A stretch of 64,000 nucleotides of DNA, from assembly GCA_963921795.1 (NCBI GenBank), contig OY997641.1, positions 57,626,950 to 57,690,949 of the forward strand, given 5' to 3'. Both the position numbers and the translations under genes were made by a program. The stretch comes from Nannobrachium achirus. Lineage: Eukaryota > Chordata > Actinopteri > Myctophiformes > Myctophidae. Every line of letters begins with the position of its first letter. The first letter of the stretch is position 1. Shown here in pieces: positions 1 through 64,000 of the stretch. The notes under the pieces are model-generated. The model was given only the letters and a program-made list of their open reading frames with translations. It made no database searches and was not told where the DNA came from.

Positions 1-265
1 ATTTGACTTGATTAAATCACCATTTTCTTTTCTTTTTTTGATTATGATTAAGATTATCATTTAGCCGCCCTCGACTACATTGAATCTGAATCTGCAAACT
101 CTGAAAGGCCTATAATATTTCTCTTCCCAGTATAAACACAGCCCTGGTGCGTTTCATTTTATTTCCAGAGAGATCAGCTATAAATTATAGCCATGTGATA
201 TAAAATTGAATGGACCTATAGCCTATTTATTTATTTGCTATCTTCTCTAGCTTGTAAAGCCTGAT

Positions 266-375
<110 letters not shown>

Positions 376-404
376 ATAATTCAATTGCACGCATGCTGCG
401 TGCT

Positions 405-445
405 GTAAATAGCAGATCTACAAGCTCACAACGCAGCGCTGTGAC
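405..445. repeat. Half copy of the dispersed AGATCTACAAGCTC hairpin family
   Basis: Contains TAGCAGATCTACAAGCTCAC, the left arm of a hairpin found complete at 31620, 31823, 37975, 46790 and 63206. Here the right arm is missing. It lies about 55 bp outside the left target-site duplication of the giant foldback element. Confidence 0.65.
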
Positions 446-492
446 TTACTTGTGAACTTTTATTTCTGCTTACCGAGCACACATAAAGTAGC

Positions 493-500
493 CTATAACT
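493..500. repeat. Left 8-bp target-site duplication (CTATAACT)
   Basis: CTATAACT directly abuts the outer end of the left inverted repeat at 501. The same 8 bp directly abut the right end (26606-26613), and the bases on either side do not match, so the duplication is exactly 8 bp. Confidence 0.85.
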
Positions 501-711
501 ACTGCGGTCACGCCATCTACTCTTCAGGAAAAGCTGGTCGCGCTATCCTCACTTCAAAATATGGTGCGCTTCTACACGGCTGTTTACGGTTTGACAAGGG
601 GATGGTGCGTTCAAGGTGAGCTGGTACATTAGAATTTCTAGACTTTCGAGAAAAAGGGTGTATAAAATATGGAACTACATACTATTCAATCAACAGATGC
701 TTTAAATTAGA
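501..711 (+). repeat. Left 211-bp terminal inverted repeat
   Basis: Reverse-complementary to 26395-26605 over its full 211 bp with only a few differences, for example GAGCTG versus CGAGCTG context near 617/26490 and GAAAAAG versus GACCAAG near 650/26455. It is not tandemly repeated and ends at the C run at 712-726. Confidence 0.9.
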
Positions 712-726
712 CCCCCCCCCCCCCCC

Positions 727-1984
727 ACGTAGTGATGTCAGTAGCTCATATACTGAATGAATACGATGCATAGTAGTGATGTCTGTAGCTCATACTGAAT
801 GAATATGATGTATAGAATAGTGATGTCTGTAGCTCATACACTGAATGAATATGATGTATAGAGTAGTGATGTCTGTAGCTCATATACTGAATGAATATGA
901 TGTAGTGATGTCTGTAGCTCATATACTGAATGAATATGATGCATAGAGTAGTGATGTCTGTAGCTCATATACTGAATGAATATGATGCATAGAGTAGTGA
1001 TGTCTGTAGCTCATATACTGAATGAATATGATGCATAGAGTAGTGATGTCTGTAGCTCATATACTGAATGAATATGATGTCGTGATGTATGTAGCTCATA
1101 TACTGAATGAATATGATGCATAGAGTAGTGATGTCTGTAGCTCATATACTGAATGAATATGATGCATAGAGTAGTGATGTCTGTAGCTCATATACTGAAT
1201 GAATATGATGCATAGAGTAGTGATGTTTGTAGCTCATATACTGAATGAATATGATGCATAGAGTAGTGATGTCTGTAGCTCATATACTGAATGGATATGA
1301 TGGCATAGAGTAGTGATGTCTGTAGCTCATATACTGAGCTCATATACTGAATGAATATGATGTGTATAGTAGTGATTTCTGTAGCTCATATACTGAATGA
1401 ATATGATGTATAGAGTAGTGATGTCTGTAGCTCATACACTGAATGAATATGATGTATAGAGTAGTGATGTCTGTAGCTCATATACTGAATGAATATGATG
1501 TATAGTGATGTATGTAGCTCATATACTGAATGAATATGATGCATAGAGTAGTGATGTCTGTAGATCATATACTGAATGAATATGATGCTTAGAGTATTGA
1601 TGTCTGTAGCTCATATACTGAATGAATATGATGTATATAGTAGTGATGTCTGTAGCTCATATACTGAATGAATATGATGTATAGAGTAGTGATGTCTGTA
1701 GCTCATATACTGAATGAATATGATGTAGTGATGTCTGTAGCTCATATACTGAATGAATATGATGTATAGTGATGTCTGTAGCTCATATACTGAATGAATA
1801 TGATGTATAGAGTAGTGATGTCTGTAGCTCAAATACTGAATGAATATGATGTATAGAGTAGTGATGTCTGTAGCTCATATACTGAATGAATATGATGTAT
1901 AGTGATGTCTGTAGCTCATATACTGAATGAATATAATGTATAGAGTACTGATGTCTGTAGCTCATATACTGAATGAATATGATG
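727..1984 (-). repeat. 38-48 bp minisatellite, left arm
   Basis: Tandem units carrying GTCTGTAGCTCATATACTGA, mostly about 46 bp with shorter variants near 39 bp. The order of variants (a CATACTG unit, a CATACACTG unit, a short unit and so on) is the mirror of 25125-26381. Reading frames across it (for example minus strand 1386-1568) are products of the repeat, not genes. Confidence 0.95.
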
Positions 1985-4900
1985 ATGTTCCTAAGTACCT
2001 CTAAAAAATATTCCCAAACTTTTTTACTGTGCCAATAATTTATAATAAATTCTACAAATATTACCATAATCCATTCGCTATACTGCAAAAAGTATAAAAT
2101 CTGATAAAAATTAAGAAGATTTGTTACCATAAAACAACTATGTCACCTTATTCATGATGTACCTAAGTACCTCTAAAAATATTCCTGACCTGTTTTACTG
2201 TGCCAATAATTTATAATAAATTCTACAAATATTACCATAATCCATTCGCTATACTGCAAAAAGTATAAAATCTGATAAAAATTAAGAAGATTTGTTACCA
2301 TAAAACAACTATGTCACCTTGTTCATGATGTACCTAAGTACCTCTAAAAATATTCCTGACCTGTTTTACTGTGCCAATAATTTATAATAAATTCGACAAA
2401 TATTACCATAATCCATCCGCTATAGAGCAAAAAGTATAAAATCAGATAAAAATCAAAAAGATTTGTTACCATAAACCAACTCTGTCACTTTGTTCATGAT
2501 GTTCCTAAGTACCTCTAAAAAATATTCCCAACCTTTTTTACTGTGCCAATAATTTATAATAAATTCGACAAATATTACCATAATCCATCCGCTATAGAGC
2601 AAAAAGTATAAAATCAGATAAAAATCAAAAAGATTTGTTACCATAAAACAACTATGTCACCTTGTTCATGATGTTCCTAAGTACCTCTAAAAAATATTCC
2701 CAAAGTGTTTTACTGTGCCAATAATTTATAATAAATTCGACAAATATTACCATAAACCTTCGCTATACAGCTAAAAGTATAAAATCTGATAAAAATCAAA
2801 AAGATTTGTTACCATAAAACAACTATGTCACCTTGTTCATGATGTTCCTAAGTACCTCTAAAAAATATTCCCAACCTTTTTTACAGTGCCAATAATTTAT
2901 AATAAATTCGACAAATATTACCATAATCCATCCGCTATAGAGCAAAAAGTATAAAATCTGATAAAAATCAAAAAGATTTGTTACCATAAAACAACTATGT
3001 CACCTTGTTCATGATGTTCCTAAGTACCTCTAAAAAATATTCCCAACCTTTTTTACTGTGCCAATAATTTATAATAAATTCGACAAATATTACCATAATC
3101 CATCCGCTATAGAGCAAAAAGTATAAAATCAGATAAAAATCAAAAAGATTTGTTACCATAAAACAACTCTGTCACCTTGTTCATGATGTTCCTAAGTACC
3201 TCTAAAAAATATTCCCAAACTTTTTTACTGTGCCAATAATTTATAATAAATTCGACAAATATTACCATAATCCATCCGCTATAGAGCTAAAAGTATAAAA
3301 TCAGATAAAAATCAAAAAAAATTGTTACCATAAACCAACTCTGTCACCTTGTTCATGATGTTCCTAAGTACCTCTAAAAAATATTCCCAAACTTTTTTAC
3401 TGTGCCAATAATTTATAATAAATTCGACAAATATTACCATAATCCATCCGCTATAGAGCTAAAAGTATAAAATCAGATAAAAATCAAAAAGATTTGTTAC
3501 CATAAACCAACTCTGTCACCTTGTTCATGATGTTCCTGAGTACCTCTAAAAAATATTCCCAAACTTTTTTACTGTGCCAATAATTTATAAAAAATTCGAC
3601 AAATATTACCATAATCCATCCGCTATAGAGCAAAAAGTATAAAATCAGATAAAAATCAAAAAGATTTGTTACCATAAACCAACTCTGTCACCTTGTTCAT
3701 GATGTTCCTAAGTACCTCTAAAAAATATTCCCAAACTTTTTTACTGTGCCAATAATTTATAATAAATTCGACAAATATTACCATAATCCATCCGCTATAG
3801 AGCAAAAAGTATAAAATCAGATAAAAATCAAAAAGATTTGTTACCATAAACCAACTCTGTCACCTTGTTCATGATGTTCCTGAGTACCTCTAAAAAATAT
3901 TCCCAAACTTTTTTACTGTGCCAATAATTTATAATAAATTCGACAAATATTACCATAATCCATCCGCTATAGAGCAAAAAGTATAAAATCAGATAAAAAT
4001 CAAAAAGATTTGTTACCATAAATCAACTCTGTCACCTTGTTCATGATGTTCCTAAGTACCTCTAAAAATATTCCTGACCTGTTTTACTGTGCCAATAATT
4101 TATAATAAATTCGACAAATATTACCATAATCCATCCGCTATAGAGCAAAAAGTATAAAATCAGATAAAAATCAAAAAGATTTGTTACCATAAACCAACTC
4201 TGTCACCTTGTTCATGATGTTCCTAAGTACCTCTAAAAAATATTCCCAAACTTTTTTACTGTGCCAATAATTTATAATAAATTCGACAAATATTACCATA
4301 ATCCATCCGCTATAGAGCTAAAAGTATAAAATCAGATAAAAATCAAAAAGATTTGTTACCATAAACCAACTCTGTCACCTTGTTCATGATGTTCCTAAGT
4401 ACCTCTAAAAAATATTCCCAAACTTTTTTACTGTGCCAATAATTTATAATAATTTCGACAAATATTACCATAATCCATCCGCTATAGAGCTAAAAGTATA
4501 AAATCAGATAAAAATCAAAAAGATTTGTTACCATAAACCAACTCTGTCACCTTGTTCATGATGTTCCTGAGTACCTCTAAAAAATATTCCCAAACTTTTT
4601 TACTGTGCCAATAATTTATAATAAATTCGACAAATATTACCATAATCCATCCGCTATAGAGCAAAAAGTATAAAATCAGATAAAAATCAAAAAGATTTGT
4701 TACCATAAACCAACTCTGTCACCTTGTTCATGATGTTCCTGAGTACCTCTAAAAATATTCCCAAACTTTTTTACTGTGCCAATAATTTATAATAAATTCG
4801 ACAAATATTACCATAATCCATCCGCTATAGAGCAAAAAGTATAAAATCAGATAAAAATCAAAAAGATTTGTTACCATAAATCAACTCTGTCACCTTGTTC

Positions 4901-7900
4901 ATGATGTTCCTAAGTACCTCTAAAAATATTCCTGACCTGTTTTACTGTGCCAATAATTTATAATAAATTCGACAAATATTACCATAATCCATCCGCTATA
5001 GAGCAAAAAGTATAAAATCAGATAAAAATCAAAAAGATTTGTTACCATAAACCAACTCTGTCACCTTGTTCATGATGTTCCTAAGTACCTCTAAAAAATA
5101 TTCCCAAACTTTTTTACTGTGCCAATAATTTATAATAAATTCGACAAATATTACCATAATCCATCCGCTATAGAGCTAAAAGTATAAAATCAGATAAAAA
5201 TCAAAAAGATTTGTTACCATAAACCAACTCTGTCACCTTGTTCATGATGTTCCTGAGTACCTCTAAAAAATATTCCCAAACTTTTTTACTGTGCCAATAA
5301 TTTATAATAAATTCGACAAATATTACCATAATCCATCCGCTATAGAGCTAAAAGTATAAAATCAGATAAAAATCAAAAAGATTTGTTACCATAAACCAAC
5401 TCTGTCACCTTGTTCATGATGTTCCTGAGTACCTCTAAAAATATTCCCAACCTGTTTTACTGTGCCAATAATTTATAATAAATTCGACAAATATTACCAT
5501 AAACCTTCGCTATACAGCTAAAAGTATAAAATCTGATAAAAATTAAGATTTGTTACCATAAAACAACTATGTCACCTTGTTCATGATGTTCCTAAGTACC
5601 TCTAAAAAATATTCCCAACCTTTTTTACTGTGCCAATAATTTATAATAAATTCGACAAATATTACCATAATCCATCCGCTATAGAGCAAAAAGTATAAAA
5701 TCAGATAAAAATCAAAAAGATTTGTTACCATAAATCAACTCTGTCACCTTGTTCATGATGTTCCTAAGTACCTCTAAAAATATTCCTGACCTGTTTTACT
5801 GTGCCAATAATTTATAATAAATTCGACAAATATTACCATAATCCATCCGCTATAGAGCAAAAAGTATAAAATCAGATAAAAATCAAAAAGATTTGTTACC
5901 ATAAACCAACTCTGTCACCTTGTTCATGATGTTCCTAAGTACCTCTAAAAAATATTCCCAAACTTTTTTACTGTGCCAATAATTTATAATAAATTCGACA
6001 AATATTACCATAATCCATCCGCTATAGAGCTAAAAGTATAAAATCAGATAAAAATCAAAAAGATTTGTTACCATAAACCAACTCTGTCACCTTGTTCATG
6101 ATGTTCCTAAGTACCTCTAAAAAATATTCCCAAACTTTTTTACTGTGCCAATAATTTATAATAAATTCGACAAATATTACCATAATCCATCCGCTATAGA
6201 GCTAAAAGTATAAAATCAGATAAAAATCAAAAAGATTTGTTACCATAAACCAACTCTGTCACCTTGTTCATGATGTTCCTGAGTACCTCTAAAAAATATT
6301 CCCAAACTTTTTTACTGTGCCAATAATTTATAATAAATTCGACAAATATTACCATAATCCATCCGCTATAGAGCTAAAAGTATAAAATCAGATAAAAATC
6401 AAAAAGATTTGTTACCATAAACCAACTCTGTCACCTTGTTCATGATGTTCCTGAGTACCTCTAAAAATATTCCCAACCTGTTTTACTGTGCCAATAATTT
6501 ATAATAAATTCGACAAATATTACCATAAACCTTCGCTATACAGCTAAAAGTATAAAATCTGATAAAAATTAAGAAGATTTGTTACCATAAAACAACTATG
6601 TCACCTTGTTCATGATGTTCCTAAGTACCTCTAAAAAATATTCCCAACCTTTTTTACTGTGCCAATAATTTATAATAAATTCTACAAATATCACCATAAA
6701 CCTTCGCTATACAGCTAAAAGTATAAACTCTGATAAAAATTAAGAAGATTTGTTACCATAAAACAACTATGTCACCTTGTTCATGATGTTCCTAAGTACC
6801 TCGAAAAAATATTCCCAACCTTTTTTACTGTGCCAATAATTTATAATAAATTCTACAAATATCACCATAAACCTTCGCTATACAGCTAAAAGTATAAACT
6901 CTGATAAAAATTAAGAAGATTTGTTACCATAAAACAACTATGTCACCTTGTTCATGATGTTCCTAAGTACCTCGAAAAAATATTCCCAACCTTTTTTACT
7001 GTGCCAATAATTTATAATAAATTCGACAAATATCACCATAAACCTTCGCTATACAGCTAAAAGTATAAACTCTGATAAAAATTAAGAAGATTTGTTACCA
7101 TAAAACAACTAAGTCACCTTGTTCATGATGTTCCTAAGTACCTCTAAAAAATATTCCCAAACTGTTTTACTGTGCCAATAATTTATAATAAATTCGACAA
7201 ATATTACCATAAACCTTTGCTATACAGCAAAAACTATAAAAACTGATAGAAATTAAGAAGATTTGTTACCATAAAACAACTATGTCACCTTGTTCATGAT
7301 GTCTCTAAGTACCTCTAAAAAATATTCCCAAACTGTTTTACTGTGCCAATAATTTATAATAAATTCGACAAATATTACCATAAACCTTCGCTATACAGCT
7401 AAAAGTATAAACTCTGATAAAAATTAAGAAGATTTGTTACCATAAAACAACTATGTCACCTTGTTCATGATGTTCCTAAGTACCTCTAAAAAATATTCCC
7501 AAACTGTTTTACTGTGCCAATAATTTATAATAAATTCGACAAATATTACCATAAACCTTCGCTATACAGCTAAAAGTATAAAATCTGATAAAAATTAAGA
7601 AGATTTGTTACCATAAAACAACTATGTCACCTTGTTCATGATGTTCCTAAGTACCTCTAAAAATATTCCCAACCTTTTTTACTGTGCCAATAATTTATAA
7701 TAAATTCTACAAATATCACCATAAACCTTCGCTATACAGCTAAAAGTATAAAATCTGATAAAAATTAAGAAGATTTGTTACCATAAAACAACTATGTCAC
7801 CTTGTTCATGATGTTCCTAAGTATCTCTAAAAAATATTCCCAACCTTTTTTACTGTGCCAATAATTTATAATAAATTCTACAAATATCACCATAAACCTT

Positions 7901-10900
7901 CGCTATACAGCTAAAAGTATAAACTCTGATAAAAATTAAGAAGATTTGTTACCATAAAACAACTATGTCACCTTGTTCATGATGTTCCTAAGTACCTCTA
8001 AAAAATATTCCCAAACTGTTTTACTGTGCCAATAATTTATAATAAATTCGACAAATATTACCATAAACCTTTGCTATACAGCAAAAACTATAAAAACTGA
8101 TAAAAATTAAGAAGATTTGTTACCATAAAACAACTATGTCACCTTGTTCATGATGTCTCTAAGTACCTCTAAAAAATATTCCCAAACTGTTTTACTGTGT
8201 CAATAATTTATAATAAATTCGACAAATATTACCATAAACCTTTGCTATACAGCAAAAACTATAAAAACTGATAAAAATTAAGAAGATTTGTTACCATAAA
8301 ACAACTATGTCACCTTGTTCATGATGTTCCTAAGTACCTCTAAAAAATATTCCCAAACTGTTTTACTGTGCCAATAATTTATAATAAATTCTACAAATAT
8401 CACCATAAACCTTCGCTATACAGCTAAAAGTATAAACTCTGATAAAAATTAAGAAGATTTGTTACCATAAAACAACTATGTCACCTTGTTCATGATGTTC
8501 CTAAGTACCTCGAAAAAATATTCCCAACCTTTTTTACTGTGCCAATAATTTATAATAAATTCGACAAATATCACCATAAACCTTCGCTATACAGCTAAAA
8601 GTATAAACTCTGATAAAAATTAAGAAGATTTGTTACCATAAAACAACTATGTCACCTTGTTCATGATGTTCCTAAGTACCTCTAAAAAATATTCCCAAAC
8701 TGTTTTACTGTGCCAATAATTTATAATAAATTCGACAAATATTACCATAAACCTTTGCTATACAGCAAAAACTATAAAAACTGATAGAAATTAAGAAGAT
8801 TTGTTACCATAAAACAACTGTCACCTTGTTCATGATGTCTCTAAGTACCTCTAAAAAATATTCCCAAACTGTTTTACTGTGCCAATAATTTATAATAAAT
8901 TCGACAAATATTACCATAAACCTTTGCTATACAGCAAAAACTATAAAAACTGATAAAAATTAAGAAGATTTGTTACCATAAAACAACTATGTCACCTTGT
9001 TCATGATGTTCCTAAGTACCTCTAAAAAATATTCCCAAACTGTTTTACTGTGCCAATAATTTATAATAAATTCTACAAATATCACCATAAACCTTCGCTA
9101 TACAGCTAAAAGTATAAACTCTGATAAAAATTAAGAAGATTTGTTACCATAAAACAACTATGTCACCTTGTTCATGATGTTCCTAAGTACCTCGAAAAAA
9201 TATTCCCAACCTTTTTTACTGTGCCAATAATTTATAATAAATTCGACAAATATCACCATAAACCTTCGCTATACAGCTAAAAGTATAAACTCTGATAAAA
9301 ATTAAGAAGATTTGTTACCATAAAACAACTATGTCACCTTGTTCATGATGTTCCTAAGTACCTCTAAAAAATATTCCCAAACTGTTTTACTGTGCCAATA
9401 ATTTATAATAAATTCGACAAATATTACCATAAACCTTTGCTATACAGCAAAAACTATAAAAACTGATAGAAATTAAGAAGATTTGTTACCATAAAACAAC
9501 TATGTCACCTTGTTCATGATGTCTCTAAGTACCTCTAAAAAATATTCCCAAACTGTTTTACTGTGCCAATAATTTATAATAAATTCGACAAATATTACCA
9601 TAAACCTTCGCTATACAGCTAAAAGTATAAACTCTGATAAAAATTAAGAAGATTTGTTACCATAAAACAACTATGTCACCTTGTTCATGATGTTCCTAAG
9701 TACCTCTAAAAAATATTCCCAAACTGTTTTACTGTGCCAATAATTTATAATAAATTCGACAAATATTACCATAAACCTTCGCTATACAGCTAAAAGTATA
9801 AAATCTGATAAAAATTAAGAAGATTTGTTACCATAAAACAACTATGTCACCTTGTTCATGATGTTCCTAAGTACCTCTAAAAATATTCCCAACCTTTTTT
9901 ACTGTGCCAATAATTTATAATAAATTCTACAAATATCACCATAAACCTTCGCTATACAGCTAAAAGTATAAAATCTGATAAAAATTAAGAAGATTTGTTA
10001 CCATAAAACAACTATGTCACCTTGTTCATGATGTTCCTAAGTATCTCTAAAAAATATTCCCAACCTTTTTTACTGTGCCAATAATTTATAATAAATTCTA
10101 CAAATATCACCATAAACCTTCGCTATACAGCTAAAAGTATAAACTCTGATAAAAATTAAGAAGATTTGTTACCATAAAACAACTATGTCACCTTGTTCAT
10201 GATGTTCCTAAGTACCTCTAAAAAATATTCCCAAACTGTTTTACTGTGCCAATAATTTATAATAAATTCGACAAATATTACCATAAACCTTTGCTATACA
10301 GCAAAAACTATAAAAACTGATAAAAATTAAGAAGATTTGTTACCATAAAACAACTATGTCACCTTGTTCATGATGTCTCTAAGTACCTCTAAAAAATATT
10401 CCCAAACTGTTTTACTGTGTCAATAATTTATAATAAATTCGACAAATATTACCATAAACCTTTGCTATACAGCAAAAACTATAAAAACTGATAAAAATTA
10501 AGAAGATTTGTTACCATAAAACAACTATGTCACCTTGTTCATGATGTTCCTAAGTACCTCTAAAAAATATTCCCAAACTGTTTTACTGTGCCAATAATTT
10601 ATAATAAATTCGACAAATATTACCATAAACCTTTGCTATACAGCAAAAACTATAAAAACTGATAAAAATTAAGAAGATTTGTTACCATAAAACAACTATG
10701 TCACCTTGTTCATGATGTTCCTAAGTACCTCGAAAAAATATTCCCAACCTTTTTTACTGTGCCAATAATTTATAATAAATTCTACAAATATCACCATAAA
10801 CCTTCGCTATACAGCTAAAAGTATAAACTCTGATAAAAATTAAGAAGATTTGTTACCATAAAACAACTATGTCACCTTGTTCATGATGTTCCTAAGTATC

Positions 10901-11449
10901 TCTAAAAAATATTCCCAACCTTTTTTACTGTGCCAATAATTTATAATAAATTCTACAAATATCACCATAAACCTTCGCTATACAGCTAAAAGTATAAACT
11001 CTGATAAAAATTAAGAAGATTTGTTACCATAAAACAACTATGTCACCTTGTTCATGATGTTCCTAAGTACCTCTAAAAAATATTCCCAACCTGTTTTACT
11101 GTGCCAATAATTTATAATAAATTCTACAAATATCACCATAAACCTTCGCTATACAGCTAAAAGTATAAACTCTGATAAAAATTAAGAAGATTTGTTACCA
11201 TAAAACAACTATGTCACCTTGTTCATGATGTTCCTAAGTATCTCTAAAAAATATTCCCAACCTTTTTTACTGTGCCAATAATTTATAATAAATTCTACAA
11301 ATATCACCATAAACCTTCGCTATACAGCTAAAAGTATAAAATCAGATAAAAATCAAGAAGATTTGTTACCATAAAACAACTATATCCCCTTGTTCATGAT
11401 GTATCTAAGTACCTCTAAAAAATATTCCCGACCTGTTTTACTGTGCCAA
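1985..11449 (-). repeat. 171-172 bp satellite array, left arm
   Basis: About 9.5 kb of head-to-tail AT-rich monomers, roughly 55 by length over period. Each holds ATGATGTTCCTAAGTACCTC, an ACTGTGCCAATAATTTATAA block and TTGTTACCATAAA. Every monomer keeps a short dyad, AATTTATNATAAATT-like. A block at about 6841-8390 recurs at 9061-10610 (shift 2220 bp, 13 monomers) with the same private variants. Confidence 0.97.
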
Positions 11450-11462
11450 TACTATTTGTTTA
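11440..11462. other. Centre of the giant palindrome (satellite orientation switch)
   Basis: The left-arm monomer breaks off after CTGTGCCAAT, and right-arm sequence starts within a monomer at TTTATCTGATTTTATAC. About 10 bp (ACTATTTG region) separate them, so there is no unique loop and no transposase between the arms. Confidence 0.85.
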
Positions 11463-14400
11463 TCTGATTTTATACTTTTTGCTCTATAGCGGATGGATTA
11501 TGGTATTATTTGTAAAATTTATTATAAATTATTGGCACAGTAAAACAGGTCGGGAATATTTTTAGAGGTACTTAGATACATCATGAACAATGGGATATAG
11601 TTGTTTTATGGTAACAAATCTTCTTAATTTGTATCTGATTTTACACTTTTTGCTGTATAGCGGATGGATTATGGTAATATTTGTAGAATTTATTATAATT
11701 TATTGACACAGTAAAACAGTTTGGGAATATTTTCAGAGGTACTTAGGTACATTCTGAACAAGGGGATATTGTTGTTTTATGGTAACAAATCTTCCTAATT
11801 TTTATCTGATTTTACACTTTTTGCTGTATAGCGGTTGGATTATGGTAATATTTGTAGAATTTATTATAAATTATTGGCACAGTAAAACAGGTCGGGAATA
11901 TTTTTAGAGGTACTTAGATACATCATGAACAAGGGGATATAGTTGTTTTATGGTAACAAATCTTCTTCATTTTTATCTGATTTTACACTTTTTGCTGTAT
12001 AGCGGATGGATTATGGTAATATTTGTAGAATTTATTATAATTTATTGACACAGTAAAAAAGTTTGGGAATATTTTCAGAGGTACTTAGGTACATTCTGAA
12101 CAAGGGGATATAGTTGTTTTATGGTAACAAATCTTCCTAATTTTTATCAGATTTTACACTTTTTGCTGTATAGCGGATGGATTATGGTCATATTTGTAGA
12201 ATTTATTATAAATTATTGGCACAGTAAAACAGGTCGGGAATATTTTTAGAGGTACTTAGATACATCATGAACAATGGGATATAGTTGATTTATGGTAACA
12301 AATCTTCTTAATTTTTATCTGATTTTACACTTTTTGCTGTATAGCCAATTGTTTATGGTAATATTTATGGAATTTATTATAAATTATTGGCACAGTAAAA
12401 CAGTTTGGGAATATTTTTAGAGGTACTTAGATATATCATGAACAAGGGGATATAGTTATTTTATGGTAACAAATCTTCTTGATTTTTATCTGATTTTATA
12501 CTTTTCGCTGTATAGTGGATGGATTATGGTAATATTTGTAGAATTTATTATAAATTATTTGTACAGTAAAACAGGTCAGGAATTGTTTTTAGAGGTACTT
12601 AGATACATCATGAACAAGGGGATATAGTTGTTTTATGGTAACAAATCTTGATTTTTATCTGATTTTATACTTTTTGCTCTATAGCGGATGGATTATGGTA
12701 ATATTTGTAGAATTTATTATAAATTATTGGCACAGTAAAACAGGTCGGGAATATTTTTAGAGGTATTTAGATACATCATGAACAATGGGATATAGTTGTT
12801 CTATGGTAACAAATCTTCTTGATTTTTATCTGATTTTATACTTTTTGCTCTATAGCGGATGGATTATGGTAATATTTGTAGAATTTATTATAAATTATTG
12901 GCACAGTAAAACAGGTCGGGAATATTTTTAGAGGTACTTAGATACATCATGAACAATGGGATATAGTTGTTTTATGGTAACAAATCTTCTTAATTTTTAT
13001 CTGATTTTACACTTTTTGCTGTATAGCGAAGGTTTATGGTAATATTTGTCGAATTTATTATAAATTATTGGCACAGTAAAACAGTTTGGGAATATTTTTT
13101 AGAGGTACTTAGGAACATCTTGAACAAGGTGACATAGTTGTTTTATGGTAACAAATCTTCTTAATTTTTATCAGAGTTTATACTTTTAGCTGTATAGCGA
13201 AGGTTTATGGTAATATTTGTCGAATTTATTATAAATTATTGGCACAGTAAAACAGTTTGGGAATATTTTTTAGAGGTACTTAGAGACATCATGAACAAGG
13301 TGACATAGTTGTTTTATGGTAACAAATCTTCTTAATTTTTATCTGTTTTTATAGTTTTTGCTGTATAGCAAAGGTTTATGGTAATATTTGTCAAATTTAT
13401 TATAAATTATTGGCACAGTAAAACAGTTTGGGAATATTTTTTAGAGGTACTTAGGAACATCATGAACAAGGTGACATAGTTGTTTTATGGTAACAAATCT
13501 TCTTAATTTTTATCAGAGTTTATACTTTTAGCTGTATAGCGAAGGTTTATGGTGATATTTGTCGAATTTATTATAAATTATTGGCACAGTAAAAAAGGTT
13601 GGGAATATTTTTTCGAGGTACTTAGGAACATCATGAACAAGCTGACATAGTTGTTTTATGGTAACAAAACTTCTTAATTTTTATCAGAGTTTATACTTTT
13701 AGCTGTATAGCGAAGGTTTATGGTGATATTTGTCGAATTTATTATAAATTATTGGCACAGTAAAACAGGTTGGGAATATTTTTTAGAGGTACTTAGGAAC
13801 ATCATGAACAAGGTGACATAGTTGTTTTATGGTAACAAATCTTCTTAATTTTTATCAGTTTTTATAGTTTTTGCTGTATAGCAAAGGTTTATGGTAATAT
13901 TTGTCGAATTTATTATAAATTATTGACACAGTAAAACAGTTTGGGAATATTTTTTAGAGGTACTTAGGAACATCATGAACAAGGTGACATAGTTGTTTTA
14001 TGGTAACAAATCTTCTTAATTTTTATCAGAGTTTATACTTTTAGCTGTATAGCGAAGGTTTATGGTGATATTTGTAGAATTTATTATAAATTATTGGCAC
14101 AGTAAAAAAGGTTGGGAATATTTTTTAGAGGTACTTAGGAACATCATGAACAAGGTGACATAGTTGTTTTATGGTAACAAATCTTCTTAATTTTTATCAG
14201 ATTTTATACTTTTAGCTGTATAGCGAAGGTTTATGGTAATATTTGTCGAATTTATTATAAATTATTGGCACAGTAAAACAGGTTGGGAATATTTTTAGAG
14301 GTACTCAGGAACATCATGAACAAGGTGACAGAGTTGGTTTATGGTAACAAATCTTTTTGATTTTTATCTGATTTTATACTTTTAGCTCTATAGCGGATGG

Positions 14401-17400
14401 ATTATGGTAATATTTGTCGAATTTATTATAAATTATTGGCACAGTAAAAAAGTTTGGGAATATTTTTTAGAGGTACTCAGGAACATCATGAACAAGGTGA
14501 CAGAGTTGGTTTATGGTAACAAATCTTTTTGATTTTTATCTGATTTTATACTTTTAGCTCTATAGCGGATGGATTATGGTAATATTTGTCGAATTTATTA
14601 TAAATTATTGGCACAGTAAAAAAGTTTGGGAATATTTTTTAGAGGTACTTAGGAACATCATGAACAAGGTGACAGAGTTGGTTTATGGTAACAAATCTTT
14701 TTGATTTTTATCTGATTTTATACTTTTAGCTCTATAGCGGATGGATTATGGTAATATTTGTCGAATTTATTATAAATTATTGGCACAGTAAAAAAGTTTG
14801 GGAATATATTTTAGAGGTACTTAGGAACATCATGAACAAGGTGACAGAGTTGGTTTATGGTAACAAATCTTTTTGATTTTTATCTGATTTTATACTTTTT
14901 GCTCTATAGCGGATGGATTATGGTAATATTTGTCAAATTTATTATAAATTATTGGCACAGTAAAACAGGTCAGGAATATTTTTAGAGGTACTTAGGAACA
15001 TCATGAACAAGGTGACAGAGTTGATTTATGGTAACAAATCTTTTTGATTTTTATCTGATTTTATACTTTTTGCTCTATAGCGGATGGATTATGGTAATAT
15101 TTGTCGAATTTATTATAAATTATTGGCACAGTAAAAAAGTTTGGGAATATTTTTTAGAGGTACTCAGGAACATCATGAACAAGGTGACAGAGTTGGTTTA
15201 TGGTAACAAATCTTTTTGATTTTTATCTGATTTTATACTTTTTGCTCTATAGCGGATGGATTATGGTAATATTTGTCGAATTTATTATAAATTATTGGCA
15301 CAGTAAAAAAGTTTGGGAATATTTTTTAGAGGTACTTAGGAACATCATGAACAAGGTGACATAGTTGTTTTATGGTAACAAATCTTCTTAATTTTTATCA
15401 GATTTTATACTTTTAGCTGTATAGCGAAGGTTTATGGTAATATTTGTAGAATTTATTATAAATTATTGGCACAGTAAAACAGTTTGGGAATATTTTTTGG
15501 AGGTACTTAGGAACCTCATGAACAAGGTGACATAGTTGTTTTATGGTAACAAATCTTCTTAATTTTTATCTGATTTTATACTTTTTGCTCTATAGCGGAT
15601 GGATTATGGTAATATTTGTCGAATTTATTATAAATTATTGGCACAGTAAAAAAGGTTGGGAATATTTTTTAGAGGTACTTAGGAACATCATGAACAAGGT
15701 GACAGAGTTGGTTTATGGTAACAAATCTTTTTGATTTTTATCTGATTTTATACTTTTAGCTCTATAGCGGATGGATTATGGTAATATTTGTCGAATTTAT
15801 TATAAATTATTGGCACAGTAAAACAGGTCAGGAATATTTTTAGAGGTACTTAGGAACATCATGAAAGAGGTGACAGAGTTGATTTATGGTAACAAATCTT
15901 TTTGATTTTTATCTGATTTTATACTTTTTGCTCTATAGCGGATGGATTATGGTAATATTTGTCGAATTTATTATAAATTATTGGCACAGTAAAAAAGTTT
16001 GGGAATATTTTTTAGAGGTACTCAGGAACATCATGAACAAGGTGACAGAGTTGGTTTATGGTAACAAATCTTTTTGATTTTTATCTGATTTTATACTTTT
16101 TGCTCTATAGCGGATGGATTATGGTAATATTTGTCGAATTTATTATAAATTATTGGCACAGTAAAAAAGTTTGGGAATATTTTTTAGAGGTACTTAAGAA
16201 CATCATGAACAAGGTGACATAGTTGTTTTATGGTAACAAATCTTCTTAATTTTTATCAGATTTTATACTTTTAGCTGTATAGCGAAGGTTTATGGTAATA
16301 TTTGTAGAATTTATTATAAATTATTGGCACAGTAAAACAGTTTGGGAATATTTTTTGGAGGTACTTAGGAACCTCATGAACAAGGTGACATAGTTGTTTT
16401 ATGGTAACAAATCTTCTTAATTTTTATCTGATTTTATACTTTTTGCTCTATAGCGGATGGATTATGGTAATATTTGTCGAATTTATTATAAATTATTGGC
16501 ACAGTAAAAAAGGTTGGGAATATTTTTTAGAGGTACTTAGGAACATCATGAACAAGGTGACAGAGTTGGTTTATGGTAACAAATCTTTTTGATTTTTATC
16601 TGATTTTATACTTTTAGCTCTATAGCGGATGGATTATGGTAATATTTGTCGAATTTATTATAAATTATTGGCACAGTAAAAAAGTTTGGGAATATTTTTT
16701 AGAGGTACTCAGGAACATCATGAACAAGGTGACAGAGTTGGTTTATGGTAACAAATCTTTTTGATTTTTATCTGATTTTATACTTTTAGCTCTATAGCGG
16801 ATGGATTATGGTAATATTTGTCGAATTTATTATAAATTATTGGCACAGTAAAAAAGTTTGGGAATATTTTTAGAGGTACTTAGGAACATCATGAACAAGG
16901 TGACAGAGTTGGTTTATGGTAACAAATCTTTTTGATTTTTATCTGATTTTATACTTTTTGCTCTATAGCGGATGGATTATGGTAATATTTGTCGAATTTA
17001 TTATAAATTATTGGCACAGTAAAACAGGTCAGGAATATTTTTAGAGGTACTTAGGAACATCATGAACAAGGTGACAGAGTTGATTTATGGTAACAAATCT
17101 TTTTGATTTTTATCTGATTTTATACTTTTTGCTCTATAGCGGATGGATTATGGTAATATTTGTCGAATTTATTATAAATTATTGGCACAGTAAAAAAGTT
17201 TGGGAATATTTTTTAGAGGTACTCAGGAACATCATGAACAAGGTGACAGAGTTGGTTTATGGTAACAAATCTTTTTGATTTTTATCTGATTTTATACTTT
17301 TTGCTCTATAGCGGATGGATTATGGTAATATTTGTCGAATTTATTATAAATTATTGGCACAGTAAAAAAGTTTGGGAATATTTTTTAGAGGTACTTAGGA

Positions 17401-20400
17401 ACATCATGAACAAGGTGACATAGTTGTTTTATGGTAACAAATCTTCTTAATTTTTATCAGATTTTATACTTTTAGCTGTATAGCGAAGGTTTATGGTAAT
17501 ATTTGTAGAATTTATTATAAATTATTGGCACAGTAAAACAGTTTGGGAATATTTTTTGGAGGTACTAAGGAACCTCATGAACAAGGTGACAGTTGTTTTA
17601 TGGTAACAAATCTTCTTAATTTTTATCTGATTTTATACTTTTTGCTCTATAGCGGATGGATTATGGTAATATTTGTCGAATTTATTATAAATTATTGGCA
17701 CAGTAAAAAAGGTTGGGAATATTTTTTAGAGGTACTTAGGAACATCATGAACAAGGTGACAGAGTTGGTTTATGGTAACAAATCTTTTTGATTTTTATCT
17801 GATTTTATACTTTTAGCTCTATAGCGGATGGATTATGGTAATATTTGTCGAATTTATTATAAATTATTGGCACAGTAAAACAGGTCAGGAATATTTTTAG
17901 AGGTACTTAGGAACATCATGAACAAGGTGACAGAGTTGATTTATAGTAACAAATCTTTTTGATTTTTATCTGATTTTATACTTTTTGCTCTATAGCGGAT
18001 GGATTATGGTAATATTTGTCGAATTTATTATAAATTATTGGCACAGTAAAACAGGTCAGGAATATTTTTAGAGGTACTTAGGAACATCATGAACAAGGTG
18101 ACAGAGTTGATTTATGGTAACAAATCTTTTTGATTTTTATCTGATTTTATACTTTTTGCTCTATAGCGGATGGATTATGGTAATATTTGTCGAATTTATT
18201 ATAAATTATTGGCACAGTAAAAAAGTTTGGGAATATTTTTTAGAGGTACTCAGGAACATCATGAACAAGGTGACAGAGTTGGTTTATGGTAACAAATCTT
18301 TTTGATTTTTATCTGATTTTATACTTTTTGCTCTATAGCGGATGGATTATGGTAATATTTGTCGAATTTATTATAAATTATTGGCACAGTAAAAAAGTTT
18401 GGGAATATTTTTTAGAGGTACTTAGGAACATCATGAACAAGGTGACATAGTTGTTTTATGGTAACAAATCTTCTTAATTTTTATCAGATTTTATACTTTT
18501 AGCTGTATAGCGAAGGTTTATGGTAATATTTGTAGAATTTATTATAAATTATTGGCACAGTAAAACAGTTTGGGAATATTTTTTGGAGGTACTTAGGAAC
18601 CTCATGAACAAGGTGACATAGTTGTTTTATGGTAACAAATCTTCTTAATTTTTATCTGATTTTATACTTTTTGCTCTATAGCGGATGGATTATGGTAATA
18701 TTTGTCGAATTTATTATAAATTATTGGCACAGTAAAAAAGGTTGGGAATATTTTTTAGAGGTACTTAGGAACATCATGAACAAGGTGACAGAGTTGGTTT
18801 ATGGTAACAAATCTTTTTGATTTTTATCTGATTTTATACTTTTTGCTCTATAGCGGATGGATTATGGTAATATTTGTCGAATTTATTATAAATTATTGGC
18901 ACAGTAAAAAAGTTTGGGAATATTTTTTAGAGGTACTCAGGAACATCATGAACAAGGTGACAGAGTTGGTTTATGGTAACAAATCTTTTTGATTTTTATC
19001 TGATTTTATACTTTTTGCTCTATAGCGGATGGATTATGGTAATATTTGTCGAATTTATTATAAATTATTGGCACAGTAAAAAAGTTTGGGAATATTTTTT
19101 AGAGGTACTTAGGAACATCATGAACAAGGTGACATAGTTGTTTTATGGTAACAAATCTTCTTAATTTTTATCAGATTTTATACTTTTAGCTGTATAGCGA
19201 AGGTTTATGGTAATATTTGTAGAATTTATTATAAATTATTGGCACAGTAAAACAGTTTGGGAATATTTTTTGGAGGTACTTAGGAACCTCATGAACAAGG
19301 TGACATAGTTGTTTTATGGTAACAAATCTTCTTAATTTTTATCTGATTTGATACTTTTTGCTCTATAGCGGATGGATTATGGTAATATTTGTCGAATTTA
19401 TTATAAATTATTGGCACAGTAAAAAAGGTTGGGAATATTTTTTAGAGGTACTTAGGAACATCATGAACAAGGTGACAGAGTTGGTTTATGGTAACAAATC
19501 TTTTTGATTTTTATCTGATTTTATACTTTTAGCTCTATAGCGGATGGATTATGGTAATATTTGTCGAATTTATTATAAATTATTGGCACAGTAAAAAAGT
19601 TTGGGAATATTTTTTAGAGGTACTCAGGAACATCATGAACAAGGTGACAGAGTTGGTTTATGGTAACAAATCTTTTTGATTTTTATCTGATTTTATACTT
19701 TTAGCTCTATAGCGGATGGATTATGGTAATATTTGTCGAATTTATTATAAATTATTGGCACAGTAAAAAAGTTTGGGAATATTTTTAGAGGTACTTAGGA
19801 ACATCATGAACAAGGTGACAGAGTTGTTTTATGGTAACAAATCTTTTTGATTTTTATCTGATTTTATACTTTTTGCTCTATAGCGGATGGATTATGGTAA
19901 TATTTGTCGAATTTATTATAAATTATTGGCACAGTAAAACAGGTCAGGAATATTTTTAGAGGTACTTAGGAACATCATGAACAAGGTGACAGAGTTGATT
20001 TATGGTAACAAATCTTTTTGATTTTTATCTGATTTTATACTTTTTGCTCTATAGCGGATGGATTATGGTAATATTTGTCGAATTTATTATAAATTATTGG
20101 CACAGTAAAAAAGTTTGGGAATATTTTTTAGAGGTACTCAGGAACATCATGAACAAGGTGACAGAGTTGGTTTATGGTAACAAATCTTTTTGATTTTTAT
20201 CTGATTTTATACTTTTTGCTCTATAGCGGATGGATTATGGTAATATTTGTCGAATTTATTATAAATTATTGGCACAGTAAAAAAGTTTGGGAATATTTTT
20301 TAGAGGTACTTAGGAACATCATGAACAAGGTGACATAGTTGTTTTATGGTAACAAATCTTCTTAATTTTTATCAGATTTTATACTTTTAGCTGTATAGCG

Positions 20401-23400
20401 AAGGTTTATGGTAATATTTGTAGAATTTATTATAAATTATTGGCACAGTAAAACAGTTTGGGAATATTTTTTGGAGGTACTTAGGAACCTCATGAACAAG
20501 GTGACATAGTTGTTTTATGGTAACAAATCTTCTTAATTTTTATCTGATTTTATACTTTTTGCTCTATAGCGGATGGATTATGGTAATATTTGTCGAATTT
20601 ATTATAAATTATTGGCACAGTAAAAAAGGTTGGGAATATTTTTTAGAGGTACTTAGGAACATCATGAACAAGGTGACAGAGTTGGTTTATGGTAACAAAT
20701 CTTTTTGATTTTTATCTGATTTTATACTTTTAGCTCTATAGCGGATGGATTATGGTAATATTTGTCGAATTTATTATAAATTATTGGCACAGTAAAAAAG
20801 TTTGGGAATATTTTTTAGAGGTACTCAGGAACATCATGAACAAGGTGACAGAGTTGGTTTATGGTAACAAATCTTTTTGATTTTTATCTGATTTTATACT
20901 TTTAGCTCTATAGCGGATGGATTATGGTAATATTTGTCGAATTTATTATAAATTATTGGCACAGTAAAAAAGTTTGGGAATATTTTTAGAGGTACTTAGG
21001 AACATCATGAACAAGGTGACAGAGTTGTTTTATGGTAACAAATCTTTTTGATTTTTATCAGATTTTATACTTTTTGCTCTATAGCGGATGGATTATGGTA
21101 ATATTTGTCGAATTTATTATAAATTATTGGCACAGTAAAAAAGGTTGGGAATATTTTTTAGAGGTACTTAGGAACATCATGAACAAGGTGACATAGTTGT
21201 TTTATGGTAACAAATCTTTTTGATTTTTATCAGATTTTATACTTTTAGCTGTATAGCGAAGGTTTATGGTAATATTTGTCGAATTTATTATAAATTATTG
21301 GCACAGTAAAACACTTTGGGAATATTTTTTAGAGGTACTTAGGAACATCATGAACAAGGTGACATAGTTGTTTTATGGTAACAAATCTTTTTGATTTTTA
21401 TCTGATTTTATACTTTTTGCTCTATAGCGGATGGATTATGGTAATATTTGTCGAATTTATTATAAATTATTGGCACAGTAAAAAAGGTTGGGAATATTTT
21501 TTAGAGGTACTTAGGAACATCATGAACAAAGTGACAGAGTTGGTTTATGGTAACAAATCTTTTTGATTTTTATCTGATTTTATACTTTTTGCTCTATAGC
21601 GGATGGATTATGGTAATATTTGTCGAATTTATTATAAATTATTGGCACAGTAAAACAGGTCAGGAATATTTTTAGAGGTACTTAGGTACATCATGAACAA
21701 GGTGACATAGTTGGTTTATGGTAACAAATCTTTTTGATTTTTATCTGATTTTATACTTTTAGCTCTATAGCGGATGGATTATGGTAATATTTGTCGAATT
21801 TATTATAAATTATTGGCACAGTAAAAAAGTTTGGGAATATTTTTTAGAGGTACTCAGGAACATCATGAACAAGGTGACAGAGTTGGTTTATGGTAACAAA
21901 TCTTTTTGATTTTTATCTGATTTTATACTTTTTGCTCTATAGCGGATGGATTATGGTAATATTTGTCGAATTTATTATAAATTATTGGCACAGTAAAAAA
22001 GTTTGGGAATATTTTTTAGAGGTACTCAGGAACATCATGAACAAGGTGACAGAGTTGGTTTATGGTAACAAATCTTTTTGATTTTTATCTGATTTTATAC
22101 TTTTTGCTCTATAGCGGATGGATTATGGTAATATTTGTCGAATTTATTATAAATTATTGGCACAGTAAAAAAGTTTGGGAATATTTTTTAGAGGTACTTA
22201 GGAACATCATGAACAAGGTGACATAGTTGTTTTATGGTAACAAATCTTCTTAATTTTTATCAGATTTTATACTTTTAGCTGTATAGCGAAGGTTTATGGT
22301 AATATTTGTAGAATTTATTATAAATTATTGGCACAGTAAAACAGTTTGGGAATATTTTTTGGAGGTACTTAGGAACCTCATGAACAAGGTGACATAGTTG
22401 TTTTATGGTAACAAATCTTCTTAATTTTTATCTGATTTGATACTTTTTGCTCTATAGCGGATGGATTATGGTAATATTTGTCGAATTTATTATAAATTAT
22501 TGGCACAGTAAAAAAGGTTGGGAATATTTTTTAGAGGTACTTAGGAACATCATGAACAAGGTGACAGAGTTGGTTTATGGTAACAAATCTTTTTGATTTT
22601 TATCTGATTTTATACTTTTAGCTCTATAGCGGATGGATTATGGTAATATTTGTCGAATTTATTATAAATTATTGGCACAGTAAAAAAGTTTGGGAATATT
22701 TTTTAGAGGTACTCAGGAACATCATGAACAAGGTGACAGAGTTGGTTTATGGTAACAAATCTTTTTGATTTTTATCTGATTTTATACTTTTAGCTCTATA
22801 GCGGATGGATTATGGTAATATTTGTCGAATTTATTATAAATTATTGGCACAGTAAAAAAGTTTGGGAATATTTTTAGAGGTACTTAGGAACATCATGAAC
22901 AAGGTGACAGAGTTGTTTTATGGTAACAAATCTTTTTGATTTTTATCTGATTTTATACTTTTTGCTCTATAGCGGATGGATTATGGTAATATTTGTCGAA
23001 TTTATTATAAATTATTGGCACAGTAAAACAGGTCAGGAATATTTTTAGAGGTACTTAGGAACATCATGAACAAGGTGACAGAGTTGATTTATGGTAACAA
23101 ATCTTTTTGATTTTTATCTGATTTTATACTTTTTGCTCTATAGCGGATGGATTATGGTAATATTTGTCGAATTTATTATAAATTATTGGCACAGTAAAAA
23201 AGTTTGGGAATATTTTTTAGAGGTACTCAGGAACATCATGAACAAGGTGACAGAGTTGGTTTATGGTAACAAATCTTTTTGATTTTTATCTGATTTTATA
23301 CTTTTTGCTCTATAGCGGATGGATTATGGTAATATTTGTCGAATTTATTATAAATTATTGGCACAGTAAAAAAGTTTGGGAATATTTTTTAGAGGTACTT

Positions 23401-25124
23401 AGGAACATCATGAACAAGGTGACATAGTTGTTTTATGGTAACAAATCTTCTTAATTTTTATCAGATTTTATACTTTTAGCTGTATAGCGAAGGTTTATGG
23501 TAATATTTGTAGAATTTATTATAAATTATTGGCACAGTAAAACAGTTTGGGAATATTTTTTGGAGGTACTTAGGAACCTCATGAACAAGGTGACATAGTT
23601 GTTTTATGGTAACAAATCTTCTTAATTTTTATCTGATTTTATACTTTTTGCTCTATAGCGGATGGATTATGGTAATATTTGTCGAATTTATTATAAATTA
23701 TTGGCACAGTAAAAAAGGTTGGGAATATTTTTTAGAGGTACTTAGGAACATCATGAACAAGGTGACAGAGTTGGTTTATGGTAACAAATCTTTTTGATTT
23801 TTATCTGATTTTATACTTTTAGCTCTATAGCGGATGGATTATGGTAATATTTGTCGAATTTATTATAAATTATTGGCACAGTAAAAAAGTTTGGGAATAT
23901 TTTTTAGAGGTACTCAGGAACATCATGAACAAGGTGACAGAGTTGGTTTATGGTAACAAATCTTTTTGATTTTTATCTGATTTTATACTTTTAGCTCTAT
24001 AGCGGATGGATTATGGTAATATTTGTCGAATTTATTATAAATTATTGGCACAGTAAAAAAGTTTGGGAATATTTTTAGAGGTACTTAGGAACATCATGAA
24101 CAAGGTGACAGAGTTGTTTTATGGTAACAAATCTTTTTGATTTTTATCAGATTTTATACTTTTTGCTCTATAGCGGATGGATTATGGTAATATTTGTCGA
24201 ATTTATTATAAATTATTGGCACAGTAAAAAAGGTTGGGAATATTTTTTAGAGGTACTTAGGAACATCATGAACAAGGTGACATAGTTGTTTTATGGTAAC
24301 AAATCTTTTTGATTTTTATCAGATTTTATACTTTTAGCTGTATAGCGAAGGTTTATGGTAATATTTGTCGAATTTATTATAAATTATTGGCACAGTAAAA
24401 CACTTTGGGAATATTTTTTAGAGGTACTTAGGAACATCATGAACAAGGTGACATAGTTGTTTTATGGTAACAAATCTTTTTGATTTTTATCTGATTTTAT
24501 ACTTTTTGCTCTATAGCGGATGGATTATGGTAATATTTGTCGAATTTATTATAAATTATTGGCACAGTAAAAAAGGTTGGGAATATTTTTTAGAGGTACT
24601 TAGGAACATCATGAACAAAGTGACAGAGTTGGTTTATGGTAACAAATCTTTTTGATTTTTATCTGATTTTATACTTTTTGCTCTATAGCGGATGGATTAT
24701 GGTAATATTTGTCGAATTTATTATAAATTATTGGCACAGTAAAACAGGTCAGGAATATTTTTAGAGGTACTTAGGTACATCATGAACAAGGTGACATAGT
24801 TGTTTTATGGTAACAAATCTTCTTAATTTTTATCAGATTTTATACTTTTTGCAGTATAGCGAATGGATTATGGTAATATTTGTAGAATTTATTATAAATT
24901 ATTGGCACAGTAAAACAGGTCAGGAATATTTTTAGAGGTACTTAGGTACATCATGAATAAGGTGACATAGTTGTTTTATGGTAACAAATCTTCTTAATTT
25001 TTATCAGATTTTATACTTTTTGCAGTATAGCGAATGGATTATGGTAATATTTGTAGAATTTATTATAAATTATTGGCACAGTAAAAAAGTTTGGGAATAT
25101 TTTTTAGAGGTACTTAGGAACATC
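11450..25124 (+). repeat. 171-172 bp satellite array, right arm
   Basis: About 13.7 kb of the same monomer in the opposite orientation, roughly 80 units by length over period. The monomers at about 11450-13080 are the most divergent (GGGGATATAGTTG variant). From about 15 kb outward the monomers are homogenised into higher-order blocks with shifts of 858, 1888 and 3089 bp (5, 11 and 18 monomers). Repeated 63-codon open frames arise because each monomer has one stop in that frame; they are not treated as genes. Confidence 0.97.
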
Positions 25125-26381
25125 ATCATATTCATTCAGTATATGAGCTACAGACATCAGTACTCTATACATTATATTCATTCAGTATATGAGCTACAGA
25201 CATCACTATACATCATATTCATTCAGTATATGAGCTACAGACATCACTACTCTATACATCATATTCATTCAGTATTTGAGCTACAGACATCACTACTCTA
25301 TACATCATATTCATTCAGTATATGAGCTACAGACATCACTATACATCATATTCATTCAGTATATGAGCTACAGACATCACTACATCATATTCATTCAGTA
25401 TATGAGCTACAGACATCACTACTCTATACATCATATTCATTCAGTATATGAGCTACAGACATCACTACTATATACATCATATTCATTCAGTATATGAGCT
25501 ACAGACATCAATACTCTAAGCATCATATTCATTCAGTATATGATCTACAGACATCACTACTCTATGCATCATATTCATTCAGTATATGAGCTACATACAT
25601 CACTATACATCATATTCATTCAGTATATGAGCTACAGACATCACTACTCTATACATCATATTCATTCAGTGTATGAGCTACAGACATCACTACTCTATAC
25701 ATCATATTCATTCAGTATATGAGCTACAGAAATCACTACTATATACATCATATTCATTCAGTATATGAGCTCAGTATATGAGCTACAGACATCACTACTC
25801 TATGCCATCATATCCATTCAGTATATGAGCTACAGACATCACTACTCTATGCATCATATTCATTCAGTATATGAGCTACAAACATCACTACTCTATGCAT
25901 CATATTCATTCAGTATATGAGCTACAGACATCACTACTCTATGCATCATATTCATTCAGTATATGAGCTACAGACATCACTACTCAATGCATCATATTCA
26001 TTCAGTATATGAGCTACATACATCACAACATCATATTCATTCAGTATATGAGCTACAGACATCACTACTCTATGCATCATATTCATTCAGTATATGAGCT
26101 ACAGACATCACTACTCTATGCATCATATTCATTCAGTATATGAGCTACAGACATCACTACTCTATGCATCATATTCATTCAGTATATGAGCTACAGACAT
26201 CACTACATCATATTCATTCAGTATATGAGCTACAGACATCACTACTCTATACATCATATTCATTCAGTGTATGAGCTACAGACATCACTATTCTATACAT
26301 CATATTCATTCAGTATGAGCTACAGACATCACTACTATGCATCGTATTCATTCAGTATATGAGCTACTGACATCACTACGT
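25125..26381 (+). repeat. 38-48 bp minisatellite, right arm
   Basis: Inverted counterpart of 727-1984, with units ending TATGAGCTACAGACATCACT. Unit order and most variant bases mirror the left arm, with scattered single-base differences (for example CACAACATC at about 26025 versus the left counterpart at about 1080). Confidence 0.95.
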
Positions 26382-26394
26382 GGGGGGGGGGGGG

Positions 26395-26605
26395 TCTAAT
26401 TTAAAGCATCTGTTGATTGAATAGTATGTAGTTCCATATTTTATACACCCTTGGTCTCGAAAGTCTAGAAATTCTAATGTACCAGCTCGCCTTGAACGCA
26501 CCATCCCCTTGTCAAACCGTAAACAGCCGTGTAGAAGCGCACCATATTTTGAAGTGAGGATAGCGCGACCAGCTTTTCCTGAAGAGTAGATGGCGTGACC
26601 GCAGT
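26395..26605 (-). repeat. Right 211-bp terminal inverted repeat
   Basis: Mirror copy of 501-711, ending ...GGCGTGACCGCAGT at 26605 directly before the right target-site duplication. The adjoining G run (26382-26394) mirrors the left C run (712-726) and differs slightly in length. Confidence 0.9.
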
Positions 26606-26613
26606 CTATAACT
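26606..26613. repeat. Right 8-bp target-site duplication (CTATAACT)
   Basis: Exact copy of 493-500, immediately outside the right terminal inverted repeat. Confidence 0.85.
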
Positions 26614-26629
26614 GAGGCTTAAGCAAGCG

Positions 26630-26630
<1 letters not shown>

Positions 26631-26717
<87 letters not shown>
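26631..26717. repeat. (CA)n microsatellite
   Basis: About 43 uninterrupted CA units. Begins about 17 bp outside the right target-site duplication. Confidence 0.97.
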
Positions 26718-26720
<3 letters not shown>

Positions 26721-27720
26721 AAACATGCTAAAGTCTAATCTCCTCCACATTGTGCACAAGACAGGAGATCAAAGAGCTCCAAAAGCTCCCGGCTGTGGAG
26801 GAAGATTAGTTCTGCACCCTGAGCTTCCTCACTGCTCTCTCTCCTCTCTATTCATTCATTTGTACATCTTTGGTCAGTATTTTGTGAGGAGGAACCATCT
26901 TTATCTCCACATTCTAACCTTTTTTTTTTGCGGGGTTTTCCTTGTAAATTAACGCCCTACTAGATCGGCATACTTATTATAGCAGTGCTTTTCAACCATC
27001 ATAAATAATGGACCTGGTCCATTATTTATTCGGCATTTAAGCCACGGACCACGTACTATTTAATGAGATTTAGCTTCTCCTAGCTCTCACTTTGACTATT
27101 TTGTAATCATTGGATAAGATTGTATCCACAATCCCATGCTGTATTGAAGATGGTAGGCCTACCATAGGAGATATGAGATGACAGGCGAACAATTCTCTTG
27201 ACTGTGTAGACATGAAGACCTTTCTTAACAGGATTGTGTAGACAATAATCAGAGAGCGACATGGTGATGCCCTGCCCTTCATTAATGGGCATAAAAGTAC
27301 CCTGCTAGCAACTCACTAACTTGTCGTGTTGGTCAACGTCGCCATCTACTGGTAGAGAATGGGCATGACAGTAAAAATAAATATAATGGACTCCATTCCA
27401 GCTGGAACTTCTCTTGTATTGTGCCTCTTCTCAGCCAGTTTAGAGACCGATTAATGAAAGGATATAGACAACAGTCCAGTGGTGTTAATTAACTGCTTTA
27501 TGAACTGCTTTTTTGTACTTTTATTCCGGACTTCCGATCAGGCACGGCACATAGAAAATGCTTGGTTCACCTTCAAGAACTACATGTATCATGTTTTGTT
27601 GGTCCTACTTTTTCCAAAGCAGTCATCCACAAGACACATAGATGCAGGCTAATTTCCAAATCCTCTGTCAACCTTTATTTGAATCAAATTAATTATTTTA
27701 TTTTTAAGCAGCTGTACATG
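26718..27720. other. Intergenic sequence, no gene recognised
   Basis: Short frames only (for example 26725-26952 plus and 27070-27282 minus), with no recognisable domain. At 27001-27029 there is a perfect 14-bp-arm palindrome around GGACCTGGTCC, just after a hAT-like CAGTGCTTTTCAACC, which suggests a decayed transposon end. Confidence 0.5.
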
Positions 27721-28244
27721 GACGGCTTGTCAACTCTCCTGGATCTCCCAGGAGTCTCCTGGATTTTGAACCCCTCTCCTGGGAGTCTCCTGGATTGGCA
27801 AATCTCCTGGATTTCTTCTGGATTTTGTATCAAACTCCCAAAATTCACCAGAACACAGGAAATTACATCTACTATGTTAAAAATGTTCTGGGGGAGGACC
27901 CCCAGACCCCCCGCTTTAGGGGTGGGGGCAATGCATGCAAGAAAGATCATACAGATATTCACTTAAGTAATGACTTAAAAATGAGAAATCATTATTAAAG
28001 ATGTCCTTTTGCTTCCGTCATCAGATCTGTACTTGGCATATTAGGCTGAAATTGTACACATGCTAGTAAAGTAAGCCTGATAAATGTATCAAACATGCAC
28101 AAAATTCAACAGAACACAGGAAAATATATCTATTCATAAGTTTTGGGGTGAGGGCCCCCCAGGCCCAGACCCCGGTTGGGGAGTTCCGCGCACCCCCCCA
28201 AAAAAAATCTCCTGGATTCTGACAGTCCAATGTTGACAACCCTG
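27721..28244. mobile_element. Decayed hAT-like non-autonomous element
   Basis: The right end reads GTTGACAACCCTG (inverse CAGGGTTGTCAAC, a common hAT terminus), and the left end is a degraded version (CGGCTTGTCAAC). The interior has CTCCTGGAT repeats and G/C-rich blocks near both ends in mirrored order. No matching 8-bp duplication is left. Frames at 27562-27966 and 28063-28320 fall inside it and are not genes. Confidence 0.55.
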
Positions 28245-28374
28245 CCCGGAAGTGGACGCGCGCGTCACTACGTGGCTCCCTGTATGTTAGACCGGTGGTC
28301 AATGGGACTATCTCTGGCACTTCGTCGCCCTCTTGTGGCCCTTGGCACGCATCGAGTTAAGCAAGTGACTCAGC

Positions 28375-28458
28375 TTGACTTTGTTTACATCCCTCTTCTA
28401 TTCTTTTATATGGAATCCATATTATAAAATAATTGAAGAGGGATGTAAACAAAGTCAA
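28375..28458. repeat. Short inverted repeat (24-bp perfect arms)
   Basis: TTGACTTTGTTTACATCCCT at 28375 is mirrored perfectly at 28435-28458 across a 36-bp loop. Probably a miniature transposon remnant. It lies about 250 bp beyond the kelch gene stop codon. Confidence 0.7.
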
Positions 28459-28711
28459 CCTGACAACTGCCAAATTGATTATTTTATCATTATTTTACGC
28501 TTTGTGTGGTAATCTTTTTTTTCCAACCTATTTTCGAAACATTAATTTTATTTTAGCATCCGTTTCTCACGAAAAAGTTGACTATAAATTGACTATGAAT
28601 TTATTTTATGAAGTACATTTTATTATTTTCCCCTGTAGCCAAGGTATGGAAGAAAACACAAAAAATGCAAAAACAATTGTGCATTTTGGAGAGGAGCACA
28701 TTCGAGAGAGC

Positions 28712-29806
28712 TCACATAAAGCACTGATTAGGCTCGCGACGGGCCTGTCCATAGGTCATGGCTGCCAGTTCCCACCTGATGTCGTGTGGGAGTTCTGACT
28801 GCTCCAGACCGTACTGAATAACTGCTAGCTTGCATAGCGTCTTAAGACTAGGACTCAAGTCTAGGATGTACAGGTCATCGATAAGTGTGGGTAGGCAGCA
28901 TTCGTCTTTATAATAATATCCTCCAAAGATGAAGACACGACTTCCCACCATGTAACAGCAACCCGCTGTCCTCCAAAACGAGTCATTCACCTTGGGCTTA
29001 ATGTTCTTCCAGGAGATGGTCTCTGGACTGAATTTCCACATATCTTTGCAGTCCAAACCACCAAATATGTACAGCTCTCCATTGTAGGCAAAGGCTGAAT
29101 GATCACAGCGTTCTTCTGCAGGAAGCTGTGCAAGAGGCGTGTCCATCCAGCTGTCGGTCTCTGTGTCAAACACTCTGATGTTGTTGATGCCTCTGTCTTC
29201 CTGGGTCCCCCAGCCACAAGATACAAACATCTTTGTCCCAATGATGGTGGCAGAGTGACCTCTTGAAGCAGGAGGTGGAATGCCTCTGGTGTTAATGAAG
29301 GACCAGACCATCGTGGTGGTGTCCAGCTTGTAGATGTCATTAGTGTCATCGTAGGACCTGTTGGGGGATCCTCCATGGATATACATGACTTTACCCAAGA
29401 CACAGGCAGAGTGGTCCCTTCTCCCCACTGGAACGGTCCCAGAAACCCTTGTCATGATCCATCTGAGGGCGTCGACATCAAATGCATAAAGAATGTTGCA
29501 ACAAATTATACCTTCAACAAGTCCTCCCCAGATGTAGGCGATATCTTCAATGAGCACAGCTGTGTGAAAACAGCGACTACAGGGAACCTCAGGGGGTCGT
29601 TCTCCTGTTGTAGTCGTCACTGAGGGCAACGTCCTCCATCTCAGAGACACTGTGTTGAAGATATACACTTTGATCTGATCTTCTCTTCTTGGTGTATTAG
29701 GGCCCAATTCGTAACCTCCAAATGCGTACACTTTGTGTCCCACCGATACAGCAACATCATAGGCGATATTTGGGGGTGCTCGCAGCTTCACTGTGCAGTG
29801 CAACAT
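28712..29806 (-). CDS. KLHDC3-like kelch-repeat protein, intronless retrogene
   Basis: A 364-residue kelch beta-propeller protein whose best match by eye is vertebrate KLHDC3. KLHDC3 is a substrate receptor of CUL2-Elongin E3 ligases that reads C-terminal degrons. Kelch blades are visible as repeated (F)GG motifs: VYAFGGYE, IAYIWGGL, VMYIHGGS, LYIFGGLD, VFIFGGYY. The C-terminus keeps SLKTLCKLAV, which fits a BC-box for Elongin C, and the HDIRWEL tail. Start: the frame opens at 29827, but the Met at 29806 (MLHCTVKL) aligns with the KLHDC3 N-terminus. KLHDC3 is split into many exons in vertebrates; here the whole frame is one exon, so it is probably an old retrocopy. The fourth blade reads VSCGWG and is shortened relative to KLHDC3, so substrate choice may differ. 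The intact frame argues for function. No poly-A tail or target duplication is visible. Confidence 0.85.
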   Translation of the reverse strand: MLHCTVKLRAPPNIAYDVAVSVGHKVYAFGGYELGPNTPRREDQIKVYIFNTVSLRWRTLPSVTTTTGERPPEVPCSRCFHTAVLIEDIAYIWGGLVEGIICCNILYAFDVDALRWIMTRVSGTVPVGRRDHSACVLGKVMYIHGGSPNRSYDDTNDIYKLDTTTMVWSFINTRGIPPPASRGHSATIIGTKMFVSCGWGTQEDRGINNIRVFDTETDSWMDTPLAQLPAEERCDHSAFAYNGELYIFGGLDCKDMWKFSPETISWKNIKPKVNDSFWRTAGCCYMVGSRVFIFGGYYYKDECCLPTLIDDLYILDLSPSLKTLCKLAVIQYGLEQSELPHDIRWELAAMTYGQARREPNQCFM

Positions 29807-29890
29807 TTGACAGAGCATCAGCAACAATACTGGTTTAAATTATACTTTCACCACCTTGCTCTGTAAGACAGTCTTATTGAACACGAGACC

Positions 29891-29934
29891 GTTTATATAG
29901 GAGGCCAGTTTATCATGTCAGTACTGTGATGTCA
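29891..29934 (-). promoter_or_regulatory. TATA box and CRE-like site of the kelch retrogene
   Basis: On the minus strand CTATATAAAC (29891-29900) lies about 85 bp before the chosen start codon, and TGACATCA (29927-29934), one base from the consensus CRE, lies about 27 bp further upstream. This layout resembles CRE/TATA promoters of germ-cell genes. Expression is an inference. Confidence 0.5.
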
Positions 29935-30264
29935 TTTAGTGTGCCGTCATAGAATGTCCATATTTGGTCACAGTTGGAGCCCACTTATAACGCCTCCCAG
30001 TGTAAAATGTATGTTTCAAAAAGCAATGGAGTTCATGAGTAGCCTATATTCACATCACTCCTATGTTAAAACTGGCCAATGGGAGGGCGGGACCGGCAGA
30101 GTGACATAGGTGTGACAACTAGTTGAGTAAATTGGGACTTTTTTCTCAGAGGCTTTCAGCTTCCAGGAACCGAAGGTCACAGTTTAGTATGTGAAACGGG
30201 CCGTTTAATGGCACATCATGTCTCCTCCGTCTGTCTGGACGTGAACACTTTTTTTACGGTCTAT

Positions 30265-30396
30265 GGGTTTGCTGCTCTGACATCATGCTCTGATGTCACT
30301 GGGATGTCAGGGGAACCACTCTAACGGAATGGGTTTGCTGCTCTGACATCACGCTCTGGCTTCACTGTGATGTCACAGTAACAGAATCCCTTTTAT
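30265..30396. repeat. 66-bp tandem duplication
   Basis: GGGTTTGCTGCTCTGACATC occurs at 30265 and again at 30331, followed by related TGATGTCAC sequence in each copy. No coding content. Confidence 0.7.
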
Positions 30397-30469
30397 GCCC
30401 ATACATGAACCAGCCACACAAATATGGGCTGTCTTGGCCATATATGGATTCTGTTAGTGTGGTATGTGG

Positions 30470-30830
30470 CCGAAGTGGTCTACATATGGGTCCTGTTAAC
30501 AGAGGCATTTGACATTAAGAGGGGAGTGAAGAAAGGGTGCCCCCTATCGGCAGTTCTCTATATCCTAGCTATTAACCCTTTATTAAAAAAGATTAAAGAA
30601 GAAAAAAGGCTCACAGGTGTAAAATAGTGGTGGTGAGCGGGTGGTCGTATTGGCATACGCCGATGATATAACCATTATTGTTAAAAATCAAAAACAGCTA
30701 GATATTGTTAATGAACACATATCTCTGTATGAAGAGGTCTCAGGTTAAAAATTGAACCAAGATAAAACGGAGGGTGTCTGGTTCGGGCGGAGAGAGGCAA
30801 AGCCAAAAATTAAGATAAAAGATACAGATA
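30470..30830 (+). mobile_element. LINE-1-like reverse transcriptase relic
   Basis: The translated fragments KRGVKKGCPLSAVLYILA (about 30513-30566) and AYADDITII (about 30654-30680), then KLNQDKTEGVWFG, match the order of L1/Tx1-type RT motifs, including the YADD active-site motif. Stops and at least one frameshift separate them, so the copy is dead and heavily truncated. Confidence 0.75.
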
Positions 30831-30960
30831 AAATGACAGTCCTGGGCTGCAGGGGAGTTATATTTCATTCTTTTTTTTATGTGATACTAGACACCTTATC
30901 AAACACAATGCGAAGACATTTCTTGGTAAGGAATTTGTTCCCAAATGTGTATATTTAATG

Positions 30961-31530
30961 ACTATAACATGGCCGCCCTGTTTTTATTAATTTCACAGTA
31001 TCTCCCAGTAATAACTAATTTATTCCTTATTGGTACAAATGAAATCTCCTGAAAGCTTTAACAAAATGTTACTTATAACTGAAATCATCAATACTGGACA
31101 TTATGGCACATGGAAAAAGGAGAAACATCCAATTACATTCGGAAATCTTCAAATTTAACATAAATATGCTTATAACCTTAACCTTAACCAACTGTTTTTT
31201 TACAATTGTACTTGTAATCACTTGACTATTCTTTATATATGCTAATTGGATTCCTAGATCATCAAAATATGAGGTTTGACACCACAAATATTTGTCTATG
31301 ATGAATAATAAAGGAATAATGGTCTTTTAAGGAACTGGCGGTGGCCATCTTGAAAATATGCATTTTTAGTGGTCAGATTTTGGTAGACTTTTGATATGTT
31401 ATTAAGTACACCTGATACCACAAGAAACCATCGAGAAACCTTTTTTTGCATTTTTTTGGGGTCGAACCATATCTGCACCCGCCTAAATGTATCTTTTGGG
31501 TCACAGGCTAAAACGTTTGGGAATTAGACT
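30961..31530. other. Unassigned AT-rich intergenic sequence
   Basis: Short minus-strand frames (31069-31287, 31296-31478) show no recognisable domain. I see no gene or repeat structure here. Confidence 0.5.
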
Positions 31531-31619
31531 GCTCTAATCAGGGGCGTCACAAGGGATAGGAAAGTTAGACTGAGTTACTGGGGCCCAAGGTGGAGGGGCC
31601 CTAGTAACTTTAGCTATTG

Positions 31620-31693
31620 AAAAATAGCAGATATACAAGCTCACAGCGCGGCACCGAGTGCCGCGCTGCGAGCTTGTAGATCTGTTATTTTTA
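31620..31693. repeat. Dispersed hairpin repeat, copy 1
   Basis: AAAATAGCAGATATACAAGC pairs with GCTTGTAGATCTGTTATTTT across a GCGCGGCAC/GTGCCGCGC stem: about 35-bp arms and a 4-bp loop. Confidence 0.85.
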
Positions 31694-31822
31694 AGTCAAT
31701 TTTTAACTCAAATTTTGCTTCTGGGGGTCCCTGGAACGAAATATTTTGAGATCGGGGTCCGTGGCCAAATCATCTTGGGGGTCCTTGACATAGGTTTCTT
31801 GCACACATTTTCACGATTTTTC

Positions 31823-31897
31823 AAAAATAGCAGATCTACAAGCTCGCAGCGCGGCACTCGGTGCCGCGCTGTGAGCTTGTATATCTGCTATTTTTTA
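31823..31897. repeat. Dispersed hairpin repeat, copy 2
   Basis: Almost the exact reverse complement of copy 1 (31620-31693), with the same GC-rich core. The two form the inner arms of the hAT MITE. Confidence 0.85.
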
Positions 31898-31975
31898 ATA
31901 GTTAAAGCACAGGGGCCCCACAGTGAATCCTTGTACCCGGGGCCCAGAATTTGGTGTGACGCCCCTGGCTCTAAT

Positions 31976-33576
31976 TAAAGAAAACAGGTTAGATGTGTCA
32001 ACAATTCCTACTCTGAGTGGAGTAAAATATATGCATGAGGCATGTCTCAGCATGTAGGCATAGAGAGAACTCACTAAATAACATTATGGACCATGACCAG
32101 ACTTTACAGTAAAAGCTGATGTAGTGTATAATGACCCTTACATGTCCACTTTCAGTTAAACTAAACGTCTGATTTTATTGTGTTGTTGTTATGGAGCCAT
32201 ATACGGACTATACTCTGTTACTTATTTATAAAATAAAATGTAATTTCACAATTATACCACTAGAGGTCACAGCCTGCTTATGGACACCTTGGCTTATATG
32301 TTACAGTAATACATTCAAATCACATAGTAGTTCATAAAGGAGACCAGAGTTGAGATATTCTCTCTGTTCTCTACCTAATAGAGTTGTTGAATGTTGAAAA
32401 ACCAACTTTTGGGTAACTAGATGACATGATTATTATCCCTATAATCTAGTAGTTAGTAGTTACCGAAATGTAATAATAATATGTGTGTGTATGTAGACTA
32501 TGTGTGGGTTGGACGAGATACTTTTGAAGAACTAAGTAATTGGATTAAATTAGGCTATTAAAATAAACATTGTAGAGCCCCTCAACCCACACTTTCACTT
32601 TGAGAAGCCACTGATAGACATGTTGATTAGAACACCAAAACATTTAAATATGTGTGATTGTGAATGATTCAGAGCTTCTATCACCTTGACGATATTTAAG
32701 AAACATCTAAATTATATCTGATTTCTTCCTCACTGTTGTCCACGTGATTTCATCTACTGATGTGTTATCTTACCTATTGTGTCTTTTTCTCTCTTTTGTG
32801 CAGTTTCTGTTTTTATTTCTGCATTGCTCTAGTAGATAAATTGTATTATTTTGTATTGTTCTCATTGAACTTTTAATCTGTCTAATTAATGACCATTGGA
32901 AAGGATTCCAAATAAGCCCGATGGCTTATTCCTCTCCTTGCACAGTGGCAAAGGCCACAATTGTGACACACAGTGTGTGACGTGCAGAGATCACCTATGA
33001 TTGTACATTGTTGACACAATCTATGCCCAATCGGCCAAACTTAATAAGCCAATTTGTGATCAGCATGCAAATGATTTGAATCCCCTCAGACATTCAGCTC
33101 TATCCTGTGGGCGAGGGAGGTGAGGGTGTTGAACTCATCAAGATGCTTCACACCAAAACCAGCAGATCATAGTCCTGGAATGAGGCACTTCTGTACTTCA
33201 AGAGTAAGGTAAGCGATTTGGTGTAAATCGAATCAGCATACCAGTGGCTTTTCAAAGTGGAGGTGAGGGTTGAGGAAAAAAAAGAAAAGAAAAAAAGCCT
33301 ATTTTAATCATTGTAATCGAAGTTTGTGATACCCACTTGTGCACAGTACATTCCTCTGTGCTAATGTGTTGCATATGTAACTCTGAGAGGGTTGAATTGT
33401 GGGAGATGTGATATATTTTCCAGTCATGTTCAGATTTGTAGGACTCATGCAAGTCTTTGAGTCAATGCGTGATTCATAGCAGAGAGTACAGTACATCAAT
33501 CAATATCTGTCAAACTAATTCATATAACACCAGCAACTGAGCTAAAATAACTGAGTTTGGTACAATAGTCTGTTAT
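31976..33576. other. Unassigned intergenic sequence
   Basis: 1.6 kb of AT-rich sequence without a recognisable gene, RNA or repeat. The frames at 33252-33499 minus have no recognisable domain. Confidence 0.5.
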
Positions 33577-33580
33577 TAAT

Positions 33581-33748
33581 GGCCATGTCTTCACTGGCAG
33601 CCGCATACAGCCTGAATCAGATCTGTGTCACATCCAGATTGGAATCTGATTGGTTCCATGTGAACCAATTTTAAACCAATCGGATTCAAATCTGGATGTG
33701 GCACAGATCTGATTCAGGCTGGATTTGGCTGCCAGTGTAAATGGGGCC
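33581..33748. mobile_element. Palindromic MITE
   Basis: Long inverted arms: GGCCATGTCTTCACTGGCAG at the left mirrored by CTGCCAGTGTAAATGGGGCC at the right, with CAGCCTGAATCAGATCTGTG mirrored by CACAGATCTGATTCAGGCTG. Both sides are flanked by TAAT. Probably Harbinger-like; class uncertain. Confidence 0.75.
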
Positions 33749-33826
33749 TAATAGCCCGAAAAATGCTTGCTGAGGAACACAGAAACGAGAAGAAATGCTT
33801 CGAGTTGGAGCCACACCTTTTCTGTG

Positions 33827-34152
33827 AATTAGCCCTATTCACGGCCCGCCCACCTACTTCCGTTTCTCAGTTTTCCCCGGGTGCTGACTTCAATTTTGAA
33901 GGGGAAACTATACTGGACTTAAAGCCAACAAATCGTTATTTCTAACGGTAAAGTAAATTATAATGCTTTGTGCCGTTTACTATCTTGTGTTCTTGATCAT
34001 GCTAGCCGTATTTTATACTTTACTATTCGGAAATTGCATTAAATTTGCGATTTCTGTGTTAACTCTATTGGCCATAGTAGGATTTACCCCTTCAAAACGG
34101 GACTTCAGCACCCGGGGGATGCTGAGTGGGTGGGTCGTGAATAGGGCTAATT
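33827..34152. mobile_element. MITE with AATTAGCCCTATTCACG ends
   Basis: The left end AATTAGCCCTATTCACGGCC is mirrored by GGTCGTGAATAGGGCTAATT at the right, about 25 bp of terminal inverted repeat, with CCCGGGTGCTGA mirrored further in. Frames at 33763-33945 and 33963-34154 are inside it and are not genes. Confidence 0.75.
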
Positions 34153-34610
34153 GACTATCAGCGTGACATGTCCCTGTCAAGCCTGCTGCACACTGGGCTA
34201 AACATGGGGACCAAGGAAAATCTGCCTATAGCTATGACAGTCTGTATGCATTATTGTTACTGTAAGTTGTCATTATGTCCAAATAGTTGTGTGAGGGTTA
34301 GCCAACCTGTGTTTTTAGACTTACATTACTGAATAAAAATGTGCATGTAACCTGGCTTCCTGTACTGTATCTTCCTGCTGGCAAACAGAAACGCACCCAC
34401 ACATACATTTAACATTAGGCTAGTGTGGTTGCTGCTATATGCAACACTCTGTTGTTACTAGTCCAGTTCAATATGTCCAAACATGAAAGGTTCGTTCAAA
34501 TCTTCGGGGGATTGGGAAAACTATACATTTGTGGAAACCTCAGAGTATAACAAATAACATCTCATTAAGCAAAATGTATACTTCATCATGCAAACAACAT
34601 CAATATTAGG
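34153..34610. other. Unassigned intergenic sequence
   Basis: I see no gene or repeat in this stretch. Confidence 0.4.
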
Positions 34611-34710
34611 AGATCTACAAGCTGGCCCAGGCTGCCGGTGTGGTGGTGGTCCGGGCACGCCAGCCTGACAGCGTGTTGCGTGTTCAAATCCCGTTCCCGA
34701 CGACCAACTA
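34611..34710 (+). repeat. Possible tRNA-derived SINE head
   Basis: TGGCCCAGGCTG (34623-34634) resembles an RNA polymerase III A box, GTTCAAATCC (34682-34691) resembles a B box, and a tRNA-like end GACGACCA follows. The acceptor stem does not pair, so it is not a tRNA gene. Confidence 0.4.
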
Positions 34711-35170
34711 TATGACCGACAAGCCAAGAGTTAAAGCATTGGATAACTTATGTTCAGTGTCTGTGATAGTTGTCATGCAGTCACCATATACGGTAGGAGG
34801 CGATGCTTCCTGTAAACGTGATCTGTATCACTGTATCATGAAATACTTGTTGAGTTTCCCAAGCCTGTGCAACTACTAGCGTTTGTGTTCAATAATGTCT
34901 TGTTCAATGTGAGCACAAATAAAGATGTTAAATGTGTGTGTTGTGTTCTCAGCTGTTTCACTTCTCAGAGCTGTGTGGTCACAGTGGTTTACATTCAACT
35001 GATACGGGGCACATTAGGACAGGAAGGCGAGGTCTGACGCTTCTGCAGCTGCAGCCTCTTACGGCATAGCAGAGAAAATAGACCTTCATGAAATTATTTT
35101 CACCTTTGTGAGGTTGAGTTATGAAGCCTTAGGTGGAACATGAAACGATGGGCCCCTGGTCACAGACTTG
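34711..35170. other. Unassigned intergenic sequence
   Basis: No gene recognised. Confidence 0.4.
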
Positions 35171-35174
35171 TAGC

Positions 35175-35207
<33 letters not shown>

Positions 35208-35212
35208 CGTGA
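35175..35212. repeat. (GT)n microsatellite with GC interruption
   Basis: GT run interrupted by GCGCGCGC. Confidence 0.85.
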
Positions 35213-35329
35213 GTGGTTGAGGTTGCAACATGCACTGTTTTCACCGAGGCAAAGGTGTTGATTCAAAAACGACTCCATTGCAGGATGTCATTTTACTTGT
35301 TATTGTTAATGTCCATATTTTATGGACAT

Positions 35330-35331
<2 letters not shown>

Positions 35332-35361
<30 letters not shown>
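35332..35361. repeat. (GT)n microsatellite
   Basis: About 15 GT units. Confidence 0.9.
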
Positions 35362-35364
<3 letters not shown>

Positions 35365-35431
35365 ATACACGCAGACAGACACGCAGAGACTTCTCGCATT
35401 TATAGATAGATATGCAAATGTCTCCAAATGA

Positions 35432-36490
35432 AAACGCATAAACATACACTTAGTAAAACATGTGTAAAATATTCATATTCTGTAGTTTTATCATGTCCTT
35501 TGAAATTGGGCTAGGTAAGGCTTCAAAATGTGTCCACATTGTGTTTTTCAGCTCCTATATGATAATAACAGTGTTATGCAGGCATCTATTTACTGAAAAT
35601 ATTTAGGCGAGGATTAAAAACCTGCAATTCCAGTAAGTTAAAACTTGCATTACTCAATGTCAGTTGCACACAGAGTGATTATTTATTTCTGGGTAAAACT
35701 TCAAAATGTTTCCTTCAAAATGAGACCATGCCCAATGCATTACTCCAAATGGTTTTAAAACTACAATCAATTTACTTTGGGTACGCTGTGTATAGGCGTT
35801 TTTCGCAAATTATACAGGATTGTTAACAGGTTAAATGTCAAATGAAAACTAGCCTGTATTGCTGCCGTTTTGTTGTGTTAATCTGTTTTTGACTTTTTCT
35901 CTGTATTGTTTTAATCTGTATACATCTGCACTCTTTTTCTATATTTAATACATGACATTTAACCATCATTCTGTTTATAGGATTACTGTCTGTTTTGAGC
36001 AGCTTTGAAACAGTGTGCATTGTTTCACTGAATGGATTCTGTGTGAAAACAATTGTTCTTGTCATATGATTGACAAGAACTAAGCCTCTAGCCTAATTCA
36101 GGCATATCAGGCATATCAGACTGCTATGTGCAGAAGAAGAGGGCACAGGAGAAAACTTTGACAAGTAAAGCCTCTTTTATTGACAGGGTCTTCATAAAGA
36201 TGTATTGACATTGCAACGTTGTAACGTTATTTGTATGTACCTGCAAATAAAGCAAGCTTTAAGTTTGTATCATTCTTCTAAACGAAAATGATTGACAGTT
36301 TGGTCCACATACAGACTACTGTTTCGCTGACAGTGTGAAGAGTATTCAGTTTTGATTCAAACTATAAAATGATCATTCAGGTATGAGGTGCTTATGCTGT
36401 CTTAGTAGGAGCCAACATGATGAATTTTATCTTTGATTCATTCATTAAATTAATGTGACAGAACACCAATTGGCCATCCTTAAGGCAGGG
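35432..36490. other. Unassigned AT-rich intergenic sequence
   Basis: Only short frames without recognisable domains. No RNA gene or clear transposon end seen. Confidence 0.45.
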
Positions 36491-36536
36491 CTGTCACAGT
36501 GGTGACCCCATAATCTCTGGGGGAAGCCACAGCTGA
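36491..36536 (+). repeat. 46-bp dispersed direct repeat, copy 1
   Basis: CTGTCACAGTGGTGACCCCA and the following 26 bp recur with one mismatch at 37502-37547. The flanks differ. Confidence 0.8.
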
Positions 36537-36880
36537 AGTACCATGCATAGTAGTACATAAGGACCGCAGGAATACACAAGCAATGGAGGGTGAGAGAACT
36601 TTTCTCTGTTTGGTCCGGTTTGACTCCCAGTACGTAATTCTCTGGATGATTTAGCTCCGTATACGGACCCTTACGGACAGCACCCAACTGGACGGACTCA
36701 ACGTACAAGATGTATCCGTAGCAAGAAGTACCCACGGCCACCGTTGTCAAACACAGGCGCAGTACTAGTGATGAAAATTACTTTAACTCTGCTCTATGAC
36801 AGCAGTTCTCAAACTGTGTGTCCCAATATAAATATATTTGATCAAGAAACGGGAAAAAAGGAATGTTGTTAACCACTCGA

Positions 36881-37501
<621 letters not shown>

Positions 37502-37547
37502 CTGTCACAGTGGTGACCCCATAATCTCTGGGGGAAGCCACGGCTGA
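37502..37547 (+). repeat. 46-bp dispersed direct repeat, copy 2
   Basis: Second copy of 36491-36536. The first 14 bp (CTGTCACAGTGGTG) are repeated again immediately after it. Confidence 0.8.
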
Positions 37548-37574
37548 CTGTCACAGTGGTGCCAGGAAAACAAT

Positions 37575-37830
37575 GGCTGCATTTACATGCACAACATGTA
37601 TTAATTCAGAATGAACTCATTCCGAATAGAGATTCATACCCAAACGTTTACATGGAACCTGATGAACAAGTCTATTCTGATTCAAACGGTTTATAGGCCT
37701 ACCACCCCTCCAAACTGGAATGAAAATTCATTCAGAATGGATATTCTATTCCATTCTGAGGTGTTTACAGGAGCATTTGTATTCTGAATACAAGTGGAAT
37801 ATACCGGTACCTGCCCATGTAAACGCAGCC
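37575..37830. mobile_element. Harbinger-like MITE
   Basis: 256-bp element with GGCTGCATTTACATG and CATGTAAACGCAGCC ends, flanked by the 3-bp duplication AAT (37572-37574 and 37831-37833). Internal ATTCAGAATG motifs are mirrored. Three-bp duplications are typical of PIF/Harbinger. Confidence 0.8.
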
Positions 37831-37974
37831 AATAACATGGAACAGGACAACTTGAACAAGGATATTGTCACTGTCGGGCAGAAAACTCTCCAAGTTTGAT
37901 ATTTTTTATTTATATCTTTTTGTAAAGTAAAGCCCTGCTTCATCATACATACAAGACTGCCGCACATAACTGAT

Positions 37975-38022
37975 GAAAATAGCAGATCTACAAGCATGTG
38001 TGCTTGTAGATCAGCTATTTTC
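37975..38022. repeat. Dispersed hairpin repeat, copy 3
   Basis: GAAAATAGCAGATCTACAAG mirrored by CTTGTAGATCAGCTATTTTC with a short core. It is followed about 60 bp later (38079-38111) by TTTTGGACATACAAGGTTTC, a module also found about 90 bp after copy 6 (63366-63398). Confidence 0.85.
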
Positions 38023-38290
38023 ACTATTTTAAACAATTTAAAATATTATATTTTAATAATAAAAGTGATAAACGAAAGGTTTTGGACATACAAGGTTTCC
38101 ACCCGACAACAATGATTTGATTTTGCACTTCCTTCTGGATCAATGGGACACATTACCTGATATGACCTGTCCTGACCTGGGGAATGCACACAACAATCTA
38201 ATTGACAATGGAAATGTAACATGCTCAATTGTATAGAGCCATGTGAGAAATCTCAAATAATGTGGAAAAAAGTGATTTCTATATTCAGAA

Positions 38291-38292
<2 letters not shown>

Positions 38293-38334
<42 letters not shown>
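38293..38334. repeat. (TA)n microsatellite
   Basis: About 20 TA units. Confidence 0.95.
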
Positions 38335-38336
<2 letters not shown>

Positions 38337-38404
38337 TTGTGTGTATGATCATTCACTACACATGCAGTTCAGTCTTCCACACGCAAGACAGAACAGTTAA
38401 TTAG

Positions 38405-38620
38405 AGTCAGCAGTGGTGTACGTTGTGTGTAAAGAAGCAACGCTTTCTAACGGTTCTCACCTAGACTTCTCTTTTTTAGTGTTGGTTGTGTTCTTGGTCT
38501 GCGTAACATACAAAATGTCTACCGCAATGCTTTTCTGTTGCACACTTTAGAACATATAGCTGAATGTGTCAAAACAATTCACACGACCACACACTCAAGT
38601 GGCGGAACATCTTTAGTAAT
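38405..38620 (+). other. Third copy of the protease upstream region
   Basis: Shares with 39735-39985 and 53570-53825 the order GTGTAAAGAAGCAAC, GGTTCTCACCTAGACTTC, TTGTGTTCTTGGTCTGC, ACAATTCACACGACCACACA, AAGTGGCGGAACA. Those two copies lie upstream of the two protease genes. No protease exon follows this copy before the next upstream copy, so it looks like a remnant of an extra gene unit or a duplicated control region. Confidence 0.6.
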
Positions 38621-38829
38621 ACAACACAACAGGAAAAAAAACTACACAACAATGTGCGCACACACAAGGTTTAACAATATTCATCAACACCAGTCCACAC
38701 TTCCATCCACACAGGGGAGGGTACAAGGACACAAACAATGCAAGTGCAGTGTTTGGTTACATTCACAAAATCATAGCACATGTCTCCATGATACAACAAG
38801 AATGTCACTCAGTATTCCGTAAGCATCAG

Positions 38830-39059
38830 CAAGCATCTCTGCCATAATAGCAGAGACATCACAACACTTTGCCAGCCCTTCTGCTTTGCCTCTGGACATC
38901 CCAAGCTGTCAAAATGCCCCAACAACCAGTTGGTGGGCATGTCCCATGCAGGCTGGACCACCACTAAAATCTGCACCTACAACATTTCACTGCACCTACA
39001 TACATTAGAACGCACGGACGCATCGAGCAGTAGGAGATCCCATGCACCAGGAGGACATA
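38830..39059. other. Possible SINE body, unassigned
   Basis: Lies 3' (minus strand) of the tRNA-like head at 39060-39145 and could be its body. I see no second copy in the window to confirm this. Confidence 0.3.
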
Positions 39060-39145
39060 CACTCAAAGATGGATGCACCACGGTGGATTCTAAACCTCAA
39101 CCTCTGCGGTGGTGGGCAGCCATTTCACCACTGTGCTAACCGAGT
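39060..39145 (-). repeat. tRNA-derived SINE head
   Basis: On the minus strand TTAGCACAGTGGTGAAATGG contains an A box (TAGCACAGTGG, 39128-39138). GAGGTTTAGAATCC (B box core 39085-39096) follows at tRNA-like spacing. Not a tRNA gene, because the stems do not close. Confidence 0.6.
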
Positions 39146-39734
39146 TGCTACACCCTTCATGTGATCAGCCTGCGATGTTTGTCTTCTATCACGTCAGTCG
39201 ACGACAATTTATGACATTATTGGACAACATTTCGGCCCGTTCAGAGCAACAGTGGCTTCTAACTGGTACTGAACACGGTGGTGTTGACTGCATGGGTTCT
39301 GTTTCCCAAACAGTTGCTCGGGAGCCATTTGTGGGTCGTGGACACGTTTTATGGGTGCCTTTATTGTACATTTTCAAAACACATTCCCAAAAAAGCAACC
39401 GTTTGCATGGATTAAAAAACGAATTTCCGTTTCAGTAATTACATGAAGACATCAAATCAAAATAAAATACATTTCATAAATTAGAAAACAAATCCACAGA
39501 TGTACAAGCTCACTGAGGTTACTGTATATTGTACAGTTATTTGGGAAGAAACAGAGTCTGTACGGCTCCTTATACATTTTCGGGGGAGAGTGAGCCTTCG
39601 GTTTAAGGTGCTCACCCCGACCTGCAGATCACCATAGAGTGGATGGTAGGGGTTGATGGCCTTTATGCCACCTCCCCAGCACTGCATGAAGCAGAATGCT
39701 GACTGGCAGGGCAGGGCTTCGCGAGATGATGGTA
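39146..39734. other. Unassigned intergenic sequence
   Basis: Frames at 39109-39438 and 39481-39840 show no recognisable domain. No gene called. Confidence 0.4.
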
Positions 39735-40356
<622 letters not shown>

Positions 40357-42970
40357 ATGAACAAAATAACCTTTGTGCTCCTTCTGCTATGGACCTCAGG
40401 TAAAGTATGACTCTGTTTTAAAGATCCTTGCGATGTGAAATACATTGCAACTACAATGCATGTGTATGTTTTCTTTTTACTTGCAAAGGGATCAAAAGCT
40501 CACCCAAGTCTATACTTGAACTAATGGATTCATTCATGAATTCATCTTTTGTTTTATGCCAATGGTTTGACAATCAGCAGTGGTTCTCTATGGAGACTTC
40601 CCTATGGAGACACAAAAGAGTCTCCTCAAATTATTGGCTTAGGAATGTGACAAAAATATCAATGAATACAAGTCTCCAAATCTTTTTGCATTTGTGAAGG
40701 TGGGTTAAATAGTAATAATAAAAATCACACATAATTTGTGTTTGAGGTTCATTCGTTGTAGTTCACAGTTCGGTCATAGACTGCAGGCTGGGATGAGCGT
40801 TACCATTAGAACGTTACCACTGGATGATTGTTACCATTAGACACGGTGGAAAGGATTCTTGCTCTTGACTCATAGTCATGTCAAATTTTATGTAAATAAT
40901 TTTGTAACGACATCAAATGTCATGTTACCGGAAAGTTGTATTGCCCAGGTTGAACTAGTATTCTGGTAATCAGGTAGTCTGGAGATTAAAGGACAACTTT
41001 AGTTTGTTACAACAAGGGTTCATATTTTAGATTGTAATTAAAGAATATAAAAGATGAGTTTTAAATTGATTTCATTTACTTCTTTCTATTGTTTTAGAGA
41101 TACTTATTTCAGTGGTTGGGGGAATGCGTACAAGTGGCTAAATATGTCATTTTATACAGAATAAGCTCATTCCCAAGATACAACGCAACCTTTCATGGTT
41201 GGATATGACTTATGGGGGCTAGAAGTGTTACTGTAAATAGCAATAAAGGAATTGCTGGCTTATTGTGTCTAAAACTTACATATTTAGCCACTTGTACGCA
41301 TGCCCCCATGCGTACGCATGCCCCACATTTTAGCACGGTAAACAGGATAAAACAATAGAACAAAGCAAATGAAAACATTTTAACACTCACTTTTTCTTTT
41401 ATCTAATTACAATCTAAAATATGAACCCTTGTTGTAAAAAAACAAAGTTGTCCTTTAACTGGTAATCTTTTCAACAGGCACAACTGTCGACCTGCATTCT
41501 GACAATGTGATTGCCCACAATGATACCACTGGCAGACGTGAGTATAGCAGCCAAAAACTACTCAACTGTTATTAACTTGAGACGCAAAAGAGAGATTAGA
41601 GGTTTACCCGGTAACCAAAGTAACAAGCTCACAACACGTTGCTTAGTGTCGCGCTGTGAGCTTGTAGATGGGCTGTTTTCACTACTTCTTAAACATTTGT
41701 TTTATAATTCAAGGAATTTCTTTCTTTTTTTAAATGAAAATCATAGCTTTTTTGGGGAATGTTTTTCTTAAACCTTTTGGAATAAAAATAATTAAAAACA
41801 TATATATGTAAGAAACCAAAAATTAAGGGACCCATAAAAATGTGCCCATGACCAGTGTTCCAGTCAAGTGGGAACCAATGCTTTAAGGTTTAATGTTCTG
41901 CAATGCTTTCTTGTTTGTTTTAATCTCTGTGTTGAACCATGCTGCAACATCCTCGCCACACTCGCAGCAGTTGGGCGCTGTGCACAAAAGCACAACGCAA
42001 GTCCTTCAGGCTGTGGTGTCCCAGCCATCCGTCCAGTCAACCCCTGCTATGGATTAGGTATCATCAAGGGTGGGACGGCTAAACCTCACTCCTGGCCCTG
42101 GCAGGTCGCCCTGGAGGTAGGCCTACATACCGGTACCATAATAGGCAGTGGCGTAACAACATTGTGATAGGCCCTGGTGCAGATATTTGTTGTGGGCCCC
42201 CCAACCCACCCCACCCACCCCTATATACACAAGCGCAAGTGACATTTGAAATGTTTATTTATGTCCACATAAGCAGAAGTACAAGAATGTACAAAGGACA
42301 TAAACAATATCATTGCAGTAAGCATTGGCGCCTAACTCTGTCCCCACTAGGGGGAGCACAAAGCTAGGAGACATTTGGCGCCGCATAGCGGCGCCGCGAA
42401 AAATTGTGTATTTCCGGTTATAAGGTCGGCCAAAATGGGTATTTTTGGGTATAAAGTCAACTAAAACGGGTTTCCTTTATTAAGTCAATTTCGGGTGTCT
42501 TTGGGGCTTCAGGGGAGGACCTGGATATGTTGCTTGGTGCGCACCTTTTTTTTAAATAGGCCTATAAACATGACCAGGGCTCTGACATGACCAAATAAAT
42601 AGAACACTAGGTCTACAATGCAAGCCTTTCAGTGCTGCACATTAAATAGACACGACCCATCCTGACTGATTGACACACAGCTGACAGGTCTCAAAGGATG
42701 ATTGGACAAATTATCATTCACTCGGCACTCCACCAGCTAGGGCCTAGCCTAGGCAGCTACTCAGCACCTAAACCCATTACCGTAATACTTGTTGCGGCCG
42801 CGCAGATGCATTCCACCGCCGAACGTCATTACCGTATTACCAAGTGTGGTCGCGCAGACAGATTTTTTTTTCTTTTTTTTCTCCTCTTCCTTCATGGGCC
42901 CCTGTGTGTGTGGGCCCTGGTGCGGCTGTACCAGCTGCACCTCCATATTTACGCCACTGATAATAGGCTA

Positions 42971-43021
<51 letters not shown>

Positions 43022-46000
43022 TATTATCCACACTGTCTTACTTTTATATTTGCCAATTATACAATGGACAGTGCATTCATATCCATGTATATTTTTGTTA
43101 ATATATTTAAAAAAAAAAAAGAACAATGGAAGTGTGCGTGCCTGCGTGAGTGTGTGCATGCGTGTGCTTGCATGAGCATGTGTACGTGCACACTTCCATG
43201 GGGTTGAAAATGTGGATGAAAGTTAAGGAACGGAAGCTATGTTGTACCATTTGGCTGAATTACTGAGACACGGTATACTAAGTTTCCAGTGTTTCTCAAA
43301 CTCAGTGGTTCTCAAAGTGGATTCTAGGGACTCTGTGGGTTTCTTTGGGGGGGGTCTTGACCCATGCAAGTCTGTAACTCTGACAGTGTACAAATGGAAC
43401 CAAATTAACCTGTTCATTTGGCGCGCCTCCGTCATCTCCACCGAAAGCAAGCGCTCCCCCCCCCTTGTTCCATTGTCAGAACCGGAACGCCATTTTGATT
43501 CACACCCCCCAAAGCAACCCACAGAGTCCCTAGAATCCACTTTGAGAACCACTGAGAGATAGATCCTGCTGTTGCTAACGAAACTTTATGTGAATTCAGA
43601 GTCACTGGGGCTCTTCGTTCTGTGGTGGATCACTGATCAACAAGGACTGGGTTGTGACTGGGGCCCACTGCGACGTCAGGTACAGTAGACAGGTCTCCGT
43701 CTGTACGGAATATTATATATTATCTACACAGTACAGTAGCATTTTTAAAACTGACTTTTAAGTGCAAGAAACACAGTAAATCTTAACATCTTTTCAGTAA
43801 ATCTCACCGTGTAATCCTGGGTCAGCACCACCTCAAAAACAACATCAGCATCCAGAATATTAGAATTGGAAAGGTAAGTGATCCGTTTTACATGGCTTAT
43901 AATGTGTATAAACAACATTATTTTGTCACATTTGTTATCAGGGTCCTCTCCATTTTCCCCCAGATCGGAACATTTAATCAACAAGAAAGCAACAAATTAA
44001 ACAATTATCTCTCTTAACAGCTAAGATAAATATGTAATTTCCCTGATAGGTCATCAATCACCCCAACTACAACCGCCAAACTCACGACTATGACATCACA
44101 CTGATCAAGCTTGCAAGCCCTGCCAAGATGAACAGGCATGTGTCCCCCGTGTGTGTTGCTGAGGCCTGTGACAACATCTGTGCTGGCACCAAGTGTGTGG
44201 CCACTGGCTGGGGCAGGACCCGCTACAACCGTGAGGGCATGACAAAACACACTCTTTTCCTCCATCAACCACTTCCAGCTAATAGGCCAGAGATTAGCTC
44301 CCGACAAACACTCAGACAGACACACACGCAGACACCCTCCTTTAGACGGCTTAGATGCAACTACTGTAGATCAGGCAGGGGCAAATGTTATGATTTGTTT
44401 TTTGGAGCAAAGTTATCTTTTCCCCCAGAAAAAGGCTTCTCCTGGCGGTAGATACATTTAAACTGCAATTGCTTCATGATTGCTGCCCAAAGTTAAGTAC
44501 GGGCAAATAAAATAGTTGACAGCTGACACAGACCTGGCGGCTGTGTGGTTTTAAATTTAAATTGAAAAAAAAAAAAAAAAAAACAGTAAACACAACATGA
44601 CACCACAATCAAACTGATCTGAATCAAAATATTTGACTGGGGCAATTATGTCATATGAATGACAACACACATCATGGCAGATCTACAGTAGATCAAGAAT
44701 AGTATTTATCCTATACCAGCCCCATTATTGTGGATGATATTCTCCATAATAATGTACTAATCAAGGATATAGCATTTACCAACTTTTGAAACCGCAGTTT
44801 CACCATCATCACTGCATATGTGGTTCCGGCTGGTGTTAAATTGGGACCCTGAGTGCAGTCACAGACTGCGTTCCAAGTAGCCTACATTGCATTCCGTAGG
44901 TTAATGATTAGGGATGGAGCCCTAAACAAGGGTAGCTCGATAACCCAATAACAGATTTATTGAGTACCCAGTGTCAATATGCTTTGGGATTATCAAGCTT
45001 GTTATCGCGCATAGCGGTTCATGATCTCACATTTAGACAATATAGACAAAAGGCATTCAAGACATTATTACAGTACTATCAATAATATAAAGCCATTTAA
45101 CACTTATTGCACACTAATGAATGATTTTTAATGATATTTGTTACTTTTGTCAATTGTTATCTTCATAGATGGTGGTCAGCAACAAATTCACAGTCGCAAC
45201 AACAGGCCAATAAAAAAGATAATACCAGTTCTGTTTAGAATTTATCGTCTCATATCTTTCCACAAAATATTAGAAAATGTTCAATAGTGGGCTTGATAAA
45301 AGCCCGGCTCAATAAGCAGGATCGATAAGGTGCTCATTATCAATAAAAATTAACAAGCTCCATCCCTATTAATGATTAAACCGTTAAAGGTTATGAATAC
45401 CATTCAAAAATGTTTTTACATTGGAATGTCAGGGGCAACAATCACTTTGGGGGTGAACTCCTGTAAGGTGGGATTTGGCCCGTGGGCCGGCAGTTGAATA
45501 GGCCTATCTAACCTCTTTCAGGGACATACCAAAAGAAAAATGTCATAATAGGTATCAGCTCAGAGGTCAAACTTAACCTTTGAATCGTGTCTCTTCTTCC
45601 AGCTCCTCAGAGTCCTAACAATCTCCATCAAGTGTGTCTGCCCACCTTCAGCCACACGACATGTCAGAGCAAGTACAATGGAGAAATTACCAGCAGGATG
45701 TTCTGTGCTGGAGCTGCTGGAGCTGACACCTGCCACGTGAGTAACACAATAAAAAAGCACCCCCTCTATATGTTTCTTGTTCTTTGTTTCCAGCTTGCAC
45801 TTGTAGATTTGCCCAATTAGAGGAGTGTAAGGCTAGGGCTCCACCAAAATGACGGCGTCGTGCCGGCGTCGGACGCCGTCAAAAAATGAACCGGGGCGAA
45901 TTTGAGCGTCCGACGCGGACGTTGACGTCGGCAGTGGAGCACCCTTCATTGATTAAAACGGGAGCGTTCCCTGCGTTGACGTTGACGCGACGCTCGACGC

Positions 46001-46294
46001 GCTCGGTGGAGCCGGGGGGTAATGTGTTTGTGGCCGCAGAGCGGACACTGACGCTGGCCGTGCACGCTGGGCTGGGGTGTGGGGTCATTCTGGTCAAGTG
46101 GTTAAAAGCATAACTGTTGGTTGTTTCAGGGTGACGGTGGTGGCCCCCTGGTGTATGAGATGAATGGAGTCTGGATCCTGTTTGGTATTACTTCCTGGGG
46201 TAAGCCAGTCTGCGACTCCTACTCCAGGCCTGGTGTTTACACCTCCATCCCCCACGTGCGCGCCTGGATGGACCGGACCATGGCTTATAACTAA
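40357..46294 (+). CDS. Chymotrypsin-fold secreted pseudoprotease (gene 1 of tandem pair)
   Basis: Eight exons with GT/AG junctions: 40357-40399, 41478-41537, 42010-42116, 43600-43679, 43798-43873, 44050-44230, 45603-45736, 46130-46294; 281 residues. Order: signal peptide (about 1-15), short pro-segment with an N-glycosylation site (NDT, 29-31), CGVPAI chymotrypsinogen-type N-terminus (C36), then the S1 domain beginning IIKGG at 52. His57 (GAHC, residue 93) and Asp102 (DYDIT, 137) are present. The catalytic Ser195 is Gly (GDGGGP, residue 230), and Cys201 is Tyr, breaking one disulfide. The S1-pocket residue 189 is Asp (224). The residue before IIKGG is Gly, so trypsin cannot activate it in the usual way. 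The intact frame and splice sites suggest an expressed but catalytically dead secreted protein. A recently decaying gene is the alternative. Confidence 0.85.
40990..41454. mobile_element. Palindromic TTAA element in intron 1 of gene 1
   Basis: 465-bp element. AGGACAACTTTAGTTTGTTA at the left is mirrored by AAACAAAGTTGTCCT at the right, and TTAA flanks both ends (40986-40989, 41455-41458). Internal arms GTACAAGTGGCTAAATATGT are mirrored too. TTAA duplication points to piggyBac or Kolobok. Confidence 0.85.
41621..41680. repeat. Dispersed hairpin repeat, copy 4 (intron 2 of gene 1)
   Basis: Degenerate copy: ACAAGCTCACAACACG pairs with CGCTGTGAGCTTGT. Together with about 40 bp on either side it is homologous to the reverse complement of 46720-46880, so the repeat unit is longer than the hairpin. 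Confidence 0.7.
42146..42959. mobile_element. hAT non-autonomous element in intron 3 of gene 1
   Basis: 814-bp element with CAGTGGCGTAAC and TTTACGCCACTG ends, flanked by a perfect 8-bp duplication ATAATAGG (42138-42145 and 42960-42967). It starts 30 bp after the end of exon 3. It contains GGCGCCGCATAGCGGCGCCG, a GC-rich hairpin at about 42376. No transposase; frames inside (42698-43207 and others) are not genes. Confidence 0.9.
42973..43019. repeat. (TC)n microsatellite
   Basis: About 23 TC units directly after the hAT element's target duplication. Confidence 0.95.
43303..43554. mobile_element. hAT-like MITE in intron 3 of gene 1
   Basis: CAGTGGTTCTCAAAGTGGAT at the left is mirrored exactly at the right (ATCCACTTTGAGAACCACTG), about 37 bp of terminal inverted repeat. 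The CAGTGGTTCTCAA terminus is typical of vertebrate hAT elements. The 8-bp flanks do not match. It is absent from the paralogous intron of gene 2. Frames at 43223-43562 are mirror artefacts of it. Confidence 0.8.
44564..44583. repeat. Poly-A run
   Basis: About 19 A residues in intron 6 of gene 1; no source element could be defined. Confidence 0.7.
44909..45368. mobile_element. hAT MITE in intron 6 of gene 1 with empty site in gene 2
   Basis: 460-bp element with TAGGGATGGAGC and GCTCCATCCCTA ends, flanked by a perfect 8-bp duplication TTAATGAT (44901-44908, 45369-45376). The matching position in gene 2 intron 6 (about 58220) is uninterrupted, so insertion followed the gene duplication. Confidence 0.9.
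45834..46019. mobile_element. GC-rich MITE-like insert in intron 7 of gene 1
   Basis: TAGGGCTCCACC at the left is mirrored by GGTGGAGCC at the right. The interior is rich in GACGTTGACG/CGTCGGACGC motifs and much more GC-rich than the surrounding intron. No clear target duplication. Frames at 45879-46113 are artefacts. Confidence 0.55.
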
Positions 46295-46330
46295 ACTGTA
46301 AACAGCTGTTAGTTTGGCATCAGCACAATG

Positions 46331-46423
46331 AATAAATACACCAAATGCCTGGGTGTGCGTGTCATTGATGTGCAACTTGTTTCCAGTGATACATGCTTAT
46401 TGCTTATTGCTTGAATGAATAAA
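46331..46423 (+). terminator. Polyadenylation signals of protease gene 1
   Basis: AATAAA at 46331-46336, 37 bp after the stop codon, and again at 46418-46423. The downstream segment TGATGTGCAACTTGTTT is shared with gene 2. Confidence 0.7.
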
Positions 46424-46789
46424 TCTTGGAATTGCAATTGTGTAGTTCATTAAAGACAGTCCAAAGTTCCTACAGATAAAGTGAAACAACAACAAGCTTG
46501 TGGCAAATACAACACAGAAGTGCGCTCAGTAGATCAGGATCACACATATCAAATATGGGGGCTAAGAGTGTTAAAGGCTATTAAAGATTTTAGGTAAAGG
46601 AGTAAGAGTGCATGGTAAAGGCTAAAGATCAGGGCAAGGATTTGGGGGTCCGTTTCAAACTAGGTTGGTTTGATTGGGAAACAATTCACTCATTCATCCG
46701 CAGACAAATTTTGTATTCATAAATAAAATAAAATAAATCTAAAAATATCATCCATCAATATACATAAATAAAACAGTTTAAGAAGTAGT
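46424..46789. other. Intergenic, unassigned
   Basis: No gene recognised; its right part belongs to the flank of the hairpin repeat that follows. Confidence 0.4.
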
Positions 46790-46849
46790 GAAAATATCAG
46801 ATCTACAAGCTCACAACACATGTTGTGAGCTTGTAGATCTGCTATTTTC
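46790..46849. repeat. Dispersed hairpin repeat, copy 5
   Basis: GATCTACAAGCTCACAACA is mirrored perfectly by TGTTGTGAGCTTGTAGATC with almost no loop, plus an imperfect GAAAATA/CTATTTTC extension. Confidence 0.85.
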
Positions 46850-47439
46850 CATACTTTGTGTCCAGGTAAATGTCTAATTTCCCTTTTGGGTCTCGAGCAA
46901 GCTCTGTATACAATATAATCCCCACACCCACTACTGTGTGTCCAGAAAAAGCTCAAACACCATGGTCCAGTTTGCTGCAGGGGCGTCAATTGGGTATGGC
47001 AGGGGTATGCAGCTGCCATACTCTGGGTCCAGGGGGGAAAATAAAAGTTATAAATAAATATAAATCCATGAATGTCTCTTTGTCGATCTGTGCTGGTTAT
47101 TATGTTGTTAAATAGTAAAGATAACTACAAATGCAAAATGTGACAAAATGCCACTTTAAAGTGATCCCTGACTAATACTACAAATATGCCTTAATATGAG
47201 TGTGTGTTGCTCTCGTACAGTGTGGACGCGTCGCTGCTTGCTCCCCCGCTTATATGCTCGCTTATGCTTACATTCTTCTGCTGATACTGATGTTTTATTT
47301 TTTCTTTGAGAAACTACAAATGGATCCTGGATACTTATAAGACCTCCGGGACTGTCTTTTTGCTGTACTGCAATATACTATTTTTTTTTCACTTGGTGAC
47401 TGGCTACGTGGCATCTAGCTGAAGCTAACTAGCATCAAC

Positions 47440-49458
47440 ATGGCCGGCCCTACCATCTCAACAGGGGATTATCAGAAACTGCTTCAGAAGATGGCAGTAC
47501 TTGAAACGGAAATATTTCAATTAAAACAAATCCGAAGACTGGATAAACCACTCGCCTGGAATTCCCTTGGCGAAAAGCCAAAGAAGATGAAAGAACGTAT
47601 AACGGGCAGGACTCCCTCCCAAAGCCCTCTTATCACCGATGATGACTGGCCGGCACTACCCCGGCACAGCGCTGCTTCGACACCCCTTCATAAATGGGCC
47701 ACTGCCAAGGGGGAAAAGACTGCTAAAAACACAAATGCAGTCAAATCTCCACAAACGCAGAGTGTGCAGCTGATTAACAGATTCACGCCACTGGCCGAGG
47801 ACCAAAGATGCCTCTCCGATGACAGGGGCAGCATTTCCCCGGGCTGGCTAACAGAACAGCTGCAAGAAGCCCCCCGAAGTCCCTCTGTTGACAGAGAGAA
47901 CGTCCCACCCAGCAGGGTAAGAAGCACCTCAGTGACTGATCCTGACGTTTTGATTGTGGGCGATGCCGCTTTAAAAGATGTCAAAAGCATAAGAAACAGG
48001 AAGGCAAAAGCTATTTGTTTTCCCAAAGACACAATCTCTGACATGACAGACAGAATTTTGGATCTTGTCAACGAACACCCAACGGTGAAAACGCTGATTC
48101 TACATACTGGCACATGTGACACAGAAGAAAACCAGTCGGAAATCTTAAGGGAGAGATTCAGGGCTCTATTCGACACACTGAGCTCCCTCAGCGACATAGA
48201 GATATGCATCAGCGGCCCCCTACCGCCTATGAGAGGCACAGATGAGAACTTCAGCAGACTGTTTTCTCTGAGCAAATGGCTTTTAGCTGCATGCACCAAC
48301 AAAAATGTGCATTTTATTGACAATTTCAGCTTTTTCTATGACAGAAGACACCTTTTCGCTGATGCGAAACAACTAAACAAAAAAGGGGTGAAACTATTCA
48401 CTCAAAATGTTTTCCATGCTCTAGCCTCGGCCAGAACACAAGAATCCAAAACAACAGATAGTGATGAGCAACCTTTATCTGCTACCCTTGAAGTCACAGC
48501 TGCCACTGCTGAAGCTGCAAAAGATGGTGTTTTGGCTACCGAAGTGCACCCCCCGGCCGAGGGGGGAACGGCCTTGGCGAACGGAGGAGATTTCAAAACA
48601 ACAACAGACACCGTTGTCCCTGCCAAAGCCCTCTCTGCCAAAGACGAGAATGTGGAAGACTCCACAGAAGAAGCAGATGACGTCAATGCAGAGATTGGGT
48701 TGATCAGGGAAATATTTGAAGAGGAGAGTAACAAAGAAACGGTCTCTGGTTTCCCTACCCCAGCCGTGGCTGGCCCGAACCATGAGCAGAGTGAACTGTC
48801 AACAGACAACAGAGAGTCGACAGAGGAAGAGGAGAGTAACGAAGAAACGTTCTATGGTTTCCCTGCCTCAGCCGTGGCTGGCCCGAACCATGAGAGTGAA
48901 CTGTCAACAGACAACGGAGAGTCGACAGAGGAAGAGGAAGGGGCTGGAGAGTCAACCGATGAGCAGTCGACAGAGGAAGAGGAAGGGGCTGGAGAGTCAA
49001 CCGTGGAAGAACAAGCCCCATCTTCCCAATCTTTCTCTTTCTCCCTATCGCCAATGCCCCTTCTAGATTTCACGAATGGGATGAATGAATTAATTAACAC
49101 AGGGATTAAAATGACTCCGGCCAGACGCCCGGCCAAACGCCCGGCTCCACAACCGCCACCGGCCAAATGCCCGGCTCCACAACCACCATCTTTGAAAACG
49201 GACGAAACTGACCCTGCCATGCCCCAGAAATCTGTGGCCTGGGTTCTTTCGCCCCCACCCATCCCTCCACGACCTAAACGAAAGAAGAACCTGGCCTCCC
49301 AGCTGGGACAATACATGGCTCCACGACCTCAACGAGCTGGGACAATACTGGGCCAAAACATGGCCTCCCAGCTGAACATGGCTCCACGACCTCAACGAGC
49401 TGGGACAATACTGGGCCAATACATGGCCTCCCAGCTGAACAATACATTCAGCCACTGA
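47440..49458 (+). CDS. LINE ORF1 protein with SGNH-esterase-like domain
   Basis: 672 residues, ATG in good context (ATCAACATGG). A short coiled-coil-prone N-terminus (about 10-35) precedes a basic, Pro/Ser-rich linker. An SGNH/GDSL-like fold follows at about 165-330: DVLIVGDA, LILHTGTCD, ISGPLPPM, FIDNFSFF and a final KKGVKLF block. This arrangement is known from ORF1 proteins of the CR1/L2 clade. The catalytic residues look lost: GDA for GDS, GTCD for GTND, and no Asp-x-x-His before KKGV. The C-terminal third is acidic and then proline-rich, built from in-frame tandem duplications (48720/48832, 48919/48967, 49126/49159, 49290/49350). Role by family: RNA binding and retrotransposition; the esterase role is unclear. 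Confidence 0.82.
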   Translation: MAGPTISTGDYQKLLQKMAVLETEIFQLKQIRRLDKPLAWNSLGEKPKKMKERITGRTPSQSPLITDDDWPALPRHSAASTPLHKWATAKGEKTAKNTNAVKSPQTQSVQLINRFTPLAEDQRCLSDDRGSISPGWLTEQLQEAPRSPSVDRENVPPSRVRSTSVTDPDVLIVGDAALKDVKSIRNRKAKAICFPKDTISDMTDRILDLVNEHPTVKTLILHTGTCDTEENQSEILRERFRALFDTLSSLSDIEICISGPLPPMRGTDENFSRLFSLSKWLLAACTNKNVHFIDNFSFFYDRRHLFADAKQLNKKGVKLFTQNVFHALASARTQESKTTDSDEQPLSATLEVTAATAEAAKDGVLATEVHPPAEGGTALANGGDFKTTTDTVVPAKALSAKDENVEDSTEEADDVNAEIGLIREIFEEESNKETVSGFPTPAVAGPNHEQSELSTDNRESTEEEESNEETFYGFPASAVAGPNHESELSTDNGESTEEEEGAGESTDEQSTEEEEGAGESTVEEQAPSSQSFSFSLSPMPLLDFTNGMNELINTGIKMTPARRPAKRPAPQPPPAKCPAPQPPSLKTDETDPAMPQKSVAWVLSPPPIPPRPKRKKNLASQLGQYMAPRPQRAGTILGQNMASQLNMAPRPQRAGTILGQYMASQLNNTFSH

Positions 49459-49464
49459 TATCAG

Positions 49465-52400
49465 TTGGGTCCGATATTATACCCAGCAACAACCGTATCT
49501 GGACCCGATGCTCCTCTAGGCGCTTTTACTAAGCAGGCTCACAATATTTCTACTGTAATTTCAAATAGAGTGTCCAGGACAAGCAGTGGCTCTGCTAATC
49601 TAGCAAATTTAACTTACATACCCTGTAGGGACTATAGTACAGTAGAATGTCAAAAGATAAACCTGGCCCTCTTTAACATTAGGTCACTTTTAAACAAGCC
49701 CTCCTCTGTAAATGATCTAATCTGTGAAGAGAAGCTAGACATAATTTTTTTAACGGAGACATGGCTGGGCACAGATGGAGCTGTTGCACTTGGCGTCGCC
49801 TGCCCACCAAACTATAATTTTATTCAATCAATGCGCGAAGGAAAAAGAGGTGGAGGTTTGGCGTACATTTTCTCAGACATTTTTAAATTCAAGTCCCTGT
49901 CTTTTGGACATTTTTCATCCTTTGAATATCAAGCTAACTTATTTGAGAGTCAATCCTCTGTTCTAATGATTACCATATATCGCCCACCTAAATGTAGCAA
50001 AGCCTTATTTCTTACAGAAATATCAGAACTTTTATCTATCTGTTCCACGGACTATGAGAGAACCTTGATTGCTGGGGATGCAAATTTACATGTGGATATT
50101 GTTACAGATGTTACTGCTATGAGTTTCTTACAGTTATTGCATTCCCTTGATTTTGTTCAGCATGTTACCGGGCCAACCCACAATCATGGCCACACCCTAG
50201 ACCTGGTGATCTCTAAAGGGCTAAATATTTCTATGGACAGGATCATCGCTAAGCCTGACTTATCGGACCACTATTTACTGTGTCTCTGATCTAGAAAAAA
50301 ACAATAGAGAATATACTATAAAAAAGAGATTTTTCGGGTCATCGGCAGCAGAAGAGTTTGCTCGCCATCTTGCATATGCACCCCCCTTCCCTGATATTCC
50401 CTCAGTAAATGATATGGTTCAATGTTTTAATCTTAAATTAGAGTCAGCTCTGGATATAGTGGCACCAATGAAAACTAAAAAGAAACTTAACTCTAAAGTA
50501 ACACCCTGGATAAACGATCATATACGCTCACTCAAGAAACAATGCCGCAAAGCAGAGCGAGCTTGGAGGAAAAATAAGCTAACTATCCACCTAGAGATTT
50601 TTAAGTTGTCAACAGCCGCCTACAATAAAGCCATGCGTCTAGCTAGGCAGGCCTATTTTTCCGGAATTATCAATGAGAACAAGAACAATGCTAGGGTCTT
50701 ATTCTCTACCATTGAACGCCTCTTAAACCCCCCCCAGTCCTACAAGCAGTCACTCCTTGCCTCTAAAGCAAAGTGTAATGAGTTTGCATCCTTCTTTGAC
50801 AACAAAATTGTGAACATTCGAGCTGGTATTATGAATAATACTGTCACAAATGCAAATGCGGTTAATGGTGCAATGTGTAAAAGTGTAGATAAATCTAGGG
50901 GCAGCCTAGTATCATTTTGTGCAATTGATGAAGAGGAACTTCGTAAAACCATATCGCAAATGACATCGTCTTCCTGCTCGCTGGATGCAATACCCACGCC
51001 ATTTCTCAAAGAGGTTGTAGACTGTGTTATTGAAGATATCCTAAAAATAGTAAATAGCTCTATACAATCAGGTGTCTTTCCAGACTCACTGAAAACGGCC
51101 GTAGTTAAGCCCTTACTCAAGAAACACAACCTCGACCCGTCTGTGCTGGGTAATTATAGACCCATCTCTAATTTGCCTTTTCTGGGCAAGGTCCTAGAAA
51201 AAATTATCTTTCATCAATTGGATGTGTTTCTGCAGAACAATAAGGTGCACAACAAATTCCAATCCGGTTTCAGGAAAGGACACAGCACAGAAACTGCACT
51301 TTTAAAAGTTATTAATGATCTTAGGGTGGCTGCTGACAACAAACATGTATCCGTTCTCCTACTGCTGGACCTAACGGCGGCTTTTGACACAATTGACCAT
51401 ACAATTCTAATACAACGTCTTGAACACTGGGTAGGGCTGTCAGGGACAGCTCTGTCCTGGTTTCACTCCTACCTAACAGGCAGGAGCTACTTTGTTAAGT
51501 TAGCTGACTTTGAGTCAAACAAACACAATATCTGCTCTGGTAGTCCACAGGGCTCAATTCTTGGTCCTCTATTGTTCTCCTTGTATATACTGCCGCTGGG
51601 AGAACTTATTTCCGCTCACGGTGTGAATTTCCATTTCTATGCTGATGACACCCAGCTGTACCTTTCGGTGGCTCCGGATGACCCCTGTGCTCTAGATCCA
51701 TTGCTGACGTGTGTGTCTAGCATAAAATGCTGGATGAGTGAGAACTTTCTCAAGCTAAATGAGGACAAGACAGAAGTTCTCATAATCGGTTCTACTGCGC
51801 AGAGAGAATCAATAATAAGTAGACTTGGTAACCTGGCTAAAGAAAGTAACACTTCTGTAAAGAACCTGGGAGTGACCATTGACGCTGAATTGAATTTTAA
51901 TACACACATTAATAATGTCACCAAGATTGCCTTCTTTCACCTTAGAAATATTGCGCGAATTAGAGCTTATCTGACGTTGGACGATGCAAAAACGCTGATC
52001 CACGCTTTTGTTTTCTCTCGGCTTGATTACTGCAACGCACTTCTCTCTGGTCTGCCAAAGAAAACAACTGACAGTCTACAACTTGTTCAAAATGCAGCAG
52101 CCAGAGTTTTAACTAAAACTAAGATGAGAGAACATATTACTCCAGTCTTAGCGTCGCTACACTGGCTCCCGGTTGTTTTTAGGATTGACTTTAAAATTCT
52201 TTTACTTGTTTATAAAGCTCTAAATGGTCTGGCACCTTCGTACCTCGATGACTGCCTGCATAGATACGTTCCAAACCGCCCACTCAGGTCTTCTAGTGCT
52301 GACCTACTCGATGCGCCTACAATGACATATAAAAAATATGGTGAAGCAGCTTTCTGCTTCTACGGACCGACAGTTTGGAATAAACTCCCACTACACCTAA

Positions 52401-52471
52401 GACAGGCAGCCTCTGTGGATAGCTTTAAAGCACAGCTTAAGACCTATTTCTTTACTCTTGCTTTTAGCTGA
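49465..52471 (+). pseudogene. LINE ORF2: endonuclease and reverse transcriptase, one frameshift
   Basis: First part to 50289: an APE-type endonuclease with FNIRSLLNK, DIIFLTETWL, RGGGLAYIF, ITIYRPPK, AGDAN, HTLDLVIS and SDHYLL. The frame then shifts by one base at about 50280. The second frame (from about 50282; ATG at 50414) to 52471 holds the reverse transcriptase: NYRPISNLPF, QSGFRKGHSTETALL, DLTAAFDTIDH, GSPQGSILGPLLF, catalytic YADD (about 51638), then the LDYCNALL and LHWLPV C-terminal block of L2-clade LINEs. ORF2 is in the same frame as ORF1, separated only by the TGA at 49456-49458, and has no ATG before the endonuclease domain. One indel is all that separates it from an open frame. 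Confidence 0.85.
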
Positions 52472-53142
52472 ATTTTTAAATCCCTTTGATGCTATTGACG
52501 TCCACATTGTTCTGAAATTGTTCTTCAATGTTTTATGTTTTTATTTGTCTGCTTTAATGTATTCATGTTTTTCTGTTAAGCACTTGTGCTTCATTTTCTG
52601 CTCTGTAAAGCACTTTGAGCTGCATTTCATGTCATGAAAGGTGCTATACAAATAAAGTTTTATTATTATTATTATTATTATAATACATTATAATTGTCCT
52701 CTATAACTGCAATGTAAAATTAAAAACACCTTCAATTTTTATTTCTTCAAGAAATAGCTAATCTTTCACTCAACAGGGGAAATGCATGTCGCAAGTTGAT
52801 GATGTCATAAATGTCATGTGTGATCTATCCCTATGGAATTTATGGAATGCATGTGCAAAAAACACATTTGAAATATTGAGTTGATGCTCATATTAACCAT
52901 ATGAAGTATTACGTTTGTTTTTATTTGCACATGCATGCCATAAATTCCATAGGGATAGATCACACACGACATTTGTGACATCATCAACTTGCGACGGGCA
53001 TTTTCCCCTGTTGAGTGAAAGATTAGCTATTTCTAGAAGAAATAAAATAATTAAGATTTTTAATTTTACATTGTGTAGTTATATAGAGGACAATTATAAT
53101 GTATTAAGGCATATTTGTCGTATTAGTCAGGGATCACTTTAA

Positions 53143-53569
53143 CAAGGCATTATAATTATATTCTCCCCATTTTGACAAAATGGTATATTCCCAGGTTCCG
53201 CAGGTCAACTGCACAGGTGCAATGCATTATTGTTAATTGTGGCACATTTACTAACATGCCAAGTTTAGCTGCACTTGAACAACCGTTCCAGGCTGCCATA
53301 TGCAGCCCAATAAACCATTAGAAACCTGTGTAAAAAAACGGACAAAACTTTTTTTTTTTTTCAGACATTGTGAAAATAGACGATCTACATGCTCACGAAC
53401 TGTGTTATACAAAATGTAATGCCTCTTTTCCATGAGGACTCCCATCTTTGCCATACCCTAGCTTTTGCTGAACTGACGCCACTGGTTTGCTGATGACACA
53501 ACAGTGGTAGTTCAACATTCTAATGATCAGGACAGGAAGGGCAGGACATCGACAGGACCACAGCTGATC
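53143..53569. other. Unassigned intergenic sequence
   Basis: No gene recognised apart from the partial hairpin arm. Confidence 0.4.
53380..53392. repeat. Partial copy of the dispersed hairpin family
   Basis: GTGAAAATAGACGATCTACATGCTCAC (about 53370-53396) is a degraded left arm with no paired right arm. Confidence 0.5.
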
Positions 53570-53936
53570 TTAATCTTCTGTAATGTGTGAAGAAGCAACA
53601 CATATAGTGGTTCACATCTTGACTTCCCTTTTTAATTATGTTCGTGTATCGTGTTCTTACTCTGCTTGCAATATCAGTATGTCAAGCTCATGCCATAATA
53701 ATTATTATTTTTGATAGCTTGAGCACAATTTTGAAAAAATGGTTGATTATTTTTCTCTAAACACTGCACACAATTCACACTACCAAACAATCATGTAGCA
53801 GAACACATAAGACCTCAAGCTGATTTGTATATTGATAATGACATAGATTTATATATTGTACATGAAGCAGTCAAATTTAGAAATGTTGCAATTTTTGTTC
53901 TCAATAACCTTCATCATGTTGTCTATAAGACACTGT

Positions 53937-54020
53937 TAAGGGTTAGGGTTAGGCTTAGGTTTAGGTTTAGGGTTAGGGTTAGGGTTAGGGGTTAGGTTTA
54001 GGGATAGAGGTTAGGGTAAG
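53937..54020 (+). repeat. Interstitial telomere-like TTAGGG array
   Basis: About a dozen TTAGGG and TTAGGTT/TTAGGCT variants in tandem, with perfect copies in the middle and degenerate edges. Confidence 0.85.
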
Positions 54021-54093
54021 GCCACAGGACTTGCATAAAAATGAATGGAAGTCTACAGTATGTAATGTCCCCACAAGTGAAGCAAATATAGTG

Positions 54094-54114
54094 TGTGCGT
54101 GTGTGTGTGTGTGT

Positions 54115-54153
<39 letters not shown>

Positions 54154-54192
54154 TGCGTGTGTGCGTGCGTGCGTGTGCGCGCTTGCTTGCGT

Positions 54193-54249
<57 letters not shown>

Positions 54250-54260
54250 CGTGCGTGCAT
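54094..54260. repeat. (GT)n microsatellite with GTGC interruptions
   Basis: Long GT array with TGCG and TTGC interruptions. Frames on both strands here are artefacts. Confidence 0.95.
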
Positions 54261-54470
54261 TGATATGATATGATATTAAGAAAATAAACCACTCCCTGAT
54301 GAATACATAATGAGAGCTGACAGAACTACAGAGATATAAGGCTCTAAGTGTTGTTCAGTGTAGGTCCAGTTCAGACTACAGACCACAGATCTGAGGATCA
54401 TATCAGTGTGTCTGTTTTGACAGCTACAGACATCATATCACTGTGTCTGTGTTGACAGCTACAGACAGAT

Positions 54471-57400
54471 ATGAGTCAAATAACCTTTGTGCTCCTTCTG
54501 CTTTGGACCTCAGGTAAAGTATGACTCTGTATCCTTGTCAGGCGACATAACATTTACAATGTAGGCATTTATGTGGTTATTGCTTTTTGTAAGATACTTA
54601 AACTAAGCACTGTACTTAAATGAGTACTTAACAAATAAAAAAAAATAGTTTCTATCAATTACACACCCCATGAAGCTTTGAATTCACTTTTCTTTCCCAA
54701 CTAATAATTTGATGACCGGCGAAGTCGATGTCCTACTGACGAGCCACACGGTTGTCAATGTTTTGGCTCAGTAATATGACAAAGACAAACAGTCCATGAA
54801 TGCAAGGCTTCATTGGGTGTGTAATATTGATAAGAAATGTAGAATTCTTTGGAGTGAACAACTCCTTACATTTTTGCATCTCCAACATACTTCAAAGACA
54901 ACTATGATGACAAGAACATACAGTATGAAAACATTTCATGGGCTCAAATTAATATTATTATTATTATTATTACCCTTACCCTTATTTATTTTATTATCCA
55001 CCCTAGGGCTTTTTTTTGGTGAGATAATGATTCAAATAATAGATACAGTAGCCTGTGTTTGAGGTATATTCATTGTGGTTTACAGTTTGGTTATCATCCT
55101 GGCTGTGGGAAGGATTCTTGCTCTTGACTCATAGATTTGTCAGATTTGCTGTAAAGAATTTAGCCTCTAAGTGTAAGCTTCACAACATCCAAAATGAGTC
55201 ATTTTAGGTTTTGACCAGTGTAGCACTAGTTTTAACTGGTACTCTCCATCTTTTCACCAGGCACATCTCTGGCATCAACAGTCCACCTGCATTATTCCGC
55301 TGAAGATGTAATTACTGTCCACAATGGTACCACAGGGAGATGTGAGTACAGCAGCAAACACTGTAGGCTACTCAAGTGTTTGAAAATGTATATGATTTTG
55401 ATGTTGTCATTTTATCATTTCAGATCTAAAATATAACATTATAAATGCTTGTCCTATAGAGAATAGGACTGACTTAGGTTGACTTAGGCAATCATGAGAA
55501 AAAAAAGAATACATTTATAATTTTGGATATTTTTATCTACCTTATTATTATTATTTGTTTTTGTTTATTAGAATATTTCTGCCTAACTCTACTCTCTACT
55601 CTACACTGCTGATTCACCATTCATTTTTGCCTTTCTTGAGAAGAAAGTGGTTTTGGAATGTAACAAGCATTCTAAGAGGCTGAGGACATAGGCAACTAGA
55701 AGCAGTGCTCTTCTGAGCACAGGTCTCCACCAGGCCACACAAATTGCCCTGTTATAGCGCCACCATGAGGGCCATTTGAAAAATTTGGGGCAGAGGTTCT
55801 GAATTGGCATCTAGGGAGTGTGTGTGCTCATTTTGGCAGCGACCGGGCCAACGGCGCCGGAGATTAGCTGTACACAAACTCGGAGGACGAATGGGCCTGT
55901 TATAGCGCCACCATGAGGCCCATTTGAAAAATTTGGGGCAGAGGTTCTAGATTGGCATCCAGGGAATGTGTGTGCTCACTTTGGCAGCGACCGGGCCAAC
56001 GGCGACTGAGATTAGCTGCACACAAACTACGAGGACACACACACGCACGCACGCACGCACGCACGCACGGACGGACGGACGGACGGACGGACGGACGGAC
56101 GGACGGACGGACGGACGAAGGGGAAAACATACTCTCCCCCAAGCCTTCGGCTGGTGGAGACAATAAGGCACAATGTAACAGCAGCGTTACAAAAAAGTGT
56201 GCCTTACGCAATTATGCTACCGGTATGTGTGTCCATGCACACATATTCTTCAGCCTGTGGTGTTCCTGCCATCAAACCAAAAGTTCCTGAATGTCCCAGT
56301 GATGGACTAGGTATCGTCAACGGTGAGGAGGCTGTACCTCACTCCTGGCCCTGGCAGGTCTCCCTGCAGGTACGTACTACAGCAGACCTGGGCATTGTGC
56401 GGCCCGGGGGCCGTATGCAGCCCTTTGGTTCATTCTGACCGGCCCTTGTAGGGTTAATGGCAAATTACAAAATAAACACATTTACAAATTTTACCTCATT
56501 CATGGACTAAAGCTGCATTTCTTTTATGTTGAAGTTTTTTATTCACGTATACATATGGACGCAATGCGAACATCAGCATGTGTGTGTGATCATTGGATGT
56601 TGTTTCAATAACAAGCAGGTGGTCAGACTGGTCACACGTCAAAACGACCTGCCTTACCAAACAAAAATGGCTAAAGTGGCAAAAAAAAGAAAAGTAAATG
56701 CCGAATGCCGGGTTTTCAACAGAAACTGGACTGCTAAGTATTTATTTACTGAAGTCAGAGGTAAAGACGTGTGGTTAGTTTGCGGGGAGCATATCTTACA
56801 GGGAGCACTGCCTTTTGGCCTGGCCCTCCACAATATTTTCTGTTGTTCATGTGTCCCCATGGAGAAAAAATTGCCCACCCCTGTACTACAGTATACAGTA
56901 TATTTTGTGTGTATTTGTGTGTATTTGTGTGCGTGTGTATTTGTGTGCATGCGTGCGTGAGTGCATGCGTGAGTGCATGCGTGCATGACCGTGCATTCAT
57001 GTGTTGCGAATAGATGGATGAATGTTAAGGTGGGGAAGCTATATGTTGTGCCATTTCATAATAGCTGAATTACTGAGAAACTAATAGAAATCCTACTGTT
57101 GCTAAATGAAACCTTAATGTGACTTCAGACCAATTCAGGCATCCAGTTCTGTGGTGGATCACTGATCAACAAGGACTGGGTTGTGACTGCTGCCCACTGC
57201 AAGGTCAGGTAGAGTATAGACAATGTCTCCCTCTAAAAAGAATATTGAATTCTATCCGCATATTCAATCCGCATAGAGTAGAATTTCCAAAACCGGGACC
57301 TGAGGCAAGATAAATGCACATGCACACACATGCACGCACGCACGCACGCACGAACGCACGCACGCACGCACGCACGCACACACACACATACACACTTGCG

Positions 57401-60201
57401 GGATACGTATAATCAATAATAAATACTGTACATTCATTCAACATACTAGAAGTAAAATACGATAATGGATACAAAACCCCAAGCAACCTGTTACAACTCA
57501 CTTGGTGTTTTTTTTTTTTTTATCAGAATCATAAAAGTACTTTAAGTAAATCTCTCTCCATCTTTTTCAGCAAATTTAACCGTGTAATCCTGGGCCAGCA
57601 CAACCTCAAGAACAAATACAACATCCAGGATATGGGAGTTGGAAAGGTTGGTGATCTGTTTCATAATTATGGCACATACCGGTATAATGAACATTATTTT
57701 AACCATGTTCCTGCATGGCTCCAGATTGGAGCATTTAATCAACAACACATTAAACAAATGATGTAATTTCCCTGATAGGTCATCAATCACCCCAACTACA
57801 ACCGCCGAACTACTGACTATGACATCGCACTGATCAAGCTGCAACGCCCTGCCCAGATGAACAGGCATGTGTCCCCCGTGTGTGTGGCTGAGACTAGTAA
57901 CAACATCAATGCTGGCACCAAGTGTGTGGCCACTGGCTGGGGCCTGACCCGCTACAAACGTGAGTGCATAACAAAACGCACTCTTTCCATCAATCAACAA
58001 TACAGTGACTGCATGGGCTAGAGTGGATTTGTGCATGCACTATCACCCCTGTCAAATAAAGTAGGCTACCTTGACGGCTGTGTGATATTCATCTTTCATT
58101 TAAATTTACAAAACAATCCTTTCATAGCATAACACCACAATTGTCTTGTCTCCCAACCCTGAGTGCAGTCACAGACAGAACTCCTCCCTTCTAAATAGTA
58201 GCCTACATTTTATTCTTCAGGTTAATGGTTAAATCATTAACGAGGTTGTTTAAAGGTCCTTATGCATTTGTTATTGTCCAGAACCATCCAATACTCAAAG
58301 GTCAAACTTAACCTTTGAATTGTGTCTTCTTCCAGCTCCTCGGAGTCCTAACCATCTCCAGCAAGTGTGTCAGTCCATCACCAGCTACAAGACGTGCAAG
58401 AGCAAGTACAGGGGCCAAATCACCAACAGGATGTTCTGCGCTGGAGCTGGTGGAGCTGACACCTGCAGTGTGAGTAACAAAATTACAAAAAAAGAAAAGA
58501 AAAAAAAATGTTAGTAATGTGGCTTGCGGCGCCAAAGTCATGCACTTGTACATATTGCTTTCATGTTCAAGGAAGTTTCATGTTCAAGCAATCATCCTTC
58601 CATAAATGTATAGAGTCAGAGGGGGTCCCTGCTAGCTTGACAGTATTACAGTATAGGGCAAAGCGTTTCATCCTGTCATTTGCCAAGGCACCAAGGCAGA
58701 ACATGCACCATTCAAGAACGGAAAATAAAGAGAAAAGTGCGCTTTTCAGAACTTTTCCAATTCTCCACCAGACCGGGTTTGCCACACATACATCCCGACT
58801 CCAGACAATGGGCATATTTTGTCCTTGCCTTATCCCTAAACTTCTTTGCCTTTCTTTTTTGTACTATTTTGAAAAGCATTTTCGTCTATTTGAAGTATTT
58901 AGAAATGTTTTTCAAAATAGTAAAACAAAAGAGAAAGAAGTTTATAGCGAATAAAGGGTATTATGGACAAAAATATAGCTGAATGTATCCCTCCCTATTT
59001 GTGTGGGCAATTGTCAAATGTTAATTCCGTTTTATAGGTTATATATTATATAACTACCAGTAAGACTCCCTAATCGGGAGATAAGCGACCGTAGGTCACT
59101 TATCTCCACAAATAGGGCAAAAATTTGTTTTTCCAAAATCTTCCTGATCCATGTTGATGACATGAGTGTAGACATAGTGTGTAGTGATTTTCGTGATTTT
59201 AGGGCAAAATCTGTAGGAGCAGTGTCCAAAAATGTGTTTTAGAAATCGGCCTGAAGGTGGCGCTAGAAGAGGGGCATGTGAGAATAGGTACCGTGGCGGA
59301 CGAATAGGTACCGGGCCCGGCTCTCCCGGACGCTCCTAGCCCGAGTTACGGCATTTTATGTGAGCTGCAGTGGAGGGGGTCCTGACCACTGGGGGGCATC
59401 CGTTCTGGAGCAGCAGGAGTGGGTGGTCCCCAGGAATTCCCTGTGAGCAGCCCCGTTGGTGGTCATTTGGTCATTTTTGCACATGTGGTCATTTTTTACA
59501 CCTGGGGGTCGCCCAGGGACCTGGGGGTCCCTGGAGCTCCGGGGGTCCTTGGAGGTTGTAGTTTGGCAGGTAAGGAGTGTGTGTGCAAAGTTTGGCATGG
59601 ATGGGGGCAACGGTTGTGGAGATATGAGCAGGACAAAAGTGTGACGTGTGACTGACGGACTGACTGACTGACTCACTCACGGACAGCCCGTGGAGGTTTT
59701 GGTAGTAAATGCGACCTGCGGTCGCAATAATATAAAAATTATATCGATTTTTGTCAACTCAATTCTGTATTTCAAACCGTATCAGTACTAATTCTCCGTA
59801 CTATCGACACTAGTTTACCTAGTAGCCTTTAGCCTTGTCACAGTCCTATAATTAAGTTGCGGCTGCACTTGTACATATTGTGAGTCCTTGACATGTTTTC
59901 GTGGCTGGGAAATGAGCTTTGCAGAGCGGACACAGTGTCAGCTGGCCCTTGCTGGCCCTTGCTGGCCGTGCGCGCTGGCTGGGGGGTCGGGGGTGTGGTC
60001 AAGTGGTTAAAAACGTATAATTGCTTGCTGTTTCAGGGTGACTCTGGTGGGCCCCTGGTGTGTAAGAAGAATGGAGCCTGGACCCTGTTTGGTATTACTT
60101 CCTGGGGCGCGGAAGGCTGCGACAGTAACTACAAGCCTGGTGTTTACACCTTCATCCCCAACGTGCGTGCCTGGATGGACCGGACCATGGCTAACAACTA
60201 A
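54471..60201 (+). CDS. Chymotrypsin-fold secreted serine protease, Asp189 type (gene 2)
   Basis: Eight exons with GT/AG junctions: 54471-54513, 55261-55341, 56254-56369, 57129-57208, 57571-57646, 57779-57959, 58336-58469, 60037-60201; 291 residues. Signal peptide (1-15), pro-segment with an N-glycosylation site (NGT, 36-38), CGVPAI (C43), then the S1 domain starting IVNGEE at 62 and [11 protein letters not shown]. The triad is complete: His57 (AAHC, residue 103), Asp102 (DYDIA, 147), Ser195 (GDSGGP, 240). The C1-C122 type cysteines and C201 are present. S1 pocket: Asp189 (GADTC, 234), Gly216 and Gly226, a trypsin-like pocket on a chymotrypsinogen-type scaffold. The residue before IVNG is Gly, so activation needs another protease or a different site. 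The exon 5 donor (GTTGGT) is weak. The promoter is shared with gene 1. Likely a secreted zymogen; tissue unknown. Confidence 0.88.
55744..56038 (+). repeat. 148-bp tandem duplication in intron 2 of gene 2
   Basis: GTTATAGCGCCACCATGAGG starts at 55751 and again at 55899. The two units differ at a few bases and run into the tetranucleotide array that follows. Probably the tail of a dispersed fish repeat that ends in short tandem motifs. Confidence 0.85.
56039..56117. repeat. (CGCA)n(CGGA)n tetranucleotide array
   Basis: Six CGCA units pass into about eleven ACGG units. Frames over it on both strands are artefacts. Confidence 0.95.
56383..56883 (+). mobile_element. hAT element relic with BED-type transposase N-terminus
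   Basis: 501-bp element with CAGACCTGGGCA and TGCCCACCCCTG ends, flanked by a perfect 8-bp duplication TACTACAG (56375-56382, 56884-56891). Inside, 56668-56795 encodes [17 protein letters not shown] then [17 protein letters not shown], the N-terminal zinc-finger segment of Charlie-like hAT transposases and their host-domesticated relatives. The rest of the transposase is deleted. It landed 5 bp after the exon 3 splice donor of gene 2. Confidence 0.85.
57325..57392. repeat. (ACGC)n and (CA)n microsatellite
   Basis: GCACGCACGC repeats with CA ends in intron 4 of gene 2. Confidence 0.9.
58558..59863. mobile_element. Retroposon-like insert in intron 7 of gene 2 (copy A)
   Basis: Flanked by a perfect 17-bp direct repeat TGCACTTGTACATATTG (58541-58557, 59864-59880), the length expected for LINE-mediated insertion. 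Parts at 58574-58690, 58705-59034 and 59710-59855 recur in the same order at 61192-61300, 62063-62417 and 62436-62575 (copy B). Copy A lacks a stretch present in B and holds a nested insert at about 59046-59705. No RT or transposase domain recognised. Confidence 0.75.
59046..59705. mobile_element. Nested insert inside copy A
   Basis: Absent from copy B at the corresponding point (62425-62435). It ends in a GACTGACTGACTG tetranucleotide run and TGCGACCTGCGGTCGCA, a 17-bp near-perfect palindrome. Several overlapping frames (59356-59680) come from CTGGGGGTC-type repeats and are not genes. Confidence 0.6.
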
Positions 60202-60530
60202 ATGTAAACAGCTGTTAGTTGGCATCAACACAATCAATAGGGCATGGGTTACTGCTGCCACTGAAAAATCTGCCATTCATTTTTCCAGTTTTACATAAAT
60301 ATTTATATGAATTATTTTAAGAATCAAGCCATCCAGGATCCCGGTGAATCATGACCATAAAACCAAATTCTGTGATAAAAAATAAAATAAAAAATTACAG
60401 ATGTTTTAGTGGCGCAAGAAAACCACCCCCACTGCTATGCCCGGCCTGAGCCAATACAAATGCCTGGGTGTATGATATGTGTCCTTGATGTGCAACTTGT
60501 TTACAGTGATACATACATACGTTTTGCTTG

Positions 60531-60536
60531 AATAAA
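60531..60536 (+). terminator. Polyadenylation signal of protease gene 2
   Basis: AATAAA 330 bp after the stop codon, following TGATGTGCAACTTGTTT as in gene 1. An insertion of about 200 bp relative to gene 1 (60240-60440) lengthens this 3'UTR. Confidence 0.6.
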
Positions 60537-60539
60537 TAC

Positions 60540-61186
60540 ATATTTGAATTTCAGTTGTGTAGTTGATTCGCTGTAAATCGTGTTCTCATAGAGAGGATTA
60601 GCCCCATCTGTTAGCTTCCCTTTCAATGTTTCATTGGGGGGGACTGAGATTTCCATCCAGAATCAGGGTGCAGGCCAAAACAGTGCAATATTGTGTCAAA
60701 AATGTATACTGTCCAAAGTTCGCACATACTGTATAAAGAAGTTGTGGTAAAATTTCACTGTGAAACAACTGTTTAATTTTAATGTTGTATATGTATTTTT
60801 TTTACAGCCTGCACAGCTGCAATTATAAAAAAGTAACATATAAAGTATAAAACTATAAAGTGTGCTCTGATCAACAGCAGATCATGATCAGCTTCTTTAT
60901 CAAATATGCGTATAAAAGGCTGAGATGCTATAGGATTGAGTCCAAGTCTAGCTGAACACACACAACATTGCCTTTTCATGTTAATCTTTCATCTCTGCCT
61001 TTATCCCTAACTTAAGGCTAAATCCACCAGGATATGTCATTGTTATAACACTGCAGTTAGTATGGTAGCCTACATGAATATCTATCTTTAGAGCAAAGAC
61101 TTACTTGAACTCATTTTTAAGACCTGAAGCAGCACTATGTCACTGTTCAACAACTATAGCATATTATGCCAGAAAATTACAAAGTT
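60540..61186. other. Unassigned intergenic sequence
   Basis: No gene or clear repeat recognised. Confidence 0.4.
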
Positions 61187-62575
61187 TCATGTTCAAGCAA
61201 TCATCCTTCCATAAATGTATAGAGTCAGAGGGGGTCCCTGCTAGCTTGACAGTATTACAGTATAGGGCAAAGCGTTTCATCCTGTCATTTGCCAAGGCAA
61301 ACATGCCAGTCGAAGCACGACTGGCCAATCACAGGGCATCCTGGTTGGACATGCTTGCGCCTTGCAGGGACTCTTGGGTAATGAAGTCAAAGACGTTGGC
61401 TACAATGTCATTTGTGTCCCAAAAGGCCACTGATACCCCAAACTAGTGTTTGGGATCCTATGACATGCTGTTGGACAAAAAAAAATAATAATAAGGGTAA
61501 TAATAATTATAATAATAATAATGCTTATGTGGCCAACACAAGACCACAATTTCAGGGTACATAGAGTCACTTTGGTCCCTTCACTTTGGCTCTTCCTAGT
61601 ACACAGAAGTGTCAAAACCACACTGCTCAAGTAAAGCACCCGTCTTTCACACATACATCATGCCAAGATGTTTACAGCTAAAAGCTAACTTTCAAACCAC
61701 AAATGCAATTTACAATTTAGGCATTTAGCATGGCACTCTAATACAGTAAGCAAGGTATACACGAGTTAATGCATATACATCAAATGCATACACTAATTTG
61801 GGATCATACGTAAACCAAGAACCGATCATCATATCAGTCGAAACAGTATAGTATCCAAAAATAAATAATATTGAAACTATACAATGCAGATAAAACATGG
61901 GAGATCCGGGAACTCAAAGTTAAAAAGAGTAAAAAGCCTTTATTTTCCCAGCATGTGTTGATGTTAATGACAGGTAGCCTATTCAGAGAGATCTAAGTCA
62001 CAAGGATATGAGGGCTGCAAATGTTTACGAAAACCTTTCAGATTTGAACATATAAGCGTATGGCACCATTCAAGAATGGAAAAAAATAGAGAAAATTGCA
62101 CTTTTCAGAACTTTTCCAATTCTCCACCAGACCGGGTTTGCTACACATACATCCTGACTCCAGACAATGGGCAAATTTTGTCCTTATCCCTAAACATCTT
62201 TGCCTTTCTTTTTTGTACTATTTAGAAAAGCATTTTCGTCTATTTGAAGTATTTAGAAATGTTTTTCAAAATAGTAAAACAAAAGAGAAAGAAGTTTATA
62301 GCGAATAAAGGGTAGGCCTATATGGACGAAAATATAGCTGAATGTATCCCTCCCTATTTGTGTGGGTTTTGGACAAAATCTTGTACAAAAGTTGAAGCAA
62401 TTGTCAAATATAATTCCGTTTTATAGGTTAGATATAACTATAATATAAATTATATCGATTTTTGTCAACTCAAATCTGTATTTCAAACCGTATCAGTACT
62501 AATTTTCCGTACTATCGACACAAGTTTACCTAGTAGCCTTTAGCCTTGTCACAGTCCTATAATTATATATAGTTG
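61187..62575. mobile_element. Retroposon-like repeat, copy B
   Basis: Second copy of the element in gene 2 intron 7, about 1.39 kb, with a middle region (61305-62060) not present in copy A. It includes an AATAAT microsatellite at about 61488-61522. No flanking duplication was found. Confidence 0.65.
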
Positions 62576-63205
62576 CGGGTGTGGACTTTCTAAAGATGAG
62601 AAGCGCACAGAGCCTCTTCGTGACAAATACATTGCCCTCTGGACAAAAATACAATTATTGTGCTTCCTCTTTTCATCTCCCTAACGTGCTGCACCTGCAT
62701 TTGAGGCAAATTAACAAGCTCAGACAAAGATATCAGCAAGTCCTACAGAACAGTGAAACCACAAAAGCACTTTCGGTTGAAAGGACTTGTCCATTCGCAA
62801 GTTACATTTATTTCAAAGCAGTTCACAATCGCACACAAGCCTAAACTAAAAGTTGCTGGCCAAAATCAAACAACCCAACAATCACGCTTACTATATTTTT
62901 GTTAAAATTCTATTTTTTGCCACAGACATATAAAATGATAAGACAATAATATACCAGAAACACATAAAGAGATAGCCCTGAATGACCATAAAAGGTTTGT
63001 AACCCTCTCAGATAAAACATTTGAGAACCACTATAGTACAAGTGGACTCATAATGTAGTCTCGTAAACCCGCCTGTTTCTGCAATTCTGATTCAATCGCT
63101 AGTAAGCAAATAGAATAGTAAATCGGTAAATCATAGTAAATATGTTCTGAAGCAAACCTGGAAACCTAGGCTACTTCATCATACGATAGTGTCGCACAAA
63201 AGTAG
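62576..63205. other. Unassigned intergenic sequence
   Basis: An 87-codon frame (62581-62844) has no recognisable domain. No gene called. Confidence 0.4.
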
Positions 63206-63279
63206 AGAAAATAGCAGATCTACAAGCAAACAATGCATCGTGGTGCGAGGCATTGTGTGCTTGTAGATTGGCTATTTTC
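63206..63279. repeat. Dispersed hairpin repeat, copy 6
   Basis: GAAAATAGCAGATCTACAAG pairs with CTTGTAGATTGGCTATTTTC. The loop core CAATGCATCGTGGTGCGAGGC differs from other copies. The TTTTGGACACACAAGGTTTC module follows at 63366. Confidence 0.85.
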
Positions 63280-63404
63280 ACTCTTAATGTTTCATTAAAG
63301 CCGAATTACTGCATGCATGCCCTATCTTGTGCGTGCCTGTTAAAATGATGAATACATAATGAATGTTTTTGGACACACAAGGTTTCCACCCGACAACACC
63401 TTAA

Positions 63405-63711
63405 AGGAGTAGTTCACCCCCAAAATTACTTTTTTCTATTAATGCATGGAGAGTAGAGTTCAATAATATTTTTTGGTTTTTGTCACATTCCTATAAGACA
63501 ACAATTTGATTTGAGTAAATTTTCCCCAATTGATTCCGGATGGTGACCCGTTTCGAAACGGGTCACCATCCGGAATCAATGGGGGGAAATTTATTGTTAT
63601 CACATTTTTGTCTTATGAATGTGACAAAAACAAAAAAATATTATTGAACTCTACTCTCCATGGCATGAGTAATTAATAGAAAAAAAGTCATGTTGGGGGT
63701 GAACTACTCCT
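63405..63711. mobile_element. Near-perfect palindromic TTAA element
   Basis: 307 bp, almost completely self-complementary: AGGAGTAGTTCACCCCCAAA at the left, its mirror at the right, and GACCCGTTTCGAAACGGGTC at the centre (about 63555). TTAA flanks both ends (63401-63404, 63712-63715). A known type of fish piggyBac/Kolobok-related MITE by its ends. Confidence 0.9.
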
Positions 63712-63715
63712 TTAA

Positions 63716-64000
63716 TGTCTACCAGTGCTGTGTTCTACCTGATACAGGGATATACGCCATATGCTGTGAAGAAAAAAGAAAGTCATAATAATAGAAAAAG
63801 CGTATGCCCTAGTGAACATTTCAAAGTAGCGTATCTGATAGGCAGGATCGTAGATTATAGAATGCCCTCAAAACAAAATCAATCATCAATAGCTCTTGAA
63901 ACGGGCCTCCAGATTCCTAGGGCCGCCCCTGCCAATGTGAGTACAATGCATTATAATTCTGCTTATAGCAAGTGTTCATTATGGTAAATAGAAAAAGAAC
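63716..64000. other. Unassigned sequence at the window end
   Basis: A 90-codon frame (63715-63987) begins at the MITE border and shows no domain. Nothing else seen. Confidence 0.4.

What the first reader, a model, noticed from the sequence alone, without database searches (positions are those of the whole stretch)
493..26613. A 26-kb foldback element made of satellite DNA with a perfect 8-bp target duplication
Seen directly: inverted 211-bp ends, mirrored minisatellite, mirrored satellite, and CTATAACT immediately outside both ends and nowhere inside the boundaries. Foldback elements with tandem repeats inside their inverted arms are known in Drosophila (FB, Galileo), but those are a few kb. 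A 26-kb element with satellite-scale arms and no spacer would be exceptional, and could be a route by which a transposon seeds satellite arrays. This is the best candidate here for an undescribed system.
Basis: partly seen in the sequence, partly recalled or inferred. Interest (0 to 1): 0.93.

Follow-up and report, generated by a model that had tools for sequence, protein, structure and literature searches.

The report
Giant jumping palindromes of satellite DNA
In what appears to be a ray-finned fish, a long mirror-image stretch of satellite DNA turns out to belong to a family of large DNA transposons, typically about 18 kilobases long, found at many places in the genome, so a mobile element seems able to carry whole satellite arrays to new sites.

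Summary
Observation confirmed: element 501-26605, perfect 8-bp duplication CTATAACT outside. Each arm has a 211-bp end (98.6% identical between arms), a 46-bp minisatellite mirrored unit for unit, and a 171-bp satellite (55 and 80 copies); 7 non-satellite bases lie at the centre. The host assembly shows mobility. Of 31 inverted end pairs examined, 26 have perfect 8-bp duplications, all different; 0 of 930 crossed flank pairs do. Pairs span 7.3-111.4 kb, median 17.8 kb. One copy has a paralogous empty site. Asymmetric arm combinations recur at independent sites (7 of 7 carriers of one end variant; 0 of 100,000 permutations), so units of roughly 10-14 kb or more probably moved intact. A GC-rich middle segment, absent from the window copy, was found within 20 of 31. 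No transposase was identified; a 38.8-kb copy with an 80-codon open stretch is a weak autonomous candidate. Best reading: a giant, mostly non-autonomous foldback DNA transposon family of the 8-bp-duplication class, built from satellite DNA. Foldback elements seeding satellites are known (Tetris, Drosophila virilis); scale, fish host and movement of array-scale units were not met in the papers searched.

The parts
493..500 (.). left target-site duplication CTATAACT
   Evidence: exact 8 bp, absent inside the element
501..711 (+). left terminal inverted repeat, 211 bp, begins ACTGCGGTCACGCC
   Evidence: 208/211 identical to the right end; 40 genome matches scored at 95-100% identity
712..728 (+). 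poly-C tract and short link between end and minisatellite
729..1984 (+). 46-bp minisatellite, left arm, 27.9 copies
   Evidence: mirrored unit for unit
1982..11451 (+). 171-bp satellite, left arm, 55.3 copies
11452..11458 (.). centre of the inverted structure: 7 non-satellite bases; no middle domain in this copy
11459..25126 (-). 171-bp satellite, right arm, inverted, 79.7 copies
25124..26379 (-). 46-bp minisatellite, right arm, inverted, 27.9 copies
26380..26394 (-). poly-G tract and link, right arm
26395..26605 (-). right terminal inverted repeat, 211 bp
26606..26613 (.). right target-site duplication CTATAACT

Best explanation
The feature is one copy of a dispersed family of giant foldback DNA transposons. 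A copy has two inverted arms: a 211-bp end, a poly-C tract, a 46-bp minisatellite, in some arms a 0.4-0.75-kb GC-rich spacer, and a 171-bp satellite array. In many copies a GC-rich middle segment of about 0.9-1.5 kb lies between the arms; the window copy lacks it. Shown: inverted paired ends at many sites, 8-bp duplications that differ from site to site, one related empty site, and array order and asymmetric arm combinations shared between insertions. Inferred: a transposase supplied elsewhere binds the ACTGCGGTCACGCC ends, cuts out the whole unit (typically 10-30 kb) and inserts it with 8-bp staggered cuts. Also inferred: between moves the arrays lengthen and shorten by unequal exchange or slippage within an arm, and arms are partly exchanged between copies.
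For: Family and pairing: 40 scored end matches at 95-100% identity (93 first-look candidates), 36 of 40 in inverted pairs at once, and the partners of the other 4 found; 82 sites for the 22-base end at up to 3 mismatches against 4 for the reversed control. TSDs: 31 inverted pairs examined; own flanks match 8/8 in 26 (26 different words), 7/8 in 1, 6/8 in 2, 5/8 in 1, 1/8 in 1; crossed flanks match 8/8 or 7/8 in 0 of 930, 6/8 in 6, 5/8 in 36. Empty site: of 18 joined flank pairs compared with the window and fetched loci, 1 (C14a) matches across the junction: a diverged copy of the repeat it sits in, near element C24, reads through with one target copy (97 of 134 columns identical, 22 gap columns). 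Large units: the window's left arm has 13 mismatches to an arm of C4b in the outer 2.9 kb of satellite and 53 to its own partner; 10 of 14 arms of other elements with the same layout have fewer mismatches to it than the partner has, one of them only with a 926-column gap. End variant c is paired with variant d in 7 of 7 carriers, 14.5-29.9 kb; 6 of these have different perfect TSDs; middle-segment orientation agrees in 7 of 7; 0 of 100,000 permutations. Five elements share one short plus one long arm with matching end variants. The centre junctions of the window and C4b, both without a middle segment, differ.
Against: No transposase was identified, so cut-and-paste is inferred from structure. 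Five of 31 pairs lack a perfect duplication; one (C20c) has unrelated flanks, and 5/8 or 6/8 also occur by chance. One of the pairs (C4c) has a left end that shares only about the outer 26 bases. Only 6 of 31 elements were read end to end; the others at the ends, by short samples or by search hits. In the end plus minisatellite the window's left arm is no closer to other elements than to its partner (4-8 against 6 mismatches), and the right arm's partner ties for second closest in the satellite; so conversion between arms or between copies may explain part of the sharing. Internal lengths rest on the assembly, not on reads.
Confidence: 0.88

Rival explanations
1. Small foldback elements (a few kb) transposed, and each array grew to tens of kb only after insertion, independently at each site.
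For: Minisatellite and array copy numbers vary between arms and copies (minisatellite 19-40 units); the inner arrays of the window's arms expanded differently; lengths differ within groups that share end variants. An element of about 62 bp with the same terminal motif exists.
Against: Array order is shared between elements at different sites for about 4.5-6 kb per arm; asymmetric arm pairs recur at independent sites; no pair under 7.3 kb with family arms was among the 31 examined.
Confidence: 0.15
2. The inverted structure is an assembly or long-read artefact (hairpin reads, misjoined satellite contigs).
For: Palindromic satellite is a known difficulty; no reads were available here.
Against: Different flanks on the two sides, 26 of 31 pairs with perfect and all different 8-bp duplications, unequal arms with arm-specific variants.
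Confidence: 0.03
3. Satellite arrays spread by segmental duplication or reintegration of circles, not by a transposase.
For: A local tandem duplication that includes flank exists at C18, and C20c has no duplication.
Against: Exact ends, a fixed 8-bp duplication and a related empty site are what transposase integration gives.
Confidence: 0.04
4. The family is moved by a KDZ/Zisupton-type transposase (8-bp duplications; a superfamily reported as recently active in fish) and the 38.8-kb copy C8 is its autonomous member.
For: TSD length 8; passages of PMC12730594 state that Zisupton makes 8-bp TSDs; the activity in fish rests on the title of a reference seen. Three of 3 samples inside C8 are not satellite, one has an 80-codon open stretch with several Cys and His.
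Against: The 80 residues match no Pfam family above cut-off (best E 0.12, an unrelated family), no NCBIfam model and no protein in the large search, which only considers proteins of 44-140 residues for such a query. The KDZ search of the genome did not complete. C8 may simply carry nested insertions, and its TSD is only 6/8.
Confidence: 0.2

Closest known systems
Tetris (Drosophila virilis foldback transposon; PMC4079207: abstract, section on characterization and first part of the discussion read)
   Same: Foldback structure; long inverted arms with an outer domain and satellite-size tandem repeats (about 220 bp); 8-10 bp duplications; middle domain without apparent coding capacity; array copy number differs between two allelic copies; the repeats also form satellite arrays of up to 66 copies.
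   Different: Tetris inverted repeats reach 1,735 bp, and one copy has three or four repeats in its left arm. Here arms are several to more than 10 kb with tens of repeats inside elements that keep 8-bp duplications; the host is a fish; there is a second, minisatellite layer; the duplication is exactly 8 bp. No sequence comparison with Tetris was made.
Galileo, P superfamily foldback-like (PMC3688188: abstract and passages seen)
   Same: Long inverted repeats with internal tandem repeats; extra transposase-binding sites there may offset length.
   Different: Inverted repeats of more than 1 kb but not satellite-scale. Here the ends share no word of 9 or more bases with the minisatellite unit and one 9-base word with one satellite monomer, so repeated binding sites are not evident.
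Tm1 Mutator/Foldback elements of root-knot nematodes (PMC3169594: abstract and passages seen)
   Same: Composite inverted repeats with several domains and variable tandem repeats; MITE-like and coding members.
   Different: Most commonly 9-bp duplications, and repeats of about 14 bp.
MITEs carrying tandem repeats, Xmix in Xenopus (seen only as a reference and a table row in PMC9659126)
   Same: Vertebrate DNA transposon that carries tandem repeats.
   Different: Recalled as small elements, not giant foldbacks.
Teratorn (medaka, 180-kb piggyBac-herpesvirus fusion; start of abstract seen)
   Same: Giant DNA transposon in a fish.
   Different: Largely virus-derived, not satellite DNA.

Membership tests
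Foldback (FB-like) DNA transposons, as a structural class | long inverted terminal arms composed of several domains including tandem repeats | tested here: met
   inverted arms in all 6 elements read end to end
Foldback (FB-like) DNA transposons, as a structural class | target-site duplication of fixed length at independent sites | tested here: met
   26 of 31 pairs perfect 8 bp, all different; 0 of 930 crossed pairs
Foldback (FB-like) DNA transposons, as a structural class | variable middle domain | tested here: met
   GC-rich middle found within 20 of 31 pairs (40 of 42 candidates scored); other or no middle in C1, C20d, C4b and the window
Tetris family | sequence homology to Tetris ends or TIR-220 repeats | not tested
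hAT superfamily | 8-bp duplication | tested here: met
hAT superfamily | CAG...CTG-type ends (recalled) | tested here: not met
   ends begin ACTGCGGTCACGCC
hAT superfamily | hAT transposase in an autonomous member | not tested
   no transposase found; no hAT search was run
KDZ (Zisupton) | 8-bp duplication | tested here: met
   rule from passages of PMC12730594
KDZ (Zisupton) | KDZ transposase (PF18758) | not testable with these tools
   searches of the own genome for PF18758 all did not complete
Mutator/Phantom foldback elements | about 9-bp duplication (8-10 reported for Tm1 and Tetris) | tested here: inconclusive
   exactly 8 bp in 26 of 26 perfect cases, never 9
Mutator/Phantom foldback elements | MULE transposase | not tested
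   no coding member read; no MULE search was run
P superfamily (Galileo) | THAP-domain transposase and 7-8 bp duplication (size recalled) | not tested
   no transposase found; no search was run

The most novel reading that the evidence does not exclude
A vertebrate DNA transposon family whose mobile unit is itself a kilobase-scale satellite palindrome. Arrays of tens of 171-bp monomers, both arms and the middle together (at least 10-30 kb, possibly up to the 111-kb copy that still has a perfect duplication), are cut and pasted to new sites. The transposon is then a vector that plants complete satellite arrays in one step, and the arrays go on evolving between jumps.
Probability: 0.75. Interest if true: 0.88.

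Novelty: new variant of a known kind. Interest (0 to 1): 0.82.

Why it matters
How satellite arrays reach new chromosomal places is an old question. Proposed answers include circles, unequal exchange and short internal arrays of transposons. Here array-scale satellite DNA sits between the ends of a transposon with intact, site-specific target duplications at many loci, so array transfer by transposition becomes directly testable: polymorphic insertions, empty alleles, and array lengths of related copies. It also raises the question how a transposase brings together and moves ends 10-30 kb apart that are joined by a long palindrome, a structure expected to be unstable, and whether such elements cause rearrangements (one copy has unrelated flanks).

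Tried and rejected
Assembly artefact: rejected for the ends on the TSD evidence. Single-copy curiosity: rejected. Transposase-binding sites repeated through the arrays, as in Galileo: no support in shared words. Middle segment as a known RNA gene: no Rfam match at gathering cut-off in 4 loci. Coding capacity: stop-to-stop stretches of at least 120 codons were sought in the 6 elements read in full: none in the window, C1 and C4b; up to 247 (C14b), 263 (C17) and 149 codons (C20d, one in each spacer), overlapping on both strands of GC-rich DNA in C14b and C17. Three of these (two of C14b, one of C20d) match no Pfam family; the C17 one was not searched. Copies in viral or prokaryotic collections: none for the 4 words tried. 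Species: not named. Named relatives of the retrotransposon protein are fish at about 48-56% identity, closer ones (up to 95%) come from unnamed sources; the Kelch ORF has named relatives in many vertebrates. Structure prediction and RNA models were not used. Autonomous member: C8 suspected, not shown.

Literature: searches. Apart from Tetris, no listed title or abstract start describes a foldback element with satellite-size repeats, and none describes one of this size or in a fish. Most papers were seen only in listings; subscription journals are largely not held.
Full report
WHAT IS IN THE WINDOW. Reading and aligning the window confirms the observation. The element spans 501-26605 (26,105 bp). 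CTATAACT stands at 493-500 and 26606-26613; the bases beyond differ. The ends agree in 208 of 211 positions. The 46-bp minisatellites agree in 1246 of 1249 aligned bases although their units are irregular. The first 900 bp of satellite in each arm are identical. Further in, the arms differ in copy number (55 and 80 monomers), but their order still corresponds: the monomer alignment scores 69 against a maximum of 22.9 in 200 shuffles. Identical or near-identical blocks lie at the outer edge, at an inner boundary and next to the centre. The centre has 7 non-satellite bases. Two stop-to-stop stretches of 119 codons, mirror images of each other, are the only ones of at least 90 codons.

HOST. The assembly has 1.66 Gb in 564 contigs; the window is C4:57626950-57690949. 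A Kelch (KLHDC3-like) ORF, a non-LTR retrotransposon whose named relatives shown are fish, and a trypsin exon point to a ray-finned fish, with gene sequence near by. The species was not identified.

MOBILITY. The end with flank (221 bases) has 93 first-look candidates; the 40 scored are 95-100% identical, and 36 of them form 18 inverted pairs. The outer 22 bases at up to 3 mismatches occur 82 times, against 4 for the reversed control. Thirty-one inverted pairs, on 16 contigs, were examined at both ends, window included; pairs were put together from the coordinates of neighbouring opposite ends. Own flanks agree 8/8 in 26, 7/8 in 1 (C14b), 6/8 in 2 (C8, C4c), 5/8 in 1 (C16b) and 1/8 in 1 (C20c). 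The 26 perfect words are all different, and none extends beyond 8. Crossing the flanks of different elements gives 0 of 930 at 7/8 or 8/8, 6 at 6/8 and 36 at 5/8, so the imperfect cases are weak. For C14a the target lies in a palindromic repeat. A diverged copy of that repeat, in locus L007 beside element C24, continues through the site with one target copy (one base different) and no element (97 of 134 columns identical, 22 gap columns); the mirrored half of the repeat beside C14a itself does the same (63 of 71). It is the only one of 18 joined sites that matched across the junction in the loci at hand. Spans run from 7,301 to 111,412 bp, median 17,832, sum 709,879. Of the 20 remaining end sites, 10 were looked at: 9 are unpaired family ends and 1 is an element of about 62 bp with the same terminal motif and the 8-bp duplication GAAGCGTT.

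ANATOMY OF THE FAMILY. Arm starts were read for 40 arms. All 40 have the end, a minisatellite (19-40 units) and 171-bp satellite. Short arms pass straight to satellite; long arms have a GC-rich spacer of 427-753 bp. Six elements were read end to end: window, C1, C14b, C17, C4b, C20d. C14b, C17 and the left part of C14a hold a GC-rich middle of about 1 kb (65-66% GC), 99.7% identical between C17 and C14a and inverted in C14b. A genome search for it (42 candidates, 40 scored) places it within 20 of the 31 pairs. C1 has a 0.5-kb centre that is partly decayed satellite, C20d another 0.2-kb centre, and C4b and the window almost none, with different junctions. Seventeen internal samples of 241 bp in six elements: 12 are satellite. 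In the 111-kb pair C9c the two left satellite samples are in one orientation and the two right ones inverted, with 2 non-satellite samples between, so nested or other DNA adds to its length. In C16b 3 of 3 samples are satellite in one orientation. C8 gave 0 of 3 satellite.

DID LARGE UNITS MOVE? Three results say yes. (1) The window's left arm agrees with arms of C4b and C9a (the two best matches) with 18 and 21 mismatches in the first 4 kb, against 38 with its own right arm. In the outer 2.9 kb of satellite, 10 of 14 arms of other elements with the same layout have fewer mismatches to it than its partner's 53. (2) End variant c occurs 7 times and is each time paired with d, in elements of 14.5-29.9 kb. 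Six of the 7 have different perfect duplications (C20c has none); the middle segment has the same orientation relative to the ends in 7 of 7; 0 of 100,000 permutations reach 7. A second asymmetric pair occurs in 8 elements (permutation p 0.003). (3) C14a, C17, C18, C20b and C4b each have one short arm and one long arm with the corresponding end variants. Against: lengths within these groups vary, so arrays also change after or between moves; in the end plus minisatellite the window's left arm is no closer to other elements than to its partner; the right arm's partner ties for second among 15 arms in the satellite. Conversion between copies cannot be excluded.

HOW IT WORKS. Shown: exact ends, exact 8-bp duplications, a related empty site, shared asymmetric units. 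From established knowledge: such duplications are the repaired staggered cut of a transposase. Inferred: the enzyme acts in trans, because no coding region was recognised in the six elements read in full. Open stretches of up to 263 codons exist in GC-rich parts of C14b, C17 and C20d; the three searched match no Pfam family. C8 gives the only other hint of a coding copy: an 80-codon open stretch with no recognisable relatives. The superfamily is open: 8 bp fits hAT, KDZ/Zisupton and P; the ends do not look like hAT ends as I recall them.

COMPARISON. Tetris of Drosophila virilis is the closest in plan, and its authors already argue that foldback elements can give rise to satellite DNA. Galileo and Tm1 share long repetitive inverted ends. 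A review of giant transposons has the word satellite nowhere in its text and foldback once, for the Drosophila Ising element (passages). The present family differs by size, by satellite-scale arms inside elements with intact duplications, and by host.

VERDICT. Observation confirmed; interpretation supported; new variant of a known kind, of high interest.

Noticed in passing
own assembly C20:24508678-24538616: Pair C20c carries the common asymmetric end variants but its flanks share no duplication (1/8), as expected after recombination between copies or a rearrangement with a breakpoint in the element. No mate flank (6/8 or better) was found among the 31 pairs.
   Followed up: partly
L070, own assembly C4:21865896: The left end of pair C4c keeps only about the outer 26 bases of the family end and then continues with other sequence: a rearranged end or a related element.
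   Followed up: no
L056, own assembly C9:17764531: An element of about 62 bp with the same ACTGCGGTCACGCC end, an inverted partner end and 8-bp duplication GAAGCGTT; perhaps a minimal substrate of the same transposase.
   Followed up: partly
L052, own assembly C18:56021944 and 56023371: Two direct copies of the end 1.4 kb apart with the same flank before each: a local tandem duplication that includes flanking DNA.
   Followed up: no
own assembly C10:7805317-7806847 and 7929192-7930722: Two copies of the middle segment with the same pattern 123.9 kb apart, suggesting a large local duplication.
   Followed up: no
own assembly C3:215750, C4:76488805, C6:256606, C8:69981213, C12:263750 and 265958, C14:65253534: Weak matches (72% over query 38-192) to one part of the middle segment lie within about 0.3 Mb of contig ends, possibly subtelomeric repeats related to its origin.
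   Followed up: no
window 28712-29839, minus strand: Uninterrupted Kelch ORF of 375 codons; named vertebrate KLHDC3 proteins are about 43-52% identical, unnamed ones up to 62% over part. Perhaps an old retrocopy kept open.
   Followed up: partly
window 47419-52471: Non-LTR retrotransposon: a 679-codon frame without Pfam match, then endonuclease and reverse transcriptase frames; nearest proteins, up to 95% identical, come from unnamed sources.
   Followed up: partly
window 404-493, 31622-31893, 46789-46847 and others: A short hairpin repeat (AAATAGCAGATCTACAAGCTCACA) recurs through the window, also just left of the element.
   Followed up: no
own assembly C8:2885000-2885240 (L093): 80-codon open stretch with several Cys and His and no relatives found, inside the 38.8-kb pair C8.
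   Followed up: partly
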